Assembly: GCA_033439295.1 (NCBI GenBank)
Contig: JAVTLE010000013.1
Location: forward strand, 434,001-498,000
Direction: 5' to 3'
Length of the DNA: 64,000 bases
Source: Deuterostichococcus epilithicus
Taxonomy: Eukaryota; Chlorophyta; Trebouxiophyceae; Prasiolales; Stichococcaceae
Positions 1-64,000 of the stretch are shown here, in pieces. Each line of letters starts with the position of its first letter. Within the stretch, counting starts at the first letter, position 1. A program made the position numbers and the translations under genes. Below the pieces are notes generated by a model. The model had not been told where the DNA came from. It worked only from the letters and a program-made list of their open reading frames with translations, and made no database searches.

Positions 1-2218
1 CTCTGTTGTGTGTGCCCACTGCAGGCCAGCTCGCTGCTTGCAGGCCTGACACTTGCACAGGCAAGTCAACACTCCAGCCGCCATGCTTGCTGCTGAAGCA
101 CTGCCAAGAGCTTGAACATGATCCAGAGGCTCGTTGTGTGTCTCGCTGACCCTGTAATGCGATGAAGCTGACGCATGTGGGTTTCTCGGTCCGACGTGGC
201 TACCCTTTGCTGCCTCTTGCAGTTTGCCATCGATAACGTGTGCCTGTCGACGGGGCCTGTGACGCCCACTGGCCCAACAGCCGCGCCAACGGCAGCGCCA
301 ACAACCCCCACTCTGGCGCCTACAAAGGCGCCCGCTGGAACTCCGACCACAGCGCCAACAGCCTCACCGACTGGTGCACCGACCACTGCGCCTACAGTCG
401 CGCCCAGCACACCGACTGCCGCGCCGTCCGTCATTCCTGCCACCTGCCCCTCCGGCGGCACCATAAACACCTTCGAGCAGGACACGGTACGAGTCCCTTG
501 ACTGTGGCTTCTGCTTCCACGATGCTGCTTACAGGCTGCCGTGCAGATGTGGTGGTCTGCAACACAGCACGGAGTGAAGTATGCAATGACAGCCATCGGA
601 CGCGTGCACCGGCATGACACTTGTTGCATGCGTGACGTGCAGCTGGGCAACCTCCTCAAGCTGGCGCCCATCACTCTGGGCGGCGTCACCCCGGCACTGG
701 GCGTGCCGCCGCTCAACCTCGTCAACTTGCTGGGCCCCCAGTTCGTCGGTGCGCGCACATTCTGCAGTGCTCTGCACTGTTCCACAAGACTACATACTGC
801 AGTGGTCTATGCCGCTTTGAGTGTCTGGTCCAGCTGCCAGCCTGGTTGCCGGTGTGCTCTGATGGAGGCTGACCTCCAGCCTGCGCTGTGCACAGGCTTC
901 AGCATCGGCGACTTCACCAACTCTGACAATGCCGCCTTCAAGGTGGGAGCTGGCAACCTGCTCATGGACATTCGTCCTGTAGTCAATCTGAGCGAGCCTG
1001 ACCTCAGTATCGGATGGCTCCGCTTTCACCCAACACATGAAACAAGTGTAACGCCACCTGGACCCGATCTCATTGGTGTGCTACCGCAGAGCGCGGTGGT
1101 GTCTCCCAACAACGCCATCTTCAACCTGGCAGGCCTGTCGGGGCTGCCCACCATTGCGCCGCTGCTCAACAACGTGCTCTCGCTGAGCCCCTTCCAGCTG
1201 AACAGCCTGTACATTTCCCCCATCTTCGCTGACAGCCAGGTCATCGCCTTCACTCCCTACACCGGAGGTGAGCGATGCAGCTCCAATGGTGTGTGCCGTC
1301 AGGTGGCTGAGTGGCGGCGGTTTCTCAATGCACATTCCGGTTGAGGCTTCAAACCATGACTCACCACTACTCTCTCGTATGCGCCGCAGCGGTGCTGGGG
1401 CAGCTGACCGGCGCGGGCACGCCGCTGAGGGTGACCGTCACCAAGGCTGCGGGGCCAGCTCTGGTCGTCTTCCCATCAGCCGACTTTGGCAGCATCGCCG
1501 GCGTGACCATCAGCGCCGTCGGCACCGGCCAGGTGGAAAGAGTGGTTTCTTCATCGATGCTTGAACGATGCACCTGCTGGGCGCATTCCACTGGCCTGCT
1601 GCAATGCAACGGCACCTCCATTCCAGCCAACTGCAGTGCCGGGCGCCGCTGCTAAGGACTCTGTTGTGTGTGCCCACTGCAGGCCAGCTCGCTGCTTGCA
1701 GGCCTGACACTTGCACAGGCAAGTCAACAATCCAGCCGCCATGCTTGCTGCTGAAGCACTGCCAAGAGCTTGAACATGATCCAGAGGCTCGATGTGTGTC
1801 TCGCTGACCTGCGATGCGATGAAGCTGGCGCATGTGGGTTTCTCGGTCCGACGTAGCTACCCTTTGCTGCCTCTTGCAGTTTGCCATCGACAACGTGTGC
1901 CTGTCGACGGGGCCTGTGACGCCCACTGGCCCAACAGCCGCGCCAACGGCAGCGCCAACAACACCCACTCTGGCGCTCACAAATGCGCCCGCTGGAACTC
2001 CGACCACAGCGCCAACAGCCTCACCGACTGGTGCACCGACCACTGCGCCGACCACTGCGCCAACACGCGCGCCGACTGCTGCGCCAACCACTGCGCCAAC
2101 CCTCGCGCCGACTGCTGCGCCGACCACTGCACCAACACTCGCGCCAACTGCTGCGCCGACACTTGCGCCTGTCAGCTGCCCAGCAGGCGGGACGCTCAAC
2201 AACTTCGAAAGTGACACG
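1..2218 (+). repeat. Tandem duplication, period about 1658 bp, of a six-exon module
   Basis: The stretch from base 1 reappears from about 1659 with exons and introns nearly identical, including the 36-base exon (25-60 and 1683-1718) and its GC-donor intron (61-222 and 1719-1879). Near-identity of intron sequence implies a recent duplication. The copies diverge within the APT linker, where the second copy has extra ACT-GCG-CCA type units (exon 1880-2218 is 113 codons, exon 223-486 is 88). Confidence 0.85.
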
Positions 2219-3626
2219 GTATCATCACCACATCTCTTCCTGATTTCCCAAAACTCTGGTCAAGGGCCAACAACATGTCTGGAGAGTTGCAAGCAGGGCA
2301 GGCGTCTGGACAGGTGCCACTTGCTATGGCCTGAACCCTAAACACAAGCATGTTGGTCTCAACCGTCGAGCTTGATGCCGTGCAGCTGGGCAACCTCCTC
2401 CAGCTGGCACCCATCACCCTGGGCGGCGTCACACCGGCGCTAGGCGTTCCGCCGCTCAATCTTGTCGACCTGCTGGGGCCGCAATACGTTGGTGCGTCTG
2501 GGCCACCATTGGCCTTTTATGGCGGTGTGCTGGCTGTGCATTTTGGCAGCTTGTTGATGCAACTGGCCCAGGGGTTACCAAGCTCACGATCAAGCCTCTT
2601 GCAGGTCTTGTTTGGTCACTGGGCTTGCTCATTGTCTAGCATCGCCGGTCTTAAAAACCTCGCTGCTGCGACGCAGGCTTCAGCATCGGAGACTTCACCA
2701 ACTCCGACAGTGCCGACTTCAGGGTGAGCTACCATGTGCACTTGCATCTCAGACGTGCATGCCCACAGGGCTATTGCCAGCTGCGCCTGCGTGGCAGCTG
2801 CAGCCGCAGGCGTGCTACTGCCGAGGCCAACAAAACGACGCCCAGTCACTCGCACGCACTAATACTGCAATGCTGCTTGCAAACAGAACGCGGTGGTGTC
2901 TCCCAACAACGCCATCTTCAACCTGGCGGGCCTGTCGGGGTTGCCCACCATCGCGCCACTGCTCAACAACGTTCTCTCGCTAACCCCCTTCCGGCTGAAC
3001 AGCCTGTACATTTCCCCGATCTTCGCTGACAGCCAAGTCATCACCTTCACGCCCTTCACTGGAGGTGCGCATGCAGCTGGACGTGGACTTTGCCCTCCTG
3101 CTCTATGTGAGATTATTGACCCATATTCAAGTTCCAGCACCGCCTTTGGCGCTGATTACCGGCTTGCGCATGTGATTCGCAGCGGTGCTGGGGAGCCTCA
3201 CTGGCAGAGGCAACCCACTGAAAATCACCATTCTCAAGACGGACGGACCCATCGAGATCAGATTCCCCGTGGCCGACTTCGGCAGCGTCGCCGGCGTGAC
3301 CATCAGCGCCGTCGGCACTGGAGATGTAAGAATGCCTGCTCGTTTGGGTGCATCTTGAGTAACCCTGCAATCTGAACAGCTGGTTCACATCGCACAATGT
3401 CCATCTTTAATCCGCATCATGCTGTCACATCCTGTTGCGGATGCCAGCGTGCTCACAGGCCCCAAAGTCGCAGCTTTGGCCAGCAGGGCTGCCGAACCAT
3501 GCGGCCTGGGTGAGGTCCTCCGGTGGCGGCTGAGCCAAGTCTTCGTGGCTGTCGCAGGCGAGCTCGCTGCTGCCGGGTCTGTCGCTGGCCCAATTCGCCA
3601 TCGACAACGTCTGTTTGACTGCCTGA
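25..3626 (+). CDS. Secreted modular repeat protein, 3' part (5' end outside window)
   Basis: Thirteen exons chain with matching phases: 25-60, 223-486, 643-748, 896-942, 1090-1267, 1390-1532, 1683-1718, 1880-2218, 2386-2491, 2677-2723, 2887-3064, 3183-3325, 3558-3626 (TGA). They encode the end of one module and two complete copies of a roughly 190-residue module rich in predicted beta strands. Recurring landmarks are LGNLL.LAPITLGGVTPALG, FSIGDFTNSD, NNAIFNLAGLSGLPT, SPIFADSQVI, a G-rich strand ending in VTISAVGTG, and a final FAIDNVCL. That last motif resembles the closing strand of jelly-roll or carbohydrate-binding-like domains (inference). Linkers of repeated APT/TAPT tripeptides, probably O-glycosylated, separate the modules, so a cell-wall or extracellular matrix role is likely. 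I do not recognise a named family. The gene starts upstream of the window, and its start and signal peptide are not seen. Confidence 0.75.
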
Positions 3627-4920
3627 GCAAGACTGTAGAGTAGGGCGTCAACAAGGACATTGAAAATCTCTGAAAGGTGATGGTCAACGCCGCTGCGCCA
3701 GGCCAGGCACGCCGCTGCAGCACCAGTCTACTGTGCGCAGCGGCAAGCCTGGCCGCAGCAGCACGCACGCGCATCGCGGAGCTTCGTGTATCGACAGGGG
3801 GGCAGCCAGCAGCCAGTTCGATCTCTATTGGTCTCGTGGTTTTTGGCGGCCATGCATGCATATGCAAATGGCCGGATAGAGTAGTCGTGAGCAGATAGAT
3901 TAGACATTCATCGCGTACTTCACATTGCCAATTCCCGCAGCAGCCTTGGGGATGATCCTTCGAACATTTTTCTGCAGCACGCATGCAGCAACGTGGACTG
4001 TTTCTATCGGATCAGGGTTTCATTCCATTTATGTTCGTAGCAGGACGTGAGGGCGTTTGTCATTGGTGCTCAATCAATGCAGCATCGTCGCCAGATTGGA
4101 TTGTGGTCGTCGTTGCAGAGTAGTTGTTACAGAGACATACCGCTCGACCTGTTCATCATCCTAAGCCTGAAATGTCAACATACCGAAATACTGTGCCCGG
4201 TTTTTTTACTGCTGTTGTGATTGCAGTAGGTGCGTGAAGTCGTGCACTTGCCTCATCGCCGACCGCACTGTCCGGTCTCATGACTGCAATATGTGGCGCG
4301 TACTCTCACATTTGGCTACTACATGTCTGCTCTATGGCGAAAGGTTAATTTCGCAATTCATGAAGCGGTTGGATGCTCCTTGCTATGTGGAAATGAAGAG
4401 GCTTTTCAGCCGCCCCAGCCTCCTCCCTCGTCAGTGCCAAGAAAATGACCAGATTGTGATCATCAACCCTGCGGCTGTTCCAGACCCGCCCGGCTTGCGC
4501 GAACACCCGAGTGCATAGGATGCAGCACGCAGAAGACATGAACTAAGAATGTGAACAGGTCCAGCAGTCTTTCGCGCGACAAGTTACCGGCCCTCTGGCT
4601 GCTGCTTTTGCGGACACTTATTTTAGACGTTGACTCGCCGTTCAAACAGAGACGACAGGCAGTAGCCGCACCCAACTTCGTTTGTTTGCGAGAGCCGGCC
4701 TCACCAACGCCTGAAGTTGAGATATTCCGTCCAAGCTGAGCTTAGACTGCAGGAAAGCTACTTAATACAGGCAGGAGCAGTGCTTGCGAACAAGGGTCAA
4801 CTCCTGGACCTTTCATGCCTCACATATCGTTTCTGAGGCAGGCTCTCCAATCGCGCCTTGTTGCAACAGCAGCTGTCACAGCCGTGCCGACGAACGGGCT
4901 TCTTTCCAACAGGTTTGAGC
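3627..4920. other. Intergenic stretch
   Basis: 3' flank of the modular protein gene and 5' flank of the membrane protein gene. Base composition is less GC-rich than in the genes. Short open frames exist on both strands, but none can be chained to other exons or shows a recognisable domain. Confidence 0.5.
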
Positions 4921-7819
4921 ATGCCGCGCAAAGACGACGCAGGGTGGCTGTCCGAGGGGCTCGACGAGCATGAAGTGTCGCGCAGCGGCAAGAGCGGTCC
5001 TAGCATCATGTCGATGCTGAGTTCGCCGCTGAGGCGGCTCAGCAACACTGTCCGGCGTTCTAGCCGCCCGGGCAGCAATGACGGCGGCGGCAGCACCGCG
5101 GCGGCCGCCATGAGCAAGACCGGCAGCAACCCCTTCACAGGTGCTGCTGCAAATATGGCGAAGTGTTCTCGCCACGACAAAAAGTTGCCATGTGGAAAGC
5201 GACTATAAGCTCCATTTGCCCACCTCGACCTCAGTCTTGACAATATGCAAACCCGGCAAGCTCACATGTCATGTGCTGGGCAGCATAGAGTTCGCCACAG
5301 TGGCAGGGCCGGCGGCGTCAGCCCAGTCCTTTACGGAGGGCATGGCAGGACCCCGACAGCCGCCCACGCCGCTGGCGCAGCGCGCGCAATCGCAGACGCT
5401 GCCGTCAGGACGCGACGCCGCTGGCCGCCCGGCGGCAGCGCTGGAGCGGCGCTGCCCCGGGTGTCTGNCAGCGGNGACGGCGGCAGGCGTGCCAGCGCAA
5501 ACGGCGGCGCTCGCATCAGCAACTGCGGCGTCCCGGAGGATGACATGTCCCCATATAGGCGCACATTCTCCAGAACCTCCATGCAGGTGAAGCACTCATC
5601 CCAGGTGCAGCCCAGAGCTGCGTATGTTCCTGTGACAGGGGACCGTGACAAAGACGTTTTCAGCACACGGATCAGGGGAGCAGCAAGTTCCCAGTTTGCG
5701 GCGCCATACGAACGGCCAGGTCTCTGCATCAAGGCGCAATGGGTCCTGCCACCATGTGGAATGCATTCATCCGAGGGGTGCGCCTGACCCTGCATCAGCG
5801 TTTGACCCATCGGTGCATACAATTGCGGTTGTGCATCAGGGCAGGTGTGGTATCCATATTTCCCTGAGTTGTTGCAGGGCATGCTGTCCCGCATTACCGC
5901 CGGCGGCGGCGGCGGCAGCGGCGGCGGCGGGAGCCGCCTGTCGGCCACGGGCGAGCATGCACCCTCACAGAAGTCAGCGGCGACCACCCCGGCTCCCACG
6001 CAGCAGCCTGGGCCAGTCTCCCCCAGGTGACTGCCAGTGGAGCGCCGCATGAAACCTGGCGTTCATGCATCGCAATGCAGGTGGAGGTTCATCTGCAAAC
6101 ATATCCTCTGATCCCGAATGCACGGGCAGCACTATGGCAGCTACCGATGCTGGCTTCGTAGATCTGCTTTCACGACGCCGGCAGTAGCGCGGCAGGAGCA
6201 GATGCACCAATGCAGCAGCTCTTCAACTTCCGGCGCCTCGCCTGCCAAGGCTGTTCAGCGCCCACCCCACGGCGCCCTCACACAGCTTATCACTCTCATT
6301 TAGACGGCGCTCTCCCCTCACCAAGACCCTTGCTGCAGGGTGGCCGCGCCCAAAGCGCACGTTGGTGAGGCCATGCGCGCGCAGCGGGCGCCGCCGGCGT
6401 CACTGACGGCAGAGCAGAAGGACACTGCCCGGCTGCAGTCGCTGCAGGACGCAGCACGGGCGCGGCCGCTGGCCCCCCCTCACAGTAGCAGTGCGTTGTC
6501 CAGGCAGCTCCCTGCTCAGCTCCCGGCAAGCTGGCACAATGTTGCAGACAGGGACAGCACTAGGACGGCTGTGCGGTCCTCTCTTGCCTGCCTGCAGACT
6601 CACAGGACTGCGTAGCATGATGATGGCATGACGGTCCGGCCCTGTGCCGTCGCGCATCCTGCTTGAATTGCCTCACTGCCATGCAGAGGACGAATTCGCC
6701 GACGTGCCCCTCGAGTTGCTGCCAGCCGCAGAGCACAGCGGCTCGCCCAGGCAGCCAGCTCGCCCGCCTGGCGCCAGCAGGAGCAGCGACAGCCTGCTCC
6801 AGCCGCATGGGCTGCGGCATGCGTATGGCAGCCAGCCAGCTGTTGCAGTCACTGGTGTCGCTGCCAAGTCTGCCAGGTCTGGCGCCAAGGACGAGGCATT
6901 CGTGCAGACTGGCGGCTCAGCAGGCACAAAGCTCAACCCGGTAGGCGGAAGGGGGGCAGCTGCCATGCCGCTGCTGATTAATGCATACACTGCTGCCGCC
7001 GCCGCGAGGCCAGGCGAGTCGCACCACGAGCCGGGCAGCCCCCTGCTCAGCGGCCAGCAGCAGGGCGAGAGCCGCAGCTGGCTGTCCCAGATGTTCCCCA
7101 GGAGGTGGGCAAATCAGACGGTGAACCATGCACATTGTCATTATCAGAGCAGGGTTCGAAATCGCTCGAGCTGCGGATCGCAGACCTAGCTGGAAGACGC
7201 CGTGATGTGGTGTCTGCTGTTGTTGCAGGTGGCTGTCACTGCACGACGAGTTGCCCAGCCAGCATCCCGGGCTAATTACACCCAGCAGCGGCAGCGTGGC
7301 GCCCGCGGCGGCGACCACAGACTACCGAAAAAAGTCAGCAGCCTACATCGAGTGCGTCACCGACAGCTTGCATGTTCCACGCTGTCCGTGCGTGCACGGG
7401 TGCAGCGTACATGCGGCTGTGCCTCGACATGGTTCATGGCTGCCTGCCATGGCAAGTCCTGATGTCGTCAGAAAGGGCATGGCAAAATAAGACGACAAAC
7501 TGATCACGATGACGATGACTCACTGTCCTATGAATGTTCCAGGTACCTGCAGGACCTGCGACATCAGATTGGCGGCCGACTGACGCAACTGACGCCCTTT
7601 GACATAGAGTCAAATGGCGCAGGCGCACAGGGCGCGCAGCAGCAGCAGCGGCGGTGCTGTGGCGCCGGCAGAAAGTGTGGCTGGACGGGAGCCATACTCT
7701 CTACGCTGCTGGGCATCGCTTTCCTGACTCTGCTCACACTGTGGTGGTCAGCCCACCACTATGACGCACACAGGAGCCGCCAGGTGCTGTCCCCTCCGCC
7801 GCCACCACAATCAGGCTGA
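4921..7819 (+). CDS. Single-pass C-terminal membrane protein, unknown function
   Basis: Starts at ATG 4921 (MPRKDDAGWLSEG). Likely exons: 4921-5140, 5322-5586, 5878-6026, about 6216-6300, about 6339-6525, 6687-7104, 7229-7351, 7543-7819 (TGA). The last three chain in exact phase; the boundaries of the two middle exons are uncertain. The protein is Ser/Ala/Gly-rich and mostly disordered, with basic Ser/Thr stretches such as MSPYRRTFSRTSMQ that look like phosphosites. It ends with a Cys-rich basic patch, one hydrophobic helix (AILSTLLGIAFLTLLTLWW) and a short His/Pro-rich tail, which suggests a tail-anchored or type II topology. N bases at 5468 and 5475 coincide with a required change of frame, so the deposited sequence is wrong there. 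I do not recognise a family. Confidence 0.55.
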
Positions 7820-8526
7820 CACTGGATGGGTTTGTGGCCCTCTGTTTGTAACTATACGAGGCTGCTTACTTTGACCGCCGCCTCCCGTCTGAACACTTCA
7901 ATCGAGGCGTGCAAAGATCAGGCAAAGATGAAATGCAGACCGCCACAGTGGCTTCGGCGGTGAATGTGGATTTTCCGAATTTGTGACCGCACCACATCCG
8001 GCTGGATTCACCAAACTCGACTTGTCACGTTCCAAGCGGATAGCAGTAGACAGCGCCCATCTTGGATCTTTGCCAGTTCGGCACACGAACACGCTTTGTG
8101 GCCTTCCGCGCCTGAGTCGGCACTGTGAAAGTGTTCAAGCACAGAAAGACGTCTGTCTTCTGAAGCACGTTCGTTCACGGCAAAGGGAACTCCTCATACG
8201 AACGGTGCCGTACATCACGACAACCTCTGTAGTCATCAGGAGATGGCTGGTGTGTTTGTGCGCTGCTGAAGGATGGGAGAAGGTAGCCTTGGCACCACTC
8301 TGCGCGCGTTGTAAGCTTGACGGTGAGCATCTGACGCTTTTCATCATGCATCTGCTTGCAAACATGTACTGACTCTGGTCGTCTGGCTGACAGGGCGCAG
8401 CAGGCGGACAGAGCGGTCATTGTCGCCGCCACAGCGGTGAGGCCAGTGTTGAGTATTGCAAAATCCCTGCCTCTGAGCTTGCATGCCCGTCATGTCGCCG
8501 TGCCCTTCGAAACCTTCGAAATCCTA
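7820..8526. other. Intergenic stretch
   Basis: Holds the 3' UTR of the membrane protein gene and presumably the promoter and 5' UTR of the RBM5-like gene. No chainable coding exon was found on either strand. Confidence 0.5.
7847..7851 (+). terminator. TGTAA polyadenylation signal
   Basis: TGTAA lies 28 bases after the TGA at 7817-7819. UGUAA is the usual poly(A) signal of chlorophyte algae, which supports both the gene end and the taxonomic guess. Confidence 0.6.
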
Positions 8527-11500
8527 ATGGTGTCGGGCCTGCGCTGCAGGCAGAGGCACCGTGATCGTTCTGCATCGGTGTCGCCAGCCAGGCGCAGCGA
8601 TCGTCGGGACGACTCGTCCAGGAGCGACCACCGCAGGTCAGCGGGATGCCTGCTGTCCGGCAGCTGCGCGAGTCGCAGCCGGGCCATCAACCACAGCATT
8701 GCGGCGCTCCTGCAGTGCATCCATCTCAGCTGTGCTCGACACCATCCTGCTGCTCCGTGTGGCAGACTGCCTCCAGACTCGGCTGCGCAAAGCCTGCATC
8801 GCGGGTCCAGTGCCGGATGTGTCTCGACCACCACTTATCACGTATGCAGGAGCAGGCACCGGGATAGCAGCCGGGACCGCCGCCGCACCTTGGAGAGGCA
8901 CAGGTCCAGGGACAGGGACGATCGGGACAGGCTGCGCCATGCCCAGCACGGCAGCAGCCACAGGCGCCATGGGGACGAGCGCTCGGACCGCGCAGAGCGC
9001 ACAGACCGGGGCGGGTCCTGGCGCAGCGCCGAGCGGCGCAGCGCCGAGCGGGACCGAAGAGGAGGTTTCTGCTGAACAGAGCGCCACCTCAGAGCCGAGC
9101 CCCCGCCGCCATGCCAACCGCCCTCCTGCGCTCCCGCCAGCGGCATCCCACTAGGCGCACCCCCCCTGACCTCTGGGCGCCTGCCGACCCGCAGATGCGG
9201 CTGCGCGCGACTTCAGGCCCGGCGGCCGGGAACATGACGGCGGTGGCGGCCTGGCCGCAGCGCGAGCGACACTTGCAGAGACGCAGGTGCGGCAGCCGTG
9301 TTCAGGCTCGGCCAGAAGGGCGTTGGGAGCGCAGCAGTCTGTCGAGATGATGCGAGTCGCATTTTGAACGCGGTACTGGTGCCAGGTCAAGGCGCCCAGA
9401 CGCGGTCCTGCGACAATCGGAGGGCACAGCTCTTCCGCCCTTTGGCGTCCGCTCTCAAGGCTGAGGCGCTCTGAGCCAGTTAGAAACCCTGCAGGCCGCG
9501 GTGGGGCAACAGCACGCTGCGTCTGCCTTGCTTGGCTGCGGGCTAGCAGGGTCGCCAATCATGCATGGATGCGGGTGGAGTTTGGAGAGGACGCGGCCTC
9601 TCAAACTTGTTTGGTGATATTTGATCTGAATTTTGAGGACAAAAGAAGATTCCGGTCTTGCAGGCAGGCGGTTATGATAATCGCTGGTGCGGCGGCAAGG
9701 CGGCAGCGGCATCGGGGGCGGGCGGCGTCCTGGCTGCAGGCAAGCACATCTTTGACCGTTCCCAGCTCGAGCAGCAGCAGTCTGTAACAGGCTGAAGGCA
9801 TCCAAGGCGGCTGCGCAAGGCGCCAGCGTGGCGTTTGCTGCACCCTGCTGGAGCGCGGCCCTGCAGGCAGCCAGGAGAACTGGGCTGCACCGCTTGCACG
9901 AGCCCTCAGGACCGGCCACGGATGGCCAGCGAGCGCTGCCTATGTCACAGCCCTCTGAAGCTGAACACTACGTCTGCCAAGTCCTGGAGGGCTCATAGAG
10001 GGCTCGGGCTCATGATGGCACCCAGGCAACGCCCACCCTGGAGACGACTACGACCCTTTCAGCGCCGACGGCAGCGAGGACGGGGAATGGCCGGCACAGC
10101 AGGCGACGCGGGAGCCGCCATCGCACACAGTCTTTCTGAAGGTGCGGCGGCCTCACAGTCTTTCTGAAGGTGTGGAGGCCTGCTTTGGTGACACAGAAAC
10201 GGGCCCGGCTGCATGCTGGCCCCCTGCTGCAGACTGTGGCGGCGTCTCGTCTCAACTTTCCTGTGTCCTTGCAGTTCTGCTGCTCAAATTGAGACGCACC
10301 GCAAAACGCAGCACATTGGACGGATAACTTTAGGCGGCTGTGCTGCAGGGCGTGCCGTTCCACAAGGACGAAAACGATGTGCGGCAGCTGTTCTCAGGTG
10401 CCAAGCCTTGCCCCCTTCCGCCCACGGTCGTGACGTGGCCCAGACGCTTGCAAGACACAACAAAGAATGCGCTGCCGCAGCTCGCAGCAGTGCGACGGCT
10501 TCTGAGCTGTGGCTGATCGCACAGCGCACACAGGGCAGAGCCAACTCAGCGGCACTGCGTGCCTGTCCCTGCTCACGCGCAGCCATGGGTCGTTGCTGAA
10601 TGATGCTGGAAATGCAAAGTGTTCAGAATCGAGATAAGTTCAAATATGTTTGAGGTTTCGAGAATACATTCTGTGTGCCGGTCGGCTACCCCGCAGCGTG
10701 GCCCGAATTGGTGGATGTGCGACTGTCGCGCGACGCGCAGGGCCAGTCTAGGGGCTTCGCCTTCCTGGTGCGTCTGGGGTTCAGCTAATTCAGCGTCTGA
10801 AGTTCATCACTGTGGGAAAACGGGCAAAAGGTCATGACAGACGACAGCCACGACCAGGATCACGGTTTGGCTGTGTCGGATTACAATGCTGCTGTTTGAA
10901 TGCGCTGCCTGCCAAACAGGAGTTCACGCATGCGGACTACGCGCGGGCGCTGGTGGAGTCGCCGGCGAGCGGGAGGCTGCAGTTTCCGGACGCGCGGATG
11001 GCGATGACGATGCAGTATTCGCGGGCACGGCCAGGCGGCGGCTTCGGCGGCGGCGAGCACGGCGGCAGCGGTGGTGGGGAGGGCCGGGACTGGGCGTGCG
11101 ACATGTGCCAGGCCTCCAACTTTGGCAGGCAAGAAGGGGGTGGAAAGGGTGCCCTCATGTCTGCCCTGCAGCTGCTAGGGTTTCGATGAATGTCGCATGA
11201 GCATGCGCACACGCTTCCGCTCCCGCAGAGCGCGTCTCACTCTCGACCTGCCTTGGCCCAGCATGATGGTGCGATCGCGCACAAGCAGTCGAGACCAATC
11301 GGCTAAACAGGTGAACTGCGCTGCACACAGGCGGATGGAGTGCCACCAGTGCAGTACGCCACGGCCCAAGCAGCCGCGGCGGGTCACGATCGACGTGGAC
11401 GCGCCGACGAGCGTCCTCAAGGTCTCCAACCTCGTCGACACCCTCACGTGCGGCTGCTGGTTGGCTGCCCTTAATCGGCTTTGCTCCTTGGAAGGGCGCC

Positions 11501-14500
11501 CCTCGCCACCCAGAGTGGCCACCCTCCCCTCAGGGGATACCATGACCAACACAGGTTGGACTCAATATCCCCTGTTACCCACGTCTGCACACCACCACAT
11601 GGAGACCGGGTGTCAGTGGCGAGAGACGTGGGGCGCAGACCACCAAGCATTGCTGAAGATGTCATGGACGGCCGCCGGCATGTCCGACTGCCTCGGCCTT
11701 GCAGGCGCGACTGCGTGCAGCTTGCAGAGCGCTGAGTGCTGTCCCCTCGCCCCTTGTCTGCACAGGTCGGAGACGTTGGAGGTGCTGTTCGGAGCCATCG
11801 CGCCGGTGCAAACGGTGCGTCGGTGCGGCTGCTCTTGCAGCCGTCCTATCTTGACTGCCCTGACCATGTCCCCATCAGCATCACCGCGTTCCAGTGCCTC
11901 TGCTGTTCCGTCCTGCGGCTCGGCTGCCTGCCATGCAAGCCGCACGAGGCAGCTGCTCTGCGGCAGGTTCTCATCCCGGGCGGGACATGTGAGTGGGTGG
12001 GTCGTTACCATATACAAGGGATCAATCAGAGACCCCGTTCATGGCCCTGAATCATGCCCAGTGCTGGGCTGGTGCGAGTGTCAGTCAGCGTGGGGTGGCA
12101 GCGAGGACGCAGGGCCTGCCGCCGTGCGACCTGTTGAACAAGCTGTCAGACAAGCTCTTCCAGTGTGCCTGAAAGAGTGGCGCGGCGCGCCTGCAGGTTC
12201 GACTGGTGACGGACCGCTTCACTGGGCAGCCGCGCGGCTTTGGCTTTGCGCACTTTGATAGCGCCGTCGACGCCGCCAAAGTGCTGCACACCTTCAATGT
12301 GCGCCGTCCTTCCCACCTCAGATGCCATATTCGCAGTCACCCCACCCACCCACCCCGATGCTCAGTGCTGCCGGAACTTAAGCAGTGCTGAGGTTTCTCT
12401 GACCTCAGGAGTTGCTTGCATGACTTGGACAGCCTCACAGCCATCAGAGTGACAGGAGCTGAGTAAGCACCCCCACAGTTGCGACACCGCACAAGGCTGA
12501 CTGGGCCTGTAAGGCTGCTACTGCGGGCCGACAAGGGAGAAGTGCTGACTCGTTGACTGAGGAGTTGCCAGTATCTGCTGCCAATGCAACCAAATCCTGA
12601 CACTCAATTACATTGCATCAGCCGAGTTCGGCTTCTTTGTACTGCTGCTGTTGTGATTTCCCGTGTGGATCCCGCGGTTGACTGGCAGCTGGCTACAAGC
12701 AGATACCTGCCCACGATATCCGGTACTGTTATCATGGCCATGTACGGGAGCAGTCATGACGAACACCAGGTAGCAGGACACACGTTGAGGGCCCATGCTC
12801 TCACCTCTGCTAGGCGCCTCCAGGCGTCTGGTGCGCATCCTGGGTTTTAGATCTGGGGTTTAGAGGGGCACCTTGCTTTGTCGCCGCCAGATGCACCGGG
12901 CTGCCCTTGAGTGCCTCTGAACCAGGGACGGGCAATCCAAACGGGGGCCTCAGGAGCGTCCACAGTGCTTCCTCAAGAGTGGTACCTGCTGCCGCGCAGA
13001 ACCGTGTAGTGCCAGAGGCGCAGCACGCGCCGCTGCGGCTGTGCTATGCGCGTCCGCAGCCGCCCGGCCAGCAGCGGGCGGCCGTCGCCGCCGGCCCCGC
13101 TGCCGAGGCGCTGCAGGCGAGCTTCCCTGCTGCCACGCAAAGCGAATGCCCCCGCCGACTCACTGACCTGCTGACCCGCTCTTTGCTCTCAGCCCTGCGG
13201 CCCCTGCAACTGTCCCACACCAGCCAGGCGAGCTGTCCTTGCCTCAAGCTTCCTTTTCACCTCATGCACACCTGCTTGATCCTGAACCCTCCCGAAGAAT
13301 CTGTCGCTCCCTGCAGGCCGCGATGGCAATGCAGGCATACTCGAGCTGGGCGCCAAAGGAGTTCGACGAGAGCGCCCTCGGGCAGGAGACAGGGCAGGCT
13401 GACGCCGCCCAGCCAGCAGCGGACGGCGCGGCGGCTCAGGCGGACGCAGCTTCTGCCGCAGCCGGCCCAGCAGCGGCGGAGGGCGGCGCAGCAGCGGCGG
13501 ACGGAACAGCGGCGGCAGACGGCACGGCGGCGGCGGCGGCGGCGGCGGCGGTCGCTGCGCAGCAAGAAGCGGAGCAGCGGCAGGCAAACTTCGTGTATGA
13601 TCCAGCCACAGGTGACGCCCTGCCTGCCTGCTCGTTTGCCTGCCTGCTCAGCAGGTTTTAGGATTGAGGGTGGGATGCGCGCAGGGGGGCGGGCAGCTGT
13701 GCCCAACGTGAGAGGGCGCGCTTCCTGCCAGGAGGATGGAGGGGTGAGAGGAAGAATCGTCAAGCACAAGCCGCCTGCGCTGCGTGGGTGTGCTGCTGCA
13801 CAGGAAGGTGTCAGCCCGATGCCGCGCTGCCGCTGCTGTTTTGCGGCGTCTGCGCAGTCGCTTTCACGAGTCTCTCCGCTTATGTATGTCCTGCGCTTGC
13901 AGGTTACCTTCTGGACTCGGCGTCGGGGCTGTATCATGACGCCAACACGGGCTTCTACTTCGACTCCAATGCGCAGGCCAGTTGCACTGCTGCTCACTCT
14001 TCCATGGCATCTCCTCCGTTCAATGTGGGTTCTGTGGCCGAGTGCGGGGCAGCTTCTGGGCTCGGCGACTCGGGCCTTTGCCTACACTGGCACATTAGAA
14101 TGTGGAGGCCTTCATCTCGTGTGTTGCGCTGGCCAACTTGCACCACGGCTTGCGCAGTGCCAGACTCGGGGCTCGCGGCTCTCATACCGGCATCCTGAGT
14201 TTGGCTGGCGAGCGCCTGCGACAAAGGTTGTTTGTAACTCGTCAATGCTGCAGGTCTGGCTGGCTTGGGATGCTGCTTCTGGTCAGTATGTGCCAGCAGA
14301 GGGTCAGGTCGGCACGGCAGCCGCTGATGCTGCCCCGCCACCCGGCGACGGTTTCGCACCAGGTGCCAACACCTGAGTTGTCTTGTGCGCACAAGTGTGC
14401 TGTAGTTCTCAGGCCAGCGAAACCTTTCACGCGCTGTCCAGGCGCGTACGCATGTCGCTGCTGTTGCTGCCACAAGGCGGCGGTGGCTATGTCTCATGCC

Positions 14501-15525
14501 CAGCGGCAGACGGTTTCTGCCTCCCTGGTCGCAGGCACGGGCTCAGGCCCGGCGCAGCAGCCCGGCACGGCAAGCAGCCACGACTGCGTGCCCGTGCCTG
14601 CCGGCCAGGCCGAGGCCGCGGCTGCAGGGCCGCCCGCGGCGGCCGGCGTGCCACANCTGGAGGCGGCGGGTGCCGCGGCGCGGCCGGCGGCCGCCCGGCG
14701 CGGCGGCGAGGCGCGACCATCGGCTCCGCGCCGCAGCTCAGCCGCGAGGGCATACAGGCGGCGCTGCGCCAGGCAGAGGTGCGGCGGCTCGTAGCTGCTT
14801 CCTTGACTTCCTTGACTTCCTGAGCTCTCCCACACTGCGTCTTGGCCGGACGGGCATCCAGGCTACGCTCTGTCAGGCAGATTCGCGGTCATACCCGGCA
14901 GCTTTTTCGACTCGCTTGTGCTCCTCCTGCTATCAACCATGCATGCTGCGACCAGGGAGTCGCGACATCGTCGGCGCAGCGTCGAAGAGTCCCCACCAGA
15001 GTCCCCACTAGAGTCCCGTGCCTTGAGGATTTGCACGCAGCCCAAGGTGTGAGATCCCAGCGCATGCTCCCATGCTCGTGCAGGAGAAGGAGCGTCTCAG
15101 GCAGCTGCAGGAGGCTAAGAGGGCCAAGGCGGCCAAGGCTGCTGCCGCCAGGGCGGCCGCGAGGCCGGCCCGCCCGCTGGCGGNNCCTGCGCCGCCGGCC
15201 GCGGCGGCGCAGAGCGCTGCACTGCCGCAGCCAGCCCCAGGCGTCGTGCAGGTGTGTGCCCGAATCACGCTGCGACCAAATCGCCCAAAGCATTGCTGGT
15301 GGAGCACACGCTCTGGGGTTTTGAAGTCCCACACCTGGGAGGTGTTCATTTTGAGGTGCAGCAGTGCCAGGCCTGCCCTCGCACAGCAATATCCACCGGG
15401 GTCGAGTGTGCAGGCACTGTGCCGCTGTGCTGCCCTGGTCCTCGTTCCTGACCGGCATGCTCCCCGCTGCACGGCAGGGCGTCGTGCACCGCGGCAAGTG
15501 GGCGCCGAAGATGCCGCAAGCCTGA
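8527..15525 (+). CDS. RBM5/RBM10/SUA-like RNA-binding splicing regulator
   Basis: Exons that chain in phase include 8527-8636, 8850-9064, 9195-9286, about 10052-10140, 10349-10397, 10697-10767, 10920-11128, 11331-11447, 11766-11814, 12197-12298, 13000-13116, 13317-13611, 13903-13976, 14254-14362, then about 14440-14778, 15084-15251 and 15478-15525 (TGA). Domain order is an N-terminal Arg/Ser/Asp-rich region, RRM1 (HTVFLK, GVPFHK, RNP1 RGFAFL), a RanBP2 zinc finger (W.C..C...C..C at DWACDMC and CHQC), RRM2 (VLKVSNL, RNP1 RGFGFAHF), then an OCRE region (YLLDSASGLYHDANTGFYFD) and a coiled KERLRQLQEAKRAK segment. This order is that of RBM5/RBM10 and Arabidopsis SUA, which control alternative splicing with U2 snRNP and U2AF. 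No G-patch is visible. Three introns use GC donors (after 11128, 13116 and 13976). N bases at 14656 and 15184-15185 make the C-terminal frame less sure. Confidence 0.87.
10126..10173 (+). repeat. Duplicated exon end plus 5' splice site
   Basis: The motif CACAGTCTTTCTGAAGGTG occurs twice, 24 bases apart. The first copy is the end of the exon encoding HTVFLK with its donor; the second lies just inside the intron and forms an alternative donor eight codons later. Confidence 0.8.
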
Positions 15526-16982
15526 GCGGAGCCGCTGCCGTGGCTCCCTGGCGGTGCATGCCACGTCGTGTGCTTTGCTGCTGTGCGCACGGCCGGCCCG
15601 CAGCAGGTCTGGGATGCACACTCGCGAAGTCAACACACGGAGAGTAGAGAAGCACAGCGTGGTTGGAAGCCCGCGATAGGGCAGGAACGCGCGAACGAAT
15701 CTGACGTAGCATGTGCTCGTTGACAGTAGTGGTGTGTCTGGCCTGGCTTTCATGCCTCTTGGCCATCAGGATCCCCACCGCCAATTCGGTGCACATCTAG
15801 CCACTCTCTAGCCGCTTTTCCCGTCTCTTCTCTTGTCTCCTCCGTGGTCTCCTGCCTTCAAACCCGGCGCATGACGGAAGTCGTTATCGACGTCACCCTG
15901 CTTCCAAAATTGGGCACGCCTCAGCAGCCTTTGCACCCAAACTAGAGCTGAACACGGCCGCCTGCAGTAACGACAGTCGCCCTACTGCCTGCCTCCCGTG
16001 CTGTTCCTGTTGATGGTGCCAGCTGCCGCCCATGCGGCCTGGGCTCCATGCCGTGTTCTCAACAGACGAGCTGGTGGCGTCCTGAGCCCTCCTCTCCTCA
16101 TCCGCAGCCGCCTGCTGCGTCATCGCCGTCTTGTGCAGTGTGCGTGAGGGCGCCGCGAGCAGGGAGCCATGGAGACGCCGCGCTCTCCCCACTGCCGCCG
16201 GGGCTGCTTCTATATGGGAAAGGCTGCCCCGCCGGCCGCGTGGCCACAGCATCTGGCGTTGCCGGCTGCAGCGCCGCACCGTCCCAAAAGTCGTCCCGGA
16301 CCCCCATCCGCCTGAGAGGGAGCAGGTTGGGCAGCAACCATCGATACTGAGTCAGCCCACTCCGCACGCATATGCTCAGGCCGCCAGGCTGCAGCGAAGC
16401 ACACCATGCTGGCAATGCATTGGCTCCTGCCCCGAGTCCAGGCTGCTATACGGATGGCATGCCGTGCTGCTGGTTTCTCACGTCATCCAGACTACACCGT
16501 GCAGGTTCAGGCACACTCAGCGACACCTCAAGGGCGAAGGCCCCGGGCTCCATGGCTGCAGTGCATCCGGACTGACAGCGAAGGGGTTGGGCGGCGCTGC
16601 CTCGGCAGGCCGGTCGCCCTGCAGCGGGTGCAGGGGGTCCCCCACCGGCGGCTCCCACAGCGGCGGCGGCGGCCGCCGGGCAGCCGTGCTGAAGGGCTGA
16701 CGCATCTCGGCGCCAGGCCAATCCTGGTGCCGCGGCGGGCTGCCGCTGCTGCCACGGCTGCCGCTGCTGCTGCTGCATGGGGTGCCGGCGCCGGGCTTCA
16801 ACTTGACGCCTGGCATGGGACAACTCGGAGGCTGGTGGCTGTTGCTGCAGTCTGCAACGCAACGTAGGGCCCCGATGCTGCACACAGCCGCAGCGCCTTG
16901 CTGGAGCGAGCTGTGCTCAGCTGGACGGGCTTTCGCTCTGCACACCATGCAACCTTGCCACCAGCACGTCTGGTTGTTGCAG
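15526..16982. other. Unresolved region; Gln/Ala-rich exon candidate on the minus strand
   Basis: The first several hundred bases look like 3' UTR. Between 16446 and 16883 the minus strand has an open frame with good splice signals (acceptor ctgcag before the Gln-rich part, donor gtgtcg after ALE) that encodes a Gln-, Ala- and Pro-rich segment. The plus strand is also open in several frames and is not clearly worse. I cannot decide the strand. Confidence 0.25.
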
Positions 16983-17328
16983 GCAGACGTCAGGGCTGTG
17001 CAGCCAGAAAAGGTGTACATGAAGTATCTTTGCCTATTCCTCTCGCGTGCGCACCTTGAGGCAGGCGCAGGCGTGCAAATGCCGCCGGCATTGGAAGCGC
17101 TCTGGGCGGTGGCGGGCCGGGGGGTTCTGCGGGCATGGCCTGTGCCGTGCAGTCATTTCCCGTCGCCCCTGAGCCACGAGCGTTAACGCATTCAGGTCTC
17201 GCTCTTGCCGGCGCTGCTTGTGCCTGCACATGCAGTCCATGCGTCTGCCCAGCGATCTCCAGCAGCTGCTCCTAATGCTAGGAGATTTGAGGCGGCAGGA
17301 CAGCTACGACCCTCCAGCAATGGCTCGG
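16983..17328 (+). CDS. Possible two-exon fragment, unknown
   Basis: Exons 16983-17012 (ADVRAVQPEK) and 17196-17328 have good acceptors and donors and join in frame to give an Ala/Pro/Ser-rich peptide. No domain is recognisable and neither end of the gene could be found. This may be spurious. Confidence 0.25.
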
Positions 17329-17497
17329 GTGATCCGGTGGCAAGGTGTGGGCGCCTCGCAACACAGTGACAAGCACTGTTCCATCGAGTCGCCCCTGACC
17401 ACTGCCAGGTGTGCTCCCTGCCAGTGGTCAAACTTCCACGCTCTTTGCTCAACTGTGACAATGGTGCCGGCGGCTGAAGACTCCCTTTCGTCGTCCA

Positions 17498-18076
17498 GTG
17501 ACACCGAAGAGGCTATGGCGGGCAGTGTTGGCTGCTGGCGGCTTGCAGCCGCTGCTGCATGCGATGGCAGCACCTGCATTAGCATATGCGGACATAGCAC
17601 TCATCTGCGTGTTGCAAGCAAGACTGCTGTTGTGTACAATACCAGGAATGCTTTTGGAGAGTTTCACATGGCATCAGCCGTCATATATGAGCGTGAAGTC
17701 AATGGCACAGCACAACCAGGAGCTGCTGTAGATTACCAATGAGTGCATGCCGCCGCTGTGCCTACTCTGCTGGTCAGCATATGGCACCATGTTGCTTCCG
17801 CATGACGGCGGCGATGCATGGCTGATGATGTTGTCTCTGATGCCCCTGCTTGTTGACATCTTTAGCTCCTGCTTTGCATCAGACGACTCTGGATCTGCCG
17901 CATCGCTGCTGCTGTGCTCGCCAGCAGCATCCGGCTGGGAACTCGCTCCAGTGGTGCTGCACATTTACTTGCCCATGCTCAGTGAGGAGAGAGTCCACAT
18001 GTCGCGCAACCTTCCGGATGAATTACCAAGTGACGAACGGAACGTCAATCAGAAAGGTGTGGGGATGAAGAAGTAA
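17498..18076 (+). pseudogene. Hydrophobic ORF interrupted by one in-frame TAG
   Basis: One plus-strand frame runs from the GTG at 17498 (no ATG is evident there) to the TAA at 18074-18076 and is broken only by a TAG at 17729-17731. It is rich in Leu, Met and Ala (LLHAMAAPALAYADIALICV before the stop, MLSLMPLLVDIFSSCF after it), so it would be partly membrane-embedded. The antisense strand is also largely open, so this could be a shadow. If real, it is either a pseudogene or uses read-through of TAG. No family is recognised. Confidence 0.3.
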
Positions 18077-18339
18077 GGACGAGACACAGGCTCGCTCATT
18101 GTCTACTGACAGAAAGACCGCAACCCAATTGGTCGGCGGTTTTGTTTCGCCCCTCATAATACTTCAGCCAAGTGCTCCCGAACTTTGCAAGTTGATGGCT
18201 AGGTAGGTGAAGTCTGAAACTGCTGGCTCAGAAGGGTCTGACGGACGCTACCCGAGCAGTTCAAACTATTCGGGAAAACCTGAGCAGTTACCTCTTGGTT
18301 CGAGTTGGGAGCGCCCCAAGCACCGTTATGGCGCAGAAA

Positions 18340-21300
18340 TCAAGTCAAAGCATCGTCATTTGTACAGCTGTGGGTGTGCCACACACTTCCTCGTTTCCGC
18401 GTCGGCGCATCCTCAGCAGGCCGATGCAGCAGCGCCCAGGCCTGTCTGCGCCTTCGAGCTCCTCTGAGTGGCGATTGGCAGAGCCTGCGCCGCACCGCCA
18501 TCAGCCACCATCTCTGGCCCGGCGTCACAGGGGGCATGCCACCGCCCAGCCCGATCCCGGGCCGGCCGGCCCTCGGCATGGGCGGCGTCAGCCTGGCAAC
18601 CGCCCGGCTGCTGCGCATCCAGCCGGTGGCTGCTCAGCTGCCGGCTGCCGGGCTCCCCCCCGGACGGACGCCGGCTGCTGGGCTGCTGGCCGCAGGGCGG
18701 ACATCCTTCCAGCTGGGAGCTGGAGCTGGAAGCTGGAAGTATGTCCGCCCAGCGGCAGCCCGCGTGCCGGGCCTCCGGCGCCGGCGCCGCAGCGCGGGGG
18801 TCCACTGAGCGGCTGCATGTGCGGCTGCCGCTCCCGCCGCGCCGGCCCCTCTCCGCGCCGCCGGCGCTGCNGCCGCCCTCGCGGGCGCTGGGGCCCGCGC
18901 GGGCGCTGCCGGCCTGCGATGCCGCGCTGCCGCAGGCGCTGCCGGGGGGCTGCGCCCAGGGCGGGAGCCTCAGGCGCGACGGCTGCGGCGTGTTCGCCAC
19001 CGCGCCGCCGGCCTGGGCCCTGCGGCGCAGGCAGCAAACATGGTTGGAGACTTGAGCAGGGTTCTTGGCAAGCCGGCGCGCCGCTGCCCGGCAACCGAGG
19101 CCCAGCCTGAAAAGCAGACTTGCCCCTCAGATGTGCGCACATACGTGTGTGAGTGCAGGGGAGCGCACTGGTAGTTGGCGACGTCGACGCGCTGCAGGGA
19201 GTCGCCGCCGATCCAGGCGGCCGCATGCAGGAAGAAGCGGTGCTGCTTCGCGCCCATGTCTCTCAGCGCCCCCATGAACCTGAAAGGGTTGGGGGAAAAG
19301 TGCAAGCCATGCGTCGCATTACTCCGATTCCGAGGCAGGTACAACGGTTGGGCCTGCTCCATACTGCACAAGCAGACAGGCATACAAGGCGTGGATACTC
19401 CAGCTGCACATAGTCACACACGACAGCTCAACAGCGTGCGAGGCCGCTGAGGGCGAGGCAATGTGAGACGGCGCCGCCGGGAGAGAACTACCTTTGAAAA
19501 TCCAAAACCATGAAGCATCATTCGTGGCTGTTCGCACCTGGAGGCGAACCAGGAGGAAGCGTCCGCCAAGCGGCAGGCCTCGCCACACAGCAACACCACG
19601 GGCGGCGCGCCCCGCAGCCGGTCCTGCGCCGAAGGCAGTGTGCCCAGCAGCGAGTCAGCGACGAGGTGCCAATGCCAGCAGGGGGCTGTCCCGCGCACGA
19701 CGGACGTGTCGGCTGGTGACGCGAGCAGGAAGACAGTCAAGGTCCTGGGCGACAGGTCCCAGGTGTCTGCCGCTTCGGCTTGCAGCAGGAACGATCCCGG
19801 GCTGCGGGGCTGGGGGAAAGGGGGGGGAGTGTTGCGGTCGTGCTTGGTGTGCGCATTTGTGGCGCACAGCGCACCTGGGAGAAGGCCTCCTCGAAGCCGC
19901 CGGCGTCGGCGCGCAGGCCGGCCGCTGGGAACAGGTCCGGCGCCTGGTCGTGCATGCATGCGAGGACCCACCGCCAGAAGCCGTCCAGCCCCTGCAGGGT
20001 GGGCAGCACTGCTTGCCGCCCAGGCACCCAGAGAGGACAAGCGGCGACATGATTGCAACAAACCTGGGCACGAAGCACAATGCCGCATCTGCGGGTCGTC
20101 CGGGCAGGTGGAGTTTGCGGCGCCATCGAACAGCCTGGTTTGAGGCAGGCTTTGGGCATTGGAGACACTGTTCAGGGGGCATGCACCCCATGCCCACCAA
20201 ACGGAAACCCGCAGCAAAACAGCCGAACGAGGCCCCGCACTTGTGAGAAGGGGCAGCTGTCGAATGGCAGGTGCACGACGCGGAAGGCCTGCATGCGGCC
20301 AGTGGTCGCCAGGAAATGGCGCGGCAGGCGGCGCGCGAGCGCCGCCGCGATCGCGTCTCGCATCACCCGCCGCTCATCCACCACCTGGACGGTTCAGAAG
20401 GGCAGGAATCTCGGGAGGCTCGCTCGCCTACAGGACCAGCGCCGGTTGTCCTGCTTGGGCGGCTGAGATGGCGCCTTGCCAAAAGCGGACCCAGCCCACT
20501 CCCCCTGGAGGACCAGCCGCATGCACCACCAGTCCTGCAGGGTGGGAGCTCAGGGGGGCACGCACGGCCCGCACGGCAGGCAGAGGGCATCATGCAAGGG
20601 ACCCTGAACCCTGAGCCCTGAAGCCTGAACCCGCACCGCGATGTGGGAGCCGGCCACGAGGAGCTCCAGCTCCCGCCGCAGCTTCCCAGCCTCCACCTTC
20701 CGTTGCTGCCCGGCCTCCGCCTTGGGTTTGCGGGAAGGCTGCGCCAGCTCGGGTGCAGCATCGGCGCCCGTGGGCAGGCGTGCGGCGGCGGGCGCGGCGG
20801 GCGCATCGCGACTGACCGCCGGCGTGGCAGCGGTGCGGGGGACCGCCACCCCCGCCGCGCCTTGCAGCTTGCCCGCCGCCGATTGTACCTGCGCGCGAAA
20901 TTGAGGAGCCTGTGAGCCAGCTTACGTCCCTCTGCGTCCCACAGGCTCCGCAGCCGCCTGCGAACCCTGCCAGATGGCGTTCAGCTGGCAGGGCGAGGGG
21001 TCTGTGCGCCTGATAAAAGTCTGGGTGCTGCGTTGTGTGTTGCTCAACTTGACTGCAATGATCTTGTCCGCAGCCGCAGGCTGTGCAGTGGGGCTGGCGC
21101 AGGGTCGGCGGCCGGTCACACGGCAGGCCAGGAGGTTGGGGGTGGGCACACAGGCTGCTCGCCTGGGCCCGCGTGAAGGCATACTCGTCGTTGATGGAGG
21201 TGAACGAGTCGTGCCGCATCTCTGGCGGCGGCGAGTCGCTCCTGCACGCCCGCCAGCGGCATCACGTTAGATCTAGCGAAAAGCGTGCTGGTAAGCAGGC

Positions 21301-22653
21301 TGGGCTCTGTCTGTGGTGCAACCCAAAGCTGCACCTGCAGGGTACGTACGTCGACTGCGGGATCCTGATGGCTTGGCCTGGGCACAAGCGTGCTGAAGCC
21401 CAACGTACGGCTGAGCGGGCGCCGACAGGTGGCGTCCTGCAAGCTTTGCTCTAGCAAAGCAGGTGGCTCTAGAATCCGTGAAATCCAACACCAGGCCCAG
21501 GCTAGCGGGTTGAGCTGATCACAGCGCACCCTGCAGTCGAGTGCCAGGATTCCTTGGACAAGTCTCTCGCAGTGGGCGCGACAGGCGGCTCGCGGCACGC
21601 CGCTGCAACGCTGCTGCACACCGCAGGAGGCTGCGAGCTGCTTCCCGCTGTAGGCTTCGGCAGCTCGTGCGCCGATGCGGCCTGGAAGGCAGGCACACCG
21701 ACATAGTGTGCAAGGCTTGGGTATCAGGTGCATTGTCTGAAGCGGGGACACCCAGCAATGGGCTGTAACTGGCTGAGAGACCGCTGAGCCTCTGCTAGTT
21801 TGAGCGGCAAAGGCGTACCCAGCGCCTTGTCGCACAAGATTGGCCGCGGCAGCGCAACTCGCGGTGGCAGGCCGAGCTGCAACTACAGGCATGGCAGGCT
21901 GCACACATGGCGAGGTTCGTGTGCTTGAAGCCACAGATTGTGGCAGCTCGCTCACCTGCACGAACCGCTTTGACTCGGCCGGCGCCGTCAGCGCCTCGTG
22001 GATGACCTCCAGCTGCATACGCTGCAGCTTAGGGCTGCCGCCAGGGTGCACGCTGCCGCCAAAGGCTGCCGCCTTCTCGGCTATACGGTGCGAGACGTGG
22101 CCTGCAGTAGGCACTGTGTGAGTCAAAAAACGCTTGGCAACGGTTGCTGCCCGGAAGAGATCATTCCGGCCATCTGCGAGCTTGTACTTGGCAGGTACAA
22201 GGCACTGTGCACGCTCCCACACACCTGAGTTCCCGCACACACGATTACAGGGCCGGTGCCACAGGGTCGACGCCCTTGCAGGTCGCATCGGAGATGTCTC
22301 GGCTGCCTGAAACCACTGACGCGCGCGCAAAGCCAAGAAGAAGAACTCGCTGCAGTACAGCCTCAGTGGACCTATCCCGCAGCCAGATAGAGGCAGAACT
22401 TGCCTTGGTGTCTGCTCGGTCGCAGGCGGACCGGGCAATCAGCGCTCCTGCCCGCTGTGACAAGGCCAAGGTCATCGATGACGTCGGCCAGCTTGGCTGC
22501 GGGGTCGGCAGCCGCAAATCCCCAGTCGGTGCTCCACTCGCATGCCTCGCCAACTGGCAGGCCTAGTAGGCCTTGAACGGCGCCCAGCGTTGAACTCCGG
22601 GACAACAGCAGCCTCCGCGCCGGCGTCCCGTCGATCGCGACGAAGAGCAGCAT
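18340..22653 (-). CDS. Multi-exon protein of unknown function
   Basis: Starts at ATG 22653-22651 with a compact first exon (22653-22400, MLLFVAIDGTPARRLLL) whose strand pattern resembles a beta-grasp (ubiquitin-like) fold. Further exons with good splice signals lie near 22090-21956 (QRMQLEVIHEALTAPAESK), 21560-21300 (TLGFSTLVPRPSHQDPAVDV), 21240-21150 (RHDSFTSINDEYAFTRAQ, GC donor), 20905-20643 (Lys/Glu coiled segment ending LELLVAGSHIA), 20545-20480 (DWWCMRLVLQGEW), 20385-20240 (VVDERRVMRDAIAAALARRL), 20030-19870, 19790-19510 (VVLLCGEACRLADASSWF) and 19340-19170 (FFLHAAAWIGGDSLQRVDV). The tail is Gly/Pro-rich with an N at 18871. Several phases were not reconciled, and it could be two genes. 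I do not recognise the family. Confidence 0.45.
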
Positions 22654-23050
22654 CTCAGCAGCCGCGTCGTTGTGCCCATGCGCCTACCTGTGCCCGAAAA
22701 CCATTTCACCCAGGGCTCGCCCAAAACCTGCGCTTGGCGCCAATGTGCTGCTATACAGGCTCGCAAAATCACGGATGACCCAAAACACAATCAAGCAGGA
22801 CGCTGATGGATTGCAGACAAAAGATTATGACAAAGGACCTTCAACGAAAGAATGAGATCATGCTGTACGACCGACTGGCGGCGAATTGCGAGCAGGCTGC
22901 CTTACCAGTAGTGGATCCACAATGCAGTTTTCCGACGCTAGGCCTGCCTGCCGGGTCTATCGGCCGGACTGCACAGGGCCGGCAAGTAACACTTTACCGG
23001 ATGCACCCTGACAGGCGATCGACGGGCCAAGCTGCTGCTGCTGCTGCTGC

Positions 23051-23086
<36 letters not shown>

Positions 23087-23506
23087 GATGCGGTCAAAGA
23101 GACGACAGGCTGTAGCTACCTTTGTAGCTAGCGAAGGTCCGGCGTGGACCAGCGGCGCCAATTCGCACATCCTTTTTTCCGTACCCCGGGACTCAAAAGC
23201 CCCGGGACTTACAAGTGTGCCAGGGACAGAGTCATGCCCCAGGACTTCAGGGGCAAGTGCAGAGAGTTGAGCAGAGGAGCAGACGAACACCTCACCAGCA
23301 ACGACGGTCAGGCACAGCGCCGTGAAGGCTGACGGCCGGCAGTGGCTGTGGCGGCGGGGCGCGCAGTTATCCTCACGCTGCACAGCGGGCCTCGCCCTCG
23401 GCCGCCAGCCCCCCGCGCCTGGCCCTCAGAGATCGTGCTTGCAGCGGCAGGACCCTTCGGGCGGCAGGTTTTCCGGCAACTCCCTGCACGTGCCGCGGCA
23501 CGAGCG
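22654..23506. other. Intergenic stretch with a trinucleotide repeat
   Basis: Separates the start of the unknown minus-strand gene from the end of the deformylase gene. Apart from the GCT repeat, no supported gene was seen. Open frames in the GC-rich part from 23300 to 23500 have no chaining partner. Confidence 0.45.
23031..23084. repeat. (GCT)n microsatellite
   Basis: About eighteen GCT units with one CCG interruption. It would read as poly-Ala on both strands in one frame, but no gene was found to include it. Confidence 0.9.
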
Positions 23507-25805
23507 TCAATAGTCGTGCAGGCCTTCACCTGCAGTCTGGCGGCTCCGATCACGACATGCAATGCTGCGCAGTGTCATGGCAGTGGTGACAGCCAGGCTC
23601 GCACGCTGCCTGGCGCATGCCGAAGCCAGGGTGGAATCTACCAAGCAGACGACGAGGACATGAGAGGCGTACCCATCGCCGTTCTGCAGGACGAAGCTGC
23701 GCGTGAGCATACGGTCCACATACAGGATGCCCTGTAGCGCGCAATGAGGGGTCAGCCGGGGCCCATAGCGCCAACGCCCCCAGGCGAGCTTTCGGTGCCA
23801 GGCCGCAAGTAAAGATCTTCGTGTCGCAGGTGCACTCGTACAGCAGGGTCCAGGCGGCGCGCAGCCGCCTGCACACCATTCCTGTGTTCCCAACGAGGCA
23901 GTCTGTGCGCCGACCTGCCACAACACCCACCTTGAGGTGGTCCACCTCGTGCTGCAGGATGCGCGCCTGCCAGCCGTGCGCCCGGAAACGCACCGGGTCG
24001 CCCATCGGCGTCACCGCTCTCACGTCCACCTCCAAGTATCGCTCCACCATTGCCTGCATTGCGAGGAAATGCATACCCATAACTCAGGGATACCAGGTTG
24101 CAGGGGTGTGCAGCGGCTCCGAGTATCGTGTCACCACCTCCACTCACCAGATCATGCGCCGCAGCCTGCATGTTGAGCTCACGCACTGGTGAAACGATCT
24201 GTTGAAGGAAGTGCAGCAGCTCTGAGCTCCGCGACATTGCTTCCAGAGAGCGTCGCTCACCACCGCCTGGAGGCGGTGCAGTCATTATTCAACCCCCGTT
24301 TAGTGGTTCCACAGCTGCGCCGCCACGACATGCACTCTGGCCATTTATTGTGTACTGCGCACCCTCAGCGCCACGGCTGAAGCCACCCTCGAGGGTGGCG
24401 GGGCGAAACTACAGCACGGCGGCAGCGCCTACAGCGATGCTCACACCGTCCCACGATTATCCCACAGCATCCCACCCGAGGCAATGGCAGACCCCGGCCG
24501 TGACACGGCAATGTGCAGCAAAGGCGTTTCCTACACTTGATGTCAAGCCTCGCAACAACACCTCGAAGGACCTCACCGCGTAACCGGGCACGGAGAGGCA
24601 GCCCTCCATGAAGCGCGCCCCCGCGCGGCCGACGGGGCGCAGCACCGGGTTGACGAGCGCCAGGGGGCGGAAAGGACGCCGCTGCCGCTGCTCCAGCCAC
24701 TCGGGGTCCTGCCCCGCCAGATACTCCTCCTGGTCCTCCAGCACGATGACCTGAATGAGAATGTAGACACAGTTGGGCGGCAGCGCAGGAGCCGGCTTGA
24801 TGCAGCCCGGTCGCGCAGCATTGGGCGAGGCTCCGGGTGGCGTCCACCGCCCGGCCGCAGCCCACCAGCTCAGTAGCCTTCTTGGCGGGTTGCAGCGCAG
24901 GGTTGGAGGCGTGATCCGGGAAAGGCTGGGAGGTGTAATGCGGGGATGATAGGCAGTGGCTCCACCCCGGGGAGAGCTGTCTAACACAGTCGTGCAAATG
25001 TTTTCGCACGACCACAAGGAGCGCAGTGGGCGCCACGGAGCTTGGTGCCGCAATCGGCGCCGCTGCCAGCACCACGAGATTCCCATCTCTAGAAATCTAC
25101 ATACTTTCCATATCCACAACTTGTCCAAATCACCGCACACCTGCAGATTGATGCCAATCTGGGGTGCCGCAAGGCCCACGCCCGGCGCCGCACGCATTTC
25201 AGCGTACATGTCCGCCACGATCTCGATGAGCTCGCCCTCGCCCAGCATGGCCTCCGGCACCGGCAGCGCCGGCTGCGGGGGCATCAAGGGCATGCGCATG
25301 AAGCAGCAGCGGGGGACAAGGCACCGGTGGCGTCGACAGTCATGCCGTGCATTTAGGTTGTCGGTAGCTGGATAACGTGTTGCTGGTCCTCTTTGATGTG
25401 TTGCAGTACGTTCCTGCTTGCACGGCCCAAAAAGAGCGCATGAAGCCTCCAGGTCAGGCGCTGGTGCACTGCCGCAGGCTGACGTGGAGTCCTCATGCTT
25501 TTGCTGGACGATGAAGCTTAGGATACTTGTGCTGTGATTGCACGTTGCATCCAGGAAGCTAATCAAGACACCTGTCTGAGGATGTTGTTGCCGGCGAAGA
25601 CGATGGCAGAGTCCTCGTCTGCTGGGATCGCCCCTGTGCGGCCACTGCGCCTGCTGGCGGCTGATCGTCCTCGAGCCGCCGCAGCAGCAAGCCTTCTGTG
25701 TGTCTGAGGCTGAGCAGGGCCGCATCTGGCGACGCATGCGGCGCTAGGCATCATCAAACTTGAGCTCAACCCACGAGCCATCATCGCTCTTGAAGCGGCG
25801 ATCAT
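23507..25805 (-). CDS. Peptide deformylase, organellar (PDF1A-like)
   Basis: Removes the formyl group from N-formyl-Met of nascent organelle-encoded proteins; a metal-dependent hydrolase. Five minus-strand exons chain in phase 0: 25805-25572, 25272-25141, 24750-24577, 24053-23931, 23731-23507 (TGA). All three family motifs are intact: motif I GVGLAAPQIG, motif II EGCLSVPGY and motif III QHEVDHL, with Cys and two His as metal ligands and the catalytic Glu in HEVDH. The start is the ATG at 25805. The open frame extends further upstream without another ATG. The first 60 residues are rich in Ala, Arg and Ser and acidic-poor, as in a plastid or mitochondrial presequence. After GILYVDRML the last 60 or so residues are not family-like, so the true 3' end could differ. 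Spacing and residues fit eukaryotic PDF1A better than PDF1B. Confidence 0.95.
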
Positions 25806-26239
25806 GGTGGCGGCGACCAGTGGCGCAGGAGGGAAGAGTATCAATCAAATCTTGCTGGTTGTTTTGCTCAGGTTGTTGAGGCCGATCGGGTTCCAAACTG
25901 CACCCGCTGTGGGTTCGACATATGGGGGATGGCGCTTGGCGTGGTCAGCTGATTGGCCTGACTGATGTAGTCACGACCTTGGCGGGTTTCGATGTGCTGT
26001 GCGGGTGGACATGAGCAACAATTTGGTGTGGACTGTGGAGCGGGTCGGCGTCAGCAGAGCAGCTGACGAATTTCAAGATGGCTGTACGCCGCCGATTTCC
26101 GCCGATCACCGACCAGTTGGATAGAGCCGATCAGTCAAGACCAACAATGCCAGCTAATGTCCCCGCAACTAAGGAAACGAGAACCAAAGTGCGAGCGGGT
26201 AGAATGCACTCAGGCGGGGTCGGCCAAGCGTGTGCACAG
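25806..26239. other. Intergenic stretch
   Basis: Lies upstream of the deformylase start and downstream of the next minus-strand gene. Lower GC; no exon could be supported. Confidence 0.5.
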
Positions 26240-28737
26240 TCACAAAACCAACAATGCCAGCCTTTCGATGTCTGCCCAGCCGTAATAGATGCTTGTTGCT
26301 AGCAGCATCACGCGTCTGGCTGCCGCACCATCATGAAGTTTAGAAAGCGCCGCCCAGCGTCTTTGCCGGGTCGGGCAGCCTTCCAACCAGCGCCCACATA
26401 GACACCAGGGCCTACAGCCTGCGAGCAGTGCAGATGGCTCTGACGGCTCCGTACAAATCTGCAAAGTGTGTCTCAGATAGCACACCCATGCAGCCGCACA
26501 GGTGCCCTTGATGGAGCGACATCATGTTGGGCAGCTGGCGGCAAAGTACACGGCAAAGCAGCCACTGGATAACGATTTCCACTGCTCACCCGTAAGTAGT
26601 CTGAAAGACCGCCTGAAAACGGCCACCGCGGCGGCCGCGGCTGCGGCCATGCAGCGTCCGGCAGGTCGCCCCCCGACAGCGCCAGCTGCCCCGGGTCAAC
26701 ATATTCTAGTTGCGCGTCCGCCACCTCCCGCGTTGCTGCACTCCATGCAGCAGTTGAGGCTTGAAAGCAAGGTGTTACTGCGCACGGTGCCTGAGCACTG
26801 GGGGCGTCCTGTTGTGGCTGTTTGGTGCACGACGCCTCCCAGCCTGGGACATTGAAGGCTTGGGGCTCGCAGCAGCACGCTCGTACATGCTGCAGCACCT
26901 CTCTTGGGGCTGGCCGCACCCCTGCCACTCAAGCCAGCCAGTCCAAGAGCGACCCATATTCGCACTGCGCTGCGGCCAGCCGCTGGCGCCGACATCGTCT
27001 GCACTGCCGCTGCACTTGGTATGATGGTGCTGCTCATGGTGGCGCTGAAGTGCAGCGAGTGCAGCTGTCAGCACATCACACAATGCTGCTGCCTGTGGCG
27101 GCAGCTTTGCACCACAGCATGCGGCTGCTCAGCTGCGCATCTGGTGTGATGCTGATGCTGCCCATGGTGCACGAGAAGTACAGCATCTGCAACATGCTGC
27201 ACGGCACCTGGCACGATGCTGCTTCCGATGGTGGTGCGGAAGTAGAGAGGGTACAGGAAGTCGCCCAGGCGGCCCTTGCCGACGTCCACCCGACCCAGCA
27301 GCTCCTCATTTTCGGGGTGCAAGAAGAAGGTCTTGGAGAAGCGGTCCAGCCGCAGCGCACCCGCCAGCCGGGGCGCCGGCGTCGCAGCGCGGCCCCCAAA
27401 GACGGCCACCTGCGCCCGCCATTACTTCACTTCATTGCGGCTGAGTACAGCAGCTTGTGACCTCAGTAGTCCAGATGGACAGCATGCGGACGCGGTGCCG
27501 CCGGAGGTTGTCGCCCTACCGACATGCGCCGCTGCCAGCGTCTCGAGAGAAGGAATTGGCAGCGTTCAGAGGTGCCTGATCTACAAGTACAAAAACAAGC
27601 AAATTCTGGTGGCCCGACTCCAGCTCAGCACTGCACAGCGCGCGGCGTCGGGGAGCCAACCATAGAGGGTCCAGTGTGAGGGGCGGCGGCGGTGTCGACA
27701 GAAGGCATAGGGAAAAGCCCCGCTCACCTGGCCGACCTCGTCGGGAAAGTCCTGCCACTGCGAGTAGCCGGGCCCGATGGCAGCCTGCGCCGCGGGGCCG
27801 TCTGCGATGTACCGCTCCGCAGACGTGCGCCACAGCCGCTTGATGTCGCTGCAGCACGCATCGAGGCACGCTCAAGCGCATTGACAGCGATCACGATGCA
27901 TGCCGGCTGCGCTTCGTGATGGGGAGACTCGGCAGCGTTGCTCAAGGCCAGCACTCGGGGGACCCACCCTGCGGTGACCATGTCGAGCAGCTTGGCCCGC
28001 AGATGCGGCGGCACATCCCGGATTGCGCTCCTGCACCAGCAAGACCGGAGCATGTGGGGGGGTCGAGAAGCCGTGTGTCTTTCGGCCGCCGTGGCACGGC
28101 ACCTGTGGCCTCTGCAGCTGCTTGGCATAGACAAGCAGGGGCAGGACTGACAGCCTGCATCTGACCTGCTGTGAGTCCTGTAGTTGGTTAGGGCGCATAG
28201 GAGCAGCGTTCACCACAGTGTCAGGGCACGGTTGAAGGTCGCCGGGTCGCTGGGCGCCATCACGTGCACCAGCTTCAGCAGGTCGGCTGCCCGCTTCAGG
28301 CGCCGCTCACCCTCCTGGGAACCGATTCTGTCGTGCTGCGGCGCGGCCTGACTAGTGGGCATCGGCTGCTGGGCGCCTTCAGGCAGGCTACGGGACTCTG
28401 AGGCACCGCCCTTGACGCCGTCGGCGACGTTGCTGTCCGAGTCACTGGACGACAGCGTCTGGGCATCAGACGCCGCGGCTGGCAGCCGCCGCGTGGATCT
28501 GACATGCCCGGCCTGCACCAGATCCGGCTTGTGGCTGTGGCACGGCGCTCGCGCGGCTGTTGTCGCGCCGCCGTCACGCTGGTACAGCCGGCGGCGCATG
28601 GCCGTCATGCCAGCTGCTCTGCTGGCGAAGCCGTAACTGGCTGCTTGGTGGCAGTGTGCAGCGCTTCGCCAATCCTGCGCGGCAGGCGCGCTGCGCTGCT
28701 GCCCAATGAGGCCGCCAGTCACCCACGCCATCGTCAT
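26240..28737 (-). CDS. Probable organelle-targeted protein, unknown function
   Basis: Starts at ATG 28737-28735. Exons 28737-28214, 28030-27968, 27848-27728 and 27409-27215 join in exact phase. A further exon around 26740-26590 (ADAQLEYVDPGQLALSGGD) and an open stretch at 26485-26240 probably form the 3' end. The first 100 residues are rich in Ala, Arg, Ser and Gln with few acids, like a mitochondrial or plastid presequence, followed by a Ser/Asp patch. The mature part contains LKRAADLLKLVHVMAPSDPA, RAKLLDMVTAGDIKRLWRTS, YIADGPAAQAAIGPGYSQWQ and LGDFLYPLYFRTT. No named domain was recognised. The first exon ends TG and the next begins G, rebuilding a Trp codon, which supports the chain. Its fourth exon has two degenerate copies in the following intron. 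Confidence 0.6.
27018..27190 (-). repeat. Two degenerate copies of an exon 3' end
   Basis: On the minus strand the real exon end (27250-27215) reads YFRTTIGSSI followed by a gtgcca donor. Two related segments follow in the intron, at about 27180-27145 (reading FSCTMGSISI) and 27053-27018 (reading FSATMSSTII). Spacing is roughly 70 and 130 bases, so this looks like a decayed tandem array. Confidence 0.7.
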
Positions 28738-29120
28738 GGGCAAGGTAGGGCTTGGTTGCCGTTCAAGTCTCGGGCAGGTGAGCAGAATAGAGAACTGATG
28801 ATCAGTCTCGGCAACACGAGCTTCAAAACAGCCGCTATACGATGTTTGCAGGACGGTTCGGTGGGATCAAGAGGCGCACACGCCGCCGACTCGGCCTCTG
28901 TGTGCACGATACAACAGCCACATTGATGTGCTCAAGCTTTGTGCAATGCCCCTTCGGTCTGCGCACAAGGAAGCTGCGACATCCCCCAGAGCCCAGACTT
29001 TCCAAACCCTTTGACGAAGCCTCGCACGTGATCAATATTGATCCTGATGACGCTGCAGCGCGCATTTGCTGTTCACCAAGTTTGACGTTCGCGACGCAAA
29101 TCATTCGATCAGTAACAGCT
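28738..29120. promoter_or_regulatory. Divergent intergenic region (candidate bidirectional promoter)
   Basis: 383 bases separate two ATGs that point away from each other, the unknown minus-strand gene at 28737 and the AKR2-like gene at 29121. No specific element could be assigned. Confidence 0.4.
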
Positions 29121-32100
29121 ATGGCAGCCTACGCCAGGGCCTTCTGCCCAACGACAGCACGGCAGCCGCCGGCATGTCATGGGACACAAGCACCCACATG
29201 CAGCTTCACCAGCAGCGCTACAGCGTTCCGGCGAGGCGCTAATCCACTGACGGCCGCGACTTGCCCCTCTGCACACCGGGCATGCGGGCGGCGCAGCCTT
29301 GTCGTGCGATCAGATGCGCGCTCCGAATTTGAGTCGAGGATCGAGAAGGAGGATGCTGCGCGAGACGCCGAGGCGCAGCCCAGCATGCAGCAGGAGATCG
29401 AGATGCTCAGAGCGCAGGGTCCGCCGGCTGGCATGAGCCAAGAGGATTTCGAAAAGCAGATGTCCGCATACGAGCAGGCCATGAACGACCCTGCGGTGCG
29501 CATTACTGGAGACGCAGATTTGCGTTCACGTATCCTGGCACCATCGCTTCACGAGGCAATTCCTGCGACATGCTGTTGATTCCTTGCGCTCGATTCTGTC
29601 GAGACGAACATACTGTTGGTACTGACTTTCCACTTGGCGGCGATGCACCAGAAATTGAGGAGCTCAAGCCTGCATGCCGCAGGCGCGCAAGCAGCTGGAG
29701 CAGATGCAGCAGATGGCGCAGCAGCCGGAGATGCAGGAGCAGATGGCGCAGATGGCGGCCGTCATGCAGAACAAGCAGCTCATGGAGCGCATGCAGGAGC
29801 TACGGGTGCGCTCCGTCGTCTGGTCATTTCTTGCCGCAAGGCTTCCAGTCACTCCGCAAGCGGACAACACTTTCGTAACCAATCGCAACCCCCTCAGACA
29901 CACCAGCACCGTGTTGCGTTGCCTGGGTGCCTGCAACCAAGCCCCGAGACCTGGATGCCAGGGCACATGTGCACAGTGCACACTGTGTGTTGCAACTCGA
30001 GGGCTGTGCTAGCGTTCCTTCTGGTGCTCCCTCGTTCAAAGATTGACCGCTGCATCAAGCAGTATCGGATTCATTGTTTCCAAGAGTCTGGGGTCCCGCT
30101 CTCTCTCCATGCATGCATGGTGCATCACCGGGGTCCTGCTCTCTTTCCGTGCATGCGTGATGCATCACCGTCGCCGTCGATTCGCGGATGCGTCAACCTC
30201 ACCTCCGCCCCTGTGGTACGCACAGGGGTCTGAACTATTGGAACGGATGGAGCAACTACGGGTGAGCACCTGATTCCTTGCAAGTGAAGGGGTTGGGTGT
30301 GAGGCACAGGCGGGCAGATGCCCAGCTAGCACAGTGCGACGTCACGGCCGCCACCCACACCACACCGTCACCCAATTTGGCTTGGCGGCAAACCGGGTGC
30401 AGCCGTATCGCGTCACGTGTCCCGGCATCAGGCCCTCAAGCCCTTGGGCTGCCATTCGCTTGGCAACCCCTTTCCACCGCTGGCATTCGGTCAGCCACCT
30501 GCGGTCCTGCTGCACAGTGGCGCACGTTCATGTCGAAGGGTCAGCGTTTGTAGTCACGGAACAACACAGAACCCACACACGGATGAGGTTCAAACCTAAC
30601 GCAAACCTCGCTCATTTGAGATGCAATGTGCGCAGGGCGACCCACATGTTGCGCCCTTCTTCGAGGCGGTGCAGTCGGGCGGCATGGCGGCGCTGCAGTC
30701 GTACATGGGCAACCCGGAGTTCCTGGCCATGCTGGGCGACAAGCTCGGCGACATCGACATGGGGCTGCCGGGGGAGAGCAAGCCGGCGGGCGCACCGGCG
30801 CCGCCGCCGTCCGCCGGCGCCCCCGGCGCGCCGCCGCCGCCGGAGATTGAAAACCTGTTGCAGGCCGCCAAGTGCGTGTTTTCCGCAGCAGCCGCCTGCC
30901 CAGAAGTCTTGCAGGTTCTGACAGCAGAAGCTGCTGTGCTCAGCGGTACTCTCACACGTGGCGCGTGGGATGGTGCTCGGCTGCCGCACGCTTCTGGCTG
31001 CGAGACGAACCTTTCAGCTGCTCCACCGGTGCAGCAAGGAGCAGCCCAGTGCGCCTTGCTGTCTGCGCCAGTACCGGCAAGGTCTGTATCATTCATCCTC
31101 CCACCATGGACCGAAGCTCCTGTGCAGGCCTGCCAGCAGCAAACTGCTTCTGTGTGCAACCTGTAGGTATGGCGACCTAGAGGCGACAGAGGATCTCATC
31201 GCCGTGGGGAACGACGTAAACGCCGTGGACGCCGAGAAGCGCACGCCGCTGCACTACGCCGTCGCCTACAGGTGCGCCACCGCACTGCTGGTGCAGCGTA
31301 TCTGCAGCAGTTCTCTGCTCTCGTAACGCGACGGACAAGTCGGACGAACTGCCAGTGGCAGCAGAGGTCGCATCGCCAGTGCAGCTCTGGAGGCAGGGCT
31401 GTTGTCCAGGGATATTGCCGGCACGCACACAGAAACAGCACTCGTAGAGCTGCAGCAGCAGCCTTTCCTGCACTCGTCGCGCTGCTGGCAGTGCCCATTT
31501 GGGAGCAGCTGCCCGAGGCCTCCTGGCAAGGCAGAAAACAAAGCCCATTTCGATGCTGAGCTGGGATCAACCTGCAGGCAACTCGCAGGCGACCCCGGAA
31601 TGGTGTGACAAGGTGCTGAACGGCGGCAAGCCAAGGGCAATTTGACGTATGGTTTCTCATGTAGACCATGGCAAACTCGTTCATTGTAGGCACATGGGGG
31701 TGGCGGAGGAGCTGCTGAGGGGCGGCGCGGACCTTGGGGCGACAGACAGCAAGGGTAACACGCCGCTGCACTACGCAGCCGGCTACGGCAGGTGCGGGAG
31801 CCCCTCCCGCGAATGCCGCCTTTTGCCGCAAAGGCACAGCGTCCGGCCGGCGCGCTGGCGGCCGGTTGCCAGCGGGCGGCGGCAGGCTGCCTGGGCGCTG
31901 ATCAGGCCGGCAGCGGAAAGGAGGGCCCACACTCTGCGCCTGGAGCAAGCAGCTGGGTGTTGCCTCCTGTTGCAGCTGGCATAGCGCAAGGGCAAAGCCG
32001 CATGTGGCGCATGGGAGGGTGTGAAGCATCCTAGCCAGCGTGGTGTGACCCATTCGTTGATGCTGTGCCCTGCATGCAGGAGCGAGTTTATAGCGCGTCT

Positions 32101-32447
32101 GCTGGAAGCGGGCGCCGATGGCAAGCTCAAGAACGACAGCGACCACACGCCCTTCGAGCTCGTCAGGTGCCCCGCCGGCCCGCCTCCTGTTCATGCCGCC
32201 GCACACTCCCTGCTCAGCCGTCCTGCTTGTGACACCGGCCTTCTCGATCGACACAGGCAGGCATCACACAGCATGCAGGCATCACCCAGAAGAGATACGT
32301 CCCGCGATATTTCTGCCTAACCTTCATCGCTGCATCTGATGTCCTGGTGCTGAAGCTGTGTTGCCTGCCCGCAGCATGGAGCAGCGCAACCCGCTGAACC
32401 AGGAGCCAGAAGCCTTTGAGCAGCTCAAAACGGCCGCTGGCATGTGA
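29121..32447 (+). CDS. AKR2-like STI1/ankyrin-repeat protein with plastid-type presequence
   Basis: Exons 29121-29495, 29683-29805, 30226-30261, 30636-30871, 31167-31271, 31690-31791, 32080-32166 and 32375-32447 (TGA) all join in exact phase. In order: an N-terminal Ala/Ser/Arg-rich presequence with a cleavage-like [10 protein letters not shown] near residue 65; an acidic Gln/Met-rich helical region ([16 protein letters not shown]); an STI1-type helix ([20 protein letters not shown]); a Pro/Ala linker; and three ankyrin repeats ([25 protein letters not shown]). The STI1-plus-ankyrin order is that of plant AKR2, a cytosolic chaperone for plastid outer-membrane proteins. Here the N-terminus suggests import into the plastid instead (inference). 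The 36-base third exon copies the end of exon two (LLERMEQLR versus LMERMQELR). The ankyrin exons are all phase 2 with Arg codons split at the junction. Confidence 0.88.
30090..30169. repeat. 40-bp tandem repeat in an intron
   Basis: Two adjacent 40-base units (30090-30129 and 30130-30169) starting GGGGTCC and ending TGCATCACC differ at only a few positions. They lie just upstream of the 36-base exon of the AKR2-like gene. Confidence 0.9.
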
Positions 32448-32804
32448 CGTGGGCCATGGAGACAGTGCCGAGTGGCTTTTGTTGCTTTGGATCTGACGCA
32501 TGTACGCGAATGGACATCACATGTAGAGTGTGTACTTGTACTGGTGCTCGCAGCGATGCTGACGCGGTGCAGTTGCTTTGCCTCGCTGGCATCGTGCCCC
32601 CTTTCCATCGGACGCGCGGTACGACATCACAGCATATTGTCCGACTTGACGTCCAAACAAGATCGTTGTTTCTTGTGTCTCTCTTGCCTTCCTCCATCCG
32701 CCATCCTCTCAACAGCCCGCGGATCGGCTCAGATCGTGCACTCGTCGGTCGTGCACCCCAGCTTGGTTTTGGGCCCTCCACCCCAGCCCCGAAGCTTCTC
32801 CGGC
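32448..32804. other. Intergenic stretch
   Basis: Lies between two plus-strand genes, the AKR2-like gene and the secreted protein. No coding exon is supported. Confidence 0.5.
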
Positions 32805-34229
32805 ATGAAGATTGCAATCGCGGGCTGGGTCGCGCTGCTGTGCGGCGTCCACAGCACCTTCGCGCAGGCTGCCGAGGTGCGATGACCTCCTGCTGCTTCC
32901 CCTGATAATGCTGATGATCGGCGCGTCGTGGCTCAGCATTGGCGACAAACAGAAGGCGACGCCTGCAGTGCAACACTCCAAAATCTGTGCCCTAGATGAA
33001 CCCTGCGGAATTAGTTCCGCAAGGCTGCACTACGCGTGGGAAGACCGGTACTGGTGATGTCCTGGTGTTTGTACTCAACGTGTCCTGGTCGGTCGACGCG
33101 TCAACAGCCTTTGAATTGAGGCTGTTGAGTGCTTTCTACTCCATCAAAGTGCTTACAGCCTCGATCTGAGTGTGCGGCAGAATCTGTCGCGGCTGCAGGT
33201 TCCTGTGCCGGAGGCTTGTCGTCGATAGCCGTAGTTGTCAAGCACACGATAGGTCGCTGCCATGAGGTTTCAGCGCAAAATTGCCGCTGACTCAATGTCC
33301 TGTGGCGATTGCAGGAGCCGTTCTTGAGCCACCAGGCACGGCGCAGCCTGCAGGCCGGCGGCGACAATGCCGTGATGTTCACTAATGTGCAGACAGTGCG
33401 CGGCATCAGCACCAAGAGCAGCAAGGTGGCCATAGCAGGGGCATCCGGGAAGGTACCAGCAATCACGCTGACGCGAACCGCCAACCCTGAGAAAGGCGCG
33501 GCAATCCGCTTCGCCAGTGTGGCATGGCGGAACCTGGGCGATGCAGGTGAAATCTCCCCTCAATCTAATTGGCAAGAAGGGCAGATGGGTGCATGCACGC
33601 ATGGACGATTGCGTGCGCATCCGGAACTAGCATTTGGGTGCCCGCTGCAAAGCGACGCTTCCCTCACTATATGGTCGCCAATGCCACAGGACCTAAGCGC
33701 TGTCATCGACGCAGGGGGCTTCGTCGTGGGCAGCCTGCCGCCGGGGCAGGAGCAGTCGAGGATGGAGGTGGCACTTGCGGCCGGGCCGGGCGGTGGCCCC
33801 GGCCATGCGTCGGCAGCGTCGTTCATCATGTCCGCAGTGAGCGGCAAGTTTGCCCAGTCGCTCAACCGGCGGCGGCGCCTTGCAGCGTCGTGCTCCCAGA
33901 AGTCGCTCGCTGTGCGCTACAACCTCAGTGCAGAGTACAAGTCCTGCGACTTGTACAAAGCGGCGGTCGGTGCCAAGTATGGCGCGGCGGCGGCGGCGGC
34001 TGCGGCGTGCAGCCCGGGCGCCGATGGCCGCGTGAATGTACCAGTGGGGCTGCCAGTGACCAAGCGCCTCAAGTTTGCGGACGAGATCACGGTTGTGAAG
34101 CTCAAGGCGCCAGCCGGCCAGAGCTTCAACCGGGTGCTGATCAGGCTGGATCCAATGTGTGGTTCAGCATACTTTGTGAAGAGCACTGTCACTCTCGGAG
34201 CCGGGCGGCCGGTGCCGCCCAAGCCGTGA
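32805..34229 (+). CDS. Secreted protein of unknown function
   Basis: Exon 32805-32876 encodes a classic signal peptide (MKIAIAGWVALLCGVHSTFA, cleavage after FAQA or nearby). It joins in phase 0 to a long exon, 33315-34229 (TGA). The mature protein of about 300 residues has strand-rich segments (NAVMFTNVQTVRGI, KLKAPAGQSFNRVLIRLD), an Arg-rich stretch (NRRRRLAAS), a short poly-Ala run and four Cys. It may be a cell-wall or extracellular protein. The part from 33547 to 33689 begins with a good donor and ends with a good acceptor, but its length (143) would break the frame if spliced. It is therefore kept as coding, though its composition differs from the rest. Confidence 0.6.
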
Positions 34230-35280
34230 CAGGGGGAGAGGGCGTGCAGCGAGAGGTGTCCTGGACATCTGCTGAACTGGAGAAGGGGGTGGAAAGGGGT
34301 TGGGCAGGCCTGAAGCCATGTCAGCCGCACGGCCGCTGCTGCGGGTGACGCTTCACACAAAGCGACATGTAGGCATTGTGGCGTGGTGCTCCAGCAAGTA
34401 GCTCCGATATAGCTGATGATGAGGTTCTGACGTGATTCCAGGAACATGACTAGCAGACCAGCAGGCAGCTGGCTCTGGCACAAACACCGCCGGCAGAATG
34501 CTTCCATTGAAATGGCTTGGGGTTTTGAAAAGACTGACAGCATGTGCCAGAATCATGAACCAACTGCTGCCTATGGCAACAATGCCCAGCAGAGAGACAC
34601 ATGAAGCCCGCCGAAACGGACCACAACACTTTTGACCAAATTTGTAAAATTATGAGTCCATTCACACGGACCAATCAACCGACTGGCAAGCAAAGCACAA
34701 CCACAACATTATAGGTACCTATCAACGAGTACAGAACCTTGCGCCCGAAAAAGCACTCGGGGACTGCCAACAGCTGCTGCTGGAAGACGTTAACACATGG
34801 CGCTGCGCAGCATCGACTCAGGCCCGTGATGATGATGATGAGATGTTTGCGCTGCGCTCTGTGTCGCATTTGCAGTGAAGGATGTGCGCCGCCCAGCCAT
34901 ACTGGAGGTCCAGCTCACAAGCTGTGGCGCAGCGACGCCAGCGCATCCGCCTTGAGGACGAGTCGACGGAAACGTGTACTTCAGCCCAAGAGAAAAAACA
35001 AGAATGCTAGCTCCTGGTCGGGTTCAGAAGCAGGTTAATGTTCACATACTCCATGCGTCTTGCCTTGAGGGCCAAGACCGCGCGGGGGGCACCGGCACAG
35101 CATCGTCCCTCCAGGCGACAAGGGGCTGCCATGCAGTGCGGTGGCGGGGGCACCAGTGTCCAGCTGACAAGCCGCTCATGCATTCGACATGACCCCTGCG
35201 GTCACCTCGGTCCCAAAAGAAACTCTTCAGAGGCACAGAGGGGAAAGGAATGTCGGCTGGTGCCTCCCTAGACGCCGCAC
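34230..35280. other. Intergenic stretch
   Basis: AT-richer than its surroundings. Short frames on the minus strand (34450-34869) are broken by TGA and have no chaining partner. Probably 3' flanks of two convergent genes. Confidence 0.45.
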
Positions 35281-36180
35281 CTGCTGGCCAAGGAGCACTG
35301 CGAGGCGGCCGACAGTCTCGACGTCGGTTCCCGGCGTCGCAGCCAGCTGCTGCTCCGTCTGCCGGGGGCACATATTGTCTTACTTTACTTCACACGTTCA
35401 CACATCCGGTCACTGGGGCTTGGACGCAGCAGCCCGCGTGTCCGAGTCGTTTTCCATAATCCCAGGGGCTTCCTGTCGCCGAGGCGCTGCGTCTGACGAG
35501 CAAGGGGCGGCGCCCGACAGCCGGTGCAAGCGGCTGTGTTGGAAGCAGAGGGCTGCAGGCCCGGTCGGAACCGCTACAGTCGTTGTGCGCTGAAGCGGCG
35601 ATGTTCTCGGCAGCTGTGTCGCAACACAAACCCACCTCACGCATCTTGGCCAGCAGCGTGCTGCGAGCGGCACCGATGATTGCGGCGGCGTCGGCAGCGC
35701 CCGGCCGCACGACAAAGATGCCACCACCGCCACTGGCAGAGATGTGCGACGGCGCAGGGCTGACGGCTGCACCCGCACAGGGTGGGTGTGGCTGCCATAG
35801 TACGTCCCCCTGTGGCTGCCTGCGAGCGCAGGGGAAAGGAGTCTGGCCCAGCAGCACTCGCAACTCTTGATGCTAGCTCATCTGCGAATGCAAGCCAGAC
35901 ATCAGCCGATGCAAGCCAGTCTGGCCCGGGCTCTTGCAGTTCGCTTGGTGGATGGGAAGGGCGGGTGAAGTCGGCTGTGCAGGAGCCGCCACAAACAAAA
36001 CTCACGAACGACGTGCGAAGTGCCTCACCCGAATGGAGCCTGAATGGGAAAGCCGTCGGTCGTCGACGCCGGCACGCCAATACTCTGCGAGCCCCCCGCA
36101 GCGGCTGCCGCCGCCGCAAGCGAGCCCGCGCCTCGGATCTCTGACGCCGGTCCTGCCGCCCATACCAAGTAAGTGGGCGG
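35281..36180 (-). CDS. Weakly supported gene, unknown function
   Basis: Minus-strand exon candidates with good splice signals are about 35940-35860 (LASADVWLAFADELASRVAS), about 35760-35650 (GGGGIFVVRPGAADAAAIIG ending TLLAKM), a less certain one near 35550-35410, and 35358-35281 (TEQQLAATPGTDVETVGRLA). They read like an alpha-helical, Ala-rich protein. Neither the start nor the stop was located, and no domain is recognised. The last exon chains only if the preceding exon uses the frame ending QAP. Confidence 0.35.
35881..35922. repeat. 21-bp imperfect tandem repeat in an exon
   Basis: Two adjacent 21-base units sharing GATGCAAGCCAG/GAATGCAAGCCAG. On the minus strand they encode the repeated peptide WLASAD-V-WLAFAD, an in-frame codon-level duplication. 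Confidence 0.75.
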
Positions 36181-36395
36181 GGAGCTCACATGCCTCGTCC
36201 ATTGGTAGGCATGGACAGCTTGCAGCTCAAAGCACCCCAAGTTCGGCTGCTAGACCAGGCACATGGCCGCAGTACTGCATGAGCGGTTCAGCCCCTGCCA
36301 AACCCTGCACTGGAGCCGCCGCCGAGCTGGTGCTGCATGTGTGCGGGGGATTTAGGGTGAGGATATGCATGGGTCGCTGCCCCGGCGTTGGTCAG

Positions 36396-36577
36396 TCACT
36401 GCACGGAAGAGCGTCCATATTTGACCAGGAGATGTGAGGCGGGACGGAGCTCGTCAAAGGCCTGACCTGGCGCCGCGCCGGTTCGCTCCCGCTTGTGGCG
36501 CTCGCCCGGCAAGCCCCCGACCGGCGGCGACCGCGCCCCACTGCCGCGCTTGGGGCTGCCCTCCCGCTGGCCGGCCC

Positions 36578-36615
<38 letters not shown>

Positions 36616-38314
36616 ACGCCAGGCGGCGGGCTGCCGACCGCAGCCGGTTGGGCGGAAGGCTCTGCAGCGGCGGCCGGCNTGGCNGCCGGCACTTCACCTG
36701 CACCGTACAGCCGCATGCGGGCCGCCGCGTGGGCGGCGTCGCCGCCGTGNGCGCCTTCGGCGGCCTCGGCAGCGGCGGCAGGGGCTGCTGCGCCTGTGGC
36801 GGCGCCGCTGGCAGGGGCGGCAGCCCGGTCTCCATCGCTGTAGGCATACAGGTCGCAACCGACGCAGAAGCGGCGGCCGTCGCGCGAGCGCATCAGCGGC
36901 GTGGTGCACCTGCGAACGAACGCATAATGTTTGAAGTCAGGCGGAGTCGAGTTCGCAGTCACAGTCGTCATTTTTTGCAGAGCAGGTCCCACCAGCATCT
37001 GCAAGGCGCAGACAGCTCGTTGTGCCATGCAGCATGGTGGACAAGGCCTTTGCGACGGCGCGTGCCCGGCAACCGCCCCCGAGCTAGCTTAACATGCAGG
37101 TTTGTACGGCCTGGGACACGCTGCATTTGCTTACATGTGACTTCCTTCTCAAGAACGAACTCGAATATCCGGTGGCTTGCACTTGAGCTTTCAAAGAGTT
37201 ACATGATTTGTCGAAAACGGATGCGGGACGGGAAGCGGGAGGGAGGAGGTGGGGAAACAAAACTCACACAGGGCAGTAGGAGTCCAGCATGGCCCAGCCC
37301 TGCAGCAGCTTCTGCCCGAGCGCTGCGCTGACTCGGTCGCTTTCCGCCCTCCGCTCCGCCGCGGCGCGCGCTGCCTCCGGGTTGCCGCCGCCGCCGCCGC
37401 CGTGGGTGCCGAGGCCATTCATGGCGGCCCCCGAGATCAGGCCTTGAATGTTCTCGTGGTCATCGTCGTCCTCAGAGTCGTGCAGGTGCTCCGCTCGGGC
37501 CAGGCCGTTTGGGCGCAGCAGCGGCTGCGCCGGCGTCGCGCCGGCGCTGCCGCCGCTGGGCCCCAGGCTGAGCCCGGCGGCGGGCGGCGGCGAGTCGAGC
37601 GCCGCACGCGCTGCCCCGGCCGGCTGCTGGAGCCAGGGGCCGGCGAGGAGCGGGCGCCGAGCCCGCCGCCGCCGCCGCCGCTGCCGCCGCCAGAGTCCGG
37701 CGAGCGGGCGCTGCTCATGGGCATGGGCGCCAGGGTGCGGCGTGCAAAGGGGCCCCTGCGATGGGAGGTCCGCAGGAGTTTCAGGACGTTGTACGTTCTG
37801 CTGCTCGGCTCTCCATGCACACAATCACATATCGCACACGCCACACACAGCAGCTCCGTGTTGTGTCAGCCCCCATCATGCAAGGAGACTGCAGTGGGCG
37901 AGTGTGCGAGGGTACGCACAGGCGGGCGTCCGCTGTTGGATCGTCTTCTGCCTCCATGGCATCGCTGTCGCTTTCACGACCGGCAGCGGGCACGTCTGCT
38001 GTCGGATCGTAGGAGGTGACTGCGTCTCCTGGGCTACCGCCGGTGGGTGACTGCAAGCCCTGCCGTGCAGAGGCAGACGACGGCTGCTGCTGCTGCTGGA
38101 AGGATCCGCTCTCGCCGGCGCTGCAGGACTGCTCCAGACGCTGTCCGTTCAGGAAGCTGGCTTCACAGTTCACGCAGAATTTCTCCGGTGCGGGCGCCTT
38201 GCACAGCAGCGGCACGCCGCAGTCGGGGCAGCCGTCCGCCAGCAGCGTCCAGCCCTGCAAGCTGGTCGCTTGCTCACATGCCGCTTTCGTTGCAGCATAT
38301 ACATCTTTTTGCAT
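36396..38314 (-). CDS. Protein with two p27/ZNRD2 (SSSCA1)-type zinc ribbons
   Basis: Three minus-strand exons: 38314-37916, about 37760-37268, and 36909-36396. Each zinc-binding module has the autoantigen p27 signature, a helix with LLxGW followed by CP.C.TPL and C..C. The first is LQGWTLLADGCPDCGVPLL with FCVNC, the second LLQGWAMLDSYCPVCTTPLM with FCVGC. The second module is split by the intron between 37268 and 36909, where GT+G rebuilds the Val codon. An acidic stretch (HDSEDDDDHENIQ) and Gly/Pro linkers separate the modules. The C-terminus has a run of about eleven Gln, then a basic Ser-rich tail. N bases at 36679, 36684 and 36750 lie in the linker but do not force a frame change. The start of the middle exon is uncertain. 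Members of this family are small proteins whose role is poorly known. Confidence 0.85.
36581..36615. repeat. (CTG)n microsatellite coding for poly-Gln
   Basis: About eleven CTG units; on the minus strand this is CAG and lies in frame in the last exon of the zinc-ribbon gene. Confidence 0.9.
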
Positions 38315-38759
38315 GATGGCCCTGTGTCCTGCCCATGCCGCAGGCGCTCAAGTTGCCGCAGGGTTGCAGTTGCTATGATACAGGGCAGAAAGGCGTGCCT
38401 GCAACAGACGGTCGGAGATCGTATTGACGCTGTCCAAGCGCACCCTGCGGCCGCCTTCCATGCCGATGCACCTGCTGTATGACTGCTGACACCAAGTCAC
38501 TATGGACGCCTGTATAAGCTTGCTGCAGCAAGGTGCGTTCAACTCTTACTCTTCGTAGTCCAACACAGCGAGCTGCAAAACGCGTTGTGTGTCCGGAGCC
38601 AAGTATCACCGAAATGACCGTACCGAAACTCCTTCACAGAAAAAAGGTGCGATCAGTTCTGAATTTCGCCTCGTCACGGCCATAAATTGGCTCACGCCGT
38701 ATTGATTGACAAAACGATTTTGCATCATCCCACCCTTTAGCTTGCTATCTGAAAGATTC
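38315..38759. promoter_or_regulatory. Divergent intergenic region
   Basis: 445 bases between the ATG of the zinc-ribbon gene (minus) and the ATG of the methyltransferase gene (plus), so it probably holds both promoters. No defined element was recognised. Confidence 0.4.
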
Positions 38760-40611
38760 ATGACTGCAGTATCCATCAGTGTCGATGACCGCGTGATCTT
38801 GATCAGCACGCTCGTTGCCGTATCGGGGTACCTGCTTCTGCAGTGGCACAAGAGCCAGTTCGTGCGGCGCGCGCCCGAGGCGGCGGCGGCGGCAGCGGCA
38901 CAAAGCAGCTGCCATGATGACGCTGCAGACACAGAGGCGGCCTGGGCGTCCCGCCTCCTGGAGCTGCACTTCACCAGGAGCCTGCGCGACGACCCGTTCG
39001 AAAGCCTCCCGCTGGTGCAGGTGCAGTGTCTCGATGTCCCTGACGTGCTCAGCTCGTGTACTGCAGGCGCTGCAGCTGCCGGCAGCGCGTCCTCATCATA
39101 GTGCGCCTGCTGCTGTGCAGGCGATGGCGGAGGCCAATGCCGCCTTTGCGCCGGCGGTGGCGCTGATGGTGGAGCGGCACTGCGCCGCGATGACGGACTT
39201 CACCGGCGAGCGCGGTGAGGCTGTGGCGCTGAACCTGGGCTGCGGGGTTGGCGGCATGGCGGTGGCGCTGGCGGAGGCCTTTCCGCGCGTCCTGGCCGTC
39301 GAAGAGTCACAGCGCTGCATTGACGCCGCCAAGGTGTGGGGCGCTGCTCTTGTACTCGCTGCACGAGCCCTGATTTCGCTGTCCTCGAGCTCTCGGCTGT
39401 GCTGTGCTTGCGCCTGCGACCGTCCGGCGTTCAATCAGGAAGCCGGAGGACGCCCACCTGGCTTGGGAGCGCAACCTGGGCAGCACTGCCTTCACACGCA
39501 CTGCGCAGTCCCCCTGGCGAGACCCTGCCATCCCAGCCCGCTGCCGTTCCGCACCACACGTCAAGATTGCGAACAATCAACCAGGATTCATTTGACGGGC
39601 CACACACACTGCTCGGTGCCGCAGGCACTGCAGGAGCAGGGCTGCCTGTCGTACCGCTGCCTGACGGCGGAGGGGCCCACCGGAACGCGTCGCCTGGCGC
39701 AGGCCAGCCCCGACATCGACACAGGGCGCATCACCTTCATGCGGGTGGGCACAGCACCTGGGTTCACGGTTTACAGCCGAGCACCTGCCGCCGTTGACAG
39801 TGCACAGCAGCGTGCGTGGGTTGCTGCCACTGCTGTCACTGCTGCGCGTGCTGCACCGGGGATCTCTGGCTGTATTGCGCTGCAGGTTCAGCCTCCTGCC
39901 CGCTGCGGGCCATGGTGTGAGGGTGCAGATCGGGGCCAGCTGTACACACATTGTGCCCATGTTCTCAACAGTGCATTTCGGACAGGTCAGCTGCAGAGCA
40001 CTGCTGCTGTGCAGGCGAACCCAGAGACCTTTGCGGCAGAGATGGACACGGCATCGGCGGACGCGATCGTGCTGAGCGGCCTGCTGACACGGCTGCCTCG
40101 GCCGGCGGCATTCCTGGAGTCGCTGCTTACGCCGCTGCGGCCGGGCGGCGTGCTCGCCATTGCGACAGACTACTGCTGGGACCCGGCGGCCACCCGCCGC
40201 TGCGAGTGGCTGGTGCCTGGCGGCGATGAGCAGCAGGTGGGAATGTTGCTGCAGTGCGAGGCGGTCAGGGCGGCAAACGGCTGAAGACCATGCAAGTGTG
40301 GGCATATCTGCTCGCTGTCTCAAGCACATGGACAGCAGCCGCTGCCACCAGCCGCCATCTTGCGACTATCTGCTGTCTGTACAAAGTTAACATTTGAGCT
40401 GTTGCTAGAGAGCAACACGGTTGAAGAGAGCAGCTCCAGGATGCAGGGCGGCGACGGGCAGGAAGAGCAGCAGCCGCGGGAGCTCGGCGCCGTCATGGAT
40501 GCAGCAGGCTGGGTACTGGTTGCGGAGGCAGATCTGCCGTCAGCATCCCGGCAGGACGGCCGGCGGCACACTATCGCCGTGCAGCACTGCACCGTGTGGC
40601 AGCAGCGGTGA
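38760..40611 (+). CDS. Membrane-anchored methyltransferase, ovothiol (OvoA C-terminal) type
   Basis: Exons 38760-39020, 39121-39333, 39625-39744, 40015-40236 and 40447-40611 (TGA) are all phase 0. Residues 10-32 form a hydrophobic segment (VILISTLVAVSGYLLLQW), so the protein is likely anchored or targeted. The rest is a class I SAM-dependent fold: motif I ALNLGCGVGGMAVALAE, acidic loop VLAVEESQ, then DAIVLSGLLTRLPRPAAFLE and LRPGGVLAIATDYCW. The late signatures (RLP.P.AFL, RPGGVL followed by Y.W, and a final strand ending TVWQQR) match the putative 4-mercaptohistidine N1-methyltransferase domain that forms the C-terminus of OvoA. The OvoA sulfoxide-synthase part (DinB and FGE domains) is absent here. 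The substrate is therefore inferred and may differ. Confidence 0.85.
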
Positions 40612-41288
40612 CCCCGCCGGCGAACACACGGCAGCAGCAGCAGCGGCAATGGGCATCCAGGACCTGTAGTTTCAGGAGGCAGAGAAGATTCAGCAAAGAG
40701 AAAGCAAGGTATCGGGGCCAATGGCGCAAAAGGACAGCTGTTGGCATCGGCGGTAGCGACGGCGGCGGCGGCGGCGCCATGGCAAGCTTCATTGTTGAGT
40801 GCAACCCACTTGGCGAGCGGTGCTGGCATCATCGGGTTTGGCGAGGGAACATTGCTGCATCCTCAATTGCTGACGTGTTGCATGACGATTGCCAAGTGGC
40901 CCACCGGACTTGAGCGAGGTGCAGTGGACCAATCGCGTGTCGCATGGCCGCCAAACGCATCCTTTCCACTCGTCGCATCCCTGCTGACATGCTAGCAGCT
41001 AGCCAGGGAGCCTTCTGCTCGGTGCGTTCAGCCAGCTGTGGATCGAGTGCCATCCAGGCTGCCAGCACTGGAGTGAGCACATCCTACCGCACCACAGCAT
41101 CTTCAGCGAAAATTTGCAGCGCCAGATCAACTCTTGAAAGCTGCCGGTGCACGTCACGCAGCTCGAATAGTGCGCTGCAGTGCAGCACACCCTGGCGCGG
41201 CGGCAATGCATGGCAGACATGCAGCGCTACTTGCACAGCAATCACGCAGGCAAGTCTCTGAGACGCGCGATCACTGCGATGTCTATAC
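40612..41288 (-). pseudogene. Minus-strand ORF broken by one TAG
   Basis: A minus-strand frame runs from about 41572 to 40829 and is interrupted only by a TAG at 41086-41084. Before it lies LRDVHRQLSRVDLALQIFAE, and after it VLTPVLAAWMALDPQLAERT; both read as amphipathic helix. The frame overlaps the first exon of the release factor gene, so it may be only a shadow. No family is recognised. Confidence 0.3.
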
Positions 41289-44200
41289 ATGATGTCATCG
41301 AAGAGCATGTCTCTATCAGTAGCCGCAAGCAACCCTGCTGACACTTGGTGGCGGCACCTCCCCCAGGTTGCAGGCGCGGGCAGGCGAGGCCTCGCAGCAG
41401 CAGCAGCAGCCGCTTCACAGAATCCAGTGTCCGCAGACCTGGAAATGCAGATCGGGCAGCTCAAGAAGCGGGTGCGAAGCATGCATGTGGCGTCCGTGCA
41501 CGTCGCGGTTCTCCACCTGCCCTGCGCTGCATTGCCGAACCAATTGCCTGCGCATGGCACGCGGCACAGCATCCAAATCAGGCGTTGTCGCCTGCGACAT
41601 GACTAATCTAGAATGCAAGTCCTGCTGCTACTCTCGCGAGCCAGCAGCCGTGGTTGTTGCATTGTGACGCAGGTCGGTGAACTGGACGGCGAGATTGCGC
41701 GGGCGCAGGCGGTTGCAGACGTGCCGGCCCTGCGCGCCAGTCTGGAGCAGCTTGAAGCCGAGGCCTCGGCGAGCGACCTGTGGGACGATCCTTCCAAGGC
41801 GGCCTCCGTCATGGAGCGCATGGGAGTCGTGAAGGAGGAGATTGCGGAAGCGGAGGCGCTCGCGGGCCAGCTTGAGGACCTGAAACTGGGCCTGGAGCTG
41901 CTGGACATGGAGGCGAGTGGAATGTCAAATGAATTCTAGGGTGCAGGGCTTGAGTGGACGAGTGGGCGGGTCCGATCGGTGCTGCTGCATGTTGGGCCGG
42001 ACAGCCCACTGCAGCTGCCAGTTGGCAGCCTGCGACAGGCGCCCAGGCCCGGGGACGGCGCTTTGCGGGCAGCATGCGCATGTTGTAGGGTCGGAGGCTG
42101 CATGCTGCGCTGCCGGGGCGGCTGTGCGCAGTCCTGGCGACGCCTGCAAGCCGGTTGCAATCAGTCATACCAGCGCTTCCTGCATTGTGCTGAGGAGGGC
42201 GGCGTCATTGCACAGGGCGCAGAGTCAGGCGATGCGCCGGGCTTAGTGGCTGAGGCATCGGCAACGCTGGCCAGCCTGGAAGCGGCGTTGTCGGCCTGGC
42301 AGCTGAGGGCGCTCTTGGGCGGCCCGTACGATGCCGGCGGCGCGGTCGTCACCATCCAGGTGCGAGCCTTCAAAATCTTGATGGTCATCGACCTGCCAAA
42401 GCAGTTTGCGCTAGCCGCCCGGAAGGTTGAACTGCTGCTTGGCGGACCTTGCAACGCGGGACACGCGGTGCCCACCATCCTGGTGTGACGGTGTTGACCG
42501 TCGCCGCCGCCGCGTACGCTGCCGTTTCGTGACCTTCCAATCGGCAGCCGGTGGGGAAGCGACTTGCCATTCGTGCTGGGCCTTGGACACTGGTGGTGCT
42601 GCCAGCCGGCTGCCATTGCGCGGCTCGAAGGCGGGACCCGCCAGCGTTTGCCCGTCACATGGCTGGCCTTTGCAGCATGCAGTCGGGCGCAGGCGGCGGC
42701 AAGCCTGTCGCACCCAGCACCGATGCCAGGTCTAGCGGTGCTGGAACCACATGGGACCACTGAATACCGCTGCGACCTGCAGTCGAGGGCGGGCAGCGTG
42801 GAGGCCACAAACTTATCGACCAAGCTGGAGCGCTGGACAGAGCCGCTTGCATTCAGACCAGAACTGAGACTTCACTGGCGCTTATGTTGATGAGCTCTTG
42901 AGCCCACCGTTGTGCAGTCGGGCGCCGGCGGCGTCGAAGCCATGGACTGGGCGGCCATGCTGGAGCGCATGTACGTGCGCTGGGCAGCCGCCCGCGGCTT
43001 CAAGGTGCAGACTACCAGTCGCACGCCAGGTGGGACACCCTCTTGGTTTCTGCAGCCTCATGTCTGTATCGAGCACGCCAGATTTTCCCCTCTGGACTCC
43101 ATCGCTCCGCGGGGTGCCCAAACGAGCCGTGCAGCCAGGCGGGCGCCTCCCGGCGGCAGCCCATAGCTCTGCTGACGTCCAGGCTTGTGCGATCGCGATG
43201 GACCAACGTCTCACTGCTGTCCGCAGCTACCCCCTGGCATTCGAGCGCCGCTGGCGGGCAGGCGGCCGTGAAACAAGTTTACCTGCAGATGGCAGGGCGG
43301 TACTCCAAACCCTGCATCCATCAAGCAGCTGTCGCAAACTCGCGAAATTCGCAACTTCCCAACCCTCGCAACTGCGCAGGCGAGCAGGCGGGCGTGAAGT
43401 CGGTGGAGCTGGAGGTGGCGGGCCGCTACGCGTACGGGCACCTGGCGGGGGAGAAGGGCACGCACCGGCTGGTGCGGCAGTCGCCGTTCTCGTCAGCCGC
43501 CACGCGCCACACCAGCTTCGCCGCCGTGGAGGTCATGCCCATCCTCGGTGAGAGTGCTCGCAGCAGGTTTCAGAGGGTGGCAGGGTTCAGAGGGTGTGGC
43601 AGGGTCTAGATGTCGAGCGTCACGCCAGCTTCGCCGCCGTGGGGGCCATGCCCATCCTCGGTGGGTGTGGCTCACCAGGGTTTGGTGGGTGTGGCGGGGC
43701 TTCCGAAGTCGAGCGCCGCACAGCTTGGCCACAGGGGAGTCGTGTGCCTGTGTCCTGGGTGAGTCGCCAGCAGGGTTCAGTGGGCGCCCTGCAGAGTCCC
43801 GGGCTGCGACCTGTCCCAGTTGGCCCTCAGGAAACCCGCATCTGAAGCCGGGGTGCAGTGGACATCACAAGGCTTGGTACAGAACCTGCAGTCACTCTGC
43901 GCCTGCCCGCGCCGCCCCCTGCGCCAGCACCTGGGACATCCCAACCATCAGCTCAGCCCCACCGTCACCGCTTCTGCGCCAGCAATGAGTAAATGGAACG
44001 CTTGGTCCCCGACTTCCCAAACCCTCCCCGAGGCACGCCTGGAGGTGACTGCCCCGCACGCCTGCGGCGCCGGCGCACCTGCATTCGAAACCATCTGACG
44101 GCTCTGAACCCTGCCGCGGCTCTGCACAAGCAGCTCTAAATCCTAAGAAGCCGCAGCTCTGCGCAGGCGACAAGGTCAAAGACGTGGACATCCCAGAGGC

Positions 44201-45760
44201 CGACCTGGAGGTCACGACCATGCGCTCAGGCGGCGCCGGCGGCCAGAACGTCAATAAGGTGAAAATCATTTACATTGTCAAGCTTGCCTCACAAACATCA
44301 TAAAGTCTGTCAAGTTTAATCATATCCCTTGCAGGTTGAGACGGCGGTGCGCGTGCGGCACATCCCCACCGACATCGCGGTGAAGTGCACCCGCGAGCGC
44401 AGCCAGGCCGCCAACAAGACCATCGCCCTGGAGCTGCTCAAGGTGACTGGCTTTCCATCACGAACAAGAGCATGAACATCCGGCACTCAGCATTGTCTCA
44501 TTGTGCTCGTCCCCAAGCTGCACACACGGTGCGGCAAGGGAGTGGGTGCGCGGCAGGCGGGCGAGCCTGCGCAGGCACTGTTGGGGCCCTGATGAAAATG
44601 ACACAGGGTGCTGAGAGGCGGGGCTCTGATTGCGCGCCGCCAACCTCCCCCGGTATCGATTGGGCTGGATGGTCTTGCCGCCTGCACCGCACCAACATGG
44701 CGGGACACACCTGCGCCAGTGTCGAGAACCGTCCGGCTCTCCGGCTGAGGCCCAGCCCGGGGAGCTGACACCAGCCGGCGTTGAAAACAGGAAAAAGAAA
44801 CACATAAAATTCGCACGCTGCCGCAGGCGAAGCTGGTCGTCATCGCACAGGAGCAGCAGGCAGCCGAGATCCGGGAGATCCGCGGCGACATCGTCAAGGT
44901 GGGCCAGCTTCTCGTTTTTCCTCCGCTGCCCCTGGTGGAGCCTGTGCAAACGCCTCGGGTGCCCCTCAGCGCCAGTCCATGTGGGCGACATGACGCTGAC
45001 GCAGCGCCTGCGCCATCCGGAGCCGACACAACGCTGCCCACAACCTGCAGGCCTCTTGTGGGCCGAAACCAACATGGGCACCGCTCGCAGCTGTGTCCGG
45101 TGCCTTGTCCAACCAGCACCAGTACCTGCCATCCTTGTGTCGCTGCCCGCACCCCTGCAGGCGGGGGAACAGGGAAAGATGGCAGCGCCAGATCTGCAAC
45201 TGAGTGGCTGCACCCTGTCGACACTGTGTTCCATCGGCAGTGCCCCTGGCCGCCCTGCAAGCTGCCATCGTGTCTGTGTGACAGGCGGAGTGGGGGCGCC
45301 AGATTCGCAACTACGTGCTGCACCCCTACAAGCTGGTGAAGGACCTCCGCTCGGGGCATGAGACCAGCAACACTGGTGCCGTCATGGACGGCGCTCTGGA
45401 CCCCTTCATGCAGGTGCGTGAATGATGAGACCGGCCATCCAGAATAACGTATGGAAGACGCCAGAAAATGGTGGTGGATGCATTTTGCGATGGACTGGCC
45501 TGCTTCTGCTTTGCTGTAGCGTGAGCAGCAGAACCGAATGGGTGTGCTCGCTTTACAATCAGACCGGAGGCAAGCTGCGAATGAGCCTGGCCTCGGGGAG
45601 GCATCTCAGCGGCAGGAGTGCTTGTGACGAGCGCCACAGGAGCCTGCATGATATCGCAAACTTCGGGCTGCGATCTAACTAGCAGCGCTGTTGTGCGCAG
45701 GCGTACTTGCAGCACAAGGCAGGCGGTGATGTTGCCGCCGCAGCGGTGGATTCGGCTTGA
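41289..45760 (+). CDS. prfB: Peptide chain release factor 2, organellar (PrfB-like)
   Basis: Ends translation at UGA/UAA codons in an organelle, probably the plastid. Ten exons join in exact phase: 41289-41471, 41673-41912, 42216-42359, 42918-43029, 43380-43547, 44167-44258, 44335-44442, 44827-44898, 45285-45413, 45701-45760 (TGA). The N-terminal 45 residues are a presequence. The coiled domain follows ([13 protein letters not shown] ... [13 protein letters not shown]), then [19 protein letters not shown]. The RF2 anticodon tripeptide SPF is present ([13 protein letters not shown]), which marks it as RF2 rather than RF1. The catalytic GGQ loop is intact ([12 protein letters not shown]), as are domain III and the C-terminal [17 protein letters not shown]. 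The second intron has a GC donor (GAG|GCGAGT). Introns 3, 4 and 5 hold degenerate copies of neighbouring exons, listed separately. Confidence 0.97.
42426..42487 (+). repeat. Exon echo of release-factor exon 3
   Basis: This intronic segment reads [18 protein letters not shown] in frame, against [17 protein letters not shown] at the end of the real exon (ending 42359). It also keeps a gtg at the donor position and then meets a stop. It is a decayed copy about 125 bases downstream of the original. Confidence 0.85.
42677..42712 (+). repeat. Exon echo of release-factor exon 4 (short)
   Basis: Reads [14 protein letters not shown], resembling the start of the real exon 4 with its acceptor (gtgcag then [11 protein letters not shown] at 42918). 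Located about 240 bases upstream of it. Confidence 0.65.
42777..42870 (+). repeat. Exon echo of release-factor exon 4 (longer)
   Basis: Keeps the ctgcag acceptor and then [18 protein letters not shown], against [18 protein letters not shown] in the real exon 135 bases downstream. Similarity fades after about 55 bases. Confidence 0.85.
43240..43310 (+). repeat. Exon echo of release-factor exon 5 start
   Basis: Reads [18 protein letters not shown], against [17 protein letters not shown] at the start of the real exon at 43380. Lies about 135 bases upstream. Confidence 0.85.
43608..43735 (+). repeat. Exon echoes of release-factor exon 5 end, two copies
   Basis: At 43618-43668 the sequence reads [16 protein letters not shown], against [15 protein letters not shown] at the real exon end (43508-43547). 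It is nearly identical at DNA level and includes the gtg donor. A shorter third copy (GTCGAGCGCCGCACAGCTTGG) lies at 43708-43728. The preceding stretch also contains short GGCAGGGTTCAGAGGGTG repeats. Confidence 0.9.
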
Positions 45761-46419
45761 CAGCTGCCCAACAGTGGGAGGGGGCTGGCCACCGTGTTTG
45801 AACCCCAGCGTTCCCAGGGATGTCGTCGAATGCGAAAAATGCTTTTGGCCCCCGACACAATTCAACGAGCGTGTGAGGAATTCCTAGAATACCTACAAAG
45901 GCGCCCTTGCAGCAGCGGGTTGTACCTGTCTCATTACATTGGTCAGTGTCAGCAAGTCATGCAATTATGTGGTATGCATGAACGTCAAGTAAACGAGCCT
46001 CTACCGCATCTGACGCTCAAGACTGACTGACAGGAAAGCACAGCCCCGTGCTTACCTACGAAAAAGGTAGAACGCAACACAGAACTGCCAATGTGTGCAC
46101 CAACGTCAAATGAAATCGCTCCATGAAGCGATTGTCATAGCGCCACTCGCTTGCAGCTGCCTGGCTTCGGGTGTGGCGTGCTTGCGGCCGCCGTCATCAT
46201 TGCTCAACCGCCCAACGCCACCCCTAGTGCCACCGTGCGGCAGCCTGCTCGCCCGGCAGCCGCCGCCAGCTAGCACGGCAGCTGACGCCAAGAGCCCATT
46301 GCGCCGCCGGTGCCCAGAGCCTGAGCGCAGCTTCAACGACTGCGGCAAGTGACCAGCGTGCTGTGCGACCCCTCCGCGCCTCAGGCCGCCGGGCGTGGCT
46401 GGCGCAGAGTGGCCAGGCC
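45761..46419. other. Convergent intergenic region
   Basis: 3' flanks of the release factor gene (plus) and the bZIP gene (minus). No further gene was supported. Confidence 0.5.
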
Positions 46420-49400
46420 TCAAGTGGCCATGGCCTCATTGGCGGCGTCAGCGCCTGCGCCGCCGGAGTCGAGTGCCTGCGGCGCCGCCGGCGCCTGTGC
46501 AACCTGACCTTGCACCTGCGAAACAAGGAACGGAGACGATTTAACGCGATCTCCTTCGAGTCTATGGGAAAGAAGGCCTACGCTTGGGACCGTTGCAGGG
46601 CGACAAGGTTGCACCGTTCAGATGGACCCCAGCACAACCATAACGAAGGGACTGCAACCTTGACTCGAACTGCACATCTGCGCCTTGAGGCGCAGTCCCT
46701 CCCGCCTTGACACACTGGGGGGGTGTTCTGTCCCCAACGATGCTGAAAGGCCCCCCGCCTGCGCCCCGAGCGCCTTGCGGTCTATCCCCTCAGACAGCAG
46801 CGCTCCAATCGAGCAGCAACCGACCAGAATGTAAGACGTTTGGGTCGGCATCAACCCAATGGCGCTCCCCCCACCTGCGCCGCGAGCGCCTTCAGGTCCA
46901 GCCCCTCCGACAACAGCGCCGTCCGGATGTGGGCCTCGCAGTCGGACGGGTCGGTGCGCACGCGGCGCAGCGCCTTGCGCCGGTGGTCGTCCAGCGACTC
47001 CAGCGCCGCACGCGGCACCGTCGACTCGATCATCTTGGTCTGCGCAAGCAGGGGAGAGGGTTGTAAGCCATCTGGATGGAGGAGGCATGTGGAGCATGGA
47101 GCAGCTGCCGGCGTGAGGGCGCAGGCGGCTGGCGGCGCCAGCTGTGGTCAAGACGCTGGGCGGGGGCATGCTGCCGACATGGACAGAGGTACCAGCCCCA
47201 GCGCCCCCGCTCAATAGTACGCTCGCCCGAGCGCCACTGCCAAGGTCAGTGCCTCGTGGACGGTGCCGGTGCCAAGGTCAGCGCTGGCCTCGGCAGCGCT
47301 CCTGGACTCGTCCCCTGCCAGTGCTGACCTTGGCGCAAGTCCAGGGGAGGGCACCAGCAAGTCCCGGTCGAAAGTCCTGCCCACCTTGAACTCGTTGTGC
47401 GCCTTCTTGAGCTGCTCCACCTCAACCTCCAGGTCCGCTATCAGCTTGAGGCGCTTGTCGCGGGAGCGCGCCGCGCTCTCCCGATTGGCCTCCTGCACGC
47501 AGCAGGGAGGCCCGGACACTCAGCAAGGCGGGCCCTGGCAGTAGTGAGCGGTGCAAGCAGTCCCACCTGCGCCTCTGACTCTGCTTCTGGTTCTGCTGGC
47601 ACTCCCTCCCCGCTACTTGCAGCAGGAAACACCACAGCCCATGCGAGGACACGGCAATGATCTGCATGGAGCCTCTTTGTCAACAGAAGGCCGCATAAGG
47701 CCTTCCATAACCCTCTCACACAGGTCAGGAGCAACTCCGACGCCGTCCGACACCGCATCGTTTTGAAGGCAAATCGTGCACACGAGCGCCAGCAGTGGCT
47801 GCCCGCGAGGGCTTGTCCGACATTCTTCATCGAATGATGGCCAGACAAAGGACCTGCACTCGAGGCCTCCTACAACGTTCGCAAGCATCATGTGAGCACA
47901 GTGATGGAACTGCAGGCATGCCCTGCAGACAGAGACATGCTGGACAATCCAAGGGGCGCACCTTATGCCGCAAGTCGCATGCCTCCCTCTGCTCATCTGA
48001 CAGCGGCAAGAGGATGCAATGCAATCAAGGGTATGCAGAAGAGGTCATTGAAGACACCCTGAAGTCTCAATAAGGCTCGCACCTCGCGCTCGAGGCCGCA
48101 GGCCTCCGCCCCTGCTCCTGTGGCAGCTACCGTGACGACTGAAGCACCGTCACGGGGGGGGGGACCCACAAACAAAACTGAACCCCAAACTATTACACGC
48201 ACCTTGCGCTTCAGGTCGCGGGCCTCCTTCTCCTTTTCCGACAGCGGGCGCCCCTTGGCGGCCTTGGCGCGGCTCCGCGCCGCGTCGGCGCGCGCGTCAT
48301 AGTCGCAGTCCGCCAGCGCCTGCGCCTTGACGCGGGGGACCCCCCCCTGGGGCGCCGCCGCGGGGATGTCCGGGAACGCCAGCGGCGCCCTGCCGCCTCG
48401 GCCTGAAAGTAGCGGGGCAGCGTGCAGGGTCGAGAGGGTCATCAGTCAGGGCGCAGGGCTTAGAACAAGTAGCAGGGGTCCGTCCGGTGCGCACTGCCGT
48501 TCAGCTGCCGGGCGCGCAGCTTCGGCGTCGGCAAGGTGTGATCCACGCTGTGTGCCATTGCCACGGGAGCTGAGCAGCATCAAGATTCGCACCTGCCGGC
48601 AGCACCGACCGTGGGCCGCACGCATCCAGGTCCGGCAGCTCCGGGCTGCCATGCGCTGAGAGGCGCCCGGCGGGCGGGCAAGCCTGCGGCAGCGAGCCGC
48701 AGCCAGTGTGAGCGCGACCTGTGGCGCTCGCGGCCCATGACTGAGAAAGTTGCGAGGCTGATGGCGCAGAGGGCACGCATCCATGTGCACAGCATCGGTT
48801 CCCGGAAGGAGTACGAGGATCCACCGAGTGGCGCGGAGGCCGCACCAGGCATTTCGAGTGCTTCTGCACGGGGAGGGACAGGCTGGGTGCCCGGCCAGCA
48901 GGGACTGCAGCGCCGCTGCCGGCGATTTGCAAGGCGAGGGTTGGAGGTGACAGTCGAATGCAGCGGGCAGTCGATGATGGGCTCTGAAGATCAGGCTCAC
49001 CAGGCTGGGTGGTGGCAGCATGGCGCCCAGCGGTACCGCGCCGCTGCTGCGGCCGTAGTCGCTGCTGGAGGGGCTGGCATCACGGCTGAGGCGCCGCGGC
49101 GGGCTGGCGTCAGGGGCCCCGGGGGCGGGGTCCAGCCCNCCCNGCAGGTCCACGCGCTGCCCAATGGGCGTGCCGAAGAGCGCGCCTGCCGCCGGCAGCG
49201 GCGCGTGCGAGCTGAACCGGGGCGAGCCGAGGCTGGGGTAGGCTCCCCCGGCCGAGGCTCGCCGCAGGGTGGTGTCGCCGCTGAGGCCGCTGGGCGTGCC
49301 CGGGTGGGACCCGCCGCCGCCAGTGCCGCCGCCGCCGCCGCCGCCCGCCGGCCCCATGGACCCGTAGCTGCTCAGGCTGCTGCCGCCCGGGGGCAGCGAC

Positions 49401-51597
49401 CCGGAGCGCACGTTGTTGTGCGCGGGCGCGCCGCCGTTGGGCANGCCACCGCCGGTGCCGGCCCCGGGCCTGAGGTGGCCGCCCTGCCGCGGGCCGCTGC
49501 CAGCGCGCACCGGGTAGGCCCCGGCGGCCGCGACGGCGGCACGCTGTGCCGCAAGCGCCGTCGCAGTGTTGCCGCTGCTGTGCATTGGCGGGTGCATGCC
49601 CAGCTGGCTGTGCCTGCGGCAGCAGAAGGGTTCGCCTGTCAGAGCGACGGTGGAGGCTGGCCTCGACATGCCCCTGGCGCAGCGGCCAGTGCTCGCAGAA
49701 CGGGCTGCACATAAGAGCTGGGCGCTTTGGCCGGCATGGAGGAATCCATCAACGTTCGCGCGCACACAATGCGTGGCGCTGCATCCTCCTGGAGTCAGTG
49801 CTGCATTTTCGGCACAATGTCGGCACAACTGAACAATGACCTGCCGGCGCATCAACGCCACAGTAGCCACGACCAGGACAACCTTCCTTCTCAACCCTGC
49901 AACCCTCATTCCCTGGACAGGAACCCCAGGGAGGCCACGAGCCAGAGCCGCCCGCGGTGACATGGTGGGCACTCTCAGGAGCTATCAACCCTGTCACTCC
50001 CTAACAGCGGGACCCCCTCGAACAGGCAGGTTCGCACCAGCCAGAGCCGCCCGCAGCGACAAGGTGGCTGGCCACCTCCGTTGAGCCGCTGCTGTACACG
50101 CCCAGGCCATTCAGCCCGTGCGTCAGCCCGGTGCTGCTGATGCCGCTGATAGAGGACGCCAGGCTGGATGTCGCGCCGCCCAGGCCAATCATCTCCTGCA
50201 TGCTGCCGCCACCAAACTGCATGCCGCCGCCAGACATCTGCATGCCGCCGGGAATGCCGCCGGCAGACGTCGTCCTGAGGCCGGCCGGGGAAGAGAGGTA
50301 GCCGCCCAAGTCTGGCGCCAGACGCTGGCTGCGGTGGTTCGTCCCGCGCGGCGACGCCTGTGACGTTTTCAAGGGTGTTGAGAGCCGGGTCTCGAGCACA
50401 CCGGGTATGCCCTGCTCCGAGGTGCGATCAGAGCACAGACGGGCCTGCTCAGCTTGGCAGCACGGTGCATGGCCTTGTGGAACATCTTACAGGCTCTGCA
50501 AGCGGAAACTTCCCGCCTTGCTAAATTGCCCATGCCAGTGGGCGGTGGGCGAGTGCTCCTCCGCCGCTGCTTGTGCACACGTGTGGACAGAAAGGAGCGG
50601 AGGGAAACAGCGCACAAGGGAGAAGAGACACACATTGTTGCTGCGGTTACGGGGGTCTGGCATTCCAGCAAAGCTTGCCGTGGAGGGCCAGGGGGCGCCG
50701 CCGCCGCCGCCAGCACTTTGTAGGTCCATGCCCAGGCCTCGCCAGATGTCATCCGTCGTCTTGCCCGCCGGCTGACCCCTGCGCATGGGATGCAAGATGA
50801 TTGATACGAAGGTCATGCCCACACGCTGGCATCCATCAGGCGCAATATGCCGTTGGCTGAGCCGACAGGTGCACATGATGCGGCCCCAACCTGGGCAAGG
50901 TTTGCACTTCAGTAACGCTGTGGTCACGGCAGGCTGGGACAGGGGAGAGCGCTCACGTCGGCTCCTGCTTGGGAAAGCCGGCAAATTCCGGCAGCGGAGG
51001 GCCGGCGGGCTGCGCCGCGGGATACGGAGCGTCGTGCTGGCCACGGCCGCCGCCGGCACGCTGGTGCGCCTCGGCGGCACGCATGCTGTTGATCAGCTCC
51101 CGGCCCTGCTGCTCCATGTCCCGGCTGTTGAGCAGCTCCTCCTGCAAGGGGCATTGGCGCAGCAGCGGTTGGGCGGATGGGCAACCATGGTGCAAAACTA
51201 TGGCGAGGGCTGCACGCGGCATGCTATAGCACTGTGCATGCGCATGCCAGAGTCAGGGGCCGCGAAGAGCATGGGACCAGACTAAGTCTGGGTTGCGGCA
51301 TGCTGCTGCAAGACCGCATTGTTGTCACAGCTGCTTCATGCCCAGCAATCTGCTAACAGCGAGCCAAGGGAGGGCAGCAGTCACAGCGATCGGGATTGAG
51401 AGGCAGGGCCCCCAACGCACCAGGTTGAGGCTGCCGAAGAGGGCGTTGCTCGTGAGCGAGCCCTGGGCTGCATCCAGCCCAGCCAGGCCGCTCAGCGACA
51501 CCGAGGACGGCGAATCCGCGGCCGCGGGACCCCGCAGATTGACCAGACCAGGCTGCAGATGTAAGCTGCCGCCGCTGCGCGGCATTTGCCCCGCCAT
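46420..51597 (-). CDS. bZIP transcription factor, group A (ABI5/ABF-like)
   Basis: Nine minus-strand exons: 51597-51421, 51141-50957, 50778-50634, 50357-50076, about 49603-49001, 48389-48203, 47492-47385, 47039-46875, 46515-46420 (TGA). The phase is exact except around exons 5 and 6. Two N-terminal motifs typical of the ABF family are present, GSLNLEELLNSRD and KTTDDIWRGLG. A long Gly/Ser/Met-rich region follows, with N bases at 49139, 49143 and 49444. The basic region and zipper are made by joining two exons: EKEKEARDLKRK on one, then EANRESAARSRDKR and LIADLEVEVEQLKKAHNEF on the next. The N-x7-R contact pattern (NRESAARSR) is intact. The C-terminus is helical (ALLSEGLDLKALAAQ), then Ala/Gln-rich. 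Land-plant group A factors mediate abscisic acid and stress responses; the role in algae is inferred only as stress-related. Confidence 0.9.
46655..46830 (-). repeat. Exon echoes of bZIP exon 8
   Basis: On the minus strand, about 46822-46752 reads SIGALLSEGIDRKALGAQAGG, against IRTALLSEGLDLKALAAQ at the end of the real exon. A weaker second copy near 46695-46665 reads EGLRLKAQ. Both sit in the following intron. Confidence 0.85.
47958..48124 (-). repeat. Exon echoes of the bZIP exon 6 end, two copies
   Basis: The real exon ends LSEKEKEARDLKRK followed by donor gtgcgt (48203). In the next intron, 48124-48076 reads AEACGLERE followed by gtgcga, and 48009-47958 reads LSDEQREACDLRHK followed by gtgcgc. 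Both keep a usable donor. Confidence 0.88.
49885..50075. repeat. About 99-bp imperfect tandem repeat in a bZIP intron
   Basis: GCCAGAGCCGCCCGC occurs at about 49940 and 50039, in similar flanking sequence (CAACCCTG...CCCTGGACAGG, then CAACCCTGTCACTCCCT...). Lies just inside the intron after exon 4. Confidence 0.7.
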
Positions 51598-52286
51598 GCG
51601 CTGCTGACTGCGCCCCTCACAGTCCCAAATCGCAACGGCTCCGGCAGCCGGGCAAGTAGGCAGCAGACAGCCACTGCCGGGCTGCAAGATGCTGTCTGAA
51701 TCAGCGAGCTATTCTCCCGCGCAGGCCTGTCCGCGGTTCGGGGGTCTGTGTCTCTATGGGCCAGTGACCAATACAGCGACTTCAGCAGTCGGTCGGACAA
51801 CCCCACAGACTTTGACTGACACAGTGATCTCGGCCACACAACCGCACAAACAGGCAGAGCTCGCTCAGCACCAAGCGGTGCACTTGTTCGTCGCTCGGGT
51901 CAGCCGTTAGTGCAAGTAAGTGCGCGCCACCGTGTAGGTGCGCGGGGGCGCGTTAAAGCAGCGTTAAAGGCGGGAAACGCGCACAGTGCAGGCAGCCTGA
52001 GTACCTTGCACCTCCGGGAACGTGCGCACACTCGCACAGCCGGTGCCTCTGGTGAACAGTAGCGGCTTCCCCGCAGGGGCAGAAACTGGAGACTTTGTTG
52101 CCAGCTGTTCAAGGTACACGTACTTAAGGAATCTTGCAGCCGTTAAATATTTAGAGATGAGTCAATTACGCGCAATTTATAAGCGTGACCTCAGCAATTC
52201 CCAGACTTTGAATTCGGGCAGTACACTCCCACACCAACGAGCCTTCCCATCAAAATCAAGCGGTGCACTGCAGGCGTGTCACGCTG
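51598..52286. other. Intergenic stretch
   Basis: Upstream region of the bZIP gene and 3' flank of the phosphatase gene. From about 51900 the sequence becomes AT-richer. No exon is supported. Confidence 0.5.
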
Positions 52287-54795
52287 CTACTCCTCGCCAC
52301 CACCGGCATGCAGCGTCCTCGCAGCGCCGCCCTCGCATCGCCACGCGGTGGCGGCGCCGCCGTAGGCGCGAGATATGCCGCTGTCCATTAGGTGCAGCCG
52401 CCCGTCGCACATGCTCCTGGCGCGGCCGCGCGGCTGCACGTTGTGACCCACCACCATGTGCGCCGCGCCCGTGAGCTGAAGCACTTCATTCACCTCGGCG
52501 CACACCCGGGCCTCTGAGCGCCGCACATAGATCCTGCGGCAGATGGACATCAGGAAAACGTCAAGGTCGGAAGCGTCTTGCGCCGGCTGCCTTTTCATCC
52601 ATGGATGCGCCTTCATGGCTGCCTGGCGGATGGGCGGGGCAGATCCGAGCATGCATGCTGCGGCGACGTGCAGGGCACCGGGTTTTACTCCCGCGGCGGA
52701 AACAATGATCGTGCAAGTTGCCTCTGCAAGAACGAAACCATCACATCGTGTACCTGAGCCAGACGGGGCCGTCTGCTGCCTTGAGCAGCATGAGTGCCGT
52801 GTGCGCCTCACTGCCGTCGCGGCAGTCGTCGTCGCTGCCTGAGAAGCAGTGCCTCAGCGCCGCTGCAGTCGGCAGGCAAACCAATGCGTCACCACACCAT
52901 AGTCTCCTGGTGTGCACCCACTCACTTGTCAATACTCATAACAGAATCATATTCTCTGTCAGAAAAGATAGAGGGTTAAACTCTTGAAGGAAGGCATTGC
53001 AGGGTAGCAATGCTGGGGCGGGTTCGGCTGGTCATGTGTGATGTGTCACATGCGAGCACTTCACGAAGGAGCCCAAGGCCAGAAGAATCGCGGATGCGAA
53101 CCTCAAGCCTTACTGTCAGATGTCCATCCATCTCACCTGACAGCTGACGGTCGACAACTTGCACCCGCTGCTCCGGGCTGAGGCTTGCGAGGTCCTGCCG
53201 TGCGAGGGTGGCAGCGGCCCGCAGCGTGTGCATGGTGAGGCCTGCGCAAGCGTAGAGCCCCTGTGTCTCTTCCTTCAATATGGCCACAGAGCACAGCATC
53301 TGCTGATCCTCACGCATGGCAACCGAAGATGTAAAGCAAGGCGCTGGCCTGACAGCCTACCACGTGCAACAGCATTCGGTGGCGGCATCACACGCAGGCG
53401 CAGATACCAGCACAGCTCCATCAAAGTCTCTGCCTGACACCCTGAATGGTCCCTCTTGACAACCCACAGCAGTGCACTGCAAAGGTCATGCATCATGCCC
53501 GGTCAGAATTCGCAGGACTGGACCATTGATCCAGCTCAGAGATTGGAGATCATGACTGTGAAAGCAGCATACAGGCACACCTGCGTGCACGAACAGGGTG
53601 CGGCAGGCGCCGCTGCCCGCCAGCGCCACCACCCGGCGCCGTCGCAGCGCGTCGCCGACGGGGGCGCCAATTTGCAGCGCCCGAGCCCACAGCTGCCGGC
53701 CCGCATCCGCGTCCGCCGGCGTGTGCTGGTCCCAGCTGGAGCCTAATTCAAGGGCACAGAGGGCGAGCATTTGGAACAGCTGATGACACGGCTGCTTGGT
53801 GAACTTCGTGTGAGGCAGTTCCTGACGGAGGGCCAATCAAGACAGGAGACACCCTAGCCTGGTTCAAGTTGCCAGGAATACTTTTTCCTACAAGTTACTG
53901 CTTTGTTGGTTACTCATGCCTGCAAATCACTTGGTGTCACCTGCAGTCGCTGGATCTGAGGCATTGCGAGCCAACCATGCAAACTCTGCGGGCAGGACGT
54001 AGCGCACATCGCCGCAGAGGTTCATCAGCTCATGGTTGCCCAGCAATGTGACGAGTCGTCCACCCGCGGCCGCCGCCTCCCCCTGCAGCGGCCAGTGGCA
54101 CAGACACCACCATCAGAAGCACATCCTGCTGTGCTAAACGCCTATGTATCCGGTGCCATACGCAGGTGCGCTTGCACAGCGTCCGTAGATGCAACGACAA
54201 TGTTTCAGCAGCAAGTCCTGTCTCCCAGAGTTGTTGCTGTATCAGGTGGAAATCGAGGAAATCTGTGGTGACAGTTGTTTATCAAGTTTATGGCGCCCAC
54301 CCGCAGTCGCTCCAGCAGCGCCACGATCGCGAGGCTGTCTGGCCCCCGATCCAGCACATCGCCCGTCTGCACCAGCGTCGCGGAGCCGGCACTCCACGAG
54401 TCGCCGCCGTCGCCGCCGATGGCGCCCGCCAGGCGCAGCGCCGCCAGCGTCTGGTTCATGTCGCCGTGCAGGTCCGCCACGGCCAGCAGCGGCGCGGCGC
54501 CACCTGCGGAAGCCAGCGCGCGGGCGAGCGCCTCAGCCACGGACCCAGATCTTGCATGAGGTGAGCAGCGCGTGTGTATGCTGGGATGGTGCAAGCCTCA
54601 AACTGTGTGCACTCGTTCGGGTGCCTGCCGGCGCCAGAGTGTGCAAACCAGCAGCGGCAGCGGCGGCAGCGCCGGCGGGCACGACGAGCCGACCTTGAGG
54701 AACCTACCAGGATCTTCTGCCTCGTGCAGGGTGCATGTGGCAGCTGCGCACAGGCCCAGCAGCAAGCCGGCCACCAGCGCCGCTTGTGCCGGCAT
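52287..54795 (-). CDS. Shewanella-like protein phosphatase (SLP), calcineurin-like fold
   Basis: A PPP-type metallophosphatase of the bacterial-like SLP class found in plants and algae. Minus-strand exons: 54795 to about 54694, about 54566-54301, 54082-53976, about 53743-53581, 53241-53147, 52862-52754, 52533-52287 (TAG). The metal and phosphate motifs are complete: ADLHGD (for GDxHG), GDVLDRGPDS, LLGNHELMN, LFVHAG, DGPVWLR, MVVGHNVQ and LMDSGISRAYGG. The first exon is a hydrophobic leader (MPAQAALVAGLLLGLCAAA), so the enzyme is probably secretory or organellar. SLP1 proteins are plastid and SLP2 cytosolic or mitochondrial; I cannot assign which. The junctions of exons 1-2 and 3-4 were not phased exactly. 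Confidence 0.9.
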
Positions 54796-55577
54796 GCTGA
54801 CGCTGGGCCACGAGCACGCGGCGCCCTGCTCTTCGCCAGCCGCTGTATATTTGCAGTCAGAACAATAATTTGCTTAACAGTTCTGAAGCTCCCTTGTGGA
54901 GTCAAGGCGTGTCAGAATTTGTTGTCGTGCAGCTTCACAATAGCAGGCAGATAGCTGAAACCCGGTGCTGTTGTCTGCCGGCCGCGTTCCTGAAGCTTGT
55001 AATCAGGTGCCGAATGTCGGGTGGTGCATACATACAAAATCAGCCTCACGACATCAATCTGTGAGAATTGTTTCAGGCCTTTCAGCAGCGAGCCGCAATG
55101 CATGACGTAACTTGGTTTTGGGAAAGGAAAACATGCTTTCGATGCAGAATTCACCTTGCAGCGCAAACTGTAGGTGCCAGTTCGTAAACTTCCCGCATCA
55201 CATTGAATCATTCGTGAATAAACAGTCCAGTTCGATAGCCTAGGCTTTGCCGTTTTCTGTGATGCGACACAGCACGCGCAGCACGATGAGTTGCTGCAGC
55301 TAAGCGCAAGGGCGACAGCACGAGACTCGATCAGACTGGTTTTGGCTCTTGGTGCGAACTAGGGACAGAAAGTGAGCCCGAGTCGAGCCTTGACACCCTA
55401 CACGTTTCACCTACACACAGTCATAGCACCTACCTGGTGGACCCCACAGCTTCACCCTGCAAACGAACTGACGGTAAAGCTGAATTTGACTTGATATGTT
55501 CAAGGAGCATGTGCTGCCGCTCATTGCGAGGGAGCGTGCATATGACAACGATATGACGGCTATGCCCGTAACGCAGA
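54796..55577. promoter_or_regulatory. Divergent intergenic region
   Basis: 782 bases between the ATGs of the phosphatase (minus) and the helicase (plus). AT-richer than the genes; no defined element was seen. Confidence 0.4.
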
Positions 55578-58500
55578 ATGCCCACGGATGAAGATACCAC
55601 AGCAGGCAATGGCGACGCCGCCTTCCGGACGCCGGCAGTGCGCACCCTGGCGGGGGCGCACCTGCCGGTTGCTGCCGCTGCTCCCGGCGACACGGTGCAG
55701 CAGCTGCGTGCAGCGTTGGCGCGGCACTTTGGCGGCGCCGCCAGCTGCCGCCTGTTCCTGAATGTGAGGCAATGACTCGCTTCTCTGCCCCTCGCTTTGG
55801 ACTGTGCCCGGATCTGTGCGATGAGCCACATCAACCATCCGGGACGCATGCAGCTGCTGCATGCCGTGTGAGCCCCCACGACCCACACAACGGAAGCTGT
55901 GCGGCCACACTTCTCAGTGAACGTGCAGGGCGTCAAGCTGTCGGATAAGCGCACGCTCGACTCCCTGGGCCTGCAGCATGGTCAATTCCTGGTAAGCTCA
56001 TGTAAGGCGCAGCTGCTGTGATTTTGCCTTCAAAACCATCCTCCAACTGTGGTTACTGAAACAACTGTGTGCCACAACCTACATTGTCACATCGCTCTGT
56101 TCCTTGGACACAGGTCGCGGTGCAATCGCAGAAACGCAAGTCTGCGCCGATCGCGGCACCCACAGCAGAGGACAATGCAGAACAGAGCCAGCAGTCACCT
56201 GCGGCACCTGGACAAGGCGAGCATGCGGTACCTGCTGGCCGCCAGGGCAGCGGCGGCGGCGCTGAGCCAGCTGCGGACCGCCAGACCGCCGGCAGTGGTG
56301 GCCTCGATACCAACAGCAGCAGCGACACGGCGGGCTGGCAGCGCAGCAGGCTGCGCTGCAGCAGCAGCGGCGGCGTCGATCCTGGCGACCACAACAGGGG
56401 CCCAGCCGGAGGCAGGGGCGGCGGCCGGGGTGGCGGCGAGGCTGTCAATGGGGCCGAGAACCAAGGCCCCATTGACCGCGGCTTTCCGGCGACACTGCTG
56501 CCCGGCTACATCTCCCGGCCCTCTGCGACGCCGCCCGCCACGCCGCCCAGACCGGTGGACCATTGCCCCAACACCTGAGCGCAATGCGGTGCACCGCGCT
56601 GCCATGTCGATTGTGACATTGTGAATCTCAGGCATCAAAGTTGAGGCAATGGGCCGAGATGTTTCCTCTCTGTCGTGACCTCTCAGACGCTGCTCCCTCA
56701 CCCTGCATTCCATCCAACGAAGGTCCTGATTCTCGTGCAGTCAACAGTGGGGCTTCCTTCCGGGGCGGAAGGGCCGCTGAGTGGCAGTGGCAACACCGCT
56801 ACCGGGTTTGTGCAGCGGCCAGGCAGAGCGCCGCTCGCTCCCCCCGCCGCTGCGAGGCAGCCGGTACGCAGGCGGCTTGCGCTGCCGGCGGCGCCTGGCA
56901 TCAGAGGGTGTCCCGCCACTCCCTTTTCCGCCCACCAGCCTTCCCAGTCGCCAGTGCCTGGCTCTGCTGGAGGCGGCACCGGAGGGGGGGTGCCTAACAG
57001 ACCTGGCAGAGCGGCGGGCAGTGGGCCCAGCGCCTTTGAGGGCTGCGCTGTCCCTGGAGAAGCAGCACCGACAGCTCCCCCAATCGCGAGGGACGGCGGC
57101 CTGTGGGCGGAGCTGACGGCCGAGCTGCGAGGCTCATGCATCCTGGACCCTGCGGCGTCTGTGCCGCCGCCTGGGGATGCACGTGAAGGTGGGGAAGGCT
57201 CGCAAGTCCAGTGGCAGTGGTGACTCGACGCGCACCGGTTCACATTTGGGCATTTCGCCGCGCCCCAAGCTCGACTGCCCTGGATTCAAACACGGGGTGC
57301 CGCTGACCGCAGATGCCGCCGCAGCTGGGCCGGCTCCGGCCAAGGCCAGGAGGGCGCGTGCGGCCTGCCGTGTGGCCAAGGGCGTGGCTAAGCCGCGGGG
57401 CAAGGCAGCTGCTGCGGTGGCGGTGGCGGCGCCGCAACCTGACCCCCCTGCCAATGCCACCCGCGCCGGCCCGGTGGCAGCCGTGGCGGACGATGCCGTG
57501 GCTCCGTCGGTGCACCCCTGGGCACCCAACGTCCGCTTTGCGCCGCCACTGACGCACCGCCAGGTGATCTGCTCAGCCCTGACGATGGCCTTTTTGTTGA
57601 CGGACCCTGAAGCAGGGCGGGACAGACTACGCATCCGGCTGTGGCTTTCCTGTGCAGCCTCTGATAGTGGCTCTTGCTGCAGCACCGTCACCGGCCCGCC
57701 CCCCATCGCATTTGGGCGCTGCAACTGCAGGACGGCGCCAAAAGCTCAAAACCCTGTATTGCTGTATCAAGCAAGGGGCTCAATGTGGATGTGCAGGCCG
57801 CAGCAGTGGCGGCGCTGCCGCTGCCGGAGCGGCTGGAGGCGCTGGTGGCCTCCTTCGGCGCGCTGACTGCCGTGTATGGCTTCCTGCTGCGGCAGCACAT
57901 CCAGGTGGGCTCGGTACTCGAGACCTGGACTGCACACCATCTGTGCATGAACCACTCGTCAGACCTCAATCTTCACGATTTTGACCTGTCCTCCTGTGGC
58001 GCCGCTTGCACTTTCGAGGCGCTGCAGCACATGTCGATGCGCAGCGAGGCCTTGCGGCATCATCACGTGCCTGCAACGCAGCGCTGAGCCACCCGGCAAC
58101 CCGTTTCTCCTGCAGCCGAGCTGGCGCGCGGTATCGGCGGTGCTGCCGCAGATGCCGGGCGGGGCCGACATCGCCTTGCCGGATCTGGAGCTCATGGCCC
58201 GCCTGGCGCCCGATGTGCTGCTGCTGCGCCAGGATCTGGGGTGGGCACCCACTCCTCCATTCCTCCACTCCCCTTCTGGTTTTGGACTGAAGGTCGCCTA
58301 TGGCTCCGTCAAGCATGCTGGTGCAGAGCATGCCATGGGCCACGCTGCCCGAATCTGGTATCAGTAGACCATTTTGTGTCATTCGGCAAGGTGCTGTGTG
58401 CGGAAGCCTTTCTCTGTCTGTCGCGCTCTTGCCTTCCTCGGGCTCCGGCCTAGGAGTGAGCGCCTCGTCTCCCCGCATGTGCACCGGTTTGAATCTTAAA

Positions 58501-61500
58501 AGCGCCCTGATTCCCTGCGTCCCTGCCTCACCAGATTTGGTTCCCCTATCAAGTCCATGGTGCAGCGGCGTGCCGCTGCCAGGGCCACAGCCGCCGCCGC
58601 CGCAGGCCCCGCAGCTGCGCAGCCCGGAGCCGCAGAGAGGGATGCCGTCGTCCCACCAGGAGAAGCGGTGGCTGTGACAGGGTCTGAGGACAGCGTTTTG
58701 GCGGCCGCTGTCACCGAAGCAGGCGCGGTCACCAGGAGCATAGCCCTTGGCGACTGTCCGGACATGATGGTGAGCTTCACCCTGCCACCGCCTTCCCGTG
58801 TGGTGCAGGCGACGCTGAGCTGGCCCTTTGAAGGCAACGTCTCGGTCAGCTGTGCTTCGAAGCTGCAAGCCTGCAGCATGCCGCTGCACCTGGCGTCAAG
58901 CGCAGGCATCGGGCGCAGGCAGCATTCCGCACACCCGAAACAACTCGAACGTTGCTGTGCGCCGTCATCGCCAGGAGCTGGTCACGGATGGCGCGGGGAC
59001 GCTGCTGGCCGGGGACCCCGACCGGCGCGTCATCGAGATCGTGGACCCAGGGCGGCGCTCTGCTTCCGTCAAGGTGGCGGGACTGGCGGTGTTGGGCGCC
59101 GATAGTGACGAGGGTGCGGTTCCACGGTCGGCGGGGTGTCTGGCAGGCTGCTCATCTGCAAGCTTTGAGACTGGCTCCTTTCGGATGCGACCACCGCCGA
59201 GTGCCCTCCCAACCCCTTGGCAGCTCAACATGTGACCGCAGCAACAATGCACAGCTCCAAAGCCATTACAGCTGAGAGCTGAGAACAGCTGAGAGCGTGC
59301 ACAAGGCCTTCGGGCACCTGTCATGCGCCAGGCACCCCTCAAGCTGACATGAGGGCGTCAACGACCAGGCCCTGGGCAGATCGGCGCTTCAGCATGCCGG
59401 TCACAACTTTCGTGCCGCGCAGATGAGGCAGGACTGGATTCCGCCAGCCTTGGTGCTAGCCGCGCCACGGCGCCGTCGCAGACGCAAGGCGGGGCACGGA
59501 ACGCGGCGCAGCGGCGCAACCGCGCCTTCCGCCACGCCCTCGTCCGTGCCGTTGGCGCGCTGCACTCGCAGTTCCTGAGGGAGCTGCAGGCGCGGCGGGA
59601 GGCGGGGGCGGCAGCCGCTGCCGTGGCGGCGACGGCAGCAGCTCCAGCGGCGGGGACACCAGTGACCACGCAGAAGGAAGCAGGGCAGACGGCGGCGCAC
59701 CTGCCAGCGTCTGCGCCCGAGGCGGCGGCAGACCAACGGCGGACGCGCTCGAGCGCAACGGCGACCGCAGATGCTCAGCCTGAGGCTGGGCCGTCAGCGG
59801 GCGCGCCAGCCAATGCTGCCGCCGGCCGCCGCCGCGGCAAGCGGCAGCGCGGCGGGCCGGATNACGGCGGAGCAGGCGCAGCCTCTGACTCGCCGGCAGC
59901 GGGCGAGCCTGCGCCGTCATGCGCTGCGGGCAGCTCAGAGGCACAGGTGGGGCGGGGCGGCAGCGGCGGCAGGAAGCGCAGGAAGGCGGCGGCGCCAGAC
60001 GAGATGCCCAAGGCAACCGATTTCGACCCGCTCGTGGTACGAGATACCATCTGCCTGCATGTCAAACATGTCACAGTCAATGGGTCCAGGATTGTCGGAA
60101 TTGTAACAAGCCGCGACAAACTATGTCATGCTCAGCACTGTGGATGCTGCCGAAGGGCAGCCACACTCGCTTGCACCCGTCACTCCTGTGTCTGGACAGC
60201 CGCCTGTGCATCTGATTGATGCCACGTGCCACGATCCAAGCACCAATGCTGCCATGGGTTGCTGCCGCCGTGAGGTGCTGCCACTGCGCCTCTGCGCAGC
60301 GGAAGGAGTGGCACCCGGATTTCGACGTGGAGGCTGTCACCCTCGAGGCGCTGCTGGCGGCGGTGGATGCTGCGGGCGTCACAGCGTCGCCGCCAGACGA
60401 GCGAGCACCGGCCGCTGGCGCCTCAGCCGCTGGTGCGCCCAGCGCGGCGGGTGTGTGCCATCTTTGCATGTGTTCATCGTGTGCCGTGTCCTGACATCGC
60501 GATTATGCATGTGATGGTACGTCAGTGTTGCGGGTGGCCTGATGCGAGGAATGTCATTTGCCACATGTGTCCAGCGAAGTTCTCAGTTGTGCGGGAAGGC
60601 AGCTCGTTTACATGTTGAAGTGTGCTTAGGTCGCCAAGTCGCAGGGGCGGAGGCGGCGCCAGATGCTCCCTTCGTGGTCGAGCCCAACTTTGGCGATCGA
60701 CGTGCCGCCCGGCCGCCGCAGGTGTGATTCTGCCTCAAGTCTCCGCAAAGCTCATGCCGATACCATCTGAAGACAACGGTCTCCAACGACCACGACTACA
60801 TGTGTCTCGATGCAGCTTTACGATTCCAAGCGCGATGCCCACAATGGCAAGCGCATGTCCGAGGGAAGTGAGTGGGTGTGCAGGTGCACAAGAAGCATCC
60901 GCCATGCACAGACACCACCCACATGGAGACGGATGCCTTCCTGCAGCACCTCCAGGTGTGCAGTTCATCTTAAGGTGCCAAATGTGCTGCGGTGAGGGGC
61001 GCTTCTGTCACCGATCGCACAGGCGGTGCCCCTGTCGTCTGTGTGTCGCACCTTTGCTCGAAGACGATCAACACTCCCTGCTCGATGTGCTGCTGCTGCG
61101 CGCCAGCCGGTTGCACAGCTCTGCTGCAGTGCGGTTTCCTGGAGTTGGGAGTTGTCATACTCAACTCCACACTAGCTCAGCATGCACAGTGCGCCATGAC
61201 TGCACGGCTGCAATGGGGGTCGTCCTTCGAGGAGGCTGCAGCCGGGTTGCACAGTTTCCGTCGTAGGCCTGGCAGCCACCAGCCCCAAGGCACATGCATG
61301 ATTTGCACAGGGGCGGCCACCGTGCGAGGGGCAGGCGGTGCACTTCCAGTGGCGGCCGCTCGTCACTGCGCAAAAGCGCTGTTGAAACACACGCGCTTGT
61401 CATATCGTACAGGAGCGGCCATCGTATGAGGGGCAGGCAGTGCACTTCGAGCGGCTGCCGGCGCGGGAGCCTCAGTACCGCGAGCCATCCACGCCGCTGT

Positions 61501-64000
61501 CGGCGCCAGTGCGGCGCGCCCTGGATGCGCGCGGCATAGACGGCCTGTTCGAGCACCAAGCCCAGGCGAGCTGCCGCCGCTGCCCTAAACTCTGAAACTG
61601 TGCCGAAGCAGACGGGCCTGCCCCAGGCAGTATGCCGCAGCACCGTCAGGAGGGGTGTCTACGGCATCGGGATCTTACACCTTCATGCCACACGCTCGGA
61701 TGGCACCTCTTCGGACACGAACACCCATCATCTTTCACAGCGAGCCCATCTTCACACTCAAATGAAGCCTCATGCACAGCGTTCCATCCCGTACAGGCTG
61801 TGGACATCGCACAGGCCGGGCGGCGCATGGCAGCGTCCACAGGCACAGCCAGCGTCGAGAGCCCGTGCGCATTTGAGGCTGACACTACCCCCTGGAAGCC
61901 CATGCCACCTCTCCGAGGCTGTTGACTCCTCCTTGACTTCGCGGCACGCAGGCTGTGGACATTGCCTGCGCCGGGCGGCATGTGGTGGTGTCCACTAGCA
62001 CCGCCAGCGGCAAGAGCCTGTGCTACCTGGTGCCGGTGCTGGAGGCGCTAGCGGCGGACCGCCGTGCCACTGCACTATTCATGTTCCCCACGAAGGCGCT
62101 TGCTCAGGTGCGCTGGGTCGTCGCTGTTCCCATTCTATTTGCCTAGGTCGAGTTGCGCGGCATGCCAAAGGAAGCGCTGCGCCACCGCGCTCTTCACGTC
62201 TCCCTGCCAAGGCGCTGGCGCAGGCAGGCCTCGACTAGACTGTAATCGATCCTCGAGAGTCTGCAACAAGCTGTTGTCGGCGGCCGGGGCTGGGCCCGGT
62301 GAGGCACGCCTGCTGAGGCATGCCACCACTGCATTGGGCACATGTTCCAGCAAGTCGCTGGGGCAAGTGCAGCTGAGCCTCGTCATCTGTGCAACGAACT
62401 GACCGCCGTCACTCTGCTTCTGTTCTGTTCGTCTCAGATGTTCATCAGCTTAAAAACTGGCTAGCAATACATATTCTTGGGTCCTTGGAATTCTATCTAT
62501 CTTCTCAAGTGCGCCCACTGGTGCCTTTTGTGTGCAAAGCCTGGGATGTACCAATCGCCTTACCTAGAGTGTCAGCAACTTGCGTCCGCATCAACCTCGA
62601 CCGAACCTTTCCTTTCATGTTCTCCCGTCCTCGCGCTCCAAGGCCGTGTCCGCTGCCGGACGGTGGATTATGGGGATACACAGCAAGGCTGCTCGGGACC
62701 ATGCTTGCTCGAATACAAGAATTGGTTGTTAGATGGGAGGCTTGATCCAATCTTTCTATCATAACTCTGGATGTCTTATGCTGCCCACAGGACCAGCTGC
62801 GCGCAATGCGGGAGCTGGTGCAGGCCGCCTTCGGCGATGACCGCCCCTTCGTGGACGTCTATGATGGCGACACCCCCAAGGTATCGACATGCTTCAGAGC
62901 AGATCATGAAACCATCCCCGAAGACAGCTCTCGTGGTTGCTCGTGGCAGCAGCAGGAGAGCTGACACTCCGAGGTGTCATAGCATTTCCCTGGCTTGGTT
63001 GGACCTCAGAGTCATGGCGCCGTAAGAGCTGTGTCGTCGGACTCTGCCAGCGCCATCCCATCCCCCTCATCATGACGCTTCACGCAGCAGAGCACTTCTG
63101 CTACTGGATTCATCCGGATCGCCTGCACGTGATCAGGACGCACAAGTCGGACTGCACAGGTCCTGACCGGCGGGCTGCCCCCCTGCCGCTGCAGTGGGAG
63201 CGCCAGGAGATCCGGGACCGGGCAGCGCTGCTCATCACCAACCCCGACATGCTGCACTGCTCCATCCTGCCGGTGCACCGCACCTTCTCGCGGCTGCTTG
63301 CGCACCTACGCTATGTCGTCGTCGACGAGGGCCATGCTTACCGGTGCGGGACACAGGGCTGCCTGAGCATGCGTTCAACTGCTCATGTACGTTCACTCAG
63401 TCGCCCGCACATGCAGCTATTTGGGCGTGCATGCATCAGGGAGCTGCCATGTTGAACAGGGATGCTGCCCGTCCGTCTCATCTGTGCAGCTTCTCTAGAT
63501 GCCTGGTGAAACGCCCACAGCTCTGAGCCCTCAAGCGCCTCCGGCACACCTGCCGTCACGACCTGACCTCCTTCCCCAGCAGCTGTGGCGAGTCGCTCCA
63601 CGCATCGACGTCTCAGCCTTTCAGCTCTCGTGCAACTTGGGTGTAAGGTCATCACAGACCCTCTCCAAAGATTTTGCAACAGCCTCAGGGCGGTGCTGCC
63701 GGCCCCCGCAGGGGTGTGTTTGGCTGCCACACGGCGCTGGTCATCCGCCGCCTGCGCCGGGTGTGTGCGCGGCACTATGATGTGCACCCCACCTTCGTGG
63801 TCACCTCCGCCACGGTCGCCAACCCGGAGCAGCACGTGCAAAACCTGCTAGGTGAGATGCTGTGCTGTGTGCTTCAGGCACAAGGCACAGCGTTTGCGGC
63901 ACGCTGAGGCGTGTGCACCGCTTGTGACGCTGCCTGGGGTCTTGCTGCGGAGTCTCAGCACGCTTAAGCCACCAGCAGGGCTGGTTGAAAACCGAGGGAG
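55578..64000 (+). CDS. HRQ1: HRQ1-type DNA helicase with ubiquitin-like N-terminus (3' end outside window)
   Basis: RecQ4-related 3'-5' helicase for genome maintenance. Exons recovered: 55578-55763, 55929-55991, 56114-56554, 56741-57188, 57313-57563, 57731-57904, 58116-58240, about 58610-58769, 58975-59073, about 59423-60036, 60300-60450, 60645-60721, 61413-61565, 61952-62107, 62791-62880, 63195-63343, 63712-63851. The first two make a ubiquitin-like domain ([11 protein letters not shown] ... [20 protein letters not shown]), as in plant HRQ1. A disordered linker and [20 protein letters not shown] follow. The helicase core starts [13 protein letters not shown]. Motif I is TASGKS, then MFPTKALAQ (Ia), [16 protein letters not shown], motif [10 protein letters not shown] and motif III TSAT. 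Motif II is DEGH instead of DEAH. The C-terminal RecA domain and the DUF1998-like region lie beyond the window. One intron has a GC donor (after 61565). Confidence 0.93.
61311..61372 (+). repeat. Exon echo upstream of HRQ1 exon at 61413
   Basis: GCGGCCACCGTGCGAGGGG and the following bases copy the real exon start (GCGGCCATCGTATGAGGGG at 61415) about 102 bases upstream, including the acceptor ACAG. The copy no longer encodes the family sequence in frame. Confidence 0.85.
61797..61895 (+). repeat. Exon echo of the HRQ1 Walker A exon
   Basis: Reads [20 protein letters not shown] then ESPC, against [20 protein letters not shown] then KSLC in the real exon at 61952. It keeps a TACAG acceptor, but the ATP-binding GKS is changed to VES, so it cannot be a functional alternative exon. 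Confidence 0.92.
62175..62226 (+). repeat. Exon echo of the HRQ1 motif Ia exon end
   Basis: GCGCCACCGCGCTCTTCACG through AAGGCGCTGGCGCAGG copies the real exon end (62069-62107, encoding [15 protein letters not shown]), about 110 bases downstream. Confidence 0.85.

Follow-up and report, generated by a model that had tools for sequence, protein, structure and literature searches.

Gao and Lynch, in 2009 (cited in PMC3443670), reportedly described internal gene duplication with the creation of introns. The echoes that we describe here, which are copies of exon edges lying in the adjoining introns, have in common with such events that duplications within genes involve parts of exons and introns and alter gene structure, but they are short, bound to exon edges and narrowly spaced, and no new introns came with them in the rows examined.

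Introns can also be gained when a genomic segment containing AGGT is duplicated in tandem, in which case intron length equals the spacing of the copies (PMC3443670, PMC2891723, PMC4974935). As in that route, an echo is a nearby copy with a splice site and the protein is preserved by splicing, but the length of the holding intron equaled the spacing in 0 of 44 rows of the predicted models, a non-zero remainder being left in 44 of 44. This speaks against intron gain by AGGT duplication, one of the outcomes put forward in the preliminary description of this DNA.

In rice, according to a review, insertions of 10–1000 bp can be duplications that are tandem, partially so, or not tandem at all, the last being drawn from DNA no more than 200 bp from the break (PMC7407515), and the review also refers to insertions from patch-mediated break repair (Vaughn and Bennetzen 2014, via PMC7407515). 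Echoes are likewise direct copies of nearby sequence, putatively tandem in some cases and accompanied by filler in others, and 35 of 46 exon-intron pairs have a spacing of 175 or less, within the limit of about 200 bp. In the passage concerned, however, the rice insertions are not said to be tied to exon edges.

Tandem exon duplication, as presented in another report, leaves duplicated exons near the original, with expression support and in some cases without annotation (PMC9013439). Echoes are also exon-like copies near an original exon, but instead of whole exons with both splice sites they are decaying and partial, the matched part spanning 9–97% of the exon with a median of about 46% (60 matches, the weakest of which may be due to chance), and codon positions and RF2 show no coding constraint on the copy. 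Dispersed copies, such as introners or transposons leave, were not found when 41 spacers were compared within our 244-kb sample, where they matched only themselves, bar five matches of 21–43 bases.

Our search of the literature returned no description of such echoes at such density, nor are any described in the passages on introns, exons and repeats of the Coccomyxa paper.

Echoes in the window

The window is a stretch of 64,000 nucleotides (C11:434001-498000) from a genome of 46.8 Mb in 21 contigs; at 13 positions of the window (e.g., 5468, 15184 and 49139) the assembly has scattered N bases. The density of introns and the splice signals resemble those of a green alga. Together with a further 180 kb (100 kb of contig C1 plus eight stretches of 10 kb, each from a different further contig) the window forms the 244-kb sample, on which a self-trained hidden Markov model produced the gene models. 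The gene finder converged on 505 introns with a median of 230 nt, and the consensus of predicted splice sites was CAG/GTGCG for donors and yGCAG/G for acceptors. Across all gene models, GC replaced GT at about 13% of predicted donors, what may be partly a gene-finder artefact.

The models were checked with Pfam for parts of six window genes and with PDB for RF2 only, and one RF2 exon end proved wrong. Pfam supported ankyrin repeats (AKR2-like gene), RF2, a DEAD helicase, RRM and OCRE domains (RBM5-like gene) and peptide deformylase, with bZIP just below the cut-off (25.1 vs 27.6 bits); the name HRQ1, given earlier to the DEAD-box helicase, is a label of the preliminary description. An ungapped comparison of the window with itself recovered the pairs named in the preliminary description. 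A gapped test of predicted window junctions, with thresholds of score 28 and p 0.02, was passed by 19 rows, and its p values are conservative because the control pool still contained the junction's own intron. It supported echoes in RF2 (42.8-45.3 kb), the bZIP region (46.7-50.1 kb) and the helicase (61.3-62.0 kb).

The RF2 (release factor 2) gene, on the plus strand, holds seven echoes. Homology to RF2 protein places one true exon end at 42307..42359, and a putative donor-side echo of it lies at 42430..42482 (spacing 123, 33/53 bases); the gene finder had extended the exon to 42482, showing that such programs may call echoes as exons. The exon start at 42913 has two acceptor-side echoes, the outer at 42678..42698 (of 42913-42933, spacing 235) and the inner at 42778..42833 (of 42913-42968, spacing 135, 75%). 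Other acceptor-side echoes lie at 43249..43303 (of 43375-43429, spacing 126, 73%), at 44025..44075 (of 44191-44241, 24 nt inside the exon, spacing 166, 75%) and at 45180..45215 (of 45291-45325, 81%); these three and the inner echo passed the gapped test. The donor-side echo of 43504-43556, at 43617..43669 (spacing 113, 89%), has its flank partly duplicated too.

On the minus strand, the bZIP exon edge 46867-46919 has a donor-side echo at 46751..46803 (spacing 116, 85%), and the edge at 48198 has both a near one at 48078..48107 (of 48198-48227, spacing 120, 83%) and a far one at 47957..48006 (of 48198-48247, spacing 241, 76%), the latter partly called exon by the gene finder. The exon edge 50035-50067 is copied on its donor side at 49936..49968 (minus strand, spacing 99, 88%). 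Two helicase exon starts on the plus strand have acceptor-side echoes, at 61307..61358 (of 61409-61460, spacing 102, 85%) and 61794..61868 (of 61949-62023, spacing 155, 77%). Except for the far bZIP copy, all of these passed the gapped test. The minus-strand gene at 26-28 kb has a single echo, donor-side, of 27204-27256 at 27012..27064 (spacing 192, 74%, gapped p 0.015).

Thus four of the six genes named in the preliminary description do hold echoes, and the RBM5-like and AKR2-like genes are weak cases. The RBM5-like domains close a gene model that stops at 15525, outside the range covered by that description; this model has a short-unit donor duplication at 10126..10181 on the plus strand (spacing 28, 93%, copy at 10126-10153) and two gapped matches of 61% and 68%. 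The AKR2-like gene gave one marginal gapped match (31345-31381, p 0.02), and its clear 40-base repeat at 30090-30169 is internal to an intron.

Frequency of echoes and controls

Exon edges of up to 60 nt were aligned with their own introns, a score of at least 18 being taken as a match. Among 474 predicted donors a copy was found for 22, and among 480 acceptors for 23, together 45 of 954 junctions, whereas matches to other introns were found for 0 of 954 and to shuffled sequence for none; the reverse complement gave 0 donors and 3 acceptors. At the same score, and with repeat arrays included, the 244 kb contained 106 direct repeats at offsets of 20-400 (17 at 20-60, 25 at 61-100, 47 at 101-200, 15 at 201-300 and 2 at 301-400), against two direct pairs over 2001 offsets at 2-4 kb, an excess of roughly 280-fold per offset. 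Inverted pairs at offsets of 60-400 numbered 8 in the 244 kb, and a 50-kb control from E. coli yielded 0 pairs.

Merging of repeat matches reduced 121 to 110. Four repeat arrays were recognized (window 1880-2260, C1 48400-49300, L013 8200-9000 and L015 about 6600-6960). They remain in the offset counts, own-intron junction test, merged pair list and exon-coverage list, and were excluded from the spacing, identity-profile, codon-position, telomere, spacer-origin, flank, splice-site and pair-class analyses. The array in a predicted intron at L013 8294-8940 has offsets mostly of about 72-80, and some stretches of 27-30 bases in it are identical.

Once the arrays are removed, 46 exon-intron pairs are left in the 244 kb. 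Extrapolated by proportion from this 0.5% of the genome, the total would come to about 8,800. Echoes were present in no fewer than 14 of the 41 gene models, and clustering by gene was not significant (P 0.195), although RF2 has seven. Exon-intron pairs aligned over at least 40 bases differ by 7-29%, and none in the sample exceeded 93% identity. The copies have thus decayed to varying degrees, and differences of this size exclude duplicated reads as their source. The controls (far offsets, shuffles, E. coli) and this divergence rule out chance and simple repeats, and also an assembly artefact, which had been named as a possible refutation. The echoes are real and extend beyond the window, and the original observation is confirmed in its general form, though not in every particular; the copies are local, direct and undispersed.

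Spacing, decay and coding constraint

The spacing of 25 to 240 bases reported at first holds as the range of the window, but 28 of the 46 pairs of the sample lie at 90-135, within a group of 33 at 75-175; two pairs are shorter and 11 longer, several of the latter being second copies within the same intron. Sets of several copies advance in near-equal steps (104/208, 120/241, 126/257) or in unequal ones (135/235, 151/260/393). Many introns, then, hold a degraded and seemingly non-coding copy of the adjacent exon edge about 100 bases away. The introns that hold echoes are long, with a median of 435 nt over 44 rows in which some introns appear more than once, the median of all introns being 230 nt, in agreement with the intron growth suggested in the preliminary description. 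This points to frequent local copying as a process that lengthens introns and leaves the protein untouched. This bears on where new intron sequence comes from: if about 1 in 20 junctions bears a datable scar, both intron growth and the fate of duplicated splice sites become measurable in one genome.

Echoes might instead serve as alternative exons, as mutually exclusive exons or as functional decoys for splicing. Nine long-spaced pairs are exon-exon pairs with a predicted intron between them, the RF2 echo at 42430-42482 was called exon by the gene finder, and the copies often include the real splice site, as had been noted, GT being kept in 11 of 17 donor rows and AG in 15 of 21 acceptor rows. 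In the same rows, however, copy and original agreed at the splice site only modestly better than two unrelated sites would. The copies are partial, and differences by exon codon position amounted to 110/629 (0.175), 91/631 (0.144) and 148/629 (0.235), a slight third-position excess that fits the expectation for a neutral echo beside a constrained exon, and this near-neutral pattern argues against alternative coding exons. Spacing modulo three was even (12, 10 and 12 of 34, by hand count), showing no frame preference and ruling out selection on reading frame as its cause. Recursive splicing at AG/GT was also rejected as the cause of the spacing, 6 of 17 donor rows having no terminal AG.

RF2 also provides the direction of decay. 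In five echo segments with 80 codons, 28 differ between exon and echo, and a bacterial protein (one homologue) agrees with the exon in 15, with the echo in 1 and with neither in 12, indicating that the echo is the decaying copy. Moreover, the RF2 homologue aligns without the echo peptide. The birth of new exons, another of the outcomes first proposed, is therefore unlikely, and we give very little credence to alternative exons or decoy sites as a general account.

Origin of the copies

We think it probable that error-prone DNA repair or slippage, acting locally, copied exon edges a second time and left the echoes as scars, which were tolerated through splicing. Each event would copy a stretch of about 20-80 bases from the edge of an exon, in most cases together with the splice site, and the copy would land roughly 65 bases out in the adjoining intron; some events would be plain tandem duplications, and most would combine the copied stretch with filler of unrelated sequence. 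The same event within an exon would break the protein. At an exon edge, the outer copy would come to lie in the intron and splicing would continue at the inner site, so that the event would be nearly neutral, could be fixed and would then decay. Repeated events could pile up in one intron, each adding about 110 bases. By itself, this account leaves unexplained why similarity stops at the splice site, why long-spaced repeats internal to introns are scarce (3, against 33 exon-intron pairs) and why the sample contains no fresh event, none being above 93%. The joints, where such repair could leave micro-homology, have decayed too far to show it.

Tandem duplication across the exon-intron junction, the mechanism first suggested, is a possible but on the whole unlikely general alternative. 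In its strict form, blocks of about 110 bases would be duplicated over the junction at random positions and their intron part would decay beyond recognition, in which case the spacer and the sequence beyond the echo should be alike. When spacer and flank were aligned locally, 34 pairs showed a small excess (26.7 vs 22.5). In an anchored alignment of 42 pairs (spacing 60-175, spacer of at least 20, intron-intron pairs left out), the mean z was 0.91 and 10 flanks scored in the top 5% of controls, where about 2 were expected, a result in favour of tandem events. But tandem events simulated at the divergence of the echo (0.12-0.15 substitutions per branch) gave a mean z of 3.7-7.8, and for the 20 pairs with at least 85% identity the mean z was 0.80. 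A pair-HMM gave positive log-odds for a duplicated flank in 3 of 42 (C1 19479, window 43504 and L013 3608) and values near zero for window 49936 and C1 79351, with a fitted homologous fraction of 0.02-0.04; forcing all 42 pairs to be tandem brought the summed log-odds to between -206 and -486 under nine settings. The pair-HMM may be too strict, since C1 79351 looks homologous by eye; flank homology is seen in a few cases, C1 19479, window 43504 and C1 79351. Both tests suggest that a minority of the events were tandem, the others being non-tandem or having lost their flanks faster than the echo.

How fast introns change bears on the same question. With 120 simulated events per class, pairs internal to introns were detected in 67% at equal rates, in 19% at a twofold intron rate and in 3% at a threefold rate, while junction pairs of the same age were detected in 84-94%. 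Since intron-internal pairs would otherwise be visible, strict tandem duplication is tenable only if introns decay at two to three times the rate of the echo, which is itself intronic. Fast turnover can occur here, as indicated by a tandem paralogue block in the window whose four exons are 69-92% identical and whose three introns have no detectable homology. The block lies at 643-1532 and 2386-3325, and the stretches upstream of it (201-392 and 1858-2049) are identical at 187 of 192 columns, what suggests conversion or uneven turnover.

The abrupt end of similarity at the junction could also reflect a junction-directed process that copies the exon edge and its splice site and nothing else, perhaps where hybrids of DNA with spliced nascent RNA end, and that adds filler between the copies. 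In 45 junction pairs with a spacing of at least 60, mean identity was 0.64-0.81 over the first 40 exon nucleotides and fell to background by about 70-80 nt, and on the intron side it was at background past about 7-10 nt, likewise in 18 pairs with at least 85% identity. Intron-intron pairs, nine short and three long, show the opposite spacing to exon-intron pairs (Fisher p 7.6e-6), and two of the three long ones (C1 19393 and C1 98750) are members of junction families. Spacers are telomere-like in a minority of cases, and these show a strand bias. Nevertheless, splice-site identity is close to that of unrelated sites, fast intron decay can mimic the pattern and a few pairs have duplicated flanks. 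We know of no enzyme for such copying and consider it distinctly improbable. A related reading, on which we place somewhat limited weight as rather unlikely, is that exon-intron boundaries limit a copying process, exon edges being re-copied outward in steps of about 110 bases; as exon edges and not intron sequence would be re-copied, introns would grow from their ends. Perhaps hybrids of spliced RNA with DNA single out the exon as the unit of breakage and repair.

As for the filler that error-prone repair would leave, spacers do not resemble the inner exon (20.4 vs 20.3). Local inverted sequence as a source showed no clear excess (score of at least 14 in 3 of 41 vs 3.4% of controls), and local direct sequence showed some (8 of 41 vs 5.9%), partly from the tandem cases. 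Telomerase filler was rejected as a general source, most of 47 scored spacers not being telomere-like; a few pairs have clear telomere-like spacers (L019 332, C1 35875, C1 78382 and C1 18096). TTTAGGG arrays occur at contig ends, among the places listed. Near intron ends, telomere-like tracts were found at about L019 395-444 and, in the joined C1 stretch, at 35933-35964 and 78458. Among 359 introns, such tracts follow donors on the G strand in 2.8% (z>2.5) and on the C strand in 0.8%, and precede acceptors on the C strand in 1.9% and on the G strand in 0.3%, with mid-intron values of 0 and 0.3%.
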